A stretch of DNA of 64,000 bases. Source: Heterotrichella gracilis. Lineage: Eukaryota; Sar; Xanthophyceae; Tribonematales; Xanthonemataceae. The notes beneath the pieces are model-generated. The model saw only the letters and a program-made list of their open reading frames with translations. It was not told where the DNA came from and made no database searches. How positions within the stretch are numbered: the first letter of the stretch is position 1; each line of letters opens with the position of its first letter. Both the position numbers and the translations under genes were made by a program. This document shows, piece by piece, positions 1 to 64,000 of the stretch. The DNA lies in contig JAULBX010029158.1 of the NCBI GenBank assembly GCA_032358255.1, positions 62,001 through 126,000 of the forward strand. The letters run 5' to 3'.

Positions 1-266
1 CAATTTTCAAATCAATGATTAGGGTCATGTGCCTCAAGTGGAGGACTTCCACGCTCTCATCCAAATCCCCTCCCCAACTCTGCATGCTGTATCCCCTCCC
101 CCCTCCCAACCCAAGGTGTTGCCAGGGCGTGGCATGCATTATATGCAGAGGATTTCAGGGCTGAAGCCTTAGGGTGTGCATTCTGTATGCTGAGGAGGAG
201 CGGCGTGCATGCTTGCAACCCGAATCGGCAGGCGCAGCAACATGAACACTTTGGTCACCCACCCAC

Positions 267-1054
267 CTGGTGCAGCTGTTGCTCCCACGCCCGCACATCA
301 GGGCTGGCCAGGTTCTTCAGGACCAGGTAGCGGTGCACATACTGCATGGGCTTGGACTCGATCACAGCTTGCAGGAAATCGCGCTCCTCCTTCCTCTCCC
401 TCTCTGTGGTGGTTTCTTGCACCCCCGTCTCCATGACGTAGTTGTCCAGCAGGTGGTACAGGATGACGTACGTCCTGAGGCGGAACCAGCAGCATGTGTC
501 ACTCAACCAGGGATGCCAGCGAAATGTGATGGAGATCCCATGGATATCAGCGAACTAGAAGTGTGTGGGCCACGCTGGAGCCGTTACATGGAGGTACTGT
601 GAAGTGGAACTGGTTGCAAGGCACGCCAGTTGTTAGGAAACTTATGGGAGTAAACTTACTTCCTGTTCCACACATCTTTCCTGATCCACTTGAACAGCTT
701 GTTGCTGGCAGCGTCCTCTGCTGAACCGAACCGCTTTGACCCTTGCACGTCTATGTCGTACTCCACCCCTGCGCACAAGGAGTTTATATGCCGCAACTGA
801 GTTCATGTGCAAGGCTTGCAACCAGTAGGTGTAAGTCAACCCGCTCAGCTAGTGTGCCCACCAAGGGTCCAACATACAGCCTTTGAGAGGCCTTGGGTGT
901 CACGCACAGCCCAACTCACTACACTCAAAATCCACACGCCTGGTAGAACCCAAATTGCAGTGCACCCACCAGGCTCCACACGGTTGTCATCCACCGCCCA
1001 CACACGCTGGCAGGCCAGCGAGAGGTTCTCTAGTTCAGCTGGGGTTGGCTCCAT
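267..1054 (-). CDS. EndoU/XendoU-family endoribonuclease, 5' exons only (runs off left edge)
   Basis: Three exons can be joined in phase: 1054-970, 768-660 and 474-267, giving about 134 residues. Exon 1 encodes a helix with an ACQRVWAVDDNR segment. Exon 2 contains EYDIDVQG and a basic KLFKWIRKDVWNRK segment. Exon 3 contains YHLLDNYV, then a FLQAVIESKPM...YLVLKNL stretch. This order matches the N-terminal half of the EndoU (poly(U)-specific endoribonuclease, XendoU) fold. The catalytic half, with the two His and the Lys of the family, is absent and should lie beyond position 1. The intron after exon 3 (donor GTGGGT at 266) fills 1-266. The start at 1054 gives a compact N-terminus without signal peptide; an in-frame Met at 1132 is possible. 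Known members cleave RNA at U in a metal-dependent way. Activity here is inferred only from family membership, because the active site is not visible. Confidence 0.72.
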
Positions 1055-1688
1055 TGGAGGGCACCTTAGCAAGGAGTTGGGCAAGGGCGGGCAGAGGCGG
1101 GCAGAGGCGGGCAGTGCCAGACCAGCCAGCAAGCAGTACTATCTCAGGACCCGTCAAGAGGTCATAAAACACGACCCCGCAACCTTGGTTTCGGGCTAGA
1201 GGACCAGTACTGCAAGCCTATCCACATGCATGCATATGCTCCCGGGGAATATTGGTCTGAGGAAAGTGCTCGCGCCGGTAGTTGGTGACTTGCAAAGGAC
1301 TGTCCAGGTCGTGTGTATGTAGGCTTGCTTGTATCACACAGCAAACGATTGCAATGCGCGATGCATGCAAAAAAGGCGGCCACCGTTCACCGCCTGCAGG
1401 ACGGCGGGCTTCCACCCCATTGCAGGTCGTGGGTTTTGCAGAACGCGATATCGTATAACCTGACAGTGTTCAGCGCGTGTTCCTTATTCACCTGGAAATT
1501 CCACGCGTTCATGCTTTGTAAGAGACTGCTCTAAGTGGTACCGTTCCATCTGGCATGCCGTGACGCTGAAACACATGCCGTATATATACTCGGATAGACT
1601 ATAACATTTGGACCTCGCGTTGTGAAGCCAGCTTCACCTACCCTCTATCCTTTCCCTCGACCACTACTCATCGGCAGACATATCCACC
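1055..1688. other. Divergent intergenic/promoter region between EndoU and the TPR gene
   Basis: About 630 bases separate two head-to-head start codons. No frame looks coding. A TATA-like run lies at 1580-1589 on the + side. A short GGCAGAGGCGG tandem repeat lies around 1085-1112. Confidence 0.55.
1580..1589 (+). promoter_or_regulatory. TATA-like element upstream of the TPR gene
   Basis: GTATATATAC lies about 100 bp before the ATG at 1689. It is followed by a pyrimidine-rich leader (about 1630-1688) and a good start context (CCACCATGG). Confidence 0.45.
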
Positions 1689-4314
1689 ATGGCTGGTGAG
1701 TTGCCCGTTCAGGGGGTGGGGTGGTGGCGGTAACCTGCCGTTTCCAGGACGTTTCGTGGCCATCGCCTTTATAGCATACAAACAGAACAGAACCGCGATT
1801 TGTGGTATTAGTTTAGAGTAACCATCAGGTTTATATGTTTGTGCATGGTGGCAAGTGTCTGGAAACTCTCGTTGTTCGTGTGTGTGCCCAGCAAACTCCA
1901 CTATTGAAGTGGCCATTCTTGGGTCCCAATCAGTCCTCTTCAGTTTTGTTTTTGCTATTTTGGGACTCCATAGTGGGCATTCAACACCCCAGTGTTCTGC
2001 ATCAGTATGCTCCAGGTTAGGGGTCACAAACACAGCAACGCAGGGGATGGCATTCCCAAGACATAGGCACGTTTGGCCCCTTATTTCACAGAGGAGGTCG
2101 CAACAAGGATAGCTCAGTGGTATAGCAAACTGTCCGCAACCATAAAGTTGTAACGTGTGGCACCTGACAAAACAAACTTGTGTCGCCGCAGGGGTAATGG
2201 GCCATCCTGGAGCAGGTGGATCAGGTGCGCATGGTCACCGTCATGTTTCATTGCAATGATGGGGTGTGCACATCCTGAGAAACCTTGTCCTGTCGTCATA
2301 CGAGCCTGCTACCGTGCGAGTTTGTGTGCATTATGGTGCACCACTGACTGAATGAAACACCCACCCACGATGCAGGTGAAGGCCAGGAGTATGGCATCCT
2401 TGCACAGAACAAAGCCATGGTAAGCATCAATTTTCTGTCCAAGCCTTTTGGGTTATCCCTTTAGCAACCCCAATGCCTTTTGCCTCAATGCCACAAACTC
2501 TAGAACCAACCACCTGACCACATCACTTGCAGGAGCAAAACTTCAAGACTTTCCTTAGTCAGCCAGAGAACAAACCCATTTTGGCTGCTCAACAGCGGAA
2601 GGAAATGAAACAGGCTATGAGAAACACCAACCGCCAGAGGGCGTGGGAGTTCAAACAGAAGGTCTGTAATGGATCAAATAAATAAGGAAATAAATAAGGT
2701 CTGGGTTGCATGAGCAGACTCAAGTTGCGCTGCGCTCTGCGTTTGCACCACTTTTTTACCATTTTCCTCAAACCTGGTATTGCCGCAGGTTACAGAAGCA
2801 GACTACGAAGCACAGAAGAACATTTCACCTTACCTCGAATACCCAGTGCTGCGCCGCATTGCACACACGTTGACCAACGACCACAACAACGACTTCACAA
2901 AGTGGGCAACCAACCCACGGGTGATTGAGATGTTCCAGCGGTGCAAGGAGTTGCTAGACGAGGGCAAGATGACTGAAGCTGAGATGGAAGTGTTTATGGT
3001 CAACATGCTCAAGGTATTCCCGCCTGCTAAAGCTAATTTGTTGTTATTATTATTAAATATCTACTTCCCCCTGCATGTATCTATTCGCCCTCCATGCATG
3101 CTGTAGGCGTTGCTGCACATGCTGCCCACAGTTGGCACAGACTAACCAGTTCCAAGATGTTACATTTCACGTATTTTTTACCTGCAGGATCCAAAAACAC
3201 AAGGGCATGAAGACTTCATGAAGGCCTCCAAACACCAGGCCAAGGTGCAGACAGAGCACCTGGTGAGCGCGCTGAATGAGCATGTAAGTACACGGGCGTG
3301 CATGATAGACTGCTGCCCGCATGCAGATACCTTCCTATCTGTTTTTATCTCGAGTGGAGCATGCGCTGTCCAAGTCAGCTGCTTGAGGTGGCAATCGCGT
3401 TTGCATTCTTCCTCTTGGGTCAGGTCTGCGCTTGAACCACTTACCCGCTGTCTTCAACACAATGGCATTCCCATAATCCCCGGTGTGTGTGTTTGCGCCA
3501 GCTGGAGGAGCGGAGAAAGGGCAACAAGCTCTACATGGCTGGCAAGCTAGACCAGGCAATGAAGTGCTACATCAGCGCCAAATCCATCGTCGAGTTTGTT
3601 GTGGGCCTGAGCCATGGCGACCAGATGGAGATCAACAAGAATCGCATTGACGTCTACAACAACATTGCAGCAACGTACAACGCGATGAAGGAGTATGGCG
3701 GTGCGATTGAGCACTGCAACAAGACCTTGCTGCTGGATCCCAAGAATCTCAAGGCGTTGCTTCGAAGGGCCAAGGCTTTCAAAGGCAGGCATGAGTACGA
3801 GGTGAGCGCAGCAGAGTCAGTCTGCATTTATATTTTAGCTGGTCATGTGTATTAAACCTGGGGTGCGCATGGCATGGCATAGGCTGTGTTCTCTGTCAAT
3901 GCGTATAATCATGCATGTGTCGCCACTACAATCCACATTTGCACCAAATTTTGCAATGCGCACGCCAGAAAAAATATGACATTTATTAGAATATCGTACT
4001 GTCATCCTTATAACGCATCTATGGTAGGGCGGCGCAGCAGTACCCAACAAATGCTGCAGAACACAGGTGACTCAAGGAATCCTCCATGACGCACAGTGCC
4101 CGTATTCCAGGTCAGTGTACCTCACAGGCCTTCCCATTGTTTTCAGTTGGCCATGGATGACCTCAAGAAGGTCAAGGACCTTGAGCCCTTCAACTTTGAG
4201 GCTGAGGACGAGATGCGGCGCCTGAAGCAGGTGATGCGCAGCTGTGCAGCGGAGGAGCGCGCTATGTATGGCAGCATCTTTGACAAGATGCCACAATCTG
4301 ACAAGGATTACTAG
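1689..4314 (+). CDS. Tetratricopeptide-repeat protein, 322 aa, 7 exons
   Basis: Exons are 1689-1695, 2376-2419, 2533-2661, 2789-3013, 3188-3283, 3502-3801 and 4147-4314; all phases close and the stop is TAG. Residues 1-145 are charged and helical and begin MAGEGQEYG. I do not recognise a domain there. Exon 6 (about residues 168-267) carries two to three TPR units: RRKGNKLYMAGKLDQAMKCY, then VYNNIAATYNAMKEYGGAIEHCN and LDPKNLKALLRRAKAF. That is the co-chaperone style of TPR seen in SGT/TTC/FKBP proteins. The last exon is a helical cap ending in SDKDY. TPR domains bind peptides, often chaperone tails, so a role as adaptor or co-chaperone is inference. The first exon holds only 7 coding bases. 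A TGTAA motif, the usual green-algal polyadenylation signal, lies at 4689-4693. Confidence 0.85.
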
Positions 4315-5090
4315 TCGTAGTTGAGGGTAAATGGTTTGGGGATATATAACCATTTGTCTTAAGTGGTTTTAAGACTCACAGTTACAATACAACAGGATGG
4401 CCCAGGCTTTGTGATGTGGTGACTGGGATGTGTTGGGGAATGCTAGGTAGCCTGAATTTCACAGGCTCGGCTTTAGATAACTATGAGCAAGAGCTTCAGA
4501 TAGCTATGTAGCCATAGCAGCATAGTTGTGGGTCTGTTGTACAGTACCTCTGTTGCAATTGGCCATTGGTGATGCAGACTCCCCACCACAGTCTTGTGGT
4601 TCAGATATTGAGACTCTAGAAAGGGTAAGGGTTCCGCCAGCCAACCCCTGCTTGCCAAAATTATTGATGATGCAGAAGCCCAGCGCCTTGTAACACGATC
4701 TAGGACACTGTCCCAACATTTTACTCCTGGGGGCATAGGGTGCCCTGAACAACTTTGCAGACCACAAAAGGAGCTTGAAAGCCCTAACCGTTAGGGTTTT
4801 GAGGGTTTTCAATTGCTAGCCCAAACGGTCACGCCGGTAGGGGGGTATACCCGGTTTGGGCCATTGCAAGTTGAGTTTATTTCGTTCCGCGCACCAGAAT
4901 GAGCACACAAGTTTGCGCGGTGACACAACTGCTTGACTTGACTCGCAAGTGGCGCCTCTGTGTAACGTTCAAGCTGTTGTTGTGACCCAGTGCCCCGATG
5001 GGTGGAACCGCCTTCGCCATCGAACTTTGTAACACCTGAACCCCGCTAGGAAGCAGGAACCCCCACTCCTTGCAAGGAATTAACTCATAA
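4315..5090. other. Intergenic spacer
   Basis: This holds the 3' flank of the TPR gene and the 5' flank of the MYND gene. No convincing coding frame was seen. A short GGGTTTTGAGGGTTTTC run lies near 4793-4809. Confidence 0.5.
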
Positions 5091-8000
5091 ATGGCGTCCG
5101 AAACGCAAGACCCCGCTGCAGGCGACGTGGGCGAGGATGTACGAGGCTGGGTGTGGCGCATGTTGCCTGGTACCACCACAGGCCCAGACTGTCCAGTGGC
5201 GCAGCAGTTGGGCAGTTTGGCCCAGCAACATTCGTTTCTACAGGAGCACAAAGGCATAGTGATGCAGGCGCTGTCAAGGTGAGCAGATGGACAGCAGATG
5301 GGTACTCAATTGCAAAAACCCATGATGCATGCATGCATTGCGCCTGGCTGGACAGTCCCTGGTATGGCCCTCGCTCCTGAACCAATTCAGCCCACAGCAT
5401 GAGATACAAACACTGTAGTGATGTGTTTGCAGCTGTTGGCCGGCATCACTTTACGAGCCTCACTGCTGGAAACCCATAATGGGTGCCCACCAAATTGCAG
5501 TCACCTTATGAGCACTGGGGTTTCTCCTTTTCATCCCATGCCCTGCAGAACTGGCAGGTTGTGGCGGTAGAGGTACTGACCGAGTGCTTGTTGTGACCCA
5601 GTGACCGCTTCCTGAGCCGCCTGACAGGCGCGCTTAATGTTGCAACCACCCCTTCAGACAGCACTGCTGAAGAGGGGGCTGCCCTAGGTGATGCAGCAAG
5701 TGCTAAGCCGCCGTTGGATGTCCATCAAACAGCCGCAGACTTGCTGTCCTTGTTCGAGTGGCTCGCAGACGCTCCAGACGTCAGCCTTCAGGCTGCAGCA
5801 AAGCCGCAGCTGAAGGCGGGCCCTTTTGCTGCGATCGGTGCAAGCGCCAACTTTGCTCAACAGCAGCTGGCGCCGACTGTGGATACGCTCGTCCGCTCCC
5901 TTGAAAGGTCTGTTGACAGACCTGGCCAGCGTTTGTGCACCAGAAGGAAGGGGGGGTCATGTGTGCAAGGGTGTCAGCCGCAACCTGCTGTAAGGACAAG
6001 CTGCCAAAGTGCTGGTTGTACGGTATACTGTTGCCCTGTTGCCTGCTTGCATGGCGTTTGGCTGCACAGCAGCAGTGCTTGTCACATGTTCCATGTGCAT
6101 GGGGTTGCCCCTCGGCCTGACTCATTGCCACTGCGCACCACCAGCTCATCGCAACCTGTGCAAACACCCTAACCCTAAACCCTAAGCACCTGACCCATGC
6201 GCACAGGCTCACCCCGCGCCCCCACGCACTGCTCTGTGCGCCGTCAGCTACACCGCAGCTCTGCAAAGACCCTAAACCTAAACCCTAAACACCTGCTCCA
6301 TGCGCACAGGCTCACCCTGCGCCCCGACGCACTGCTCCTGCGCACTGCCACCTACACCGCAACTCTGCAGCGAACCTGAACCTAAACCCTAAACACCTGC
6401 TTGCTGTCCACAGGCTCGCCCCGCGCCGCGACGCACTGCTCCTGGGCACCGCCACCTACACTGCAGCTCAACAACCCTAAACCTAGACCCGAACCACCTG
6501 CTCCATGCGCACAGGCTCACCCCGCGCCCAGACGCACTGCTCCTGCGCACCGTCGCCTACATCGCAGCCTCTGCAAAGACCCTAAACCTAAACCCTAAGC
6601 ACCTGCTCCATGCGCACAGGCTCACCCCTCGCCCCGACGCACTGCTCCTGCGCACCACCGCCTACATCGCAGCTTCAGCCAAGTCCGGCCAGCTGCGGCG
6701 TGCGGCCTTGGGGCAGGAACTCGAGAGCCTGCTGCTCACCCTGGCCAAGGTGCTGCGGGTGGTGAACAGTGCCCACTTGGGTGGCGGGCGCGGGGGCATG
6801 TGGGCAGGCACGTCGGACGTGCTGTCTGCCTGCGCGACCTTTGTGGGCAGCTGCAGCAGCGCCATAGGCAGCGACACAGACAGAAGGTGCGTGGCATGCA
6901 GCAGCCTCTTAGCCTTGTAGCAAGTTGCCCCACTGGCAAGCGGTGTGTGGTTTCTTTGCCATGTGGTGTTTTCTTTGCCAGCTATCAGGTAACAGAGCAG
7001 TCAGCCCCTACAGGCGCCTGTTTAACATCAGTGTGCGCTCCCTCCCCTTGCAGCGCTATACCTTAACTCCAAACCCTAAATCCGAATCTCGCTTGCAGGC
7101 GCTTGTGCAACATCGGCATGCGCTTCCCCCCTTGTTACCCTAAACCTATTGACACCCCCTTAACCCAATCTCGCCTGCAGGCGGCTGTTCAACATCGGCG
7201 TGCGGTTCCTCCCCTTGCTGTGGGACCTCTACTTCCCCACCAGCTCCACCTACATCAGCAACGACCCGCACGTGTATATGCGCCTCTCGCAGCTGTGCAA
7301 CGACCTGGTCAGAACGGAGAACAACCCCACCTGCCTGCGCATCTACGTGTCCTGCGCAGCGCCCGACATCGTGTTCCAGTCTGCCAAGTCGCTGTTCATG
7401 CTGTCGGCATCGAACGTGCAGGCGCAGGTGGGCGGGGAAAATAACCTGGCGAGGACCCTATGCCATAGGCCATGGAAACCCAAATGGTGCCAAAATGGAT
7501 AAAAATATCATTTCGAATGAAAAATTACTAAAGAAAGCTGGAAATTAGCTAAAATATATAAATCAAATGGATGCGAAGGTGAATATTCGTGGAGATCCTT
7601 TGATAGACCTTGGGGAAACCCTAAACAAACCCTAATGGCATCCAAAACCTACATCACAAATAGCAATATGGAAGCGCTGACGGCATCAAACGCACTAGCC
7701 TAAACCCTACGCTTGCACCCAACCCTAACGCCCTGCTATTCGCGCTACCAGGAGCTTCTGCCTGCGGCTGTGGAGATGCTGAGCCACCATTTGCAAGGAA
7801 ATCCTTCAGCTGCAGTCAGCTGCGCCCTTCAGAAGATGGGTGCAGGGCAGGTGCTCAAAGTGGCGCAGGCACGGCTCGCCAAGGTGGGTAATGTGGTGAG
7901 GGCGAGAGGGGAGGGAATGGGTGGGACTAGAGTTGCCATTGAGGCCATTGGAGTTGCATGTTTGTTTTTAATTCAACTGTGCCCGGTGCCGCGCATTTTG

Positions 8001-9146
8001 CAACTCGTAATTGGATTTAAAATTCACTTTGAAAACTATTACAGGGAAAAATCCATTTCTATGTGTGTGTTAGTCCGCCCACCAACAAAATACACATCTG
8101 GTGAATATCACGGGGATAAATGATTTCTGTGCATCCCCGCAGGGCGGCGCGAGCCCACCCGCCAGCGAGATTGAGGAGGCAGCGGAGGGGTCAAGCAGGG
8201 TGCAGCTGACAGCGGATGACAACGAGGTGGAGGCCGAGTGCATCAAGTCGCAGAAGTTTGGGTGCTCGCACAGGGGCTGCGTCAACCTGGATGGTGAGCC
8301 CAGTGACGCAATTAGCTTTTTTTAAACTAACCTTTCTTCCGTAGTTAAAACAATCTTTTAATTCTTCTATAAAGTTTGTTTTCGCCTATCTCGTGAGATA
8401 ACCTTTATGATCTCATATTAAATTTGTTTTCATCTACCGCTCAAGCCTTGTGAGTCCAGGTTGGCTCCTAAAGTTGCGACTGTTAAGGAATGTTGTAATG
8501 ATTTGCATGAGCCAATGCTCAACTCGGAGAGCCCTTCTTGTGGTTGCGAGCCCTGCGCAGGAAGCATACATATTTTTGCCACTTATTTGGTATTCTGCTT
8601 TCTGATGTTTTGCTCCTGAGTGATGTTGAAGGCGCTAGGGAGCAGAGCCTGGTGTGCAAGGCCTGCCAAGGCTTCTTCATTGGTTTCCCCCTTCATTCAC
8701 TATTTCCTTCATTTTATTGTGTGGCCCTGTGTGCTGCTGCAGCGCCATGCAGCAGAGCCTGGTGTGCAAGGCCTGCCGGGGCTGCTTCATCAATTTCCAT
8801 TCTTTTTTATACCCATTTAATTGCATGCGCTCGATGTGCTGCTACAGGCGCCAGGGAGCAGAGCCTGGTGTGCAAGGCCTGCCGGGGCTGCTTCAGAGCA
8901 CACTACTGCACGCGGGAGTGCCAGGTCGCCGCGTGGCCATCGCACCGTGTGCTGTGCAAGCGCATGCAGCAGATGCGCTCCCGCTCCACACCCACGCCCG
9001 GGGTCACGCCAGGGGAGGCGCAGAGCGAGGGGAGCGGGGACAACAAGGGGTCAGACGGGGACCAGGAGAAAGGCGGCTCTGTTGCGGGGCGCACGATGTC
9101 GACCCCGGCAGTGGCGGAGATTTCAGATTTGCTGGAGAAGGTGTGA
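5091..9146 (+). CDS. MYND-type zinc-finger protein, 529 aa, 7 exons
   Basis: Exons are 5091-5278, 5602-5907, 6620-6886, 7181-7427, 7752-7883, 8143-8293 and 8848-9146; all phases close. Residues 1-380 are alpha-helical and may form a helical-repeat scaffold of unknown identity (for example RLFNIGVRFLPLLWDLYF). The MYND finger is split by the last intron, with ligands C421, C426, C439, C442, C451, C455, H463 and C467, all present and canonically spaced. The C-terminal tail of about 60 residues is Ser/Gly/Asp-rich and ends DLLEKV. MYND fingers mediate protein-protein contacts, typically with proline-rich partners; no SET or other enzyme domain is seen. Exons 3, 4 and 7 are each preceded by truncated copies of their own 5' ends. 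The last three exons are duplicated at 13829-15125. Confidence 0.85.
6104..6680 (+). repeat. Six-unit tandem array (about 103 bp) of an intron 3' end plus exon 3 start
   Basis: Units start at about 6104 (degenerate), 6207, 6310, 6414, 6515 and 6620. Each of the last five joins a CCCTAAA-rich spacer, an acceptor-like CACAG and the first 50-60 bases of exon 3 (GCTCACCCC...GCACTGCTC...). Only the last unit continues into the full exon. The period (101-105 bp) is not a multiple of three. Confidence 0.9.
7013..7215 (+). repeat. Two partial copies of the exon 4 start upstream of exon 4
   Basis: Copies near 7013 (GGCGCCTGTTTAACATC) and 7098 (GGCGCTTGTGCAACATC) precede the true exon start at 7181 (GCGGCTGTTCAACATC). 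AACCCTAAA-type sequence lies between them. Confidence 0.8.
8634..8900 (+). repeat. Three tandem copies of the start of the MYND exon
   Basis: The segment GAGCCTGGTGTGCAAGGCC... occurs near 8645, 8755 and 8863. Only the third continues into the complete finger. The first two break off into T-rich intron after about 50 bases, so two partial C-x2-C knuckles lie in the intron. Confidence 0.88.
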
Positions 9147-10249
9147 AGGCATTGCGGGTGGGCTTCATGGAGGCGGGGCCATGGCATGGCAGGATGTGCC
9201 ACGGGGAGTACCACTGGCAGCCGCTGGCAGAGACAGTGGCTAGCCTAGGGAGAGCATAGGCAGGCGCACATGGGGCACTGCTGTGCGTGTAGTATGTATG
9301 CAGCAACTGCATGAAAACCTTACAACAGGCAGTCCATTGTGCCGTGGCACTATCATTCAGTGAACCATCGTGAAGGCTCTGGGACATATTTATCAGTATG
9401 TATTACACGAGAGTGACTCAACCCCAGTGCATGATTGCAACTGGTGTATCACATACATGTCTATTATTTATTCAAAAGTGACTCCAGTATGTATGTCGTG
9501 GCGAGATTGCAATGGGAGATTACAGCACTTGCGCACTGAGTTTCTTTTTCTGACTGCAGTACTTATGCACTCACACAAATATTCCATTTGCAGTTTTCAA
9601 AGGAAAGTATATACTATATACCGTAGTCTTACTGAGGCATGAGATTCTGTACTCGTATGCAGCCGCTCACGTTGATTGCCAATAATGTATTCAACAACAA
9701 CAAGGCCCTTGGCATCCCATCCACACTGGCCCAGTTGATCATAATGATTGATAGGCTATTCACATGCATTAGTGTGTAATGTCAGCGGCTAGCTTGGTCG
9801 TTAGCGGCTAGCTTGGTAGTACTAGTCAGCTGGCAAAACGGTGATCTGCGCATCCACTGGGGCTCGCACCGCAGAAGTTACTGGGTGGGGAAAATGACTG
9901 CCCCGCTGGAGACCAGATACACATAAAACAGGCAACTATAAACAAAATACAATTTGCTGGCCAAGCCAACATTTGTGTTGTACCTAGTGCAGACAACAAT
10001 AATTTGAGGCGTTCAATGCTACAAAACCGGGAGCATCCGAATCTAACGAGTACTTCTTGGCACAGATTTGGTATCACCGCGCCTTTTTCTGCAGTACTTA
10101 ACGTTAACAACAATCAGTGGCTGTAAATGGGCTTGAACAGTTCAAATCTTGTGAGATGGCTGCCAACCAGTCCAACTGCACTAAACACCTTCTGTGGGGG
10201 TGAGCAATGTCATATACTTTTCTTCTCTTTCTAGCTGCCCTGTCATGCC

Positions 10250-10550
10250 GCATAATAGATGTTGCTGCCCATGCAGATGTGGACAGGGGTTTATATGATT
10301 ATAGCGCCAAGGGCAGGGTCATCCTGACCTCCCCGCGGGCACCATCCATAACATTAACCACCTTTTATGGAAACAAAACAAACAAACAAACAAAAGGCGT
10401 TCCAAGCCGTCATCGGCTTATTGCCTTGTGTGCCCTTCAAGGGCACACATTAGGGACACTACATGGAAACTATACTGTTTGCCAGGAAAATATTTTTTTA
10501 GATGATGGACGCATTGGATGCTTTTGAGTTGAGAAACCACATCATCGGCT
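10250..10550. other. About 300-bp insertion specific to duplication copy 1
   Basis: Sequence on both sides matches copy 2 (around 16040-16130), but this stretch has no counterpart there. It contains an (AAAC)n run near 10373-10393. No terminal inverted repeats were recognised. Confidence 0.45.
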
Positions 10551-11764
10551 ACCGTATGCGGTCTGGACCAGCAGCCCCACATCCCTGCGGCAGTCGCTCA
10601 ACAGCCTAAAACCCACAGCCCAAATCTTAAACCCTGTAGCTGCTTACTCCTCCACGTCAGCTGCTGTGTTGTACAGCAGCTCAACCTCCCAGCAGCAGTC
10701 GATCAGCACCTAAACCCCGAACCCTAAACCTTGAAGCTGGCTACTCCTCCACGGTCAGCCGCTGTGGTGTACAACAGCTCAACCTCAACAGACAGGCAAC
10801 AGACAGGCAATAGCAACAACAGTTGTGCATGATGTACTTGCAAGATGGATATGCAGCACCCGTAGTGTTTTGAGACGGGTATACATGCCACACACAAAGA
10901 TTGGATAACCATGAATTAGACATTCCTAGTCTGTATGTCTGCTTGGCGCTGCCTGGCCTGGCCAGGTGGGTGGGTGTCGACAGGGTGTAGGACATGAGTC
11001 TCCTTGAGCAGGCCCCTCCGATGTTGTCCTGCTGGGTGGCTTAGCCCTGCCTTGTTTAAGGCTGCTGTTGAGTGCTGCTGAACTGAAGGCTGGTAAAGGG
11101 GGGTGTGGGGGGTGGGAATAGACCCCACCGTCAGCTTTGGAGAAGAGCTGCTGCTGCTAGCCGCAGCAGGATTCGATACAGGCGTGGCACTCTGCTTGAA
11201 CTGCCGTGCTTGCCAGCATGTGTGCGAGCCGAGTAGGTGCGCACAACTTTGGATACGCAACCATTGTGGGTAAACGGAACGACATACTCTGGGTAGAGCT
11301 GCCGGCTGCAATAACAGAGGCGAGCTTTGCAATAATGCATGCAATAACCATGCGTGGATATCCCCCCCGTTTCCCATTTTATTAGGGGTGATAAACATCT
11401 TGCACCGATGCAGCGCCGTACAAGGCGACCTGGTGGCTACTTCCCAGCTTATATTAGTCAGATAACAATCTCTTTGCCTAGACCCCTTAGTGAAAAACCT
11501 GCACGAAGGGGTTCACAGTGCCCAAAACGCGTTCTGTGAGGCCAGTATGCGGTGATATTGATACTTGGGATAAGGTCGAGGAACATCTTCTGCTGTGGGG
11601 TGTTGCCGGGCAACTTTGCCGACAAAAAGAACACAATGGGTGAGTTAAGCGATAGGCAAGACTGCTCCGTTGCACATTTCTACACAGTGCCATATGCATT
11701 CATACTTCCATACTGCATCGTGGTTTTCGGCAGGGGGCACATGAACCCGTGTCTCCCCGCTTTT

Positions 11765-11895
11765 CCACGATGCGGGGGGTACATGGCTGCGATGCGGGGG
11801 TACATGGTCGCGATGCGGGGATACATGAGCAGCCATGTACCCCCGCATCGCAGCCATGTACCCCCGCATCGCAGCCATGTATCCCCGTATCGTGG
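11765..11895. repeat. Near-perfect palindrome built from about 21-bp direct repeats
   Basis: The left arm 11765-11827 and right arm 11833-11895 are about 62-63 bp reverse complements with only a few mismatches, separated by a 5-base loop (AGCAG). Each arm consists of three tandem copies of a unit like GATGCGGGGGTACATGGCTGC. It can form a long hairpin or cruciform. Confidence 0.92.
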
Positions 11896-12680
11896 AATTC
11901 ACCCCCGCAGCGTGGGAATGCACCCGTCACACTCATTCACTCCTCACTGACGTCAGAACAGCAATTTGCACAAGGAACGCATCGGCGAAACAGCAGGCCA
12001 GGATCACAGCATGCATGCATATGCTACACCATGCGAATTCGAAGCAAGGATCAGCAACGCACAGGACAGCAACATTCAGCGGAATCACCTGTTTGAATAG
12101 CAAGCTTCACAGAAATGCAAAGCAGTGTACAAGGTATACAGCGATGCAGGGCGTGGCACCGAACTAAGGCACTGGATGGGCTTTCAGCACGGCTCACAAC
12201 GGTGCACAGGCAAAACTATGAGACTCACAGCAAGCATCACAACAAGCTCTACATCAGCTGAGTCGTACAAACAGCAAGCTTCACAGCTCGATGCAGCGTG
12301 CACACCACCCAGGCAAAGCAGCAAGGTTCACAGCGATGCACGTGCATGGCCAGCACGTGCATCGATGTGTTAGCCCTGTTTTACAGTGCACTGGTTACAA
12401 ACTAGCAACGATCACAGCAAGGTTGACAACAACGCACTGGTACTGTTTGGAACGATCAGAGCAAGGTTGGCAAGTAAACGGCATGCAGGCATGTGGTAGC
12501 ATCGAACACTGGTACAACGCATGCATGCATATGCGTCCAATCGAACAGTGGTATGTGACAGTGATGCAACGCGTGCGTCCAATTTAACGTTGATACGGAG
12601 CATGCGTTGCATCGTGCATCCGATTGCAGGCAAGAATGAGACGGATCTGCCTCAAACCACGGTATTTGGTATGGAAGCCC

Positions 12681-12831
12681 CTTGGATACCTCCAGAGGCG
12701 GACACCTCGTTTGTATACCGGCACCTCGGAAGCGGGGACCGGACCCTCGGTCTTCGACCCCGGGACCGGGTCCCCGCTTCCTCGGCTTGCCGGTATCCAT
12801 ACTCGGTGTCCAGCCCCTGTCGGTATCCAAG
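12681..12831. repeat. 151-bp imperfect inverted repeat (hairpin or MITE-like)
   Basis: The outer ends are CTTGGATACC (12681-12690) and GGTATCCAAG (12822-12831). The inner arms are GGAAGCGGGGACC (12728-12740) and GGTCCCCGCTTCC (12769-12781), with a GGTC-TTC-GACC core. No open frame and no clear target-site duplication were seen. Confidence 0.75.
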
Positions 12832-12878
12832 TAATACATGTACCCAGGGTGCACCGTTGTATGAGCTAATACAAGTGG

Positions 12879-13560
12879 GTGTCTGCTGACGTTGTACTTT
12901 CTTTGTCCTCTAAAAGTCTGTTTGCCTCCATGGTCGCAGATGAGACTCCAGTCGTGGCCAAGCTTGTCCCACATGTCACTGAGTTGAGTTTCAAGCCAGG
13001 CCAAACCAGAGAAGGTGTCAAAGTTTCCTTTGAAGTCGCAAAACAGCTGACAAGTGACGTGACACCGCTGGACTGGACGGCGTATCTGCCAGCAGGTACT
13101 TTGCCCACGCCAGTACTGTTGGAAGGTGGCCAAACCTTGGAGGAGTTTATGGAGGAAGCCCGCGAAGTAGTCACCATCTACGACAACACCTTGGTGATGG
13201 TAAACAGAGCCTCTGGTATGCAATGCTGCAGCCCAGATCCTCCTGCTGAGCCTTGGCGAGTCAACACTCACCACAACATCGTCCGACCACTTCAAGAAGG
13301 CGGGCATCAACAGCGAAGTTGTCCAATCACTGGCAAAGATTCTGGGTCTCCAGCCCCAGAGTCTGGTAACACAGGGGGACTTGGTCATCGAGCGCTGCAA
13401 AGCTGCAGTATACCCTGGCACTCTGTTGGATCTCGATGAGCACGTGGAACAGCTCCAGGAGGTTGTTGACGGCCTCCCAGAACTGCAAAAGCAGTGCAAA
13501 GTCGAGTGCCTGGTCCTCAAGACCTACCAGGCCATCAGAATGGGCTTCCCAAGCGCCTAG
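12879..13560 (+). pseudogene. Unrecognised intronless ORF broken by one frameshift
   Basis: A protein-like frame starts at an ATG at 12879 (a second Met is at 12930) and reads acidic, regular sequence (for example ELSFKPGQTREGVKVSFEVA) to about 13217. It then continues in the +1 frame to a TAG at 13558-13560 with equally protein-like text (VDGLPELQKQCKVECLVLKT). The shift falls at about 13215-13225. I recognise no family. Codon use is less GC-rich at third positions than in the flanking MYND and EF-3 genes. The absence of introns, the frameshift and the position between two duplication copies suggest an inserted element, retrocopy or decayed gene. A 16-nt GT...AG stretch at 13216-13231 would also restore the frame but is far shorter than other introns here. 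A sequencing error is equally possible. Confidence 0.45.
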
Positions 13561-13804
13561 GCGCCTGCCCATACCAGCGTTAGGGTCTGCATAGCAAAGC
13601 TTTTGTTTGCCAAGGCACAAACACAACATGCCCGTGAATTTTTTGGCCAGTTATCAGTGGCAACGTCTTCCTTCAAAAGTCTAGGTGTACACGCATATTG
13701 CTTTACGGAGTTCGCTATTCGCTTATCTTCCTGTAGACTCGACTAACAGTTTATGTCCAATGGTGTGGTGGCTCATTGTGCGTATCAAGTGAACGTGACT
13801 CTTA

Positions 13805-16260
13805 TTGCCCTGCCAACCCCGCCACCAGGAGCTTCTGCCTGCAGCTGTGGACGTGTTGAGCCACCCACTGCAGGGAAACTCCTGTGCTGCAGTCAGCTGT
13901 GCCCTCCTGAAGATGGGTGCGGTGCAGGTGCTCAAAGTGGTGCAGGCACGGCTCACCCAGGTGGGTAACGCGGTGGTGGCAAGAGTGGAGGGAGTGCGTG
14001 GGTATGGGTTTGTAGCTCAGGCTGCAGGAGTTGCATATGTTTCTATGTGAACTGCGCCGCGCGTTTTGTTCTGCTCTGGATTCTGCTGTCCAAAGCGCAG
14101 TGTGGTATTTGGACGTTTGGATGTGGCAGGTGTGCCTAATTGTGTGCAGCCAATGGAGCATTACATGCCAGCAGGGTCACCACAACACTATTGCCACCAA
14201 AAGTCAAGCGTTGTTGTGCATGTGCCTGAAGTTGGCAACAACTCAGCTGCCTGCTGCATCGAGGAGCCTGGATCTGAAATCCTTATTTGAAAATTGATAT
14301 TGATTGCTGTGCGTGTTACCTGCAGTGCAGCGCCAGTCCAGTCAGTTACTTACTTCTAAATTTACCCAGTTTTTAATCACTGGGATAAAAGTTTATTCTG
14401 TGTGTGTGTGTTACCCGCAGGGCGCCGCCAGCCCACCCGCCAACGACATCGAGGAGGCAGCGGGGGTTTCCAGCCGCATGCAGCTGACTGCTGATGACAA
14501 TGAGGTGGAGACCGAGTGCATCAAGTCACAGGAGTTTGGGTGCTCACACCGGGGCTGCCTCAACCTGGATGGTGAGCACAATGACGTAAATAGGTTAAAA
14601 ATGACCTTCTTATCTTCTGTGAATTGTGTTTTCATCCATCGCTCAGGTCGTGGGAGCCCAGGTTGGCTCCCTCAATGTGATTTTCAAAGAGTTTTATTTC
14701 TTGTAATGAGTTGCATGAGCTGATGCTCCTTCCATGATTATAAGCCGTGTGCAGGATATATATTTTTACTGGTTATTTTGTATCTTGTTTTGTCATTTTT
14801 GCTCCCGTGTGCTGCTGCAGGCGCTAGGGAGCAGAGCATGGCGTGCAAGGCCTGCCGGGGCTGCTTCAGGGCGCACTACTGCACACGGGAGTGCCAAGTC
14901 GCCGCATGGCCCTGGCACCGAGTGCTGTGCAAGCGCATGCAGCAGATGCGCTCCCGCTCCACACACGGTCTAGTGGCCACGCCAGGGGAGGCGCAGAGTG
15001 AGGGGAGCGGGGACAACAACTTAAAGGGCTCAGACGGGGACCAGGAAAAAGGCGGCTTGGTTGCGTGGCGCACAATGTCGACCCCAGCAGTGGCGGAGAT
15101 TTCGGATTTGCTGGAGGAGGTGTGAAGGAATTACGGGTGGGCTTGATGGAGGCGGGGCATGGCAGTCCTGCGGTGTGCCGGGGCATAATACCGCGGGCAG
15201 CCGCGGGCTGATGTAGAAGCTAGCCTAGGGAAAGCATAGGCAGGCGCACATGGGGCACTGCGGTACATGCCATTGCTATGGTAGTATGTACACAGATACT
15301 GCATGAAAACCTTACAACAGGAGGTCCATCGTGGCTTGGTCCATCATTCAGTGAACAGTCGGGAAGGCTTTGCGGCATGTTATCAGCATGCATTACTGAA
15401 GAGTGGCTGGACCCCAGCGCAAGCCCCAGGGTCGGGACTGGTGTATGGGATACATGACAGCTATTTATTGAAGCGTGACTTCAGAAGTGACTTTTGTACA
15501 GCACTTGCGCACTGAGTTCCTTTTTCGTAAAAGTATTATAGCGCTGCACACATATACACATGCATACTTTCATCGTCTTACTGACTTAATTGTCTTAGAC
15601 TAGTTCTCATGAGATGTCTGTACTGTAGCGAATCGCTCAATATTTATTGCCAATAATTTTCCAAAAGCAGCAGACGGCTACAACAAGGCCCTTCAAGCCT
15701 GTCAAGTTGACAGCCCGCAGCATTCAATGGCAGCCCATATGGTAATCCACATGCCCAGTTGATCATAATGATTGATAGGCTATTTCAAACACTAAGTGTA
15801 TACTGTCAGCTGCTGAGCTTTGATAGTGCTGATCAAACGGTGACCTGAACATCCGCTGAAGCTTGCACTGCAGCAGATACTGGATGGGAAACATGACTGC
15901 CATCAAGTGGATGGAGGTCAGGCATATTGTATGTAACATTAAAACTCTTGCTGGCCAAGAAAGCGCAACAAATGCAGCCAACAACAATTGATTGTCGAGC
16001 CGTTCATGGCTACAAGGACGTTCACCAGTGTGACAGCACTCCACATCTTCTGTGGAGGTGAACGCCGTTATATCCCTTTCCTTCATTCAAGCTGCGCCTC
16101 CCACATCAGCCGCTATGTGGTCCGGCAGCCCCACCTCTCTGTAGCAGTCCTGAGCAGTTGCTCAACACTATAACCCCCAAAGCCCAAACCCTAAACCTAA
16201 AAGCTTGGCTACTCCTCCACGTCAGCCGCTGTGTTGTACAGCAGCTCCACCTCCCTGTAG
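13805..16260. repeat. Segmental duplication, copy 2
   Basis: This is the counterpart of 7725-10790. It contains MYND exons 5'-7', the shared 3' flank and the intact 3' end of the convergent minus-strand gene. Confidence 0.82.
13829..15125 (+). pseudogene. Orphan MYND-finger cassette, duplicate of the last three exons of the 5091-9146 gene
   Basis: Three exons match exons 5-7 of the full gene with conserved splice sites and phases: 13829-13960, 14421-14571 and 14821-15125. The frame is open to a TGA. All MYND ligands are kept (CSHRGC, then CKACRGC, YCTRECQ and HRVLC). Differences are mostly substitutions plus a two-codon insertion (NNLKGSDG against NNKGSDG-type text) in the tail. Unlike copy 1, the MYND exon is not preceded by echo copies. 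No 5' exons (equivalents of 1-4) lie upstream. The cassette is therefore either a 5'-truncated pseudogene with a surprisingly clean frame, or an alternative 3' cassette reached by long-range splicing from exon 4 (donor at 7428). The latter is inference. Confidence 0.75.
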
Positions 16261-19200
16261 CAGTCGCTGAGCAGCTTGGACAGCAGCGCCTGGCCCGGGG
16301 GCACCTTGCCCTCCCGCAGGTTGCCCTCGAAGATGCCGTCGTTGGCCATGCGCTCCGCGTCGATAGTGTCCAGGTGGCCCTGTAGAGTACAGGTTTGGGG
16401 TTTAGGGTTTATGTTAAAGGGTTTAGAGTTTGAGGGATGGAGCCATGCGGTCCGCATCGATGGTGTTCAGGTGGCTGTGCGGAGGGCACATGGTTAGGGT
16501 ATATAATTTTCGGGTTATAACCTGTAGGGTTTGGGATTTGCGCATCGAGGGTGTCTAAATGTGCAAATTGCATTGAATGCACATCACATCACATATTGCC
16601 ATGCCATCGCCTTGCGCACGCTGGCCAGGTGCTTATGCTGCTTTGCAACTTTTGAATATCTTACTGCAGTATGGACCCTGTAATATTAAACTGCGGTATA
16701 CATATATGGACCCTGTTGCACATTTGCAGTTACACAACCATACTAACCCCATTGTCAGCAGACACCCTGTGCACAGAGAACCCAGAGCGGCGTACCTGGA
16801 TGCGGCGGATGTCGTCTGTGGTGTGCGCCACCTTGCGCAGGTCAGCCAGATGCTTGTGCTGCTTCACCAGTGCCCTGTGGATGCGCTCCATCTCAGGCGG
16901 CATGCTGGCGGCACACGCCAGCAGGCGCTCAACCAGTGCTGAGGGGAAAGGACAAAAGAGATGAGTGTGAGGGGTTATAAATCATTATTTGTGCAAGAGC
17001 GGTTTCCAATATACGGTAGTACACTGACGCATGCAGGACAGTACCACTCCTTGTGTTGTGAAGTACCACTTACTGTTTAGGGTTTAGGGTTTAGGGCCAC
17101 TTACTGTAGCACTGCGCCAGCAGCTCTGATGCCACCGCCTGGCCCTCGGGGATTTTGCCTGTGGCCGGGTCCCCACAAAACACCCCATTCACGCGCCTGC
17201 TGTCAATGGCATCCAGCATGTTCTGCAGGTATGGGCACAATGTGAGTGGGCGACGCCTTGCTAGAAAGGCTAGCTAGGGCATTTCAGATTCACAGCAACA
17301 ATTCGGGAGCCAATTCGGGCTAAGGTTGTACCAGAGTGTGAGACGAACACAATAAAGTTAACCCGCTGTGCAGCATCCAGGCCAGGGTCTTACAGATGCC
17401 CAGCAGATCGTGGCACACTGCGTTTAGGGTTCAGGACTCAGGGTACTCGTTTGGAGTTTAGGGTTTTGGGTTTCAGAGCCTACCTGGAAGTGGCGCACGT
17501 CCTCGTGGGTGTGGCCCCTGTCACGCAGCATCCTGGCCAGCGCGTTGCGGATTCCCGACAGATTGTTGCACACGTTGCGCACCTCGGGGGCCATGTCCAG
17601 CGCACTGGGGGTCAAGTCGGCGATCAGCTCTACAACCAATGGTGGCACAGGGTCGGTCAAGGTTTGGTCGCTGAACGCATAAACCTCAAAACCCTACACA
17701 AGGGTTTTGTCCAGGTTGCCCATGGGGGTGGCACAGACGGTGTTTCCAGGCACAAAATGCAGGGCAGGCATGGAAGGAATTCCAACCCACTGGTAAATTA
17801 CCAGTGGTATTTGCCCCAGGCCATCGCACTGTGCAGATGGCGGGACCTCGACACCAGTGATGGTCCAACCACCACTACAACAACCAGATGTTCAATTTGA
17901 TCCCCTAAAATGCCTACCGTAGCACTGGTTCAGCAGCTCTGTGCACACCGCCTGGCCCGCAGGGATGAGTTCTCCCTCCACGCGCCCGCCAAACACGCCG
18001 CCGTTGCCCAAGCGCTCACTGTCAATCTCATCCAGCTCACCCTGCGCGCAAGGCACCCAGCAGGATGAGCACAAATATATTATAAAAATAAAAAGCAAGT
18101 AAGATAAGGCAGGATGCTGAGCAGCTCGTTTAGGGTTTAGGGTTCGCCGCACACCTGGATTGTGAGGAGCTCTTGTCAGGGTTAGCTACACACCTAGACA
18201 GTGAACACATCGTCTAAAGATCAGGATTTGGTTGTAGTGCAAGCCGCACACCTGGATCGTGAGCAGCTCGTTGAATGTGTGGTCCATGTGGTGCATATCC
18301 AGCAGGCGGTTGCGCAGCTCCATTAGGGCTTAGGGTTTTAGTTAGGGTAAGCCGCACACCTGGATTGTGAGCAGCTCGTTGAACGTGTGGTCCCTGTGGT
18401 GCATATCCAGCAGGCGGTTGCGCAGCTCAAGGAGGCGCGCCTGGATGGCGGCAACCGCCGGCGCCATCTTGCGCAGGTTGCGGGACAGGCTCTCCAGCAT
18501 GTCTGGTTGGCGGGGGGAGGGAGGCGTCAGGCACGGGTGGTGAGGGAAGGATTGTATACGGTGGCTCATGGCGTTGCTGTGCATGCCCCTGAGTGCAGCT
18601 CCGGCCACAAGTGAGCCACGCCAATGCCAATGCAGTGCCATGGAATGCTGTTCTTCAAGAACGGCAGAGATTGCCAGGTCTGCTGAGGTTGACAACCACA
18701 AGGCTGACATCCCATGGCTGTAGAGAAAGCGGCCGGTCGACCAGTCAGAGCACCGCTGTCCCCACTGTGGGTTGCAGGGGTGGGTTGTGGGTTTAGGGTT
18801 TAAGGTTGCAGGGTTGCAGTTGCCTACCATAGCACTGGTTGAACAGGCTTGAGCAGAGGTCGGCAGTCTTCTGGTCCACACGTGCCACCTCCTGGGCAAA
18901 TACGTCGTCCTTGCGCCAGCGCTGGTCGATGTCGTCGAGCAGGGACTGCGTTTGGTGGGCACACATGCGTGTCACTTGCAAGAGGGTTTGAGCTGGACCC
19001 GGTCACGGTTTGCACGCCAACGATACCAGTGGCCACAATGTCACATGCAAAAGCCCAAATCCATACGCTTGTGCGTCAAATTCGCTGCTACTTGCAACTG
19101 CGAGGTGACAGATGTGGTTTGCGAAACGTGGTTGCCTGAGGACACCTCAGAGCGTGACTCATGGGGTGAGCGTGGCTAGCCTTATAGCAGTTGCAACCTC

Positions 19201-19644
19201 TGCCTTTATACGGTTCTCACTGAAGAGACTGCTGGAAGAAGGTGATATGTTCACTATTTGTTTCTAGAAGGTACCAAGCAGGTTCCGACACCCAAACACT
19301 GGCCTCCGACAGTACACATGTGCATGCATGCCGGGCGGGCGATCGACGTCACCATGAGTGATGAACGATTTCCAATGAAGAGATCCGGAGGTGGGCACCG
19401 CGATATCACACACGCGTATATGTGACCACTCAATTTGCTCGGTGCGGTTCCTATCACGACAGCACCGGCACCTGGAACTCACCCTGTAGTGTGAAATGTC
19501 CTCCATCGTCTGCGTCTTGTCCTCCTGCATCCTCTGCAGCCTTCTCTTCATGACGTTGAGCACGTTGCACAGCGAGTGACCTTGCATCTTGAGGCGCGAA
19601 TCCTCAATTTGCTGGTTGTTGGTTGTTGTTTGCACGTCAGCCAT
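16209..19644 (-). CDS. DUF2408/UPF0662-like tandem-module protein, 374 aa, 8 exons
   Basis: Exons are 19644-19483, 18945-18828, 18502-18360, 18041-17918, 17629-17484, 17222-17105, 16938-16796 and 16379-16209; all phases close. The first exon (54 aa) is a helical lead-in. Three modules follow, residues 55-141, 142-231 and 232-318, then a half-module 319-374. Each module has the pattern LDxID...G.IPxGQA...ELLxQCY followed by a helix with M.P, H(T/D)...D(I/V)..xQ. Each is encoded by one exon pair (118/124/118 nt plus 143/146/143 nt) with repeated intron phases 1 then 0. The IDxxR...G..PxGQA...LLxxCY pattern recalls the fungal DUF2408/UPF0662 family; I assign that from memory of the motif with moderate certainty. 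Its function is unknown. The 3' end was partly duplicated into 10560-10790. Confidence 0.8.
18150..18432 (-). repeat. Echoes of the exon 3 donor region
   Basis: The last 70 or so coding bases of exon 3 plus donor (18360-18432) recur at about 18250-18322 with two or three differences. A shorter, weaker copy lies near 18150-18175. TTAGGG-type sequence lies between them (18322-18350). Confidence 0.82.
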
Positions 19645-22600
19645 CGTTGCTCATGCGACTGTTAGTGTCTCTCGAGTTGACAGAGTCTCTGTAGTTCAGA
19701 CAACCGATTGAAGGCCTTTGGTCGATGGAAAGGTAGCAATTGCACGTTAAATCTCGGGTTGTTGTTCTAAACATACTTACGTGTGTGCACGTCGGCATTT
19801 TATGATGGGTCGATTTGACTGGCGTCTCGGAGATTTTCACATGCATGCATGTGAGGGTGACGGGGGGGCCCGCTGGAGATTTCCAGTGCGATACTCCTCG
19901 CCTGGCGGGAGGCTCGCCTACCCGAATGACTTCCGTCCGCTAAAGTACACCGCATACATGTGTTACTATGTTTTAGTGGAGCACACCCCCAAGCCTCACC
20001 CACAGCTGAATTGTTGACTTGGTGCAGTAGCCAGGCCACAGCTGAATTGGTGACCAACCAGGCCATGTCAATCAGTGCAACAGTGTGCCCAGCTCCTACT
20101 GGCAAAAGGAAAAGCTGGAGCACTATTGTTAATTTACCGCTCAGCAAAGGTGGCAGCAGGTGCTGGTTACTGGGCGGTGTAATGAAGAATTGGGTGGCGC
20201 CACAACGTGCTTACTCCAGCTGTGCGCTTATTCCGGCAGTATGGACCTTAGTCTGTGCACTTGACAGTGCACTTGACTGTGCTTGCCAGTCCATTTGTTC
20301 ACTCCAAAAAGCGCAACAGGTTTGCACCAAGCCAGTAACACACAGCAATCTGATCGCTGAGCAACCCAACATGTGCACCACTGTCTGGGCTTATACATTG
20401 TGATACCTCGACGAGCACCCCGAAACAGCACACATGCCCATTGACCAGCGCAACAGTACTTGTCAAGCCAATCCAACAATGGCTCTGCTGCCTGACAACA
20501 ACACAGTCAACCATGCACGCCATGGTGAAGGCCCCTCTAGTGGCTAGGTCTTGCCACTCACGTTTGAAGACCCACCTTCAAGCTTGCATGGCACGTATGC
20601 TTGGCGGCCTGCTACAATTTTGGCGACAGAGATCCCTCACTCAGTCAAAAGTACTGTTGAACCCAACTTTTGCCTGTTGCTGACTGGTACTGGCACAGAC
20701 ATGTTGGGTGCCAGGTTGCCGGCGTGCATGGACAGCGGACAGCCTGGCAGACGGTGTCCATGGCATTGTGCACTGTGCATGAACATCAGTAACAACGGAT
20801 TTATCCTCCAAGCGGTGCCACTTGCATACAACTACCTTCCTGGACATCAACACGGCACAAACACTACCTCACTTGTAAGGCAAGGTAAATAGGTTGACTT
20901 TGAAGACTATGCGGGGAATACTCTGGCACATGTAGTACTATTACTGAACCTTGGCATACCCTGCATGCCCATGTTTCTCCACGCAGAAGCTAGCAAAGGA
21001 ACACAGAACTTCAAACCAGTTGAGGTTGCATTTGACAATGGCATGGCCTCCATGCCATCCCATGCCAGACCTTCCCATGCCAACCAGGGTGCCCCGGCCT
21101 GACTAACCTTGTCTGTATTACTGAGCGTATGCGAAAGGCAAGTATACCGGGCTACACTTCACTGAAGCCACAGGGTCCTCGAACTCACCTTGTTTCAAAG
21201 GAAGCAAAGAGCATGCCTAGCTTGTCTTGGGAGTTGTCCAGTGCATGCATGCAACTTTACTGCACAAGCCAATTCACAGCCCCAAGGCGATCGGTGGCCG
21301 TCACCGATCACGAGCAACATGTTGGGTGTACACGTGCAGGGCGCAGTTCTGAACCCACAGAGTTGTACCTAAATGGCACTGGCAAGCACACAGTCTCGCA
21401 GGGGCAACACGCACATCGATTGCACGTCGTGACGTTGTGCTTGGTGGCCACAGTGGCTAGTATCCACACAACACATACCCACCAAGCCTTGCCCAAGGGG
21501 TTCCAAAACTAGACCAGCGTTTGCGGATAGGCCTGTGGGTGGGAGCAATCCTCGTAGGACAGGTGAGAAACCCACCCCTGTGCCACAAGCAGAGTGAGGG
21601 ACCAGGCAGTGACAGGTGGGCGGTGAGGTGGACGGGCCTGCGGTGGGTGACGGCCACGCTGCCGCCACCAAGGCACACCCTCCCGCACGTGAGCCAGGCG
21701 CAAGCCCAACTGAGCCGCACACCCTGCCCGCTGGCAGTGGGGTCGACATCAGATTGTGTGCAAAGTCGAGCGGCCGACCGCTGCGGTGGGGCCCTTTCTG
21801 TGAGGACCTAAATACGCCATCTAGCGGGCTGCGTTGTGGGGTCCTCTTATCCGTTCTGCAGCGTAAATTTGGCCCTCAACGATTACGACCCTTCGAATAA
21901 TGTTTGCAATCAAATAGGGGTACAATTATGCGCCGTCCATTTTTGGACCACGGCTCAAAAATGACGGGCAGGAGCTGGAGCAAGCATATTCCAGCTTTCC
22001 TACATAGCCAAGCGTGCAACACCAATTCATCCCTTTCAACCTCTCGTTTTTGCCCTTCGTGGGCTTGGGGAGTGATCCAGTGCAACGTGCTTGCATTGGT
22101 TTGTGACCAACGACTACTCACTTCCTCCACACCGACAGGTAGGTGGTGGTGGGTGCCACCCGAGGAGTAGCTGCCCCATGCCGTCGCCGCAACTAGATAT
22201 ATGCGTGCAGGGCGGCGCCCTGCACTTTGCAATGCCGTTGTTTACAGTGATCTGGGTCCAATATACTGCAGTCTTGCTGTGCACCGTTGCTTGCGCAGCT
22301 GTATATATGAGTGTAACCAAATTTGCGGCTGCTGAGTTTCTTTCTGCCTTGCTTGAACAGGTTTCGGCGTCGCCACCAGTGCCCACCGTGTCCCACCACC
22401 CACCACGCTACACCAGCCTATAGTTCGGCGCCCCTTTTCGGTGCGCACCACCCCTTTGCCCCTGTGGATCTGCCCCTGTAGCCCAATTTGCAGCCGCCTC
22501 TGGCGCTACCCAGTAGCCACCGTCCGGTGGCGGGCGGGCAGTATAGAAAACTGTTTCAACCGCCTCGTTTGCTGTGAGCAAAGTTGAACGAGTATACAAC

Positions 22601-23206
22601 CACAGGCAACGTGTGCTTTATTAGTGTTTGTTGAGCTTTGGCTTGGTGCGGTCCAAGTGTATGACTGGGTGAGTGTTTTTGGGTGCTACGACATGTGTTG
22701 TAAGCTTTTCAAACTTGAGCGGAAAACTGTGCCCTGCGCCGAAGCAGTTGTGCGCCCTTGAGAACACAGCAGGAAAACGTTTTCACTTCCTGAAACATTG
22801 GAGTTTTCAGTGCTGTTCTAGTGCGATCAAAATTTGGTGTTGGTAGTGATCCGGTGACGGCCCACCTCCGCGTCCCAATAGGCCTGCCTGAATCTCGTGC
22901 AGCATGTGCTGTTTGGTCTACTTTACAGTCCGTTTTTTTTGTGTGCAACGTTTTGTTCACCCAACTGTGCGTTTTGGGCTTGGCTTCCGCCGTCGCCCAG
23001 TTGGTTGTAAGGGCTGAGTGGCTGTGTTCAGCAACGGTTGTGTCGCCCTGGTGGCCGTGGTTCTATGGCACCCTTGCAGGCGCTGGTCCAGGTGCCAACG
23101 TGTAGCTTGGGCTGTGAGCCTGTTTGGCTGACGTTTTGTTGTTTGCTTGCAGGGCAGCCTGGCTTGACGCGAACACCTGCAGATACCGCTGCCACTCAGA
23201 AGCTTC
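19645..23206. other. 3.5-kb region between divergent DUF2408-like and EF-3 genes; no supported gene
   Basis: Several open frames of 60-147 codons occur on both strands, but none shows recognisable domains or consistent splice structure. The right part (about 22600-23206) is the EF-3 5' flank. An acceptor-like TTGCTTGCAG at 23143-23152, 55 bases before the ATG, suggests a 5'-UTR intron. Confidence 0.45.
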
Positions 23207-26200
23207 ATGGCCCCCATTGCCAAGGCTGCTGAGGAGAGCGCGATGGCTCTGCCAGCGGACAATGCAGCCAAGAAGGTTGCCGAGCTGCAGAAGGTCCAGG
23301 AACTGCTCAAGGGTGAGTGTTTCAGCGCGCGTGCGCTGTGTCTGTGCAGGCAGACTCTGTGCCTACCTGTGGTGGCTGAGGGGGTGATTTAGTAGTATTC
23401 GATACTCCAGTATACAGGTCCCAATTCTGGCAGTGGCAACGTCCTTACCTGACACTGGGCGTGTGCAACCTGACCTGCGGTGCAGTAACTGCGGTGGGGT
23501 GTAAATGCAAACAACAGAGTGTCCTCTTAACTCCCCTTGGCTTCTCACTTTGCAGACACCACCATCTCCTCCGAGGAGGCGGTGATCGACCTCGTGCCTG
23601 AGGCCCCTGCGCCAGTCCCCGAGAGCGAGGAGGAGAAGACCACCAAGGCACTGATCGCCCGCTTTGCCAACGGTGACAGGGCAGCAGCTGATGAGCTGGC
23701 TGCCTATGTGAAGGAGCAGGGCGTCGCCATCTTCCTGGTACGCAAAACTGCGCTGCGCCTATTCGTGCAGACTGAAGTGACAACCACACTTGTGCGCTTT
23801 GGGGGTATATCAGCAGGTCTCAACAGGGCTCTGTATATGCGGCAGCTGCTGGCAGGGAAACACCAAACATGCAGTTTGGGGTATCTGCGCAGCAGCGGTA
23901 AACTGAACCCCACCCTTGCCGCGAGGGGGGCATAGCACCACCTGGGCTCTGTGTTTTTACCCCTGCTCTCTCCTCCCCTGCAGAAGGAGAAGGCGAACCT
24001 GCTGGAGAAACTGACTGCTGCTGCTGAGGATGGTGCCTCCGCTGAGACCCGCGAGGTGGCGCTGCTTGCCCTGGCCGCAATCACCAACACCCTGGGCAAG
24101 GCTGCTGAGCCATACGCAGTGGCTGCCTTCCCCGTCATGCTGGACCGTCTGGCTGACAAGGTAAAAACGAATCTCTTGAATGTTTATGGGCTGTGCTTGA
24201 TAAGGTAGTACCGCAAGCCTTCAGCCATATTTGGGCGCACAGGGCTGATACAGTGAGGGGGTTGCTTCTTTTGTGTACGCTGTGTGTTTGCCTGCTTGTG
24301 CTGTGCAGGGAATACTCTTTCCTCCCTGCTGCCTGGGGTCTCCATAATCCTCTTGTGCAGGAGCGCAGGTTGTATAGAGCGCTAGAGTGTGGTGCATGCT
24401 AGCACCATAGCCCATATCGTGGTTGGTGCTGGAACCATAGCCCAGCCTTCTTGTTGTGACCCGCTGCTTGCCCTACCCCCACAGGCTGCCCCCGTGCGCG
24501 CCGCCGCCGACGAGGCCTGCAAGGCCACCACCAAGATCCTCAGCCCCCACGCTGTGAAGATCGTGCTGCCCATGCTCTTTGACGGCATGGAGTACAAGAA
24601 GAACTGGCAGAACAAGGTCGGAGCACTGAACATGCTCGGCGCCCTGGCCGCAACGCACTCTGTGCAGGTGGCCGCCTGCCTGCCCGAGATTGTGCCTGTG
24701 GTGACTGAGAGCATGTGCGACGTCAAGCCAGAGGTCAAGGTGCGCTTGCTTACCTTGGCTGCGAGTGAAATACAGGGTGGTTGATATGCAGTGGCACTCT
24801 CTTATGATGTCAAGGTGCGGTTTTCCACCACTTCTGCGAGTGAGGGTACACACGCGCGTGTATGGGGTTGCACACATATCTGAAGCAGGCTGCTTTGTTT
24901 TGCTTACCAGTGTGGAAATATCTGCAAACAGGCCTCAGCTCACCTTGGGAGAAAAAAACCCAGTGGATCCAGCAGAAGAACTCTGCTGCAGGCCATTATC
25001 CTTGCAAGCTGCACTTACCTGTAATCTCATTTCCTGTTTTGCCCCCCCTGCAGAGCGCCGGCATGGCCGCCATGACCGCCGCCTGCAAGTCCCTGGGCAA
25101 CAAGGACGTGGAGCCCTTCGTGCCCGCGCTCATCGAGTGCATCGCCAAGCCAGAGAACGTGGCTGACACTGTGCACAAGCTGGGAGCCACCACCTTTGTG
25201 CAGGCGGTGGAGTCCCCCACCCTGGCCATGCTCATCCCCGTGCTCATCCGCGGGCTGGCCAACCGCCAGACGCCCATCAAGCGCAAGGCCTGCGTCATTA
25301 TTGACAACATGAGCAAGGTGGGTGCTGTGTCTGGCTTTTTTATGTCCCTGGCTTGCGTGTGTGTGCGTCTTTTGCTTTGGGGAGGAGTTGTTGGACTAAA
25401 GAGGCTGGGGAACGGCCGCTTGGGTAACAAAGGGTGCTGCGCACCCTTCTGCTGCTGCACCTTACAGCCAACACAGCTATCCTATAGTATAACACTTGTT
25501 ACAAAAAGGGTGTTTACACCAGCCTTTGCAACCACTAGCAGGGCTTGCAATCTGGCACTGGCCTGCCATGCTGTTGTCAGCAGTGCTGAGAGGCTATATT
25601 CTACCGTTTGCTGACTCCCTTTTCCTTCCCACCTGCGCAGCTTGTGGACAACCCCCTGGACGCCGCTGTGTTCCTGCCCCGCCTGCTGCCCGGAGTGGTC
25701 AAGGTGGCCGAGGAGGTGGCAAACCCCGAGTGCCGCAACGTGGCCAACAAGGCCCACCAAACCCTCTTGAGGGTCGGCGCGGAGGGCGCGCTCGCTGAGC
25801 AGCCCAAGGCGGAGCAGGAGGATGTGTACAAGACCCTGGTGGAGATCCTGGGCAACCAGGTGGACGAGTCTGCCACCGTCACCCTCAACTACATTGCCAC
25901 CCAGGCCTGCAGCCTGATCGACGCGCGCCGCTTCGACCCCGCCGACTGGCGCGACGCCACCTCGCCCTACCTTGCGGGCTTCATCGGCGCTGAGCAGGCT
26001 GAGAAGACCGTGGCCGCTTTCCTGGACAAGCGCCAGATGGCGTATGAGGAGAAGGCGGGCGTGGTGGAGGAGCTGGAGGAGGGCGAGGAGCTGTGCAACT
26101 GCGAGTTCTCCCTGGCATATGGTGCGCACTGGGGGTGGTTTGGGCTGTGCCTGCTGGGCGCAGGAGTGTGCTGCTGGTTGGGTGTCGGTGTGGCCTGTAC

Positions 26201-29200
26201 CGCGCTGCTGTGCGCCTCCTGCTAATGCTGCTGCTGTGGATGTGTGCTGCAAGCTGTGCGGTTGCGTCTGCCACGCTTTAATGTTCCACTGCTGTCTCAT
26301 GACAAAAGCTGCACACAGCAGCCACTCTGGCCATAGCAAGCGCACCTCTGGTGCACACCTCTGACCCCTCCCCTCCTCCTCCCCCTCCTAGGTGCCAAAA
26401 TCCTGCTGAACAACACGCGCATGCGCCTCATCCGCGGCAAGCGCTACGGGCTGTGCGGGTACAACGGGTGCGGCAAGTCGACGCTCATGCGCGCCATTGC
26501 CAACGGCCAGGTGGACGGGTTCCCCCCCAAGGACCAGCTGCGCACCGTGTATGTGGAGCACGACATTGACGGCGAGCTGACCGACATGGCGGTGGTGGAG
26601 TACGTGTACGCCGACCCCATCCTCCAGGTAAAGACCATGAACCCTAACCAAATAAATTCAAAACCTTAACCAGTGCTGGGAGAAAACTGCATGGTGCCGC
26701 AAGTAACAGGCTGAGTGCTGCTATGAATTTGTACTCCTGAACTGTATGCATGCATGTCTCAGTTTCAAAGACTATGTGCAAGGCGCCACATGCAGCTATG
26801 CATAGCATACCCTAAGTAGAAGGCTGGTAGCTAACAACCCTAAACCCCATACCCTAAGTGAAGTGCTGGTAGCTGACACAACCACCCACCCCCCTCCCTC
26901 CAGGACGCCACCCACCCCTCCCACGGGGTGGTGGAGCAGGCGCTGACCGAGGTCGGCTTCACGCAAGAGATGCAGACCATGTCTGTGGGCTCGCTCTCCG
27001 GAGGCTGGAAGATGAAGCTGTCGCTCGCCCGCGCCATGCTCATGAAGGCAGACATCCTGCTGCTGGACGAGCCCACCAACCATCTGGACGTCAACAACGT
27101 GGCCTGGCTGGAGAACTACCTGACGGGCCTCACCGAGGTCACCTCCATGATTGTCTCTCACGACCCCAAGTTCCTGGACCACGTGTGCACCAACATCATC
27201 CACTACGAGGGCTTCAAGCTGCGCACCTACCGTGGCAACCTGTCCGAGTTTGTCAAGCTGCGCCCCGAGGCCAAGTCCTACTACAGCCTGGCGGCCACAC
27301 CGCTCACCTTCAAGTTCCCGGAGCCGGGCTTCCTAGAGGGCGTGAAGAACAGGGACAAGGCCATCATCAAGGTGCACGGAGCCTGCTTCACCTACCCGGG
27401 CAGCGCCAAGCCCACGCTGACCGGCGTGAGCATCCAGTGCTCGATGGCGTCGCGCGTGGCGTGCATCGGCGCCAATGGCGCGGGCAAGTCCACCATGATC
27501 AAGCTGGTCACTGGCGAGCTGCAGGTGCGTAAACCCTCTGGAAGCCCTGCACCTTTCAAATCCCTACTCCTCTGAAAACCCTAAAACGTAAACCCTGGTC
27601 ACTGGCGAGCTGCAGGTATGCACTGGGCTGGTGCAGGGTCAAAATGTACTGGTGTGCGCTGCTGCCTGTGTTTGCACCGTGACTTGGCTTCGCAGTTGCT
27701 GGTTTGACATAGCGGGTGTTGCATTGGGCTGTGATGCCCATGGTCTGAGTGCAAACAACACCTGGTGCTTTGTCACAGTGGCATGTGAGGTTTCTGGATC
27801 TGTGCGATTTCTAACTCCTTCTCTTCCTCCTGCAGCCCTCTGCCGGCACCGTGTGGAAGCACCCCAACATGCGTATCGCCTACGTGGCCCAGCACGCCTT
27901 CCATCACATTGAGCAGCACCTTGAGAAGACCCCCAACCAGTACATCCAGTGGCGCTATGCCACCGGGGAGGACAGGGAGAACCTGACCAAGGTGGACCGC
28001 GTGGTAAGTGGCAAACCCTAACAGTGAACCCTGACCTCAATGCCACCAGGGAGGACAGCTGCTTGTGAGCTGATCAGGGGAGGTGTACCAGTGTGGAAAA
28101 TCCTGAGCCTGGTGTCAAAACTCTTTCCCATTTGTTGCACACCTGCCATGCCATGCATGAGTTGGCCTGATGCACACCCCTTTCCCTTCCTTGGTACCAC
28201 CCTCCCTTAATCACCAAGGCTGCAAAATGAACCCAAAGCAAAACCCTTCATACATGCAAAACCCTAACCAAACCCTCCCCCCCTCCCCGCCAGGTGTCTG
28301 CCGAGGAGGAGAAGAAGATGCAGGAGAAGATCATGCACAACGGTGAGAAGAAGCAGGTTGAGAAGCTGCTTGGGCGCCGCAAGAACAAGGGACGCTACGA
28401 GTATGAAGTCAACTGGAAGGGCATGGGCTATGACGAGAACACGTGGATCAGCCGTGACAAGTGAGTGGGAAATCCAACCCTAGCCTAGGGTTTTGCTGTG
28501 ACCATTTAGGGGCTTGTGAGTGAAATCTGCACAATTGTGAGACACCAACAGCTAGTGCAACACCATCACCTAGCGCAACATTGTCATCTAGTGCAGACCA
28601 TTATGAGTGCAAGACTATCATCATACCATCTGCTGGACGGTGTGCGCCACCATCACCTAGTCACTGATGCAAGCATCCCCCCTCCCCCTCCAGGCTCGAG
28701 GAGCTTGGCTTTGGCAAGATGTGCCTGGACCTGGACATCAAGGAGGCCGCCCGCCAGGGCCTGGCCAACCGCCCCCTCACCGCCAACAACATCGAGAAGC
28801 ACCTGAACGACGTGGGCATCGAGCCCGAGTTCGGCACCCACTCGCACATGCGCGGCCTGTCGGGTGGCCAGAAGGTCAAGGTGGTGATTGCAGCGGCCAT
28901 GTGGAGCCAGCCGCACATGCTCATCCTGGATGAGCCCACCAACTACCTGGACAGGGACTCTCTGGGCGCCCTGGCGGCTGCCATCAAGGTGTATGGCGGC
29001 GGCGTTGTCATCATCTCCCACAACAGCGGTACGCACCCCAACTCTGGAGCAAAACCCTAAAGCAGAACTTTAAATGCTTAGGACGATGTTACCACTTGTT
29101 GCACCTGCACAGTTGTACACCATTTTCTCTGGCATGTGCATCAGTTGTCTGGTACTGTGAACAGCATTGAGCAGCCTTTCCTGCTGTTGGCTTGTGTACA

Positions 29201-29540
29201 GTTATGACCCCGCTCCCCCGCCCTTCTTCTCGCCTGGATACTGAACCCTGTGTTCCTCCCGCTTGCAGAGTTTGTGAAGGAGGTGTGCCCCGAGACGTGG
29301 GTGGTGGCCAATGGCGTGTGCGACGTGACTGGCGGCCCCAAGATGTCCAAGGAGGACTCCAAGCTGGACTGGAAGCCGGAGGAGGAGACCCTGGACGCCT
29401 TTGGCAACACCGTCAAGGTGAAGAGCACCAAGGTGCTGAGCAACAAGGAGAAGAAGGCCAAGGAGAGGCTCAAGAAGCTGAAGAAGAAGCAGGGGGTGAA
29501 TGTGGATGACGAGGACGAGGATGAGGACGACGACTGGTAG
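23207..29540 (+). CDS. TEF3: Translation elongation factor 3 (eEF3, ABC-F ATPase), 1087 aa, 12 exons
   Basis: Exons are 23207-23312, 23556-23737, 23984-24160, 24485-24739, 25054-25317, 25641-26121, 26392-26627, 26904-27524, 27836-28003, 28294-28460, 28694-29028 and 29269-29540. The order matches fungal EF-3: an N-terminal HEAT-repeat region, a helical linker, ABC1, then ABC2 with a chromodomain insertion. ABC1 has Walker A 511-519 (GYNGCGKST), signature LSGGW 598-602 and Walker B ILLLDE 618-623. ABC2 has Walker A 756-764 (GANGAGKST), signature LSGGQ 941-945 and Walker B MLILDE 961-966. The chromodomain lies at about 865-886 ([17 protein letters not shown]). The tail is Lys-rich and ends in an acidic [11 protein letters not shown]. 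The length is close to yeast EF-3 (1044 aa). In fungi the factor acts at the ribosomal E site in ATP-driven tRNA release and translocation. All catalytic motifs are intact here. Confidence 0.97.
27503..27617 (+). repeat. Echo of the EF-3 exon 8 donor
   Basis: The exon end CTGGTCACTGGCGAGCTGCAG plus GT occurs at 27504-27526 (real, GTGCGT) and again at 27597-27619 (GTATGC). CCCTAAAACGTAAACC-type sequence lies between them. A second donor-like GT is therefore available. Confidence 0.88.
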
Positions 29541-30853
29541 AGGGTTCGGCCTAGGGTTTGGGTTTGGGGTGTGCGGGGCAGCGGCTACGCGCGGTGGTAT
29601 TCCCGCTGCGGGCTGGCTTTGCAAGAGCGGGACAAGTGGGGGATGTGTTACCCTAAACCCTAAGGAATGTGGCCGGGGCTGAGAGGATTGGACCAGTGAG
29701 GCGCACTCTGTGTGACACTATTTGACCTGCATCTAACACAGCTGAAACAAGCTCCTCCTATTTGACATTCTGGCAGCTCTCTCCAAGCGCAGAACAGGGG
29801 TTTGTTTGGTGGATGGTTTTGAACAAATGAATTTTCTGTACCGCTAGTGCTCTTTACTTTATCATGGGAAAGCCTATTGCATTCGGGGGGCGTGCAGCGA
29901 GCACGCGAGGGGTTAGGCTCATTTTTCGCACTATTTTTCGTTGGTTGGTGATACACGCGTAGCATCTCTATTTAGAAAATTGCTCCTCCTGGATTGGTGC
30001 GGCTTTTTCAGGTCATACCAGCCAGCATTGATCTCCAGTGATCGGTTTAGAACCTAACTCGGCAGAATTATGAGCAGACCTTGATGGGGACTGATCTATT
30101 CGTCATTGGGGATTAGTGGGTGCTATTTTTTGTTGCATGGGCGCTGCCCACCGGGCAGCATGAGCAGTAGTTGGCAGATGAGGGGGTATTTAGCATGACA
30201 CAACGTGGTCCCACCACGTTGGTGCCGGTGCATCCAATTTGACAGCAGCAGTCAGTTTCAACAGCAGGGCCTGGAGGTTCTCCCTTCCTCGCCTCATATT
30301 ATGGGCATTCACTGTAACAATTTGCAGTGAAAATCTGAGGGCAAGAATGCCATGCGCGCCGCGCATGCGCACCATGCAGAGCCTGTCATCATTGCCAATT
30401 TGCATGCTCATGATGAGCATGCGAAGGTATTGCAAAGTTGCGGTGCAAACCGCTACACTACTGTATACAGCGGTGCTGCCAGGCTGCTTTCAAAGCAGTG
30501 CAGGTCGTTTGTTTGGTACGACACACTTTGTGTACATGTATATTTGTAAAATAACTCAGTGCAGTGCAGAAGCTCGGCAGCCACACCCTGGGTGGGCCAT
30601 TGTTGGCGCCCACTTGGGGTGATGATTATCAATTAGGTCTGCATGTGCCCCATTGATGAGCGCAGTGCGCAATATTTAATTCCATACAAAACAAATAAAC
30701 AGAAAGTATCGGATCCATCGATAATAAATACTATTACGGTAGCAAATTGGCTGCTGCAGTGCACATCCCTTGTCCTACTGGTTGACAGGGGCTGGCTCCA
30801 CCGGCAGTTGAATGGTTGCCTCCCAATCCAACATCAATATTCCATTGCGCATG
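29541..30853. other. Intergenic between convergent EF-3 and MBO2/CCDC146 genes
   Basis: No supported gene. The EF-3 3' flank begins with GGGTTTGGGTTT-like repeats and ACCCTAAACCCTAAG at 29650-29664. TGTAA motifs occur at 30313 and 30545, too far downstream to assign confidently. Confidence 0.5.
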
Positions 30854-33800
30854 CTATAGGATGATGTCTGGTCCCCGTGGCGTGTGGCAATGCCGCCTGC
30901 TTGCCTCTGAGGGGCTGGACTTGAACGGCGAGAAGCGGCCAAAGGGGATGGTGGTGATGATGCGATCATCAAACCAGCCTCGGGGCCGCGGCTCGGCGGT
31001 GGTGTGCGAGATGCCCAGCTGGCGCCGGTCTGCCAGCGTTTTGGCTGCCTCCACCTGCAATGCAGCCATCACCCACCCTTAGAAATTGAGCTTTGTGGAG
31101 GGTTTAGGGTTTCTAGCGCAGAAGGTTCAGGGCCAGTTTGGCTTCACGTAAAGATGGCGCAAGCATGGTGGCCATGCGGGGAAACAATTGCATTACAATG
31201 GCATGGATGTGCAGGCATCATACCATTGCATGCCCAAATTGGATGTATGCTCAACACAGAGTACCATGGTGCCTCCACAGACAAGCTGCAGCCACTCCGG
31301 TCACCCCCATGGAGTGCAGTGCAGGGTTCAGGGTTTAGGGCATAGGGTTCAACCCACCTGGCGCTTCATGTCTGCCAGCGTCACCTTCTCCTGCTCCAGC
31401 AGGCGCCACTCCTTGTCCGCATCGGGGGTGGGTGCCAGCCCCTCTGCCAGCCGCTCCTGCGCCAGCCTGGCGGCCTCCGCCAGCTCATCACGCTGCGCCG
31501 CCAGCTGGAGGGCATGCGCCTGGTACACCGACAGCTCTGCCACCATGGCCAGCATGCTGTGCTTCACCTCGCGCATGCGCTTGTCGTAGGCGTTCACCTG
31601 CGGTGGCGGCGCCAACGGTGAGAGTTGCTTGCAGGTAGCGTGGATGCACGGCTTTACCTATGAAGTCTACTCATGTCTGCATGGGCACGCGCCCGATTGC
31701 AGCTCAATTAAGCTATGTGTGTAGGTAATGTCATCCGCCTGACACTACCCCACTGCTAAACCAACCAAAAAGCCAGCTTTGCCGACACTGCCGCACTCTG
31801 TCAGTGCAGGTATTGCGCTCCCCCCGCCCACCCCCCCACCTTCTGCACACGCTCCAGAACTTTTTGGTTTACCGCAAAACCCTGCACCCTAAACGTACAC
31901 TAAATGCACAACCACCTCAACTTGTACACCCTAAACCCTAAACCCTACAACGCATATTCAACCCTAACGCACCTTCTGCGCCTGCTCCAGGCTGGTGTCC
32001 CGCCGCCCCTCCGCCTGCTCCCGCGCCCTGTCCGCCAGTGTGTCCATCTCCTTGAGCACCATTCTCCGCTCAGCCAGCTGCCCCTCCCGCACGCGCACCC
32101 GCACCTCTAGGGTATTTGCCTTGCCCACCAGCTCCTCAGCAGGAAGGTCCTTGCCAGGGAGCTCGCGGTACCTGAGATTAGGGTTAAGGTTAGGGTTTAG
32201 GCCATCGCTCAGCAGGAAGGTCCTTGCCAGGGAGCTCGCGGTACCTGGAATTAGGGTTAAGGTTAGGGTTTAGGCCATCCCTCAGCACCCTGAGTGGGTA
32301 CGTGTGTGACGGGTGTGTGGTGACTGAAGCATCTGGCAAGGACAAGGCTTTGCAGATGTATGTGTTGTTTATCTGCCCGTTACAGCCACCAGCAGTGCCT
32401 GTACTTAGCCATTGTGATTGTATTGCACAAAAAGCACTGCCGGGCGCATATGGCCGCAGCAGCCTGTCCGCGCCTAACCCATCGCCTGTCATTGTCTGGG
32501 CTCTCCATCTCCTGCGCAAACTCCTCCACCCCCCTCTTGAGCCAGCAGCAGGTTGCTTTTTAGGCCCCAATCCTGACCCAAAAACCCTACCCCAAAACCC
32601 TACACCCCAAACCCTAATCCTTGATCGCCCACCTCATCCATTATGCAGTCAGGACCCACCTCCTGTCATTGTCCGGGCTCTCCATCTCCATCGCCAGCTC
32701 CTCCACCTCCCGCTGAGCCAGCAGCAAATCCCTTTTCAGCCCCCCCACCTCGGTGTCCAACCCCGGGATGCGCGGCAGCAGTTTGCGCGTGGCGGCCACC
32801 GAGTGCTGCAGGTCAGTCAGGTCCAGCTGCAGGCCGCGCACCTCGTCCTCGCGCCGGTCGAGCATGGAGGTACCTGCAGGGGTGGGGACCAGGGTGTGAG
32901 GCCAGGAGTGGGGACCGGGGTTGTGGGGGGTGTGGGGGGGGGGCAGCTGGATTATGTGCATGAAGGGGGCACGGCGGAGGGGGAGAAAAGAGGAGTGGAG
33001 CTGCTGTATGTGGCTACCTTGCTGTATTGGAGATGCTTAAAAAGAGTCTGTGTCAGGCATGTGATACCAGCATTTTCTTTACCTTCCATGTGTTTTTTGA
33101 TAACAAAACCAATAAAATAGACAAAAGTAATGGCACACATGACAAAAGGATGTACTGCGGCAGTTTGAAAGATTGCAGCAGCACTCCAAAACCCCCCAGC
33201 AATTTCCCTCCTCTGACCAGCACCTCCTCCATGAGCAGCAGGCGCTCATGCAGCAACAAATAGGATTACAAAACCCCCAGTCAGGTTATAAAACTGCCCA
33301 GCACCTGCTCCAGAATAGACTACAATAACCTTTTATTTGCTTTTCTTCCCACTCTCTTCTTACAACAAATGTTAAATTAAAGCAGCAGCAGCAGGACACA
33401 AAACCTAGGTTCCCACCTCTGACCAGCACCTCCTCCATGAGCAGCAGGTGATCATGCCGCAACAGATAGGATTACATTGTGATTAGGACAGGCGCTCATA
33501 CATTCCAGCAAGGGTAAAAATCTGCCCTGCACCTCCCATAAACAAAGCTACCAAGCTTTTTATTAAGAATTGCATTTTCGTCCCCAATCTTTCAACATCA
33601 AATGGTGAATAAATGCAGCAGCCGCACACAAACAAGGCACCCACCTCTGACCAGCACCTCCTCCATGAGCAGCAGGCGCTCATGCAGCGCCACCAGCTCC
33701 TGGTTGCGGTCAACCAGGGCCAGCGCGGTGGCGTTGCGCGCATCCCGCGTGCCGCTGATGGCGTCCCGCAGCGTCATGAGGCCCCGCTCGTGGCCGTTGA

Positions 33801-36800
33801 TGATGCTGTTGACGGCCGCCAGGTTGTTCATCTGGAGGTCCAGCTGGCGCTGCGACTCAGCGGCAGCTGTCTTCAACCTGCGGGGGGCAGTTGTCGTTGA
33901 TATCATGGTGCGTGCGCCTGAGAGAGTTCATGGGCCTGCTAGGCTTGGGGCAACTAGATGCCATTGCGCACTCAGTGCAGACAGTATAATTAAATTACTA
34001 TTTAATTCAGTGCATTTACTAATTTATACTGCACTATTTTATATTGCTGCTCTGCACTGGATACCTGCCAGTTTGCTGCGCACAATGCACAGCATGTGCG
34101 CCATTCCCACCAGAACGTAGGGGCGCTTTATGGCAGCAGCATGAGGCAGAGGGCATTGCCTAACCCTCCATGAAATCCATTTGCGCCGCTGTACACCCTA
34201 CCTTTGCATCTTAGCCCGCAGGTGGTCCCGCTGCGAGTGCACCTTGTCCACCCCCTGGTGCGAGTCGCGCACCGCTGTGTCCTTGTCAGCCGTCACCTTG
34301 AGCAGCTCTGAGACCTGCTCCTCGGCATGGGCGATCTTGGACTCCAGGCCATCGGTGCTGGTCTGGGCAGCCTGCAGGCAAGCCGTACAGCATGAAATAT
34401 ATATAAAAAATTAAAATCAATTAAACGGTCTTTGTTACTGCCACCGCACCAAGTCACCAGCCAACTGTGAGTCGAACCTATGCATATGCAGATAAAAATA
34501 ATACGCTGCTTGTCAATGTTTTTCAAGAGGAGTGACAAGGTTCTCCTGTCCACTATGTACTCCACCCCAAATTCCAAACCTTAAACCTTAAACCCATGAG
34601 GATTGTGTTTAGACTACGGTAGAAACTGTGACCCTGTGTATCATTTACTTGCAAAAATGCTATGCAACCATATAAAGTCGTCGTTGTCCTGCCCCTTGGC
34701 CACTCACCGCCAGCATGTCTGCAAACCTCAGGCACTGCTCCTGCACCAGGCGCTTGAGGTCCTCCATGTCCCGCACGCTGCGCTTCGCAGCTCGCAGCTG
34801 CATCTTCATGTCCTGGGAGCAGCGCAGCAAATGGACATCAGCTTTTTTTCATACTACCCCCCATTTCCGGTGGGTTTCTGCGTTGTTGCTATGCTGCCGT
34901 ACGCACCCTTTGGCATTTCTTTTCTTTCCATTCCGCCCCCTTCAGCACTGCTTGATGGCGCAATGCTGGATGCTTGCATGCATTGTCGTAAGTCAGACAA
35001 AACTGTACTGCGGCAGCATCTCAGCATGGTCACAATCAGACATCCTGCAATGATGCCAGATATTGCAGGAATATGCATCTGCCATGCCGCATGGCAGATG
35101 CATAGTATGGATGTTCATTCCAGGCCGCAAGGCAGCCACACGCACCGCTGCCATTGGTTCGCTTGCCGCCAGCAGGTCCTGAGCCTCAGCCAGCTTGGCC
35201 AACTTCAGGGATTTGACCCGTGCGGCATTGCTGACTTGGATACCTGTGGATCAGTGATCTGGGCATTACATATGTCACATGACACATTATGTAATGTGTC
35301 ATTGCAATATATTCAGCATACACTGAAAATATTGGCATTGACGCTTGCTGCCATTTGTGGGTCCTAGGCACTTCTACAGCAGGCATGTCCTGGCTGTGCA
35401 TTACACGCTTCTTTGGGATATGCTGCCCAATGCATCAATGTTACTTGTGACTTCCACATCACTTTCCCTCCCATACGGTACATTCATAGCCCAGTCCACA
35501 CTAAATATTACCTGCTGCCCTGAGCACCGCCTCCATCTTGACCTCCGCCTCCCGCACCGCCATCACCTCCTGCTCTAGGCGCTTCACAATATCGTAGCTG
35601 GCCTTGAACAGGCCCTTCTCCTCGCCACCCTGCATGCCAGCACATCCGCTCAAGGCAGGAGATCTCCTCACCACCCAGCATACAAACACATCCCCCAAGG
35701 AGATCTCCCCATCACCATGCACACCATGTGCCATTGGCGCGCAGATACAAAAACTGTAGCAGCGGTGCCAGGATGAACTTGCCTGGCATTGTATGTGCAA
35801 GGCTGACTGCTATCCAGCTGAATGGTGGATAGGCCTGCAATTACCCATCTAACCCACACCTACACACCCCTTGCCCTCACCTTGCTTTGCGCCTCCAGCT
35901 CCGCCAGCAGCATGGCATCCACCTCGTGGCTCAGCACACGCACAGCTGCGTCTGACCTGGCCCGGCCTGTGCGCAGCGCCTCCAGGCTGACTTGCAGGTC
36001 GGAGCGGTGGCTGAACAGGTCAGGCAGGTCCTCCTGCATGGCAAACCATGTGATCATGACTATATTGTACCCCCAACCACCCACTCCTTATATCATTACT
36101 ATTATTATCGTTTCTCCATGGTTGTTCCACACGCCGCATCCATCTGACTGGAATTCGGAACAATTTGCTCAAGAAAAATGAAATGACACCGTTGAAGCGT
36201 GCAACATGATGATGGACCCATAATTATAGTAGTGTACCTAAATTTACTGCGTTCCTGGATGTGCATGTTACTGCCAATTCTTTATGCAGCCCAAAGTACT
36301 TCTGGTCCTGTATACCAAGGGCTACGTAGTCCTCCATACCCAGCTCCAGCCTAATGCCTCACCTGTGCTGCCTTCAACACCGCCTCCCCTTTGTCCCAGC
36401 CCTCAACCCTCAACCCTCAACCCCACAACTTATAAGCAGTCCCCCCTCCAGCCCTGCCTTCAGCACCGCTGACCCCTTGTCCAGCCCGAAACCATTCCCC
36501 CTTGCCCTTAGCCCTAAATCCTAGACCCTAAATAAAGTGCCCCCACCTGCGCCGCCTTGAGCGCCGCCTCCCCTTTGTCCAGCCTGCGCAGCCCCGCCTC
36601 GTGCTCCTGATGGTGGCGCTTGAGCAGGTCGGACTGGCGCTTGGCAGCTGCCGCCTGGCGCTCCAGGTCCACGTCTGTGTTCACCCGCTCACCCAGCAGC
36701 CGTTCCTCCTCCATCTTGGCAACGTCGTGGTCCTGGGTGGAGAAAATAGCTAAATACTTGAGCATTTTATCCAAATAGTTCAATATTCTTATTTCTTTTT

Positions 36801-38891
36801 AATAAATCTGGTATCTCCATATGCACTTATTCATTCAATTCGGATATTTGTATTCATCTTGACCACGTCATGGTCCTTCAGGTGGAAGGCACGCCAGGTA
36901 CCATTTCCTTAGTTGGGGTATGAGAGATTTTGAAATTTTGCATTTCCCCCCCATCTTTTGGCACTTTGCACGATGAAATTGAGCGAGCATTTTCATGTGT
37001 GTTTTGATACCCAGCGTTGACCTTCTTATCTGCCATCACCCACGGGCGTTTGACACGATGATATGAAGTGCATGCAATTTCCAGCGGTCATCCCGTGTAC
37101 GCACCTTTGCGATATCGCTGGCAGCCCTGGCTCTCGCCTGTATCAGGTGGCGCAGCTTGTCCATGTTCTTGTGAAACTCCCCATGCTCGTACTGCTGGTC
37201 GGCAGCTTTGGCTGCAAGTGCTTTCCTACATCATACCACAGTGCTTGATGGAACTTGACGCCGGCTGACTTTGCCACAATAATCTGTGCACCAGCTGTTT
37301 CACCAATAAAACACTTTCTCAACTAATTTAATACGAGTATCTCACTTACTGCTCGGATTCTTTCTCATAAATCCTGTCATTCAGGGAAGCCTCCTGCGCG
37401 TGCACCCTCTTCAAATCATCCGTGGCAATCTGCACCTGCCGCCTGACCCGATCAGGAACGGGATCGAGCTTGGCTTTTGCGTCCCTCTCCGCATCAATGT
37501 CCTTGATCAAGGATGCATTGTCACCTTGCACCTGCCAAAATCATTCCAGTGAATGTAGTGAATGCCATGGCATGGGCAGCGACCATTAAGGATTGCCAAG
37601 CATTGTGCTGACTGTGTCCTTGCAATTTAGCCAATGCTGCGTGTGGCTGTTAGGATCCCATGCACCATTGCATGAAGTTGGATGCCATGCAGGTCTCCAA
37701 ACGCATGCAGATGGTGGGTGATTGCATGTTATGCAGCAGCTTACCTCCTGTAGTCTGTGCTTCAATCCTGCCCTTTCCCCCTGCACGCCTGCCACCTTTT
37801 GTGAGTTGAAATCTGTCTCCCCTTGAAGGCTGCTAATCTCCTGCTGAATCTCCTGTGAGTACAGAAGTGGGTTTAGGGTTTAGGGTTTACCATCAGAATG
37901 AGTAACGATCCATTTGCACACTTCTGCGGGTTGGTGCCAGCAGCTGACTCCATTTGCAGCACCACGCTACTGGTGCCAAAGACTGTGCAAGATCGAGAGG
38001 ATTGCTACCATGGTATCCAAGGCAGTGTACAACTGTGAACGACCAGCGCGATGCAGCGTGCTGCCGTGACTTCTCTTGAAGGTATTTTACCATAATATTT
38101 CACCTGTAATCGTGGAAGCCATGCTGCTCGGTGCTGCGCATTCAGTTCTTCTAGGTTTGCCTGCAACTCTGATCTCTGACGCTGAAATGCTGCTAGTTCC
38201 TTGGATAAAAGACGCTCATGCTCAAAACAAACAGTAATCTCTGCCTCTGCCTCTATAGCCTCTGCTCTCATCTCTCTCACAACTGCTGGCTCATCCCACT
38301 CCTCCCTATCAGAGCCTTCTGCAGGCTGCTGGCTTTGCCCATCCCCCCTATCTAACGCTTCTGCCAAGTTCGCCTCCTGTATCTGCAAGAGTTTGGTTGC
38401 TAAGCACTCCCAGAGAGGTTGAGCGCTGGGCGTATACCCCTTGATGCATACACAGCAGTTCCTAGTGACAGTACACAGTGTGCCAGGCACAAGCGGGCAA
38501 GCTGACCACAACTCACTCTGATCTGGTTGGCCAGGAGTTGCTCTCGCTTTGACAGTGTTTCTGCGTGCATCTTGGAGCGAAGCACACAAGCGTGCAACGA
38601 ACAGTACTGCTTGGTGGCCTCATCCACTGTGAACCTGTCAATAGCACCATCTCCAGACAACAGTCTGAAAGCCTGCAGTTGTCAACAACCTGTTCACTAT
38701 GCCCACTTTCCCCCCCACTAACCTTGAGCACCAAATCAGGCTATATATACAGCTCCATCTACTTTTGATGCGCTTACCTTGACAGCTACACCCTCATCGT
38801 CTTCAAGCAGCAGGTCTGCTTCGTCATCAGAGTCAGGGACCTGCTCTTGTTGTTCTTGTTGGTTTTGGCCTGTATCGCCCTCTGCCTCCAT
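30854..38891 (-). CDS. MBO2: MBO2/CCDC146-like ciliary coiled-coil protein, 958 aa, 17 exons
   Basis: Exons (high to low) are 38891-38778, 38672-38517, 38382-38104, 37852-37745, 37531-37350, 37225-37105, 36732-36547, 36033-35881, 35629-35512, 35243-35146, 34812-34708, 34371-34202, 33877-33645, 32873-32660, 32171-31973, 31597-31358 and 31054-30854; every phase closes. Residues 1-38 are acidic (DSDDEADLLLEDDE). Nearly all the rest is heptad-rich coiled coil. The C-terminus carries TTAEPRP followed by an I/P-F-G-R-FSPFK segment, which I recognise as the conserved tail of CCDC146. Length and composition fit the approximately 110-kDa Chlamydomonas MBO2 protein, needed for the normal forward-swimming waveform and located on axonemal doublets. 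The start at 38891 was chosen to give the acidic N-terminus; an upstream in-frame Met at 38960 exists. Several introns contain copies of the neighbouring exon edges. Confidence 0.85.
31838..32280 (-). repeat. Echoes on both sides of MBO2 exon 15
   Basis: The acceptor side (32120-32180, GGTACCGCGAGCTCCCTGGC on the sense strand) is repeated at about 32205-32260, including TTAGGGTTAAGG-type spacer and CCAG acceptor. Reading from the upstream acceptor hits a stop. The donor side (CTCCAGG...CTTCTGCG, about 31972-31992) has a weaker copy at 31838-31860. Confidence 0.83.
32482..32740 (-). repeat. Echo of the MBO2 exon 14 donor region
   Basis: About 75 bases at 32662-32738 (sense-strand end of exon 14) recur with substitutions at 32484-32560. 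AACCCTA-type repeats lie between them at 32578-32620. Confidence 0.82.
33217..33700 (-). repeat. Two echoes of the MBO2 exon 13 donor region
   Basis: GACCAGCACCTCCTCCATGA (+ strand) occurs at about 33217, 33420 and 33650. Only the last is inside the exon. The 33420 copy keeps a GT donor; the 33217 copy has lost it. Confidence 0.87.
36360..36595 (-). repeat. Two echoes of the MBO2 exon 7 donor region
   Basis: GCCGCCTCCCCTTTGTCCAG at about 36562 (exon) is paralleled by copies near 36380 and 36465. CCTCAACCCTCAACCC and CCCTAAATCCTAGACCC spacers lie between them. Confidence 0.78.
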
Positions 38892-41203
38892 CCTGAGCTC
38901 AGTGTCGAAGCATATGGCGGTGCACTCCGAAACAATGCTTGCACAGGTTCTTGAAACCACCGCCGCAACACAAAACCAATCTCACGAGCCGCATCGTGCC
39001 GGCCTCAGCACCGGCAGTCAGCTATCCATCCATGTGCCCACCAAATGTGCATGCCGTGTTAATGCGAAGCACTTTTGGGTCCGCTACCAAAGCTACAAAA
39101 CGGAGCAAGGCTTTATTCGGTGAGCTTACCGACACTCAGTTCTTCAACCTGTCGGAAAGGTTGTGCGCGTGTGTGTCTACTGCATTGGTCCAACCTTGCT
39201 GGGCAAACTTCGTAGTACGGGGAGGGAAAAAACCCTAGCCCCAATCCTATCACCCTCGTTCTGGCAACGCCCACCTTGCCAAGCTGAGCCTGGCAGTGCC
39301 ACACTGTAGCTTCAAGGGGTTTGGATTTATGAAAGTATGCGATAAGGTGCGGGTTTGTTTCAAAGTAGATGACTGTGGGGTGCTGGCGATAGTGGAGATA
39401 ATAAGCGATTACGCTGCGCTTGCTGCACATCAATGCAGTAGAAAGTACTGCTTCAAATAGTTCAAACATCGATCTGGTACTCAGTTACAGTGGGGTGTGA
39501 GCAAATCAGTAGATTGACTGTCAGTGGTGCCCTTCATGTATGTATAGAGTCAACCACAAATCCTCTCCGATAAAATCAGAAGTGTGTAAATATCAAGGAA
39601 AACGAGCTGAGGGAAGTGGAAAAGCATCAAGAGTGCTGCGAAACCTCTGCACAGCCAATGGAAAATCATAATGAACTGTCGTGCAAAAAGGAAAGAAACT
39701 GACTGCAGATTTACTGGAAGGCTGGAAACTGGAAGCGCATACTGCAGCCTTCAGATGCTACACCCTAGCTCGATGCACCTGGTTGCTATTTCCCCCAAAA
39801 CAAGGCCATCTAAAAGAGCGCAATGGTTTGGAAAAGGATGCCTGTACACCTCTCCTCTGCTAACATTGCTGATTTACACGGCGCTGATTGCTCCATGGCT
39901 GATTGCCGACAGAATCCACATCTCCACCGATGGTCCAGTTCCCTCCTGCCCCCATGGGCTATTACTGAGCAGCCATCTGAGAGGGTACTGCTGGTTGGGT
40001 GCTGATACCCACTGGCATCAACCCTATGAACAAAATGCCCTATTGGAAAGCCGCAGTTGCTGCCAGGAAGTAGAGAAGCTGGTTGATGCTGGGTGGCCTG
40101 GGTCTGAAGCACATGTGGCTGAGAAGAAAGTCTTGCCTGGCACCTTGGACATCCTGCTGGCTGAGCCATTGACGAGCAAGGGAGCCTGTGTTGGCGTGCT
40201 GCTCCATTGCTTCTGCACCATTGCTTCTGAGGCAGCTTGTTCCACACAATTCCGGTAAGGCTGACTGATATTCGTAGTGGCTCTTGATGCACGTCAACCC
40301 TCGCACCACTGCCACTGTGGCCTACCTCCAATGCACCCAACCAGCAATGGGGTGGCTGCTGCGCTTGCAATGTATTAGCCAAAGCAACAGGGGCACAAGT
40401 GAAGCAAACACATGCACAACACAAGCATCGTCACACAAACATAAGACAACACACGATGCCAGAGGTCATGTGCACCATGCATATACAGCACATCAATAGT
40501 TACCGCTCCATTCCCACATGGTGTGCAGCCAGTGAGGTACTGGTTCCAAGCGCTTGGATTTTGACAAGGATGCTGCTGTGGTTAGTCAACAATAAGGCTT
40601 CAGCATGCACATGTCCAAAGCAAAAACGAAGTGCTGCTATGACCACCTTGTGGGGACACATGAAACAATGATATGCAGATTGCACCAACAATGCAGATTT
40701 AAGAGGGGGGAAAAGTGTATCTATGTGCCCTGAATCAATTTCAAAATCCTTCACCATAACTTGTGAAAGCAGCGCCGTCAGAAGCATAGCATGGAAACGC
40801 GATGCAATAATGCAAGGAGTCTGCATTCAATCCGGAGAAACCCCATGCGTTAAATGGAAAATAATGAAGAAACAACGAGGATAATTTGTCCTTATGCACG
40901 TTCCCAAGCCTATGTGCTATACCAATGCGGCTATTCAACGTACCTACACCGCTAAATCTCTACAATTTGATGCACAGTGAGGATGCGTCAGTTCTCTATT
41001 TAATCTGTAAAATCCTTGTGCCCCAAAACACTCACATTACAACTGAGAAGGAGAACGCTCGAGCAAAAAGGAAAGTCTCACCAATACCTCACTGAGTCTC
41101 AATGCCTCTCGTATGTGAAACAGCAGCCGTTCATTTTGCAAACACCCATGGCACGCACAGCACAAACATGCAGAGCGGCAGGCGGCGCACATCCGGACCG
41201 AAC
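38892..41203. other. 2.3-kb spacer upstream of MBO2 and downstream of the ZFC3H1-like gene
   Basis: A 195-codon open frame on the + strand (39671-40258) and overlapping minus frames were inspected. None shows a domain, regular codon use or splice structure, so no gene is called. The putative poly(A) signal of the ZFC3H1-like gene lies at its right end. Confidence 0.45.
41037..41041 (-). terminator. Putative poly(A) signal of the ZFC3H1-like gene
   Basis: TGTAA on the minus strand lies 163 bases past the stop codon at 41204. TGTAA is the common chlorophyte polyadenylation signal. Confidence 0.35.
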
Positions 41204-44200
41204 TCAATCCACGTCTTTCATCCCCTTGGCCGCTGCACTGTTAACCACCTCCTGCCACATGGCCCGACCTAGGACCACAGGCCGGCATGGCAATATCAGT
41301 ACCGTCCTCATCACATTCATCAATGTGATTAAATTTAATAAGAATGATTTTGATTGAGAAACTCAAATTCATCAATTTACACAAGAAGCAGAGAAGCAGG
41401 GAACTGATTAATTGAGCAAGGCAATCACCCAAACCTGCCATTGTGGATTGCAGCAATGCAAGCGGAATGAACACCAGGCTGAGCCAGAATGGTCATTGGC
41501 AAACCCACTGCCACCAGCAAGGCCTTCCACAATCCATAGAGAGATATGAGGACCTTGCACGTACACACCATGCCCACATGACAGCCAGGGCTTGAAATAC
41601 CACCAGACGTCGACGCAAGTTACCATTGGGTCATGCACATGTGCGCACAGTCAATGAACTGCCCAACGCAACCATGCAGTCAAGACAAAGACTCCCATAG
41701 AGCAGCAACGTACAGCCATGCTGTATTGCACTAATAAAAACACTAGCCAGCCTACCTTGCTTGCTCTTCAACATGGCGCACTTGTGCCACAGCGCCTTGG
41801 AGTAGGGCTGCACCAGCAGCGCCTTGCCGCACATCTCGCTCGCCGCCTGAGCCGCCACCTCCTCAGCCAGCTCAACACCCGCCAGCCACAGCTGCGCCGC
41901 CGCCGGCGGGGAGGCGTTGCACAGCGCCGACGTCAGCAGGGGCACCAGCCAGGACACCCATTGGCCGCGGCGGGTGGCTGCGGGGCTAGGCGCGTTGGCG
42001 CCCGCGGGGGGCGGGGCGCGGCGCTTGTCGGCAATCCCCAGCAGCAGCTGCGGCAGCATAGGGGAGCCCAGCAGGAGGTTGAACAGGTGCTCCGTGAGGG
42101 TGGCCGCCTCGGTGGGTGTGCACAAACCCAGCACCACCGACAACGGGTGGAGCAGCGGGGCCGCATCTCGGTTGCCTGGCGGCTGCAGCAGCTCCTGCAG
42201 CCGCGCGCTCTGGTACTTGATCGCTGGGAAGTCCAGCGCGGGGTCTGGCTGCTGGCGCATGTGGTGGGCGATACACCGGTGCGTCAGGTCCACCAGGATT
42301 TGGAACGAGCTCCGCCGCTGTTCCTGCAGGCGATGGCGAGATGCCTCAGTAGCAATGTGTCAATGAACCAATTGCACAGCCTGGAAAGTGCTGCACAGCA
42401 TCCGGCCTGCCCTCAATCCAGTGACAACCAGACGCTGCAACCATTTAAACCGGTGGGACACTGTTCCACCTCCCTCCTGGTAAATGAAAAAAAGGACATA
42501 ATAGCGATTGTTTCCATTAAAGAACAACACAAATGTTCAAGTAATGGGGTTTTTCCTACTCTCCAACACCGTTGGAATAGCTTTTGTGCAGCTGCGCATG
42601 CTCCCTACCGTATCCGCCCCCAGCCCCGCCAGGCCCTGCATCACGCACACCAGGTATTCTCCCCACGCGTGCTGCACCAGGTCAGGAGCCACCCCATCCA
42701 AAGCCACCGCGCCCTCAAAGGCAGCCATGCTCTCGCTTGCATCGCCCTTCAGCGCGTGCTGCAGCCCCGCAGTCAGCTTGCTGCACATGGCCTCGGCAGG
42801 TGTCGGGGGCTTGGCAGGTGCTCGGGAGCCGGCCAGCTGCTGCGCCCCTTCAATAACCTGCGGTAGTGTGCGTTTGCGCATAAACGCCAGCCCCATAACA
42901 CAATAAATCGTAATGCTGGCCCCATAAACATCAATAATAATACCTTTTCTTCTTATTTTTTATGTTACTGTGAAACATGTACAGTACTCCCAAATCCCGT
43001 ACGCATGCGTTTGTTAGTACCACGTATGTGCTGTAAACACGACCAAAATCAGCATATATACCCTAGTATACCGAACTCACCTGCAGCGCCTCCGATGCCA
43101 TCCCAGTGAGGTGCAGCGCCTTGGCTGCCGCCACGCCCACCAGCAGCGGCGGAATGGCCACCGCCAACGAGCCACCCTTTGCCGCTGCGCCCTGCCCGCC
43201 ACCCGCTTCGACAGAGCCGCCACCCTGCTTGCCAGCCGCGCCCCCACCCCGACCGCTGCCCCCGTTTGCGCCGCTGGGCCTACCCACAATGCCCTGCCAC
43301 GTGACTGCCTGCTGTAGGGCGATATGCAAATACCCCTGCGGCTGGAGCGACCCTGGGAGTTGGAGCCCCGCAAGCAGCCCCGAGCTATCCACCAGCCCCG
43401 CCGAAGCACCGATGGCGAGGGCGCTCTGGCTGAGCTTGTTGGGCACCCAGGCCCCTGGGATGCCCAGGAAGGCCTCGGGCAGCATCCCCGGGATGACGCT
43501 GCCTGTGGCTGCCTGCCAGCGCACGATGGACAGGGAGAGGGCTTGGCGCGCGGTGAGCACGCGGTGCAGCTCGTCGGGCGACAGCTTTGCACTACCCTGC
43601 AACGCCACGCAGACCAAAAATGATGTCACGGAAGTTCTGCCTGTCAACACCCCAGGTTGCTTCTCCACCAAGCTGTTGCTATCAGGTGATAAGTAATTAT
43701 TTTTCACTTTAAATGTGCAGACTTCTGAATTGCACCTGTCACAGAATCGTGATGCATGTGCAAGGGTGGGGATTGCAAGGGATGCATGCGCATGGCTGCA
43801 AACGCAAACACCAACTCAAAACCCTATAGGGATACCTTGAGGGGCTGCAAGAGCGCCAGGCCCGCCACGTGGCCTCCCGCCGCAGTCCTCAGTATGTCCA
43901 CCACCGCCACATCATCAGCATGGCTGGAGTCAGGCCACTCCACCGCAAAAGGAAGCTGCTCGTACCCCAATCTGCAGCAACACACAACCCAGCAAACGTC
44001 GCATGCATGTCGCGCATACAGCAGCGCGGTGCATGGGCAATCCCAATCCCAATCCCAAGCCATTTGTGTAGGCTCCATGCAAGAAAATAAACATAATCCC
44101 AACCGCACACTGTTGCCCTTTTGAAGTTTTGTGTACCAGTATTCAGAAGCTGTGTTGGCCTGCCCAACAGAGCTGGGTGACCGCTCCTTTGGCTGTACAG

Positions 44201-47200
44201 CAAAAATTTCGTATAGATAAAACCTTTATGTACTTGCTACATGTCTGATGCCAGTTATTACCAGTGATATTGTTTATATCTATTTATTTATTTAATATTA
44301 TACTAAAAAACAACATGCAGCACAAGTCGGTATTTGGCTTAGGAAGAATCCTTGACATGGTAACTGTAACCATGACTAGCTAGCTGGCCCCCACCTGTGC
44401 GCCACCAGCACGGGGAGTGACCCCGTGGCCGCAAAGTGCGCCGCCGCCATCCACAGCAGCGCGGCGTGCGAGCGGTGGAAGTGCATCACCCCAAGCAGCG
44501 CCTGGTGCGTGTCGGACTCCAGCGCACCGGCGTTCACCACCTCGCCCTCCTCAACCACCGGGGAGGCTGCCGCTGGCGCCACGTGGAGGCGCTCCTCGGA
44601 GGCAGGGGCCTGCACACAGGGCGGCAACATCTAAAAACATCTAGATAAGACCGTCTGATATACGTCCTTCATGGGCACGTTGTATGAATCATACAAGCAT
44701 GGTGCATCGGGCCGCATGCATGCATATTAATGTCTGGTAACTATTGATCTCCAGCCGGTTCAGGGTTGTTGAACAGCTCCTGCTGGTGGGTCTCGCCACT
44801 AAAATGTAATTGTCCGTCCAACCCTTTGACCCCGAGCGATTAGACTTTGCCTACACATGTTGTAGGCATGCCCTGCGAGAAAATGCCTAAAGTATCGATA
44901 CTGCGATCACCATTTCCCCACATGTGCACGCTCTGCGCTCCCATGCACCCCCACCCACTCCAACGCGCACTTCACGCACACCCCCGCACCACCCCACCCC
45001 GCACCTGCATGCTCTGCGCCCGCACGCACAGCCCCGCCAGCCACAGCCGCCCCGCCGTGGCCTCCCCCACGCCCTGCCACAGGTGCAGCAGGCGCAGCAC
45101 CAGGTCGAGCACGCAGGCGCTGCGGGTGTGCAGAAGCTGCGCCGGGTCGCTGCCAGCTGGCGGCTGCCACCTGGCCATGTCCTTTATGGCGGCCTGGAGT
45201 ACTGCAGCCTTTTCCTGCCAGTCCTCTGTGTGGTGCAGCAGGATGAGCCACAGTCGGTAGCAGTGGCTGGTGCGGGAGATGGCGCGCTGGAGCACGTCGG
45301 TGGAGGCGCCTGTGGGAGCCAGTGGCAGGCGTCAGGATGATACAATCACAGCTTTTGAGCCTAATCAAACAACTCCAATTACAAGCCAAACTTAAGTCAA
45401 AGTTAGCAACTGTAGATTAGCAGCAATGCGTGCAGAACATACTGTACGTCAGCTTGTCCTTGCGCTGCGTGAGCAGGTGCAGGTAGCCCATCCACAGCTG
45501 CAGATGCAAACCCTAAACCCTAATCAAAGTTGTGCAGCACGTACTGTACGCCAGCTTGTCCTTGCGCTGCGTGAGCAGGTGCAGGTAGCCCATCCACAGC
45601 TTCAGGTCAGTGGGGCCGCTGCGCCGCGAGATGGCGGTCACCAGGCAGCGGAGTGCCTCGTCCAGGCGCTGCCCCGGCACCTCATCCAGCGTGTAGCCGA
45701 TCAGCGCCAGCGCGGCGTGGATGTCGGCTTCGGCGTCGGCGGGTGTGTCTGCCGGCGCCGCAGCCACTGCAACAAACATGTAAGATGCTCAATACAAACA
45801 TAATGAATAAACATCCGGTGTCGGTTAAGCACAAGGGCTAGCAGCAAGGAGGGCAGCTGCGGGAGGTATCATTGGTACTGCACAAAGACACCGCTCTGTA
45901 AAATCTGAAGAGAATAACAAAAAACAATTGTATAATTCAACACACACGAATGGGCACTGGGTTGTAGCTGCGCAGCGCACCTGCAGGCTGGGCTTTCTGC
46001 AGATGAGGAGGCAGCAGCGCCTGGTCCTGTTCCCCGCTCCCCGATGCGTGTGCCTCGGCACCAGTATGGAAGTAGCGCGGTCCAGTGGTTCCCGGAGCAT
46101 CACCCGCAGCAGCGGCAGGAGCTTGGGCTCCGGCGCCAGCTGATGCAGGGAGGGGCACCATGGCTGCGCTCTCCATTGCGGGGACTAGCCGGGTGTACTT
46201 GCCTGCGAGAGTGAGAAATGCGTGTTGGTGGCATGGTGCAAAGGATGGGGATCAGTGAGTAAAGTATGTGAGTGGCGTGATGCACAAGGCGGGAATTGAT
46301 AATCAACAGCTTGTGCACTTGCAGCTCTAACATGCCAGATGGACAATGCAAGCACAGGTGCCATGGCTGTGCTCTCCCTGCCGCTGTAGAGCATGCAGGC
46401 ATTGTGACCCCATGTTTTGTGGTCATGACTCATGAAGCGCACCTGACACCAGGTGGCAACTGGCAAGCGAGCACGTTACAAACAGGGGTGCTGAGCGGGC
46501 GGTCCCCAAGGGCAGGTCGTATGCCGGCGTGGCCACCTCCACTGCCACCTTGTGGCGCTTGGCCAGAGGAATGCGTGGCGTTTTGCTGGGCACTGGCATG
46601 GATGGGGCTGCTGCAGCAGAGGGGCAGAAGCGTATTAGTTTAAGTTGGCTGCGTTGAACCCATACACATTCACCAAACCCTACATTGAGACTTACCCTAC
46701 AGCAGATCTCAAGTGTACGCAAAAGAATGCAATGAAAAGTCACCTGCTAACCTGGCTGTATTGCTGGAGTGCATGTGACTAACAATTAGCGATAAAACAA
46801 GTAATTACAGCCATCAGTGCAGCTGACCCAAAGGGACAGAATGCAGGCCGACAGGGCAGGAAAGATGGTATAAACAAAGTTAAATTATTGCGCACAGGGC
46901 ATTATCTTTGTGATTGAGCAAAAGAAGTATGTTTTTAACACGTTCATACACATAACTCCTATTGCTGCCATGCATACATGCACATGCTTCCCACCAAGGC
47001 GCCTCACCAAGCGGGAACCCCGCCACGTCCGCCGCCGCCACGATCCTCGCGGCGCGCACATCCGCCGCCTCCAATCCCCTAGCCAGGGCGTCGCCCTCGC
47101 CCCTCCCCGCCATTGCCGCCAGCATCTGCACCCGTTCCTGCATGCTGTGCTGATAGTCTGCCCGGTGCTGGCGCGGGCACTTGGCGTCGCGGCACTCGCC

Positions 47201-50200
47201 CCGCAGGTCAAAGTCGCACAGAGGCCAGTCGGGGTCGATGGATTGGCACACGGTGTCTGATAGCAAGGGGAGGCGCGAGAGGGATGTGTAGGTTGGCAGC
47301 AGCCTGCGGCGGGGGTTGGGGGTGACAGCGGGTGCGCAGCAGGTTGGGATCGAGTGGTAACCCCATGTAACTTAAAATCAATCTAATATTTTATATAAGG
47401 CAGGGCATTGTCAACATTTGACTTAGGATGTAATGTAAGGCATTTGCCAAACAATTGAAGATGGGGCACTGTACGTGTTTGTGGTGATACATATTGCAAG
47501 GAGACGCTGAACCAGAGAGCATGCACTTACTTTATATTCACTGGGCAGATACCCCACAGCCTGCAAGCATTGCACCCAGCAGAATGCGTGCAAGCATACA
47601 CATCAGACCCATGAGCATGCATGCAGCACTGTTGGCGAGGTAAGGACCTCACCTGTAGCTCCGAAAGCACAGCAATGGGCTCTCATAGCTGTCCCCCAGC
47701 TGCAAATCACTGCGCCCAGGCTGCGAGCTGCCCGCAAGCGCCGCCGCCTCATCAGACATGCTCAACGACAGCCCGAAGGTGGTGCGGGTGGCCATGTGCT
47801 GCTGCGTCGCCACCACCTCAAAGAGCAGCGGCGGCAGGTGCAGGGCATAGGGATCCCGCATCCACACGGCGCCAGGTGTGGACGTGGGAGGTAACCGAGG
47901 CACTGCTGCCGGTGCTGACGTGGCTGCTGGCGCGGGGCCCTTGGCTGGTTGGGAGGTGGATGGGCGGGTGCTCGGTGGCGCAGGGGTGGTGGTGCCAGAT
48001 GATGGCCTGGTGGGCTGGGTGTCCACCTCACCCTTGCTGGTCCTGCTGCTGGGAGGCGCCTTGCGGGTTGCAGGGGCCTCAACACACTTGTCCCTGGCAG
48101 CCTCCTTGGCTGCGGGCAAGTCACCGCTACCTTGCTCCCCTGCAGCGCCCTTGCGCTTGACAGCATGCTCATCACCCGTGTGGTCCCCAGGAGCCTCCTT
48201 GCGCTTGCTGTGGCCATCGCTAGCCTCCCCCCGTGCAGCCTCCGCACCCTTGGCAGGCTGTGCATCAGTTAGGGTGCTCGCCACCTCCACATGCGTACTT
48301 GTTGGATGGACAGGGGCTGCGTCAGAGCGCCCCTTCTCCACCCGCTGAGCGCGCTCGGGACTGGAGGCCACCCCCAGGGGACCGGAGGTGACGCCTGGGG
48401 AGCCAGCAGCGCCCCCTTGGGGATCGGAAGTCACTGCCGGGGATTCGTAGCTCGCCGGTGGGGGGACCGATGTCATGTTCGGGGGTTTGCGGTCCCACCG
48501 CGAGCTCCTGGCCCGCTGGCCCTCGCTGGTAGATGGTGCGGCCGAAGCAGATGCCGCATGGCCGGTGGCGCGCCGCGCTGCATCCGCCTCCTCGTCCCCA
48601 CGCCCGCGCTTTTCCCCCTTGTCGCTGCTGGGCTTTGCATCCCTCGGCACAGAACCCTCCTCCCCACGCACACGCTTCTCCCCCCTGTCACTGCTTGGCT
48701 TTGCATCCCGCGCCGTGGCCTCCCCTTCCGCACGCACGCGCTTCTCCCCTTTGTCGGAGCTGGGCTTGGCATCCCGCGCCGCGGCATCCCCCTCCCCCCG
48801 CACCCGCTTCTCCCCCTTGCCACTGCTTGGCTGCTTAACAGCTCTGGAGCTGCTGCTGGCCTTGGAGGCTGGCAAGTCCCGGCTGGATGCCCTGCGCCGC
48901 TGATGGTCATCGGTTGCCTTGGTTGAAGACCGGGGCTTCTCCACAGCTGATGCGGCGGCAGTGGCAGGCGCCTTGGTTGCAGACGGGGGCTTGTCCACAG
49001 CTGATGCGGTGGCGGTGGTAGGCGCGGGCTTGCGGGCGGTGGTAGCTGCCTTGGGGGAGGCAGACTGTGGCTTGGCAGCGGCGGGTGCGGGGGCGGAGGA
49101 AGATATTGCCTTGGCGCTAGCAGACCGGGGCTTGTCCGCACCCGGTGCGGGGGCGGTGGTAGGCGCTTTGGCGGTTGAAGACTGCGGCTTGTCTGCAACA
49201 GGTGCAGGAGTGCTGGAGGGCTTCTTGAGGGGTGCAGACCGCGGCTTGTCCCCAGCAGGCGCTTTGGGAATTGAGGACCGGGGCTTGTTTCCAACAGGCG
49301 TGGTGGCGATGGTAGGTGCCTTGGGGGTTGTTGACCGCGGCTTGTCCGCGACAGGTGCCTTGGGGGTTGTGGACGGTGCCTTGTCCGTGGTGGGTGCAGG
49401 GCCAGTGGCGCTGGCGGTAGGTGCGGGCGCTGGGGGCTGCGGCGTCGCGGCGCCAGCTGGCAGAGGCGACTGCGCACTGGCCACTGTAGGAGGGGAGGAA
49501 ATGGCTGGGGGCACAGAAGTGCTCAAACTGACTGGGGGGGCCTGCTCACCCCCCATGGGCGCAACCCCCGCAGCGGCTGGTAGGGGAGCAGAGCTACCCC
49601 CCACCGCAACCGCCGCGCTGCTGCCAGGTGGCGCGGTGGCAGCGGGGGGTTCCTCGGGCTTGGGCTGCGGCTCCCGAGCGGCAGCAGCTGACGTGGGTAC
49701 GGGCCCAGCTGAGACGCTGTGCATGACGCCCTCTGTCATAGTGGGTGTCGCGGCGCTGTTGAGGTGGCCATTGGCGCCGGAAAACCCGGCAAATGGCAAG
49801 CTACCCTCCGCTGGGGACACGGTGGGAGCTGAGGTGCTGGCGGCCGCCATGCCATGCGGACTGCCCCCATCAGCTGCTCCCTGACGCTGATCCAGCTGCC
49901 CTGCAGCGCCTGCCCCTAAGGACCCCGGCTGCGCTGCCAACCCCGGCTCCAGGTGTGGCGGGTGTGGTGCATCTGCAGCAGCGGCCACCTTGCGCACTTT
50001 GTTGGCGCGCTCGGCACCCGGGGAGGATTCGCCTGGCTCGGTTGAGTCCATTATGGGCGCTGCGGGGGCTGACGCCTGCGGGGCCTTGCGCTTTGCCGCA
50101 GGGAGGGCGCCAGCAGCTGGGGCCGATAGCTGGGCAGCTGGAAGTGGCAGCAGCATCGGTGAGGGTACAGGCTGCCCCATTGGCTGCACCGGCACTGGAA

Positions 50201-53096
50201 TGGGAAGCAGCTGCTGCTGAGGAAGGGCCGGCTGCTGGAAGGGAGCGGCTAGGGGCTGGGGCATGAGGAGCGGCTGCTGAGGGGGGGGAAGCTGCAGTGC
50301 TGGGGCTGCCTGGGGCTGGAACAGGGGCATACGAAGCTGCTGCTGCGGAGGCTGCTGCTGAGGGGGGGGAAGCTGCAGCGCTGGGGCAACCAGTGGCTGC
50401 AGCAGCGGCATGAGCAGCTGCTCTGGCGGCATGGCCAGCACCTGCTGCAGCGCCTGGCTGATGGTTGTGTCCAGCTCAGCGATGGAGTGCTCGTACTCCT
50501 GGAGGATGTCGCGCAGCGGCTGGCAGCGGGTCATGAGCACCTGGCGCCGAGCCTGTTACAAACGTAGGCTAGTTAGTATTGCGCATTCAAAGCGGATCAC
50601 AAGCACCCTGCGCAGAGGGAAATCGGGCTCCAGGGGCCAGGGTGTGGCACGTGGTTCTTGGTGGCGTGGCCACATGTGACTTGGCTGGTCATGGGCTGCT
50701 GCCCTGGCTGCGATTGATTTGGCAACGTAAGGCTTGCTGTGCCAGATTTGGGTGGTGCAGCTGTGCAAAAGTGACTACTGATTGGAATTAGAACAGCTCT
50801 GAAGTGTGCTCGTTGTGGCGGTTGCAGGCATGCACAAGCATTGGCCACAATTTTCTACCAAGCGCTGACTTGTAACAATCTGTCAACCAGCATATGTGGC
50901 AAGTGCAGCTAATGCATGCGGTTTCTTTCTTACATAACTTGGAATATATCTTTTTAATTCATACTAATAAAAATAGTGCTTATTTTTATGTATATGGGCC
51001 CGCGCACCTGCAACACCCGTATGTGCTGGAGCACCTCCGAGGGCCCCATCGCCTCCATCCCATCTGGGCTCATGCTGCTCTGGAGGGTGGCTGGGGCAGG
51101 CGGGGAGAGCAGCATGGACAGCAGCTGGGCTGTGTGTGGGTTTGGGGCGAGGCCCGGTGCGGGGTCATCCGCTGGCAGGGATTCATTGGCCCCTACACCA
51201 CAAAATTTAAAGGCGTTGATGGCTACAGATTGGCATGATTGGCACCCAATTCCCATGGACTGGCGTCGGTAACATTTTTGCACCAGTCACGCATTCATTG
51301 GCTTGATGGCGTTGGTATGCACCAGGAAGAACAAATGCAGCCACATGCTCCAAAAGCATCCAAAGCAACCCTGCTCCACGCCATAGCATTACACAACGCC
51401 TCGTGTGGTGTAGCGTACCTTGCAATGTGGACTCAGCTGGTACAGGTTGGGCTGGTGGCGCCTCCACAGACGCAGCTGCCTCCAGCAACAGCTGTGCGTG
51501 TGGCTGTGCCACAAGGCCAGCGGGGGTTGGCTCCTGCGCTGCCGGGGGGTGGGCCTGGGCTGTGGCGGGTGGGTCCACAGCTGCTGGGGGTGGGTTCTGT
51601 GCAGCTGGAGAAAGCCCCTTTGCAGCCCGTTTTGCTCCCCCTGACTTCGCCTTCGCCTTCGCCGTAGGCTCCGGTGCAGGGCTGTTGCCCGACGGCTGCT
51701 GGCGCCCCCAGTAGCATTTGATGACCCTGCCGCGGATGGTCTTCCCTGCAGCGTCTGCCACGGCGTCCGCTGCCTCGCTGTGGTTGTGGAACACCACAAA
51801 GGCGTACATGGAGTTGCCCTTGCTGCAAAGCTTGATCTGCGTGGTGTCAAACAAAGGTCTATTCAGACACTGTGAATACCTGGCAACAGGTTGTTGCAAG
51901 CTGTGCAAGGCCACTCTTCTGGCTGTACTGCTAGCACGCTTGCAACAAACAACTAGCAAGGACGACCCAGAGCGCACGCGGATGCGCTAGTTGTTCCTTT
52001 GCATTTGTATCCTCATGCACAACATAAAGCAACAACGTGATAGAGGATGTATCAATGGGTCCCAGCGCTAGCAAGGAGCGTGTTCTGTGGTGCCCAACGC
52101 ACCTCTCGCACCCTCCCATACACAGAGAACGCACTGTACAGGTCTGCGTCAGTGACCTCAGGCCCCAGGTTCCCCACATACACGTTGGTGTTGCCAGGGC
52201 TCAGCCCCTGGTCAAACTGGATGGGGTCATGCTCCTTGGAGGCTGCTGCAGCCGCCTGCCGCTTGGAGGCTGAGGCCGCTGGTTGCTTCGCCTTTGCAGG
52301 CGAAACCGGGTTTGACCCACTTGGCTGCGTTGCAGCAGTTGTGGGCTGGGCAGGGGCTGTGGCGAGGCTTGCTTTGGGGACAGCTTGCTGCGGTTTTGCC
52401 TGTGTCATAACACAATTGCCTAGTCACACAACTGCCTAGTCACAGTATCAAAGCCCCCCGTGGGCAGGAGCATCACAACAGGACTAGGCGAGCTGCAACT
52501 TCCAAACTCACCGCTGGTCCAGAAGCGGCAGCAGTTGTCTTCTTGACAGCAGCAGATTTGGCAGCCAGTGCTGCCTTGCCAGTCCCTGACGGGGCAGCAG
52601 CGGTGGTCTCAGTCGCTGGCTTGCCATTTGCAGCAGGGTTGGGCACTGGGATCCTGGCCTTGGCCTTGGCTGGCTGAAGTGGGCTTTTGACCGCAGGTGC
52701 TTTGGCTGGCTGTGTCGCACTTCGTTTCACTGGGGCAGCGCTGGCTTGCCCTGTCAGCGCTGCTTTGGCCTGTGGCTGAGAAACGGGCAGGTCCCGAAGG
52801 CTTTCCAAGAACCGGTCTGCTAGCTGCGAGGCATTGGTTGGGGCTGGAGAGGTGCTCCTGGTGGGAGGAGGCACAGCAGCGGTGGTTTGGAACTTGAGGC
52901 GGTTGAGCTCTGCCTCTTTCTCGGCGATCCTGCGCTTCAGCTGCTCAACTGGAGGCGTGGCGATGGCGGGGCGCTTGCCTGCCGGTTTGGGTGTGTTCTC
53001 CTCATCGAACGTAATGATGAGCGCATCGTCAAAAGGGATAGCCCCGCGCCGAGAGGGATCCATGTCCCTATATCCTACTATTCCCTGCTTTGCCAA
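41204..53096 (-). CDS. ZFC3H1: ZFC3H1-like nuclear exosome adaptor with N-terminal RRM, 2458 aa, 17 exons
   Basis: Exons are 53096-52512, 52399-52103, 51836-51419, 51192-51008, 50552-47653, 47560-47531, 47303-47008, 46610-46443, 46202-45981, 45766-45545, 45309-45005, 44609-44395, 43971-43836, 43596-43081, 42857-42609, 42323-41756 and 41268-41204; all phases close. An acidic start (PFDDALIITFDEE) and Ala/Pro/Lys-rich linker lead to an RRM at about 266-342 (RNP2 VYVGNL; RNP1-like KGNSMYAFVVF). A 967-residue low-complexity exon ends YESPLLCFRSYR. Next is a zinc knuckle C1501-x7-C1509-x4-C1514-x3-H1518 (FDLRGECRDAKCPRQH), which with the preceding SPLL.F.SYR is the ZFC3H1 signature. Residues of about 1650-2440 look like HAT/TPR-type helical repeats (LWMGYLHLL, YRLWLILLHHTEDW). 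ZFC3H1 scaffolds PAXT/MTREC-type targeting of polyadenylated nuclear RNA to the exosome. That role is inferred here. The C-terminal exon is 20 codons and was found by phase and splice consensus only. Confidence 0.85.
45440..45610 (-). repeat. Echo of a HAT-repeat exon donor in the ZFC3H1-like gene
   Basis: About 60 bases at 45544-45605 (end of exon 45766-45545) recur nearly unchanged at 45444-45503, including the GT donor. AAACCCTAAACCCTAATC lies between them. Confidence 0.9.
48600..48840 (-). repeat. In-frame minisatellite inside the ZFC3H1-like CDS
   Basis: Four units of about 63 bp encode variants of DAKPSSDKGEKRVRGEG in the low-complexity exon. Spacing keeps the frame. A second degenerate repeat (DKPRSTTPKAP-like) spans about 48915-49400. 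Confidence 0.85.
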
Positions 53097-54032
53097 CCAC
53101 TACGACCTCTGACGTGCCCAAAACCCATTTGCATGCATATGCCCATGAAAAACGGCAGTGTCACATTGAAATGGGTTGGGTCATTGTTGGGCGGACAGAC
53201 TAGAAGGCAACACAGACAACATTGGGGGGGGATGACGGTGGGTAGCGTGTCTTTGTGAAAGCAAGAAAGCTGGTGAACACAGGTTGGCCTAGCCCATAAA
53301 TACGAGGCGTTGAAAGTGACTGCTCCTCGCTGGGGAGTCGCTCCAACAAGTGCCCACCTATCGATAGCGAGTTGACCAAGGGACATTATTTATCAGACTG
53401 CAAGGTCTGGGGGTGTCGACTTTATAAAAATTTAGCTGAAACCAATAACCACTGAGAAGACGCGTTTTACTAATCTTCGGTGCATACATTGTGGGCACAG
53501 GTCTCCCACTGCATGCATTGTTGAACGCCCCATTTGCATGCATTCCGAAAGCAGGGGCAATATACCTGGGGAACAGTCGCAACTTTGTACACTGGGCTTA
53601 GTGTGGTGTTCGTCCTTATACTCAGCTTATACTATGCCTTTTGCTGAACACTGTCCTATGCACTGAAACCCAACTTGGCACTTGCCGTTGTCAAGCATTG
53701 CTTGATTTTTTCCCCGCTGGCAGTGTTTTGCTGATTGACTGTAGCAGGAACACCTAACACGCATCTGAGACACTGCTGTCCCGTTGGAGCGTTGGGTCGA
53801 CGTTGACTGGGCTATCCTCTACAGGTATCAGGTGCATGGTCACCAATAAGCCTTCGATGTACGTCGAGTCAACAGGTTCCTCTAGTGTACCTCCATCTTC
53901 CTTGCTACCGACATTTTTGTCGTAGCCGTTCGTGGTGGTGTTAAGCTCTGCCTTTTCAAGCTTTCTATAAAGTTAGCTAGCTAGCACCAGGTAATGTGGT
54001 GTGCTGCTGCAGTGCAGAAAGCCACAGCCAGC
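53097..54032. other. Divergent spacer between the ZFC3H1-like gene and the small coiled-coil gene
   Basis: Nothing coding was recognised. A TATA-like TATAAA at 53966-53971 belongs to the + strand gene. Confidence 0.5.
53966..53971 (+). promoter_or_regulatory. TATA box of the small coiled-coil gene
   Basis: TATAAA lies 61 bases before the chosen ATG (54033). If transcription starts about 25-30 bases downstream, the in-frame ATG at 53994 is probably in or before the leader. Confidence 0.45.
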
Positions 54033-54458
54033 ATGGACCTGTCGCAGCAGCTGCAGCAACTGGCACAAGCCGCATCAGACGTGGTCAATGCCCCAGACTT
54101 CCCGCAACTGCTGGCAGCTGGGGCCCAGCAGCTGCAGCTGCAGCAACAGCTTGAACAGCTGCAGCAGCAGCTGGAGGATAACCACGCAGACGTCCTCAGG
54201 CGGTTGACAGCGGCACAGAGCAACGACGTGGCCAGAACTGCAAACGCTGCTATGCCAGAGCTTGAACCCTTGGAGCCGTTGGTTGCCCAGGCCACCAACC
54301 AGGCTCCCGACAACTTCCCTGCCAACGCACTTGCCCTCCAGAACCTCACCGAGCCGCAAGTGGACAACCTGCTGGCCTTCTATGGGCTCGCTGTCGAGGG
54401 TACTGCACCAACCCACAGGGAACGAATGGCAGACTTCTGTGGGGTGAGACTCGCGTGA
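54033..54458 (+). CDS. Small Gln-rich coiled-coil protein, 141 aa, single exon
   Basis: The ATG at 54033 sits in a good context (GCCAGCATGG). Residues 1-70 are Leu/Gln-rich heptads (QLQLQQQLEQLQQQLEDNHAD) that predict a coiled coil. Residues 105-141 form a compact helical segment with NLTEPQVDNLLAFYGL and RERMADFCGVRLA. This resembles a short SAP/UBA-like helical pair, but I cannot assign a family. It is an intronless gene among intron-rich neighbours. An N-terminal extension from the ATG at 53994 is possible but would lie very close to the TATA box. Function unknown. Confidence 0.6.
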   Translation: MDLSQQLQQLAQAASDVVNAPDFPQLLAAGAQQLQLQQQLEQLQQQLEDNHADVLRRLTAAQSNDVARTANAAMPELEPLEPLVAQATNQAPDNFPANALALQNLTEPQVDNLLAFYGLAVEGTAPTHRERMADFCGVRLA

Positions 54459-55677
54459 GATGGAGGGGTGGTGGTGGTGGGCTTGGCGATGGTGGTGGTG
54501 GCGATATTTGCCAAGCCTACCCATTCAATGGTCAGCTGCTGGCCGTGCGGCACTGTGCCGGAGAGGTGTTTAGGGTTTAGGGTTTGGTGGCACTGCAGCT
54601 GCGTGGTGTTTGACCTGTGCCACCCTGAACGTGGGTGGGTGATGTGAGATGCTTGTGGAATGAGCTCATATGAAAGGCGTCATACTTTCAGATGGGAGTG
54701 AAGGTGCAGTGCCCCACTCCTATCCTTCAGTCTTCCATAACTATTAGTGCATATGCCACCATAGCAAGTCATGTATCTTAGATATCAAGTCATGTATCCT
54801 AGACTAGTTATTCCATCATTTTAGGTGTTACAGAATGTGCCTTGGCTACACACACACTGTTCGTTAGATCCAACACCTGCCTTTGGCCCCACCTGCTCAA
54901 CCGAGAACACCGCAGAGATATTGCAATGTGGGCAAGGTTCATAGATCCTACATTCATGTGCTTATCTTCCCATTTTGTGGCCCATATATCATCATCGTTT
55001 GATTTTTCAAACCATTTTCTCTTAGGAAGAGAAGAAGGGGACGCACAAAGGCGGAGTTAAGGGGCCACTGGCATTTGTCTTATCTACCTTGATACGGCAA
55101 AGATGTATTATGTGTGTATCATATATAGCAGGATTCCTATGACCATTGGGCCATGCTTTGCCATATGGTGATGGTATGTATCAGTCAGCGCAAATTTATG
55201 AGTCGTGTATTAAAGAGGAAGATCCAATGGGCTACCTGTAGCGCAGGTTAGTTCTGGTGCACTTGTAGTTGTAACAAAAACCACTACATTCACGGCATGT
55301 AGATCAAAAATTGCATGCAAATCAGCACAAGGGCCATATGGTCCTGCCAGTGGTGCAACTCGATCAGGCACCTACATGCAAATGAACTGCACATAGCTAT
55401 AGGCAATTCACCCCCGTTGCACTCGACAGCCATCTCATTGATGCCTGCACGGCTCAGCAATCTCGCTCAAGCTGTTCAAACTGGCGGCAAACAAACCCAG
55501 CTGAGCCCCAGATTTGAAGCATCATTCTTTTGGGGCAAAGGCCTGTAATTGGGCAGGTAGTGGGCATTGACACATCTGAAATAGGTACCTAACCGCTAGC
55601 GGCTAAGGGGCCATTGCGGCAAGTCCGGCGGATATTTGCAATAAAAAGCTGTGTATTGTAATAGCACTACTCGAAGA
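54459..55677. other. Intergenic between convergent small coiled-coil and GDPD genes
   Basis: TTTAGGGTTTAGGG lies at about 54569-54583. A short direct repeat, CAAGTCATGTATC, lies at 54766 and 54786. No gene was recognised. Confidence 0.5.
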
Positions 55678-58600
55678 TCAATCGTCGTAACGTGCGGGAG
55701 AGGGCTTCCCCCAGCAAAGCTTGCCTTTGGAGTTCACGGGCTGGGTGAGCTTGCTGAACTTGGGCCCCTTGCCCGGGGTCTGCAGGGTGGACTGGAAGTA
55801 GTCGTACAGGGACCCTGAAAAGTCGGTGAAGGCGCCATCGATGCCCTCAACCTCGAAATAATATTTGTATTCCTGCAGGGGGAATTGGGGTTTTATTAGG
55901 GTCTAGGGTTTAGCAGCGGAGGGCGTTGAAGCGAGGCGGCAAAGGGGAGGTCCCGGGAGGATGGCAAAGTGTGCAAATGTAAGCAGGGAGTACACCAACA
56001 GTGGGCCATGAAGTGCCGCTGTGTATGTGGCTTGTGTGACCTGTGCCCCAAGGCCAGAGTTCTGCGCCTTGTTGCCTGAACCCAAATCCGGCTGACCTGC
56101 CCCTCGTTGAACTCTAAATCCTTAATCTGCAACCTGAGCGCCTCACCTCGCGCATGTCCTCCTTGTAGTTTCACAGCAGGAACTGCGTCTCATTGAACCT
56201 TAAACCCCAAACCCTAAGCCTACACCTAAAATGTGAGTGCCTCTCACCTCGCGCATGTCCTCCTTGTAGTTCCACAGCAGGAACTGCGCCTCATTGCGGA
56301 AGGTGTAGGGGTGCACAGCCAGGCCGCGCTGCTTCAGGCGGGCAACCAGACCTGCAGGGGAGGGGACACGGTGTAAACACTTGGGCACAGCTTGTAAGGC
56401 AGATCGTGCTATTACTGTTGCAATTCTGTGCGTATTGCCACAGTACACGTAGGGCGCGCGCCATTATGGTGTGGGCATGTGAGTCACTTAGGGCATGGCT
56501 GGCCTCCAAATGGCATCGTCCCCTCTCACTCTGTCGATTTCTATACAAACACCTTTAGATGTGAGGCACATCTCTTGGCCGCTGATTAGCACAACACAAT
56601 GTTTCCTAATTTATAACTCATTTCTTGAATGTCGTCTTCTCATTCTCAGAATTCATAACAGACTGTTCCATTTGTTATGAACCAAAAACATGTCCAACGT
56701 CCACACCTGTGGACCCGGTCAGGACGTTTTTGGCGGTGGTGATGAACATGCCCTTGGAGGGGCCAACACCAACAGCGTAGGTGGCAATGTCATCTAGCGA
56801 TGCATCGGTGGTGAACTGCGCCTGGGTCTGCTTGGTGTCCCACACTGTGCCCCCCATGAGCTGGATCATGGGGCTGAAGGTGCGCTTGTTCATGTACTTG
56901 AGGTTGTTCACCTGAGAGTAGGGTGGGGGGTGGGGGTGGTGAGGGTTTCTTTAAGGTTTTCCGTCCTTAGGGCTTTGTGTAGGGTTTATCATGGAGAGGT
57001 ACAGGAATACGGTGACGCCTTACTGGTGAAGTGCGTCTTGTTCTGCTTGGTGCCCCAAACGGTACCACACGTGAGCTGGGTAAGAACTAAAATTCTACCC
57101 AGTGTACATATGAGCTGAAATTGTAGTGCGCGCCTTCATGACCTCGAGGTTGCCTCCCAAATATCAGGTTTCTCCTACAATACAGAGCACCTATGGGGCC
57201 CAACTGAGGCCTCATATGATACTAGCACCATGCCTGCAGCTCCCACTTCCTGAGGGAACACCCACCTCGAAGGACTGGATGAAGATGGGCTTGGACAGCC
57301 ATGCGGTGCTGCAGTAGTCGTTGGTGTAGCCGCGCTTGTGCAGGGTGGCCAGCACCAGGTCCTCAAAGATCTTCTTCACGCTGGTGAGGATGGGGAGGGA
57401 GTTGATGAAGCTGGGGTGCTTGGTCTCGGGGTAGATCCCCACCACGCGCCCGTTGCGGGTGAAGTTCTGGGCCAGGGTGATGTACTCCTCCAGGGTGGGG
57501 ATCTGCACCACATTTGGAATGGCTTAGGGTTTAGGGTATGCGTAGGAGATGGGGATGGGTAACTCGAGGCAATGCACCACGGTGGAGTCGACGATTCCGT
57601 GCATTGTGCTTCCCGGTTTGTAAGATGACGTTAAGCTTAGATAAATACAACAACGATCATAAATTTGTCCAAGTTTGTGGGCCAGGCTTGTGCGCATACA
57701 AAGGCATTGTATGTGCACAGCATGGCTGCAGCCATGGACCTGGGCATAGCCACAACAGTGTTGGGTCAAGTGTGTTATTACCTTGAACAGCCCGTTGAAG
57801 GCCTGCTCCCTGAAGGCAAATGGCTGCACCGCGCGCAGGGTCTTCACCTGGGCTAGGGTCAGGTCGTGGGCGAACACACCCTGCAGCAAATAAAGGCGAA
57901 TTAAAGCAATGAATAAAGCTGCGTTCAAATAACTCATCGGCATCTGTCATTAGGGTAAAAAGAGATATGTGTGCAAATTTACTACATGTGCCCATACATC
58001 TGCTCACCGTCATGTTGTTTCCATCCACGATGTAGGTCTTTGACTTGGATGGGAACTTGGTGAGGGCATCTGTGGTGGTGGTCCACACGCCGTTCACCCA
58101 CCCGCCAAGCAGAGGCTCGTGGCGGCAGATGATCTGATAGTAGGAGGGGAGATGGATAAAATGGAATGGTCTGCGGAAATTTAGGAGGCGAATGCTACAT
58201 CTGACATGACTAAAAATAATACCCATGGTACATAAGGCGTAAGCTGGGGATCCTTGATTGCAGCACCTGCCGCAGTCTATGAGACGACTTCAATACAATA
58301 TCCTGAACTTACATTGCATGTCTGGGCAATTGCAGTCAGGAAAAACCTCTGTTCTGCGCACATGCAATGCGCTGTGATGGCATTTGCATCCACATGCATA
58401 TCATATGACAGCGTCTTGCACAAACAATTATACCTGCTTCCCCCCGTCCTGTTACTAACTTGATTGCAATGAATTAGTGCATTGCAGCACCAGCACCCAC
58501 CTGACGGTCCTTTGTGAGCACCATGTCGCACTCGATGAAGTCAGCACCGGCGTCAATGGCGGCCATGTATGACTCCATGGTGTGGTCGGGGTACTTGCCG

Positions 58601-61600
58601 CACATGCCCCTGCAACAGGGACAATAATAAAAATAATGCTGATGATTATTTCCTTGCAGATACTCAGATGTATCATAGCTGGTAATGACTGGTGCTCAAT
58701 AGAATACCGGATTCCATCAGTATTTATAAATGCTTATGATGTCATAAGTTGGAAATGTCACCACTGACAGGCTGCCACAGGGTGCATTACCAACTTTCAG
58801 GAAGATGGCACACGATGACCCATCAGACTGTTTGAAAGACCCTTCAGGGTTTGCCATTTCCCAGTCTGGTTGCTGGCATGTCACAGTGTCTGTGGTCCCA
58901 TTTGACTACCTCCCTTGTGCGATGCCGCCATGTTTCAGGTCATTATGGTAATTTCCTTCTGTGAGGTACCCACCACGGCCTGTTTAGGGTTTAGAGTAGG
59001 AGTTCAACCCTAAGCTAGGGTCCCCACCTGTGGCCAATGACCCACGGCCTGTTGGTTGGCAGGCGGTCGGCGCTGCGCACATCTGATGGCGACCTGTCGG
59101 CAAGCTTGAGCAGGCGGGTGAGGCCGTTGCGCATGGTGCCGGGGGAATCAGAGAAGCCGCCGTCAACCTCGTTCTGTGATGAGGGGACAAGAGCATATAT
59201 GACATGATTACTGTTTGGATCCACACTGAGAGTAGTATATATAGCACAGGGGGTGGTTTGTGTAAAAACTCCTGTAGCCAGTTTGGAATGAACCTGGCAA
59301 ACATACAGACCTGAAGCAGGGATGCTGCCTTATCATGCATGCAGAGAGGGCACACGCAAAGGCTGGACTCAGTAACAGTGGTGACCAGGGCTGCATTGTT
59401 GTTCTCACCTCCAGAAAATATCTAGCATACCCTAAACCCTAAATCCTCACCTCCACAAAGTACTTAGCATACTCGTTGTACATGTCCGACACATAGTCAA
59501 AGGCCAGGTTCCTGCAACATGCCACAGAGAATGAATGACAGTGCACAAGCCACTGCTCATGCTGGACTAGTCAGTGAGAAAATGTTTCGTGGGTGTAATT
59601 TTAATCAATCAATCAATGATGAGTTTAGCGGCTAGCGCTCAGCCCTCGGTTCAGTTCAGCATTTACCAGTGCTGATTGCTGGGCCCAATGTGAACCCACT
59701 TGCAGGTCTGTCACAGCATTGGCACAATCTACGAGATATACAACCCCAAACCCCATACCCCAAGCAAATATATCTGAGATCTCTCTGCCTGCACGCACAT
59801 GTACAACGCCATGCCGCAATCGCATCTCAGCAAACCCACGCTGCCACTGCCTGGCCACCGTGGAAGTGTAAATAAACTTTAAAGTTTGGTTTGAAAACCC
59901 AACTCTCAAAAATAGCTCAGACGGCATCCTTTCCCTGCTTCACTTACTGCACTGGCGCGTTCCTCAGTGTGTAGAGGTGCACCTGCAGGCCCACGGCGTG
60001 CGCGCGCTGCACAAAGTCGGTGGCAGCAAGCAGGCGGTCTGCGGGAGGGGGAGCAAATATAGATCAGGCAAGTGCTTGAATCCAAGTTTGTGGGTGGGTG
60101 TGTCACACATGGATGGGCCCAGTGGGTTGCCACAGCACATGGGCACTCACTGGATGTGAAGTTGGTGGGCAAGGGGATGATCATGGGCAGGCATGATCAG
60201 GGGATTGATCACAGAATGCGCATCACTAATGATCATAGCATGATCACTCACTGGATGTGAAGTTGGTTGGCAAGAGGGATGTGATCACGGGATGATCAGG
60301 GATGATCACATGGAGATCACGCCACGATCACAACATGTGCATCGCTGATGATGACAGGATGATCAAAAATGATGCAAGGCTGATCACCACATAATCATAA
60401 AATGATTTGAGATGATCACAGCATGATCACTGCATGGTTACTTACTGGTTGTGAAGTTAGTTGGCACGATGTACTGCTTCCATGGGCCCACACCAGTGGC
60501 GTACTCAGACATCTTAGCAAGGCCCTCGTCGGTGGCCATGTCCTGCGAGGAAAAAAATACACATATATTTTAAACAAATAAAACTAGGCATGTAGGACAG
60601 AATTCTACGCTGACTGTACTGCTGACTCAGGTGACCACATTTAAGTAAGCTATACAAATTGTAGAGAATACACATTCCTCATCCAGCAGCTGCAGCATCG
60701 GTTTAGGGTTCACATTGTAGGGTTTAAGATTTAGGGTTTTGGCTACTCCCCCCACCTTGTAGTCAGTGCCTGTATCGGCAGTCACTGCACCCTCCTCATC
60801 CAGCAGCTGCAGCAGTGGGATGCTTGACACCGAGTTGAGCCACTTGAGGTTGTTGATCTCAAAGGACTGGATGAACACGGGCTTGACCATCCACTTGGGG
60901 GAGCCAAAGGGGCCGGTGTAGCCATACTTCTTCAGGATCTGCGGGGCCAGGGGGAAACAAATGATATTACAAAAAATAGATGCATGTTTACATTGATCTT
61001 CAACAGTGAAAGGGGCCGGTGTAACCGTACTTCTTCATCACCTGCGGGCCCAGGTGGGAATTAAATTTGAAATGACATGAAAACAGCTGCATGTTTTCAA
61101 TACTCCCACACAGTGAAAGCGCAAAAAGTGGCGGTAAATGCCCCCGCCGATGCATGTTGGTACTGCAGCAATTGTGGCGTCACTTTACCCAAAGCCCTGC
61201 TCCCTGCATAGGGTAGAAGACACTGCCAACCCTGCACCCTCCACCCTAGCTACACATACATTGAGCACCACTTCGCTCATGCTTGTGTTCTTGAGGCAGG
61301 TTGCCCCCAGCTTGGCCTGGTGCCATGTGGGGTGCTTGGTCTCCGGCTCAATGCCCACTGTGCGGGAGGCGTTGAGGGCAAGCTGGATGTACTCCTCAAA
61401 GGTGGGGATCTGCAAGAAACAAAGAAACTATTAAATAAACAACTGGATTGAAGAAAATGAAATAGCAGCAATGCAGCATCGCAGAGACTAAGCAGAGACA
61501 GCATAGAGCTGAGTGCAATGTGGAGGGTCAGGCATGACATGGTCTGATAGGAGGAGGTGGCGCTACACAAAGGGATGTGAGGCAGCGCACGCATGTGAAT

Positions 61601-63373
61601 GCGTGTGGAAGCACAGCTGCATTGCATGCCTGCATGTGCATAAATGCATCAATTGCATTTGCATCAACTGACTCTGCAAAAGCATGCTCGGATATGGTTG
61701 CGATCGAATCAAGCCCCTTTACATACCATTGGGTGTGGGACCCTGTGTTTTGGGAGGCCACAATAATTCCTCAAGACACACAATTGCATAGTTTGGGGAC
61801 AACAGCCGTAGCTGGAATTTAGGGTCTCGGTAGGGTTTAGGGTTTACCTCGAACAGGCCGTTGTAGTTAGGGTCACGGTAGGCCACACGCTGCACTGCGC
61901 GCAGGGTCTTGATGTCGGCAAGGGTCATGTCGGTGGAGAAGTAGCCCTGCACGAGGGGTGAAATGGGTTTTCCATTAGGGTTTAGGGTTTAGGGTTTAGA
62001 TTCAAGTCGGTGGAGAAGCCGCCCTGCACAAGGGGTGAGAGGGGGTTTCCATTAGGGTTTAGGGTTCGATTCAAGTCGGTGGCGAAGCCGCCCTGCACAA
62101 GCAGTGGAAGGGGAGTTCCACTAGTTTAGGGTTTAATGTCAAGTCGGTGGAGATGCAGCCCTGCACAGGCAGTAAGGTGCAGTGTGTCTTAGGTATCTGA
62201 TAATAGAACTCCGCCTCATTAGGCCTATGGGCTAGTCTGCCAAGTGGAAGCATATCATGTTATTATACCCCTCCGGATACCAAGACTAGACCATCCAAGC
62301 AGCTTATGTTTGGGGGTTTAGGGCATAAATATACCCCTTCCTTGTGGGCAAAATGAAGTGTAGCTGTTTTGTAACTGTCCCATAACACAGCTGACGCAAC
62401 CCGCTAATATCAACCGGCATAATTGCACGAACTGTTCCCTGCACCCACTACAGAACCAAGGGCCACGAGTGAATTTACAAATACTAAGAGAGCTATCCTG
62501 AACCCACCTCCTCGCTGTTACCATCCACCACATCGGTTTTCTTCAGTGCTGGGAACTTTGATGCCACATCAGTGGTGGTGATCAGGTTAGGTTCATGACG
62601 GCAGATGGGCACGCAGTCCTTGGTCAGCACGATGTCGCACTCGAAAAAGTCGGCGCCCTGCATTGTAAAGCGATAACCTCTCGTACACGTTTAGTTTGGA
62701 TGGAGGGGGCAGGGTCAAGAGCAAGCAAGCGGCGCATATTCTGCCGGTTCCCGCCCTTCGCATTGCGTGCTCATGACGCACAAATAGCGAGCACCATGAC
62801 GCAAATACCGTCACCTGTCCCACGTCAAGCATGCTTCACACCTAAAATGATGACCATGACAGTGATGCAGTGTCCTTGGACACCGTCGGTGCATTGCTTC
62901 TTGCCCATAGCATGCATGTGCAGCAAATGTGCGTCTGGACACAAGCACAACTGCACACTGACTCGCACAGGACAGCCACGACCGCTGCCGTGCCTCCCAA
63001 CGCTCCAATATTAGTGTATGTTGACATCTGTTCACACAGAGTGCACAGCAGTGCCATGTAACGCGACAAGTACACCCATGTGTGGTGAATGCATGCATGC
63101 CAGTGACGTCAAGTGGGTGTGGTTAGCCTGGCCGCTGATCTATATCCAGGTCTTGGAAAATCCAAACCACACCACAAACATGGTATCAAAACTGCTTACA
63201 TCCTCAATGGCCTTGGTGTAGCCAAACATGGTGTGCTCCGGGTACGCAGCTGCGCTCCCCCTGTGGCCAATCACATATGGTGGTGAACCGAATGGCTTCT
63301 TCTTCCCTCCCGCCTGGGCTACGGCCAACGCCGTAGCCAGGACCAGCAGCGAACACAGGAACTGACGACCCAT
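55678..63373 (-). CDS. Secreted tandem-domain glycerophosphodiester phosphodiesterase, 741 aa, 16 exons
   Basis: Exons are 63373-63200, 62657-62508, 61946-61848, 61409-61260, 60938-60756, 60542-60446, 60038-59948, 59511-59451, 59173-59028, 58609-58501, 58133-58008, 57880-57782, 57502-57266, 56911-56707, 56351-56248 and 55872-55678; phases close. Residues 1-21 are a signal peptide ([17 protein letters not shown]). Two GDPD barrels follow, at about 33-375 and 380-720. Domain 1 has H37-R-G39, E64-x-D66 and H79; domain 2 has H383-R-G385, E410-x-D412 and H425. These are the catalytic and metal residues of the family, present in both halves. The enzymes hydrolyse glycerophosphodiesters to glycerol-3-phosphate plus alcohol. 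The two-domain layout resembles plant SHV3/GDPDL proteins, but no GPI-anchor signal is evident at the C-terminus (SPARYDD). Internal duplication is also visible in matching exons (3 and 12 are both 99 nt). Confidence 0.92.
56134..56310 (-). repeat. Echo of the GDPD exon 15 donor region
   Basis: About 60 bases at 56244-56300 recur at 56142-56197 with a few changes. AAACCCCAAACCCTAAGCC lies between them. Confidence 0.88.
56804..57160 (-). repeat. Echoes of GDPD exon 14 in the upstream intron
   Basis: Parts of exon 14 (56804-56911) have diverged copies at 57014-57080 (TCTGCTTGGTGCCCCA) and 57127-57150 (CATGACCTCGAGGTTG). TTTAGGGTTTATC-like sequence lies nearby. Confidence 0.65.
59405..59475 (-). 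repeat. Echo of the GDPD exon 8 donor
   Basis: CTCACCTCCACAAAGTACTTAGCATAC (about 59446-59472) has a copy at about 59404-59430. CCCTAAACCCTAAATC lies directly between them. Confidence 0.85.
60145..60475 (-). repeat. Echoes of the GDPD exon 6 donor embedded in a GATCA-rich minisatellite
   Basis: Copies of GGATGTGAAGTTGGT at about 60152 and 60252 parallel the exon edge at about 60447 (GGTTGTGAAGTTAGT). The spacer (60170-60440) is dense in TGATCA/GATGATCAC units. Confidence 0.82.
60660..60820 (-). repeat. Echo of the GDPD exon 5 donor region
   Basis: CCTCATCCAGCAGCTGCAGCA occurs at 60794 (exon) and about 60677 (intron). GGTTTAGGGTT and GATTTAGGGTTTTGG lie between them. Confidence 0.85.
61919..62175 (-). 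repeat. Three echoes of the GDPD exon 3 acceptor region
   Basis: GTCGGTGGAGAAG.AGCCCTGCAC (about 61930) recurs at about 62007, 62076 and 62141, each followed or preceded by TTTAGGG runs. None continues into a full exon. Confidence 0.88.
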
Positions 63374-64000
63374 ATTGGAGACTGACTTGGGCTCAGTGCA
63401 CCGAGCCGAAAGGTGACGACATCGAGCCCATGGCCACGCATATACACATGTCTCAGACAGTCTAGTGGACGTCAGCGCACAACGTGAAACCCGTGTGTGG
63501 GCCAACGGGCAAGGCGCTTTGCTTCCCTGGTCCCATCATGGGAGGAATAACTCGGAAAATGTGCGCCGGCAGCTTCGCCCAAGTTTTGTGCTGCATGCCA
63601 GTCGGACTGCGGTACAGTTGAACGGATTTCTGCGACAGCTGACAGAACCCTAGGGTTTAGAGCCTGCACCACTTTCAAGGGCACATCAGCTGGGGGCCAT
63701 TTGTTTGGTGGCAGTGTTCACCGCGTGCCCCGCCTATCACAGCCGTGTGCACTCCCCAAGCATGCACAGTTGTCACCGTTTCCCTGCTTACAAGGGCTAC
63801 AGACATGGGGCAATGCCATGTAGGCTACGCTGAGCGCAGAACGTGTGGAAGGGCTGTAAAGAGGGGTGTTGCACTATGGAATGCAACTGTCTTGAATTGG
63901 GTGCCCATTCCATGCTGGAAATGTGCGGGAAGGTAATGTCATGGTAAATTTCCCCCTCCACCATGTACACGGGCGAACATCAGGATGCAGTATTTGGGGT
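63374..64000. other. Upstream flank of the GDPD gene
   Basis: No supported coding sequence. CCCTAGGGTTTAG lies at 63649-63661. It probably contains the GDPD promoter, but no clear TATA element was chosen. Confidence 0.4.

Follow-up and report, generated by a model that had tools for sequence, protein, structure and literature searches.

Many introns of this alga carry decayed copies of the ends of their own exons. These copies look like what repeated accidents of DNA repair would leave behind, accidents that would lengthen introns and scatter putative spare splice sites along them. Recognisable duplicates of an intron's own exon edge (echoes) were found in 28 of 150 sampled introns, indicating that the process is frequent enough for strain comparison. 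In them, intron evolution meets telomere-type filler and short tandem duplication, three subjects usually treated apart. A search of the open-licence literature found no account of telomere-filled exon-edge copies in introns.

Exon-edge echoes within and beyond the window

Scanning 190.7 kb yielded 118 local direct-repeat pairs, 64 of which fall in the 64-kb stretch of DNA under study (the window). Three shuffles of all 190.7 kb gave 1, 0 and 0 pairs, so chance is insufficient to account for the repeats in the window. All six example sets of junction echoes named in the preliminary description were recovered, one of them (59404/59446) under the scan threshold; the other echoes in Table 1, in MYND1, DUF2408, EF-3, CFAP58/MBO2-like and GDPD, are additional. 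Echoes had been ascribed to the introns of most genes. Five gene models do carry scored echoes (MYND1 in 2 of 4 introns, DUF2408 in 2 of 7, EF-3 in 2 of 11, the merged CFAP58/ZFC3H1 model in 6 of 26 and GDPD in 4 of 16), but only 16 of 72 window introns scored, and three other models together had none in 8. Nor is it general that only the exon-contiguous copy is open, as had been proposed: at 56147-56161, and likewise at loci L004 and L010, the gene finder takes an echo for coding sequence. In six other, blind-chosen contigs, 9 of 55 introns contain an echo, and the pattern was found again on 14 contigs besides that of the window, with steps mainly of 76-116 bp. Median intron length is 361.5 nt with an echo and 274 nt without.

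Table 1. Echoes and related features in the window. Positions are those of the window; "original" is the copy at the exon.
Gene	Feature	Position	Strand	Original or exon	Remarks
MYND1	Tandem array of acceptor and exon start	6131..6619	+	upstream of exon probably starting at 6620	telomere-type filler; ~104-bp unit; TRF 5.2 copies over 6131-6671
MYND1	Two echoes, 7007-7051 and 7085-7131	7007..7131	+	acceptor edge of exon starting at 7181	heptamers between
MYND1	Two echoes, 8630-8679 and 8742-8789	8630..8789	+	zf-MYND exon start at 8848	missing in MYND2; non-telomeric filler
MYND2	Lone acceptor edge	14808..14868	+		echo-free comparison state (paralog comparison)
DUF2408	Echo of last coding exon end	16101..16149	-	16217-16265	C-strand heptamers between
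DUF2408	Donor-edge echoes, 18241-18320 and 18146-18172	18146..18320	-	exon 18360-18502	
EF-3	Donor-edge echo	27595..27617	+	27504-27526	23 nt, identical; AAACCCT blocks in filler
EF-3	Exon-segment echo	28040..28058	+	27957-27975	28 nt inside next donor edge
CFAP58/MBO2-like	Acceptor-edge echo unit	32208..32287	-	exon 31973-32171	73-bp step
CFAP58/MBO2-like	Donor-edge echo	32477..32534	-	32654-32711	same intron as 32208..32287; G-strand filler on gene strand
CFAP58/MBO2-like	Two donor-edge echoes, 33206-33254 and 33412-33457	33204..33476	-	33640-33688	49 nt, 98% and 46 nt, 96%; spacers heptamer-free
CFAP58/MBO2-like	Two donor-edge echoes, from 36360 and 36438	36360..36486	-	36536-36584	
ZFC3H1-like	Donor-edge echo	45430..45503	-	45532-45605	74 nt, 95%; perfect 16-nt telomere block between
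GDPD	Donor-edge echo	56142..56195	-	56243-56296	54 nt, 96%; partly readable as coding
GDPD	Exon-segment echo	57024..57079	-	56809-56864	80%
GDPD	Donor-edge echo	59404..59430	-	59446-59472	23/27 matches; two perfect heptamers between; below scan threshold
GDPD	Exon-segment echo	60676..60697	-	60793-60814	22 nt, identical; original 37-59 nt inside donor edge; telomere-type filler
GDPD	Acceptor-edge echo	61009..61054	-	60906-60951	heptamer-free
GDPD	Three acceptor-edge echoes	61999..62173	-	61924-61973	steps ~68-77 bp; perfect telomere blocks

Gene models came from a home-made gene finder (K=2, pI=-9 model). Four low-GC stretches yielded no gene models, and six of ten single exons searched against Pfam were without any match. 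The finder mis-sets MYND1, with a false exon start at 6467 (the real acceptor is probably 6620) and a false mini-exon at 8753; as a result, the echoes at 8630 and 8742 stand outside the edge, crossing and heptamer counts. For event counts we took the best pair per class per intron, dropping pairs at a distance below 30 as well as intron-internal pairs in introns that also have an exon-involving pair.

Such home-made models, and a draft assembly of 903 contigs that seems to include non-algal ones, could raise the suspicion of an assembly or gene-model artefact. We consider this very improbable, given that copies diverge by 0-23% across many unrelated contigs and that an echo is present in one MYND paralog and absent from the other; the finder also reproduces eight hand-set EF-3 exons, which were its own seed and are thus not independent. 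In the paralogs, the acceptor edge is single in MYND2 and triple in MYND1, where the distal copy abuts intron flank shared with MYND2 and the proximal copy abuts the exon body. The MYND1 echoes at 8630..8789 are lacking in MYND2, but the filler of that pair is not telomeric.

Telomere-type filler usually separates the copies

The copies had been described as usually separated by CCCTAAA/TTTAGGG heptamers, and this is indeed so: heptamers lie inside the spacer in 21 of 28 exon-involving events, against 4.4 expected. Outer flanks contain them in 6 of 28 events, and discordant events split 15:0 in favour of filler between the copies (p = 6e-5). This placement suggests that the unit X-filler-X, with X the duplicated segment, was made in one step. 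A plain minisatellite was rejected, since 15 of the 21 heptamer-filled pairs are without outer filler (the other 6 also have it), though some loci are arrays. The other 7 of the 28 spacers are heptamer-free, some of them between very similar pairs (33206, 98%). Among 39 telomere-bearing spacers, 23 have at least 2 blocks, in a single orientation in 22.

The filler unit is the organism's own telomere repeat. Arrays of (CCCTAAA)n lie in the opening bases of contigs C70, C140, C526, C609, C717, C770 and C824, and another closes C173. (CCCTAAA)2 has 5629 occurrences where the reversed control has 5, and the genome encodes a TERT domain. Averaged over 32 fillers, the filler is 78-80% telomere-like; perfect tracts are present at L045, L017 and window positions 61975-61999. 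The 15 young pairs combine an X identity of 97.6% with filler that is 78% telomere-like, with no age correlation, both figures being biased by the alignment rule. Degenerate filler in young pairs suggests that the filler was probably imperfect from birth, and argues against clean telomerase synthesis followed by decay. Simple telomerase 3'-end extension was likewise set aside, the expected polarity (G-strand by the first copy, C-strand by the second) not being observed (p = 0.24), and telomerase priming straight on the AG/GT donor, plausible by eye in two cases, is not general. At six interstitial loci chosen for their telomere array alone, we found X-array-X at L045 (step 103, script-flagged) and L017 (step 59, by eye), only long-range duplications of 551-569 bp at L016, and no duplication around the array at L024, L025 and L027, the last with blocks in both orientations.

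Mammalian interstitial telomeric sequences, as far as the available part of the account goes, are likewise short telomere-repeat tracts inserted at double-strand breaks, some with a target-site duplication, which is rare (6 of 130 rodent and 4 of 25 primate loci; PMC2246262). In the alga, by contrast, telomere blocks occur in 21 of the 28 echo-bearing introns and in 42 of the 122 others, and steps often of ~100 bp, crowding at exon edges, some tandem amplification and mostly degenerate filler appear on the algal side only, again judged against that partial account (PMC2246262).

An X-filler-X unit with telomere repeats in its filler looks like an insertion with target-site duplication, as a mobile element family (introner-like or a telomere-bearing retroposon) would leave. 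We dropped this reading, which is largely refuted already and to which we give hardly any weight, because the fillers are unalike across loci: comparison of 67 spacers, over the scanned sequence minus the four low-GC stretches, gave 3 weak hits only and no shared filler family. X also varies in length, from about 20 to 80 nt. Introners are similar in being repeated insertions at exon-intron borders in protists (PMC7789003 and PMC9860276, in the parts available); those of Amoebophrya (PMC7789003, same proviso) are repeated introns that carry inverted repeats of 8-20 nt and direct repeats of 3-5 nt, whereas the algal fillers share no sequence between loci.

Are exon edges targeted?

Comparison of sampled introns with their flanking exons bears out an enrichment of edges. 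At score 28, 31 of 300 edges match their own intron, versus 1 of 151 exon middles (Fisher p = 4.8e-5) and 0 of 2862 comparisons of edges with unrelated introns; at score 24, the corresponding figures are 37/300, 3/151 and 12/2862. This is a weak test, because tandem steps near 100 bp cannot reach exon middles, and any short tandem duplication is expected to make edges outscore them. Strict crossing of the junction occurs in 18 of 31 events, with 11.4 expected (p = 0.006). With intron-only copies assumed to decay at twice the rate, the expectation becomes 15.7 (p = 0.23), and among events of identity at least 0.95 crossing is seen in 6 of 12, against 3.5 expected (p = 0.085). Nor are the copies restricted to splice junctions: ten of the 31 events match wholly exonic sequence, 1-64 nt from the exon edge.

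It is conceivable, if somewhat doubtful, that short tandem duplication is unbiased: events would arise anywhere, exonic ones would be purged, intron-only copies would fade twice as fast, and telomere DNA would merely be a common filler. The crossing count at decay weight 2 and the limited reach of ~100-bp steps fit this reading. So do an event beside a stop codon (16101 vs 16217), whose original lies a few nt inside the DUF2408 stop codon (16209-16211), a coding edge and not a splice site, and the X-array-X events L045 and L017, ascertained by telomere content alone, which do not lie across modelled exon edges, the models there being weak. However, 28 of 31 events involve an exon, which exceeds the null up to decay weight 5 (p = 0.004; p = 0.045 at weight 8), although this null makes no provision for matches lying wholly within exons, of which there are ten. 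Telomere blocks, moreover, crowd splice sites, at a median distance of 38.5 nt versus 80.6 nt expected, and also in echo-free introns (35.5 versus 67.6 nt). The first and last 67 nt of introns contain 94 block counts, whole introns 136; for the reversed motif, the counts are 13 and 36. Telomere blocks have no exon copy protecting them; their crowding gives partly independent support for junction targeting.

The junction-spanning bias originally proposed is thus supported only in part: edges are enriched and telomere blocks lie near splice sites, while strict crossing is nonsignificant at twofold intron-only decay. The dominance of exon edges stems partly from purging of in-exon events and from the lasting recognisability of exon copies; a genuine additional bias beyond purging and decay is possible but not proven. 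If it is true, it would account for the way introns lengthen and acquire spare splice sites, and repair-driven intron growth would become directly testable.

A proposed repair model for the echoes

Edge enrichment, filler between the copies, the paralog comparison and genome-wide recurrence together support the earlier proposal that a mutational process recurs here and involves telomere-type filler. For its nature we favour, at close to an even chance, recurrent insertion-duplication in which staggered breaks or paired nicks are repaired, fill-in duplicating the segment and telomere-like DNA serving as filler. A staggered double-strand break or a nearby pair of nicks, often at or near an exon edge, would open the DNA and leave both overhangs with the same 20-80 nt (X), which would both be filled in. 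Telomere-like DNA would be added to, or captured at, one end, and end joining would then yield X-filler-X. The copy at the exon body would stay functional and the intronic copy would decay, often with its donor or acceptor still present. In the simple cases, a pair of neighbouring copies, each tens of nt long, has filler only between its members (15:0, with 6 events also having outer filler); the combined step of X and filler is most often near 70-117 bp, and at some loci the whole unit is amplified in tandem.

When Pol alpha-primase, guided by CST, fills in complementary 3' overhangs at induced nicks in mouse and human cells, small tandem duplications arise, and, as in the algal echoes, tens of nt are duplicated without prior repeats (PMC8355091, available part). 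The machinery that does this filling in is that of the telomere C strand; telomere filler, present at the algal loci, was not met in the accessible portion of that account (PMC8355091). A search for CTC1 (CTC1_2) gave no match anywhere, with the controls likewise unmatched. Within the green lineage, rice reportedly has natural short tandem duplications with filler, attributed to patch-mediated break repair; we know of no telomere filler or exon-edge bias among them.

We consider it quite unlikely that replication switched templates (fork stalling, MMBIR-like) where GC content changes between exon end and intron, and copied telomere DNA from elsewhere. The GC step exists (exon ends 61%, introns 49%), and filler degenerate at birth, a recurring step length and the partly non-telomeric fillers would suit such copying, but the same comparison of 67 spacers that argued against a mobile element found no filler source.

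The break-repair model can be extended: telomere-linked repair would favour exon-intron boundaries, probably through a link with transcription or splicing, and be ongoing. It would lengthen introns by ~100 bp per step, duplicate splice sites and supply C-strand telomere DNA that in many introns would now serve as branch-point region; the telomere machinery would thus have built part of intron anatomy. We regard this fuller version as unlikely.

Relation to intron gain

Intron gain via tandem duplication or break repair has been proposed (PMC3296678), and direct repeats near splice sites, of 4-30 bp (mean 11.4), have been compared between the two borders of introns (PMC11782384). In the parts of these studies available, intron-border repeats are taken as traces of breaks, as are the algal echoes here (PMC11782384, PMC3296678). 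The echoes differ from the border repeats so described in that 20-80 nt of one edge are copied into the adjoining, pre-existing intron (PMC11782384). With regard to AGGT-type intron gain, in 26 introns inspected the copies lie mostly at one edge and the far splice site is separate. Possible exceptions, in which the segment between copies is itself modelled as an intron, are L004 3637-3698, L010 5542-5603 (62 nt) and window positions 56162-56247 (86 nt).

Sample and gene models

Along with the window (contig C663, 62001-126000), 13 stretches picked by coordinate alone (126.7 kb) from the 68.5-Mb, 903-contig assembly were analysed, 190.7 kb together. Genes were modelled with a purpose-written small HMM gene finder seeded with the EF-3 gene; the models are coherent, and the chosen setting recovers the 8 hand-set EF-3 exons, although as the seed these provide no independent test. 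This gave 150 introns between good exons, with a median length of 283 nt. Stretches L006-L008 (contig C1, 894 kb) and L011 (contig C100) yielded no gene models. Because their GC content (33-37%) and their open frames, which run uninterrupted for as much as 1739 aa, are unlike the other stretches (51-58% GC), C1 and C100 are probably bacterial contigs, non-algal in look. Pfam searches identified zf-MYND in both MYND genes, an ABC domain in EF-3, TPR in the first plus-strand gene, and GDPD and DUF2408 domains in the spliced models of those genes. The gene first named MBO2 shows a borderline CFAP58 coiled coil (score 26.7, cut-off 27), and two exons of the gene first named ZFC3H1-like matched no Pfam family.

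Exon-edge copies in introns and their filler

The sampled 190.7 kb contains 118 direct-repeat pairs (score at least 16, within 700 bp), 64 of them in the window, while the same scan of three shuffled sequences gave 1, 0, and 0. When the last or first 50 exon nucleotides were compared with the adjoining intron (score at least 28), 18/150 donors and 13/150 acceptors had a match, versus 1/151 exon middles and 0/2862 exon edges compared with unrelated introns; the excess of edges over middles is partly built into the test, since a tandem step of about 100 bp leaves exon middles out of reach. Such copies, or echoes, occur in 28/150 introns: 16/72 in the window, 3/23 in neighbouring stretches of the same contig, and 9/55 on six other contigs, among which stretches L009 and L015 had no intron with an echo. 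Telomere-filled exon-edge copies, as reported in the preliminary description, are real; literature searches, limited to open-licence papers, listed no description of them.

Of 31 events, located in 26 introns, 9 span a donor and another 9 an acceptor, 10 are wholly exonic matches (1-64 nt from the exon edge), and 3 are intron-only. The copies are indeed usually separated by CCCTAAA or TTTAGGG heptamers, which lie between them in 21 of the 28 exon-involving events (4.4 expected from random intron stretches). In the equal-length outer flank, heptamers are present in 6/28, four of these in visible arrays. Discordant cases split 15:0 in favour of the inner position (p = 6e-5), and therefore filler and duplication arose together in simple cases. 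Several blocks are present in 23 of 39 telomere-bearing spacers, and 22 of these 23 have a single orientation; the one mixed spacer runs G then C. Steps between copies are 71-117 bp in 15 of the exon-involving events, 133-228 bp in 10, and longer in 3. Distances below 60 bp account for 18/118 repeat pairs, and short-period or coding repeats make up many of these. Near a contig end (stretch L016, C46), a tandem duplication surrounds an interstitial telomere array, with steps of 551-569 bp and pieces 96-100% identical.

Repeat features in the window
Position	Gene or place	Feature	Copies or identity
6131-6671		amplified unit	5.2 copies
10570-10800	far from DUF2408 gene	diverged copies like the DUF2408 C-terminal end (16209-16265), telomere-type filler between; either lost-paralog fragment or transposed echo	2 copies
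11768-11925	between MYND genes	21-bp minisatellite, both orientations back to back	
14622-14868	MYND2	intron running into exon, aligned with MYND1 8421-8679	71%
14808-14868	MYND2	acceptor plus ~48 nt of zf-MYND exon	1 copy (3 in MYND1)
14808-15264	MYND2	aligned with MYND1 8835-9284	86%
16101	DUF2408	event adjoining the stop codon	
48586-49397	ZFC3H1-like coding exon	tandem repeats, periods 39-132 bp, without telomere filler	
60050-60440	GDPD intron	many TGATCA-type words and decayed donor echoes 101 bp apart	2 echoes
61925-62167		amplified unit	3.4 copies
61975-61999		perfect filler	

The tandem paralogs MYND1 and MYND2 differ in copy number at the zf-MYND exon edge, with non-telomeric filler. 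The simplest reading of their alignments is that MYND1 gained copies where the old intron meets the exon body; alternatively, MYND2 would have lost copies.

Origin of the duplications

The best account of two copies of a segment X flanking filler starts with DNA that would be opened by a staggered break or paired nicks. Fill-in would duplicate X, telomere-type filler would enter between the copies, and end joining would complete the structure. Precedents are given for duplication by fill-in in PMC8355091 and for telomere insertion at breaks in PMC2246262. Break repair with telomere-type filler, one of the two processes initially proposed, fits the structure best, with the enzymes and breakpoints supplied by inference.

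Cross-locus comparison of fillers within the sampled sequence led us to reject a mobile element. Telomerase simply extending one end is not supported, as there is no position polarity (p = 0.24) and young filler is already degenerate: across 15 young pairs, the identity of X is 97.6% and filler is 78% telomere-like, the former figure being raised by trimming and the latter lowered by local alignment running through non-telomeric bases. Telomere-likeness is unrelated to age (Spearman p = 0.69, 32 fillers), and perfect filler is present in L045, L017, and the window. Captured telomere DNA, imperfect synthesis, or mixed filler are possible sources. At the end of contig C173 (L035), a TTTAGGG array is mixed with TTCAGGG and TTTTAGGG variants before its perfect end, and is a possible source of degenerate filler.

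Is duplication aimed at exon junctions?

Under a uniform null over introns and edges, 18/31 events cross a junction versus 11.4 expected (p = 0.006), but with intron-only pairs fading twice as fast the expectation rises to 15.7 (p = 0.23). Exon-involving events (28/31) stay above the null up to a decay weight of 5 (p = 0.004), in a null without provision for the ten exonic matches. Crossing reaches 16/24 at score at least 22 (9.1 expected, p = 0.002) and 6/12 at identity at least 0.95 (3.5 expected, p = 0.085). Junction copies include a shorter intronic part than a uniform distribution would give (Kolmogorov-Smirnov p = 0.046, with 0.050 and 0.33 for the remaining two subsets).

Telomere blocks, a measure independent of the repeats, lie a median of 38.5 nt from a splice site (80.6 expected), with 40 within 30 nt of donors and 17 within 30 nt of acceptors (15 expected for each). 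The first and last 67 nt of introns hold 94 block counts, with possible double counting of blocks in introns shorter than 134 nt, and 13 of the reversed motif; the figures for entire introns are 136 and 36. Introns without echoes show the same crowding (35.5 versus 67.6 nt expected). Within 40 nt of splice sites in the 122 introns without a scored echo, 27 blocks are donor-side, just downstream of donors, and 13 acceptor-side.

Counting against targeting, event 16101 adjoins a stop codon rather than a splice junction. Six loci were chosen solely because they contain an interstitial telomere array, and the two among them with X-array-X structure, L045 (by script) and L017 (by eye), lie off modelled exon edges, in places where the models are weak. 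Because neither duplication crosses such an edge, both the repair account and a telomere-linked preference for exon boundaries become slightly less likely, and unbiased short tandem duplication, the rival account, becomes more likely. Junction targeting has partial support.

Recurrence across the genome and effects on splicing

Seven contigs (C70, C140, C526, C609, C717, C770, and C824) have a (CCCTAAA)5 array in their opening bases, and C626 encodes a TERT RNA-binding domain. TTTAGGG telomeres are prevalent in Chlorophyta, according to PMC7046594; together with EF-3 and a CFAP58-like flagellar gene, they suggest a green alga. (CCCTAAA)2 occurs 5629 times versus 5 for the reversed motif. CAGGTGAG followed by CCCTAAAC at 3-33 nt occurs 160 times (1 in the reversed control), versus 46 for the CAGGTCAG version, word frequencies not being normalised. 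The same pattern with GTTTAGGG occurs 240 times (control 2), and TTGCAGG preceded by CCCTAAAC 297 times (control 0). Among the matches listed, roughly the first 100 for each of three patterns, the same signal comes back on the same strand after no more than 250 nt in at least 20 steps on 14 contigs. Of these 20, 15 measure 76-116 bp (mean 102 bp, s.d. 10.5 bp) and the other five 146-224 bp, the equal repeated steps of the C179 array being entered once.

On the gene strand, acceptor halves of introns hold 52 CCCTAAA versus 7 TTTAGGG blocks, and donor halves 38 versus 39. Selection is a likely cause of the acceptor-half TTTAGGG scarcity, because TTTAG/GG would form a decoy acceptor. In the 150-intron sample, the telomeric words AACCC, AAACC, ACCCT, TAAAC, CCCTA, and CTAAA rank among the 15 5-mers with the strongest enrichment in the branch-point zone, positions -50 to -14 relative to the acceptor, which suggests that telomere filler may supply branch points.
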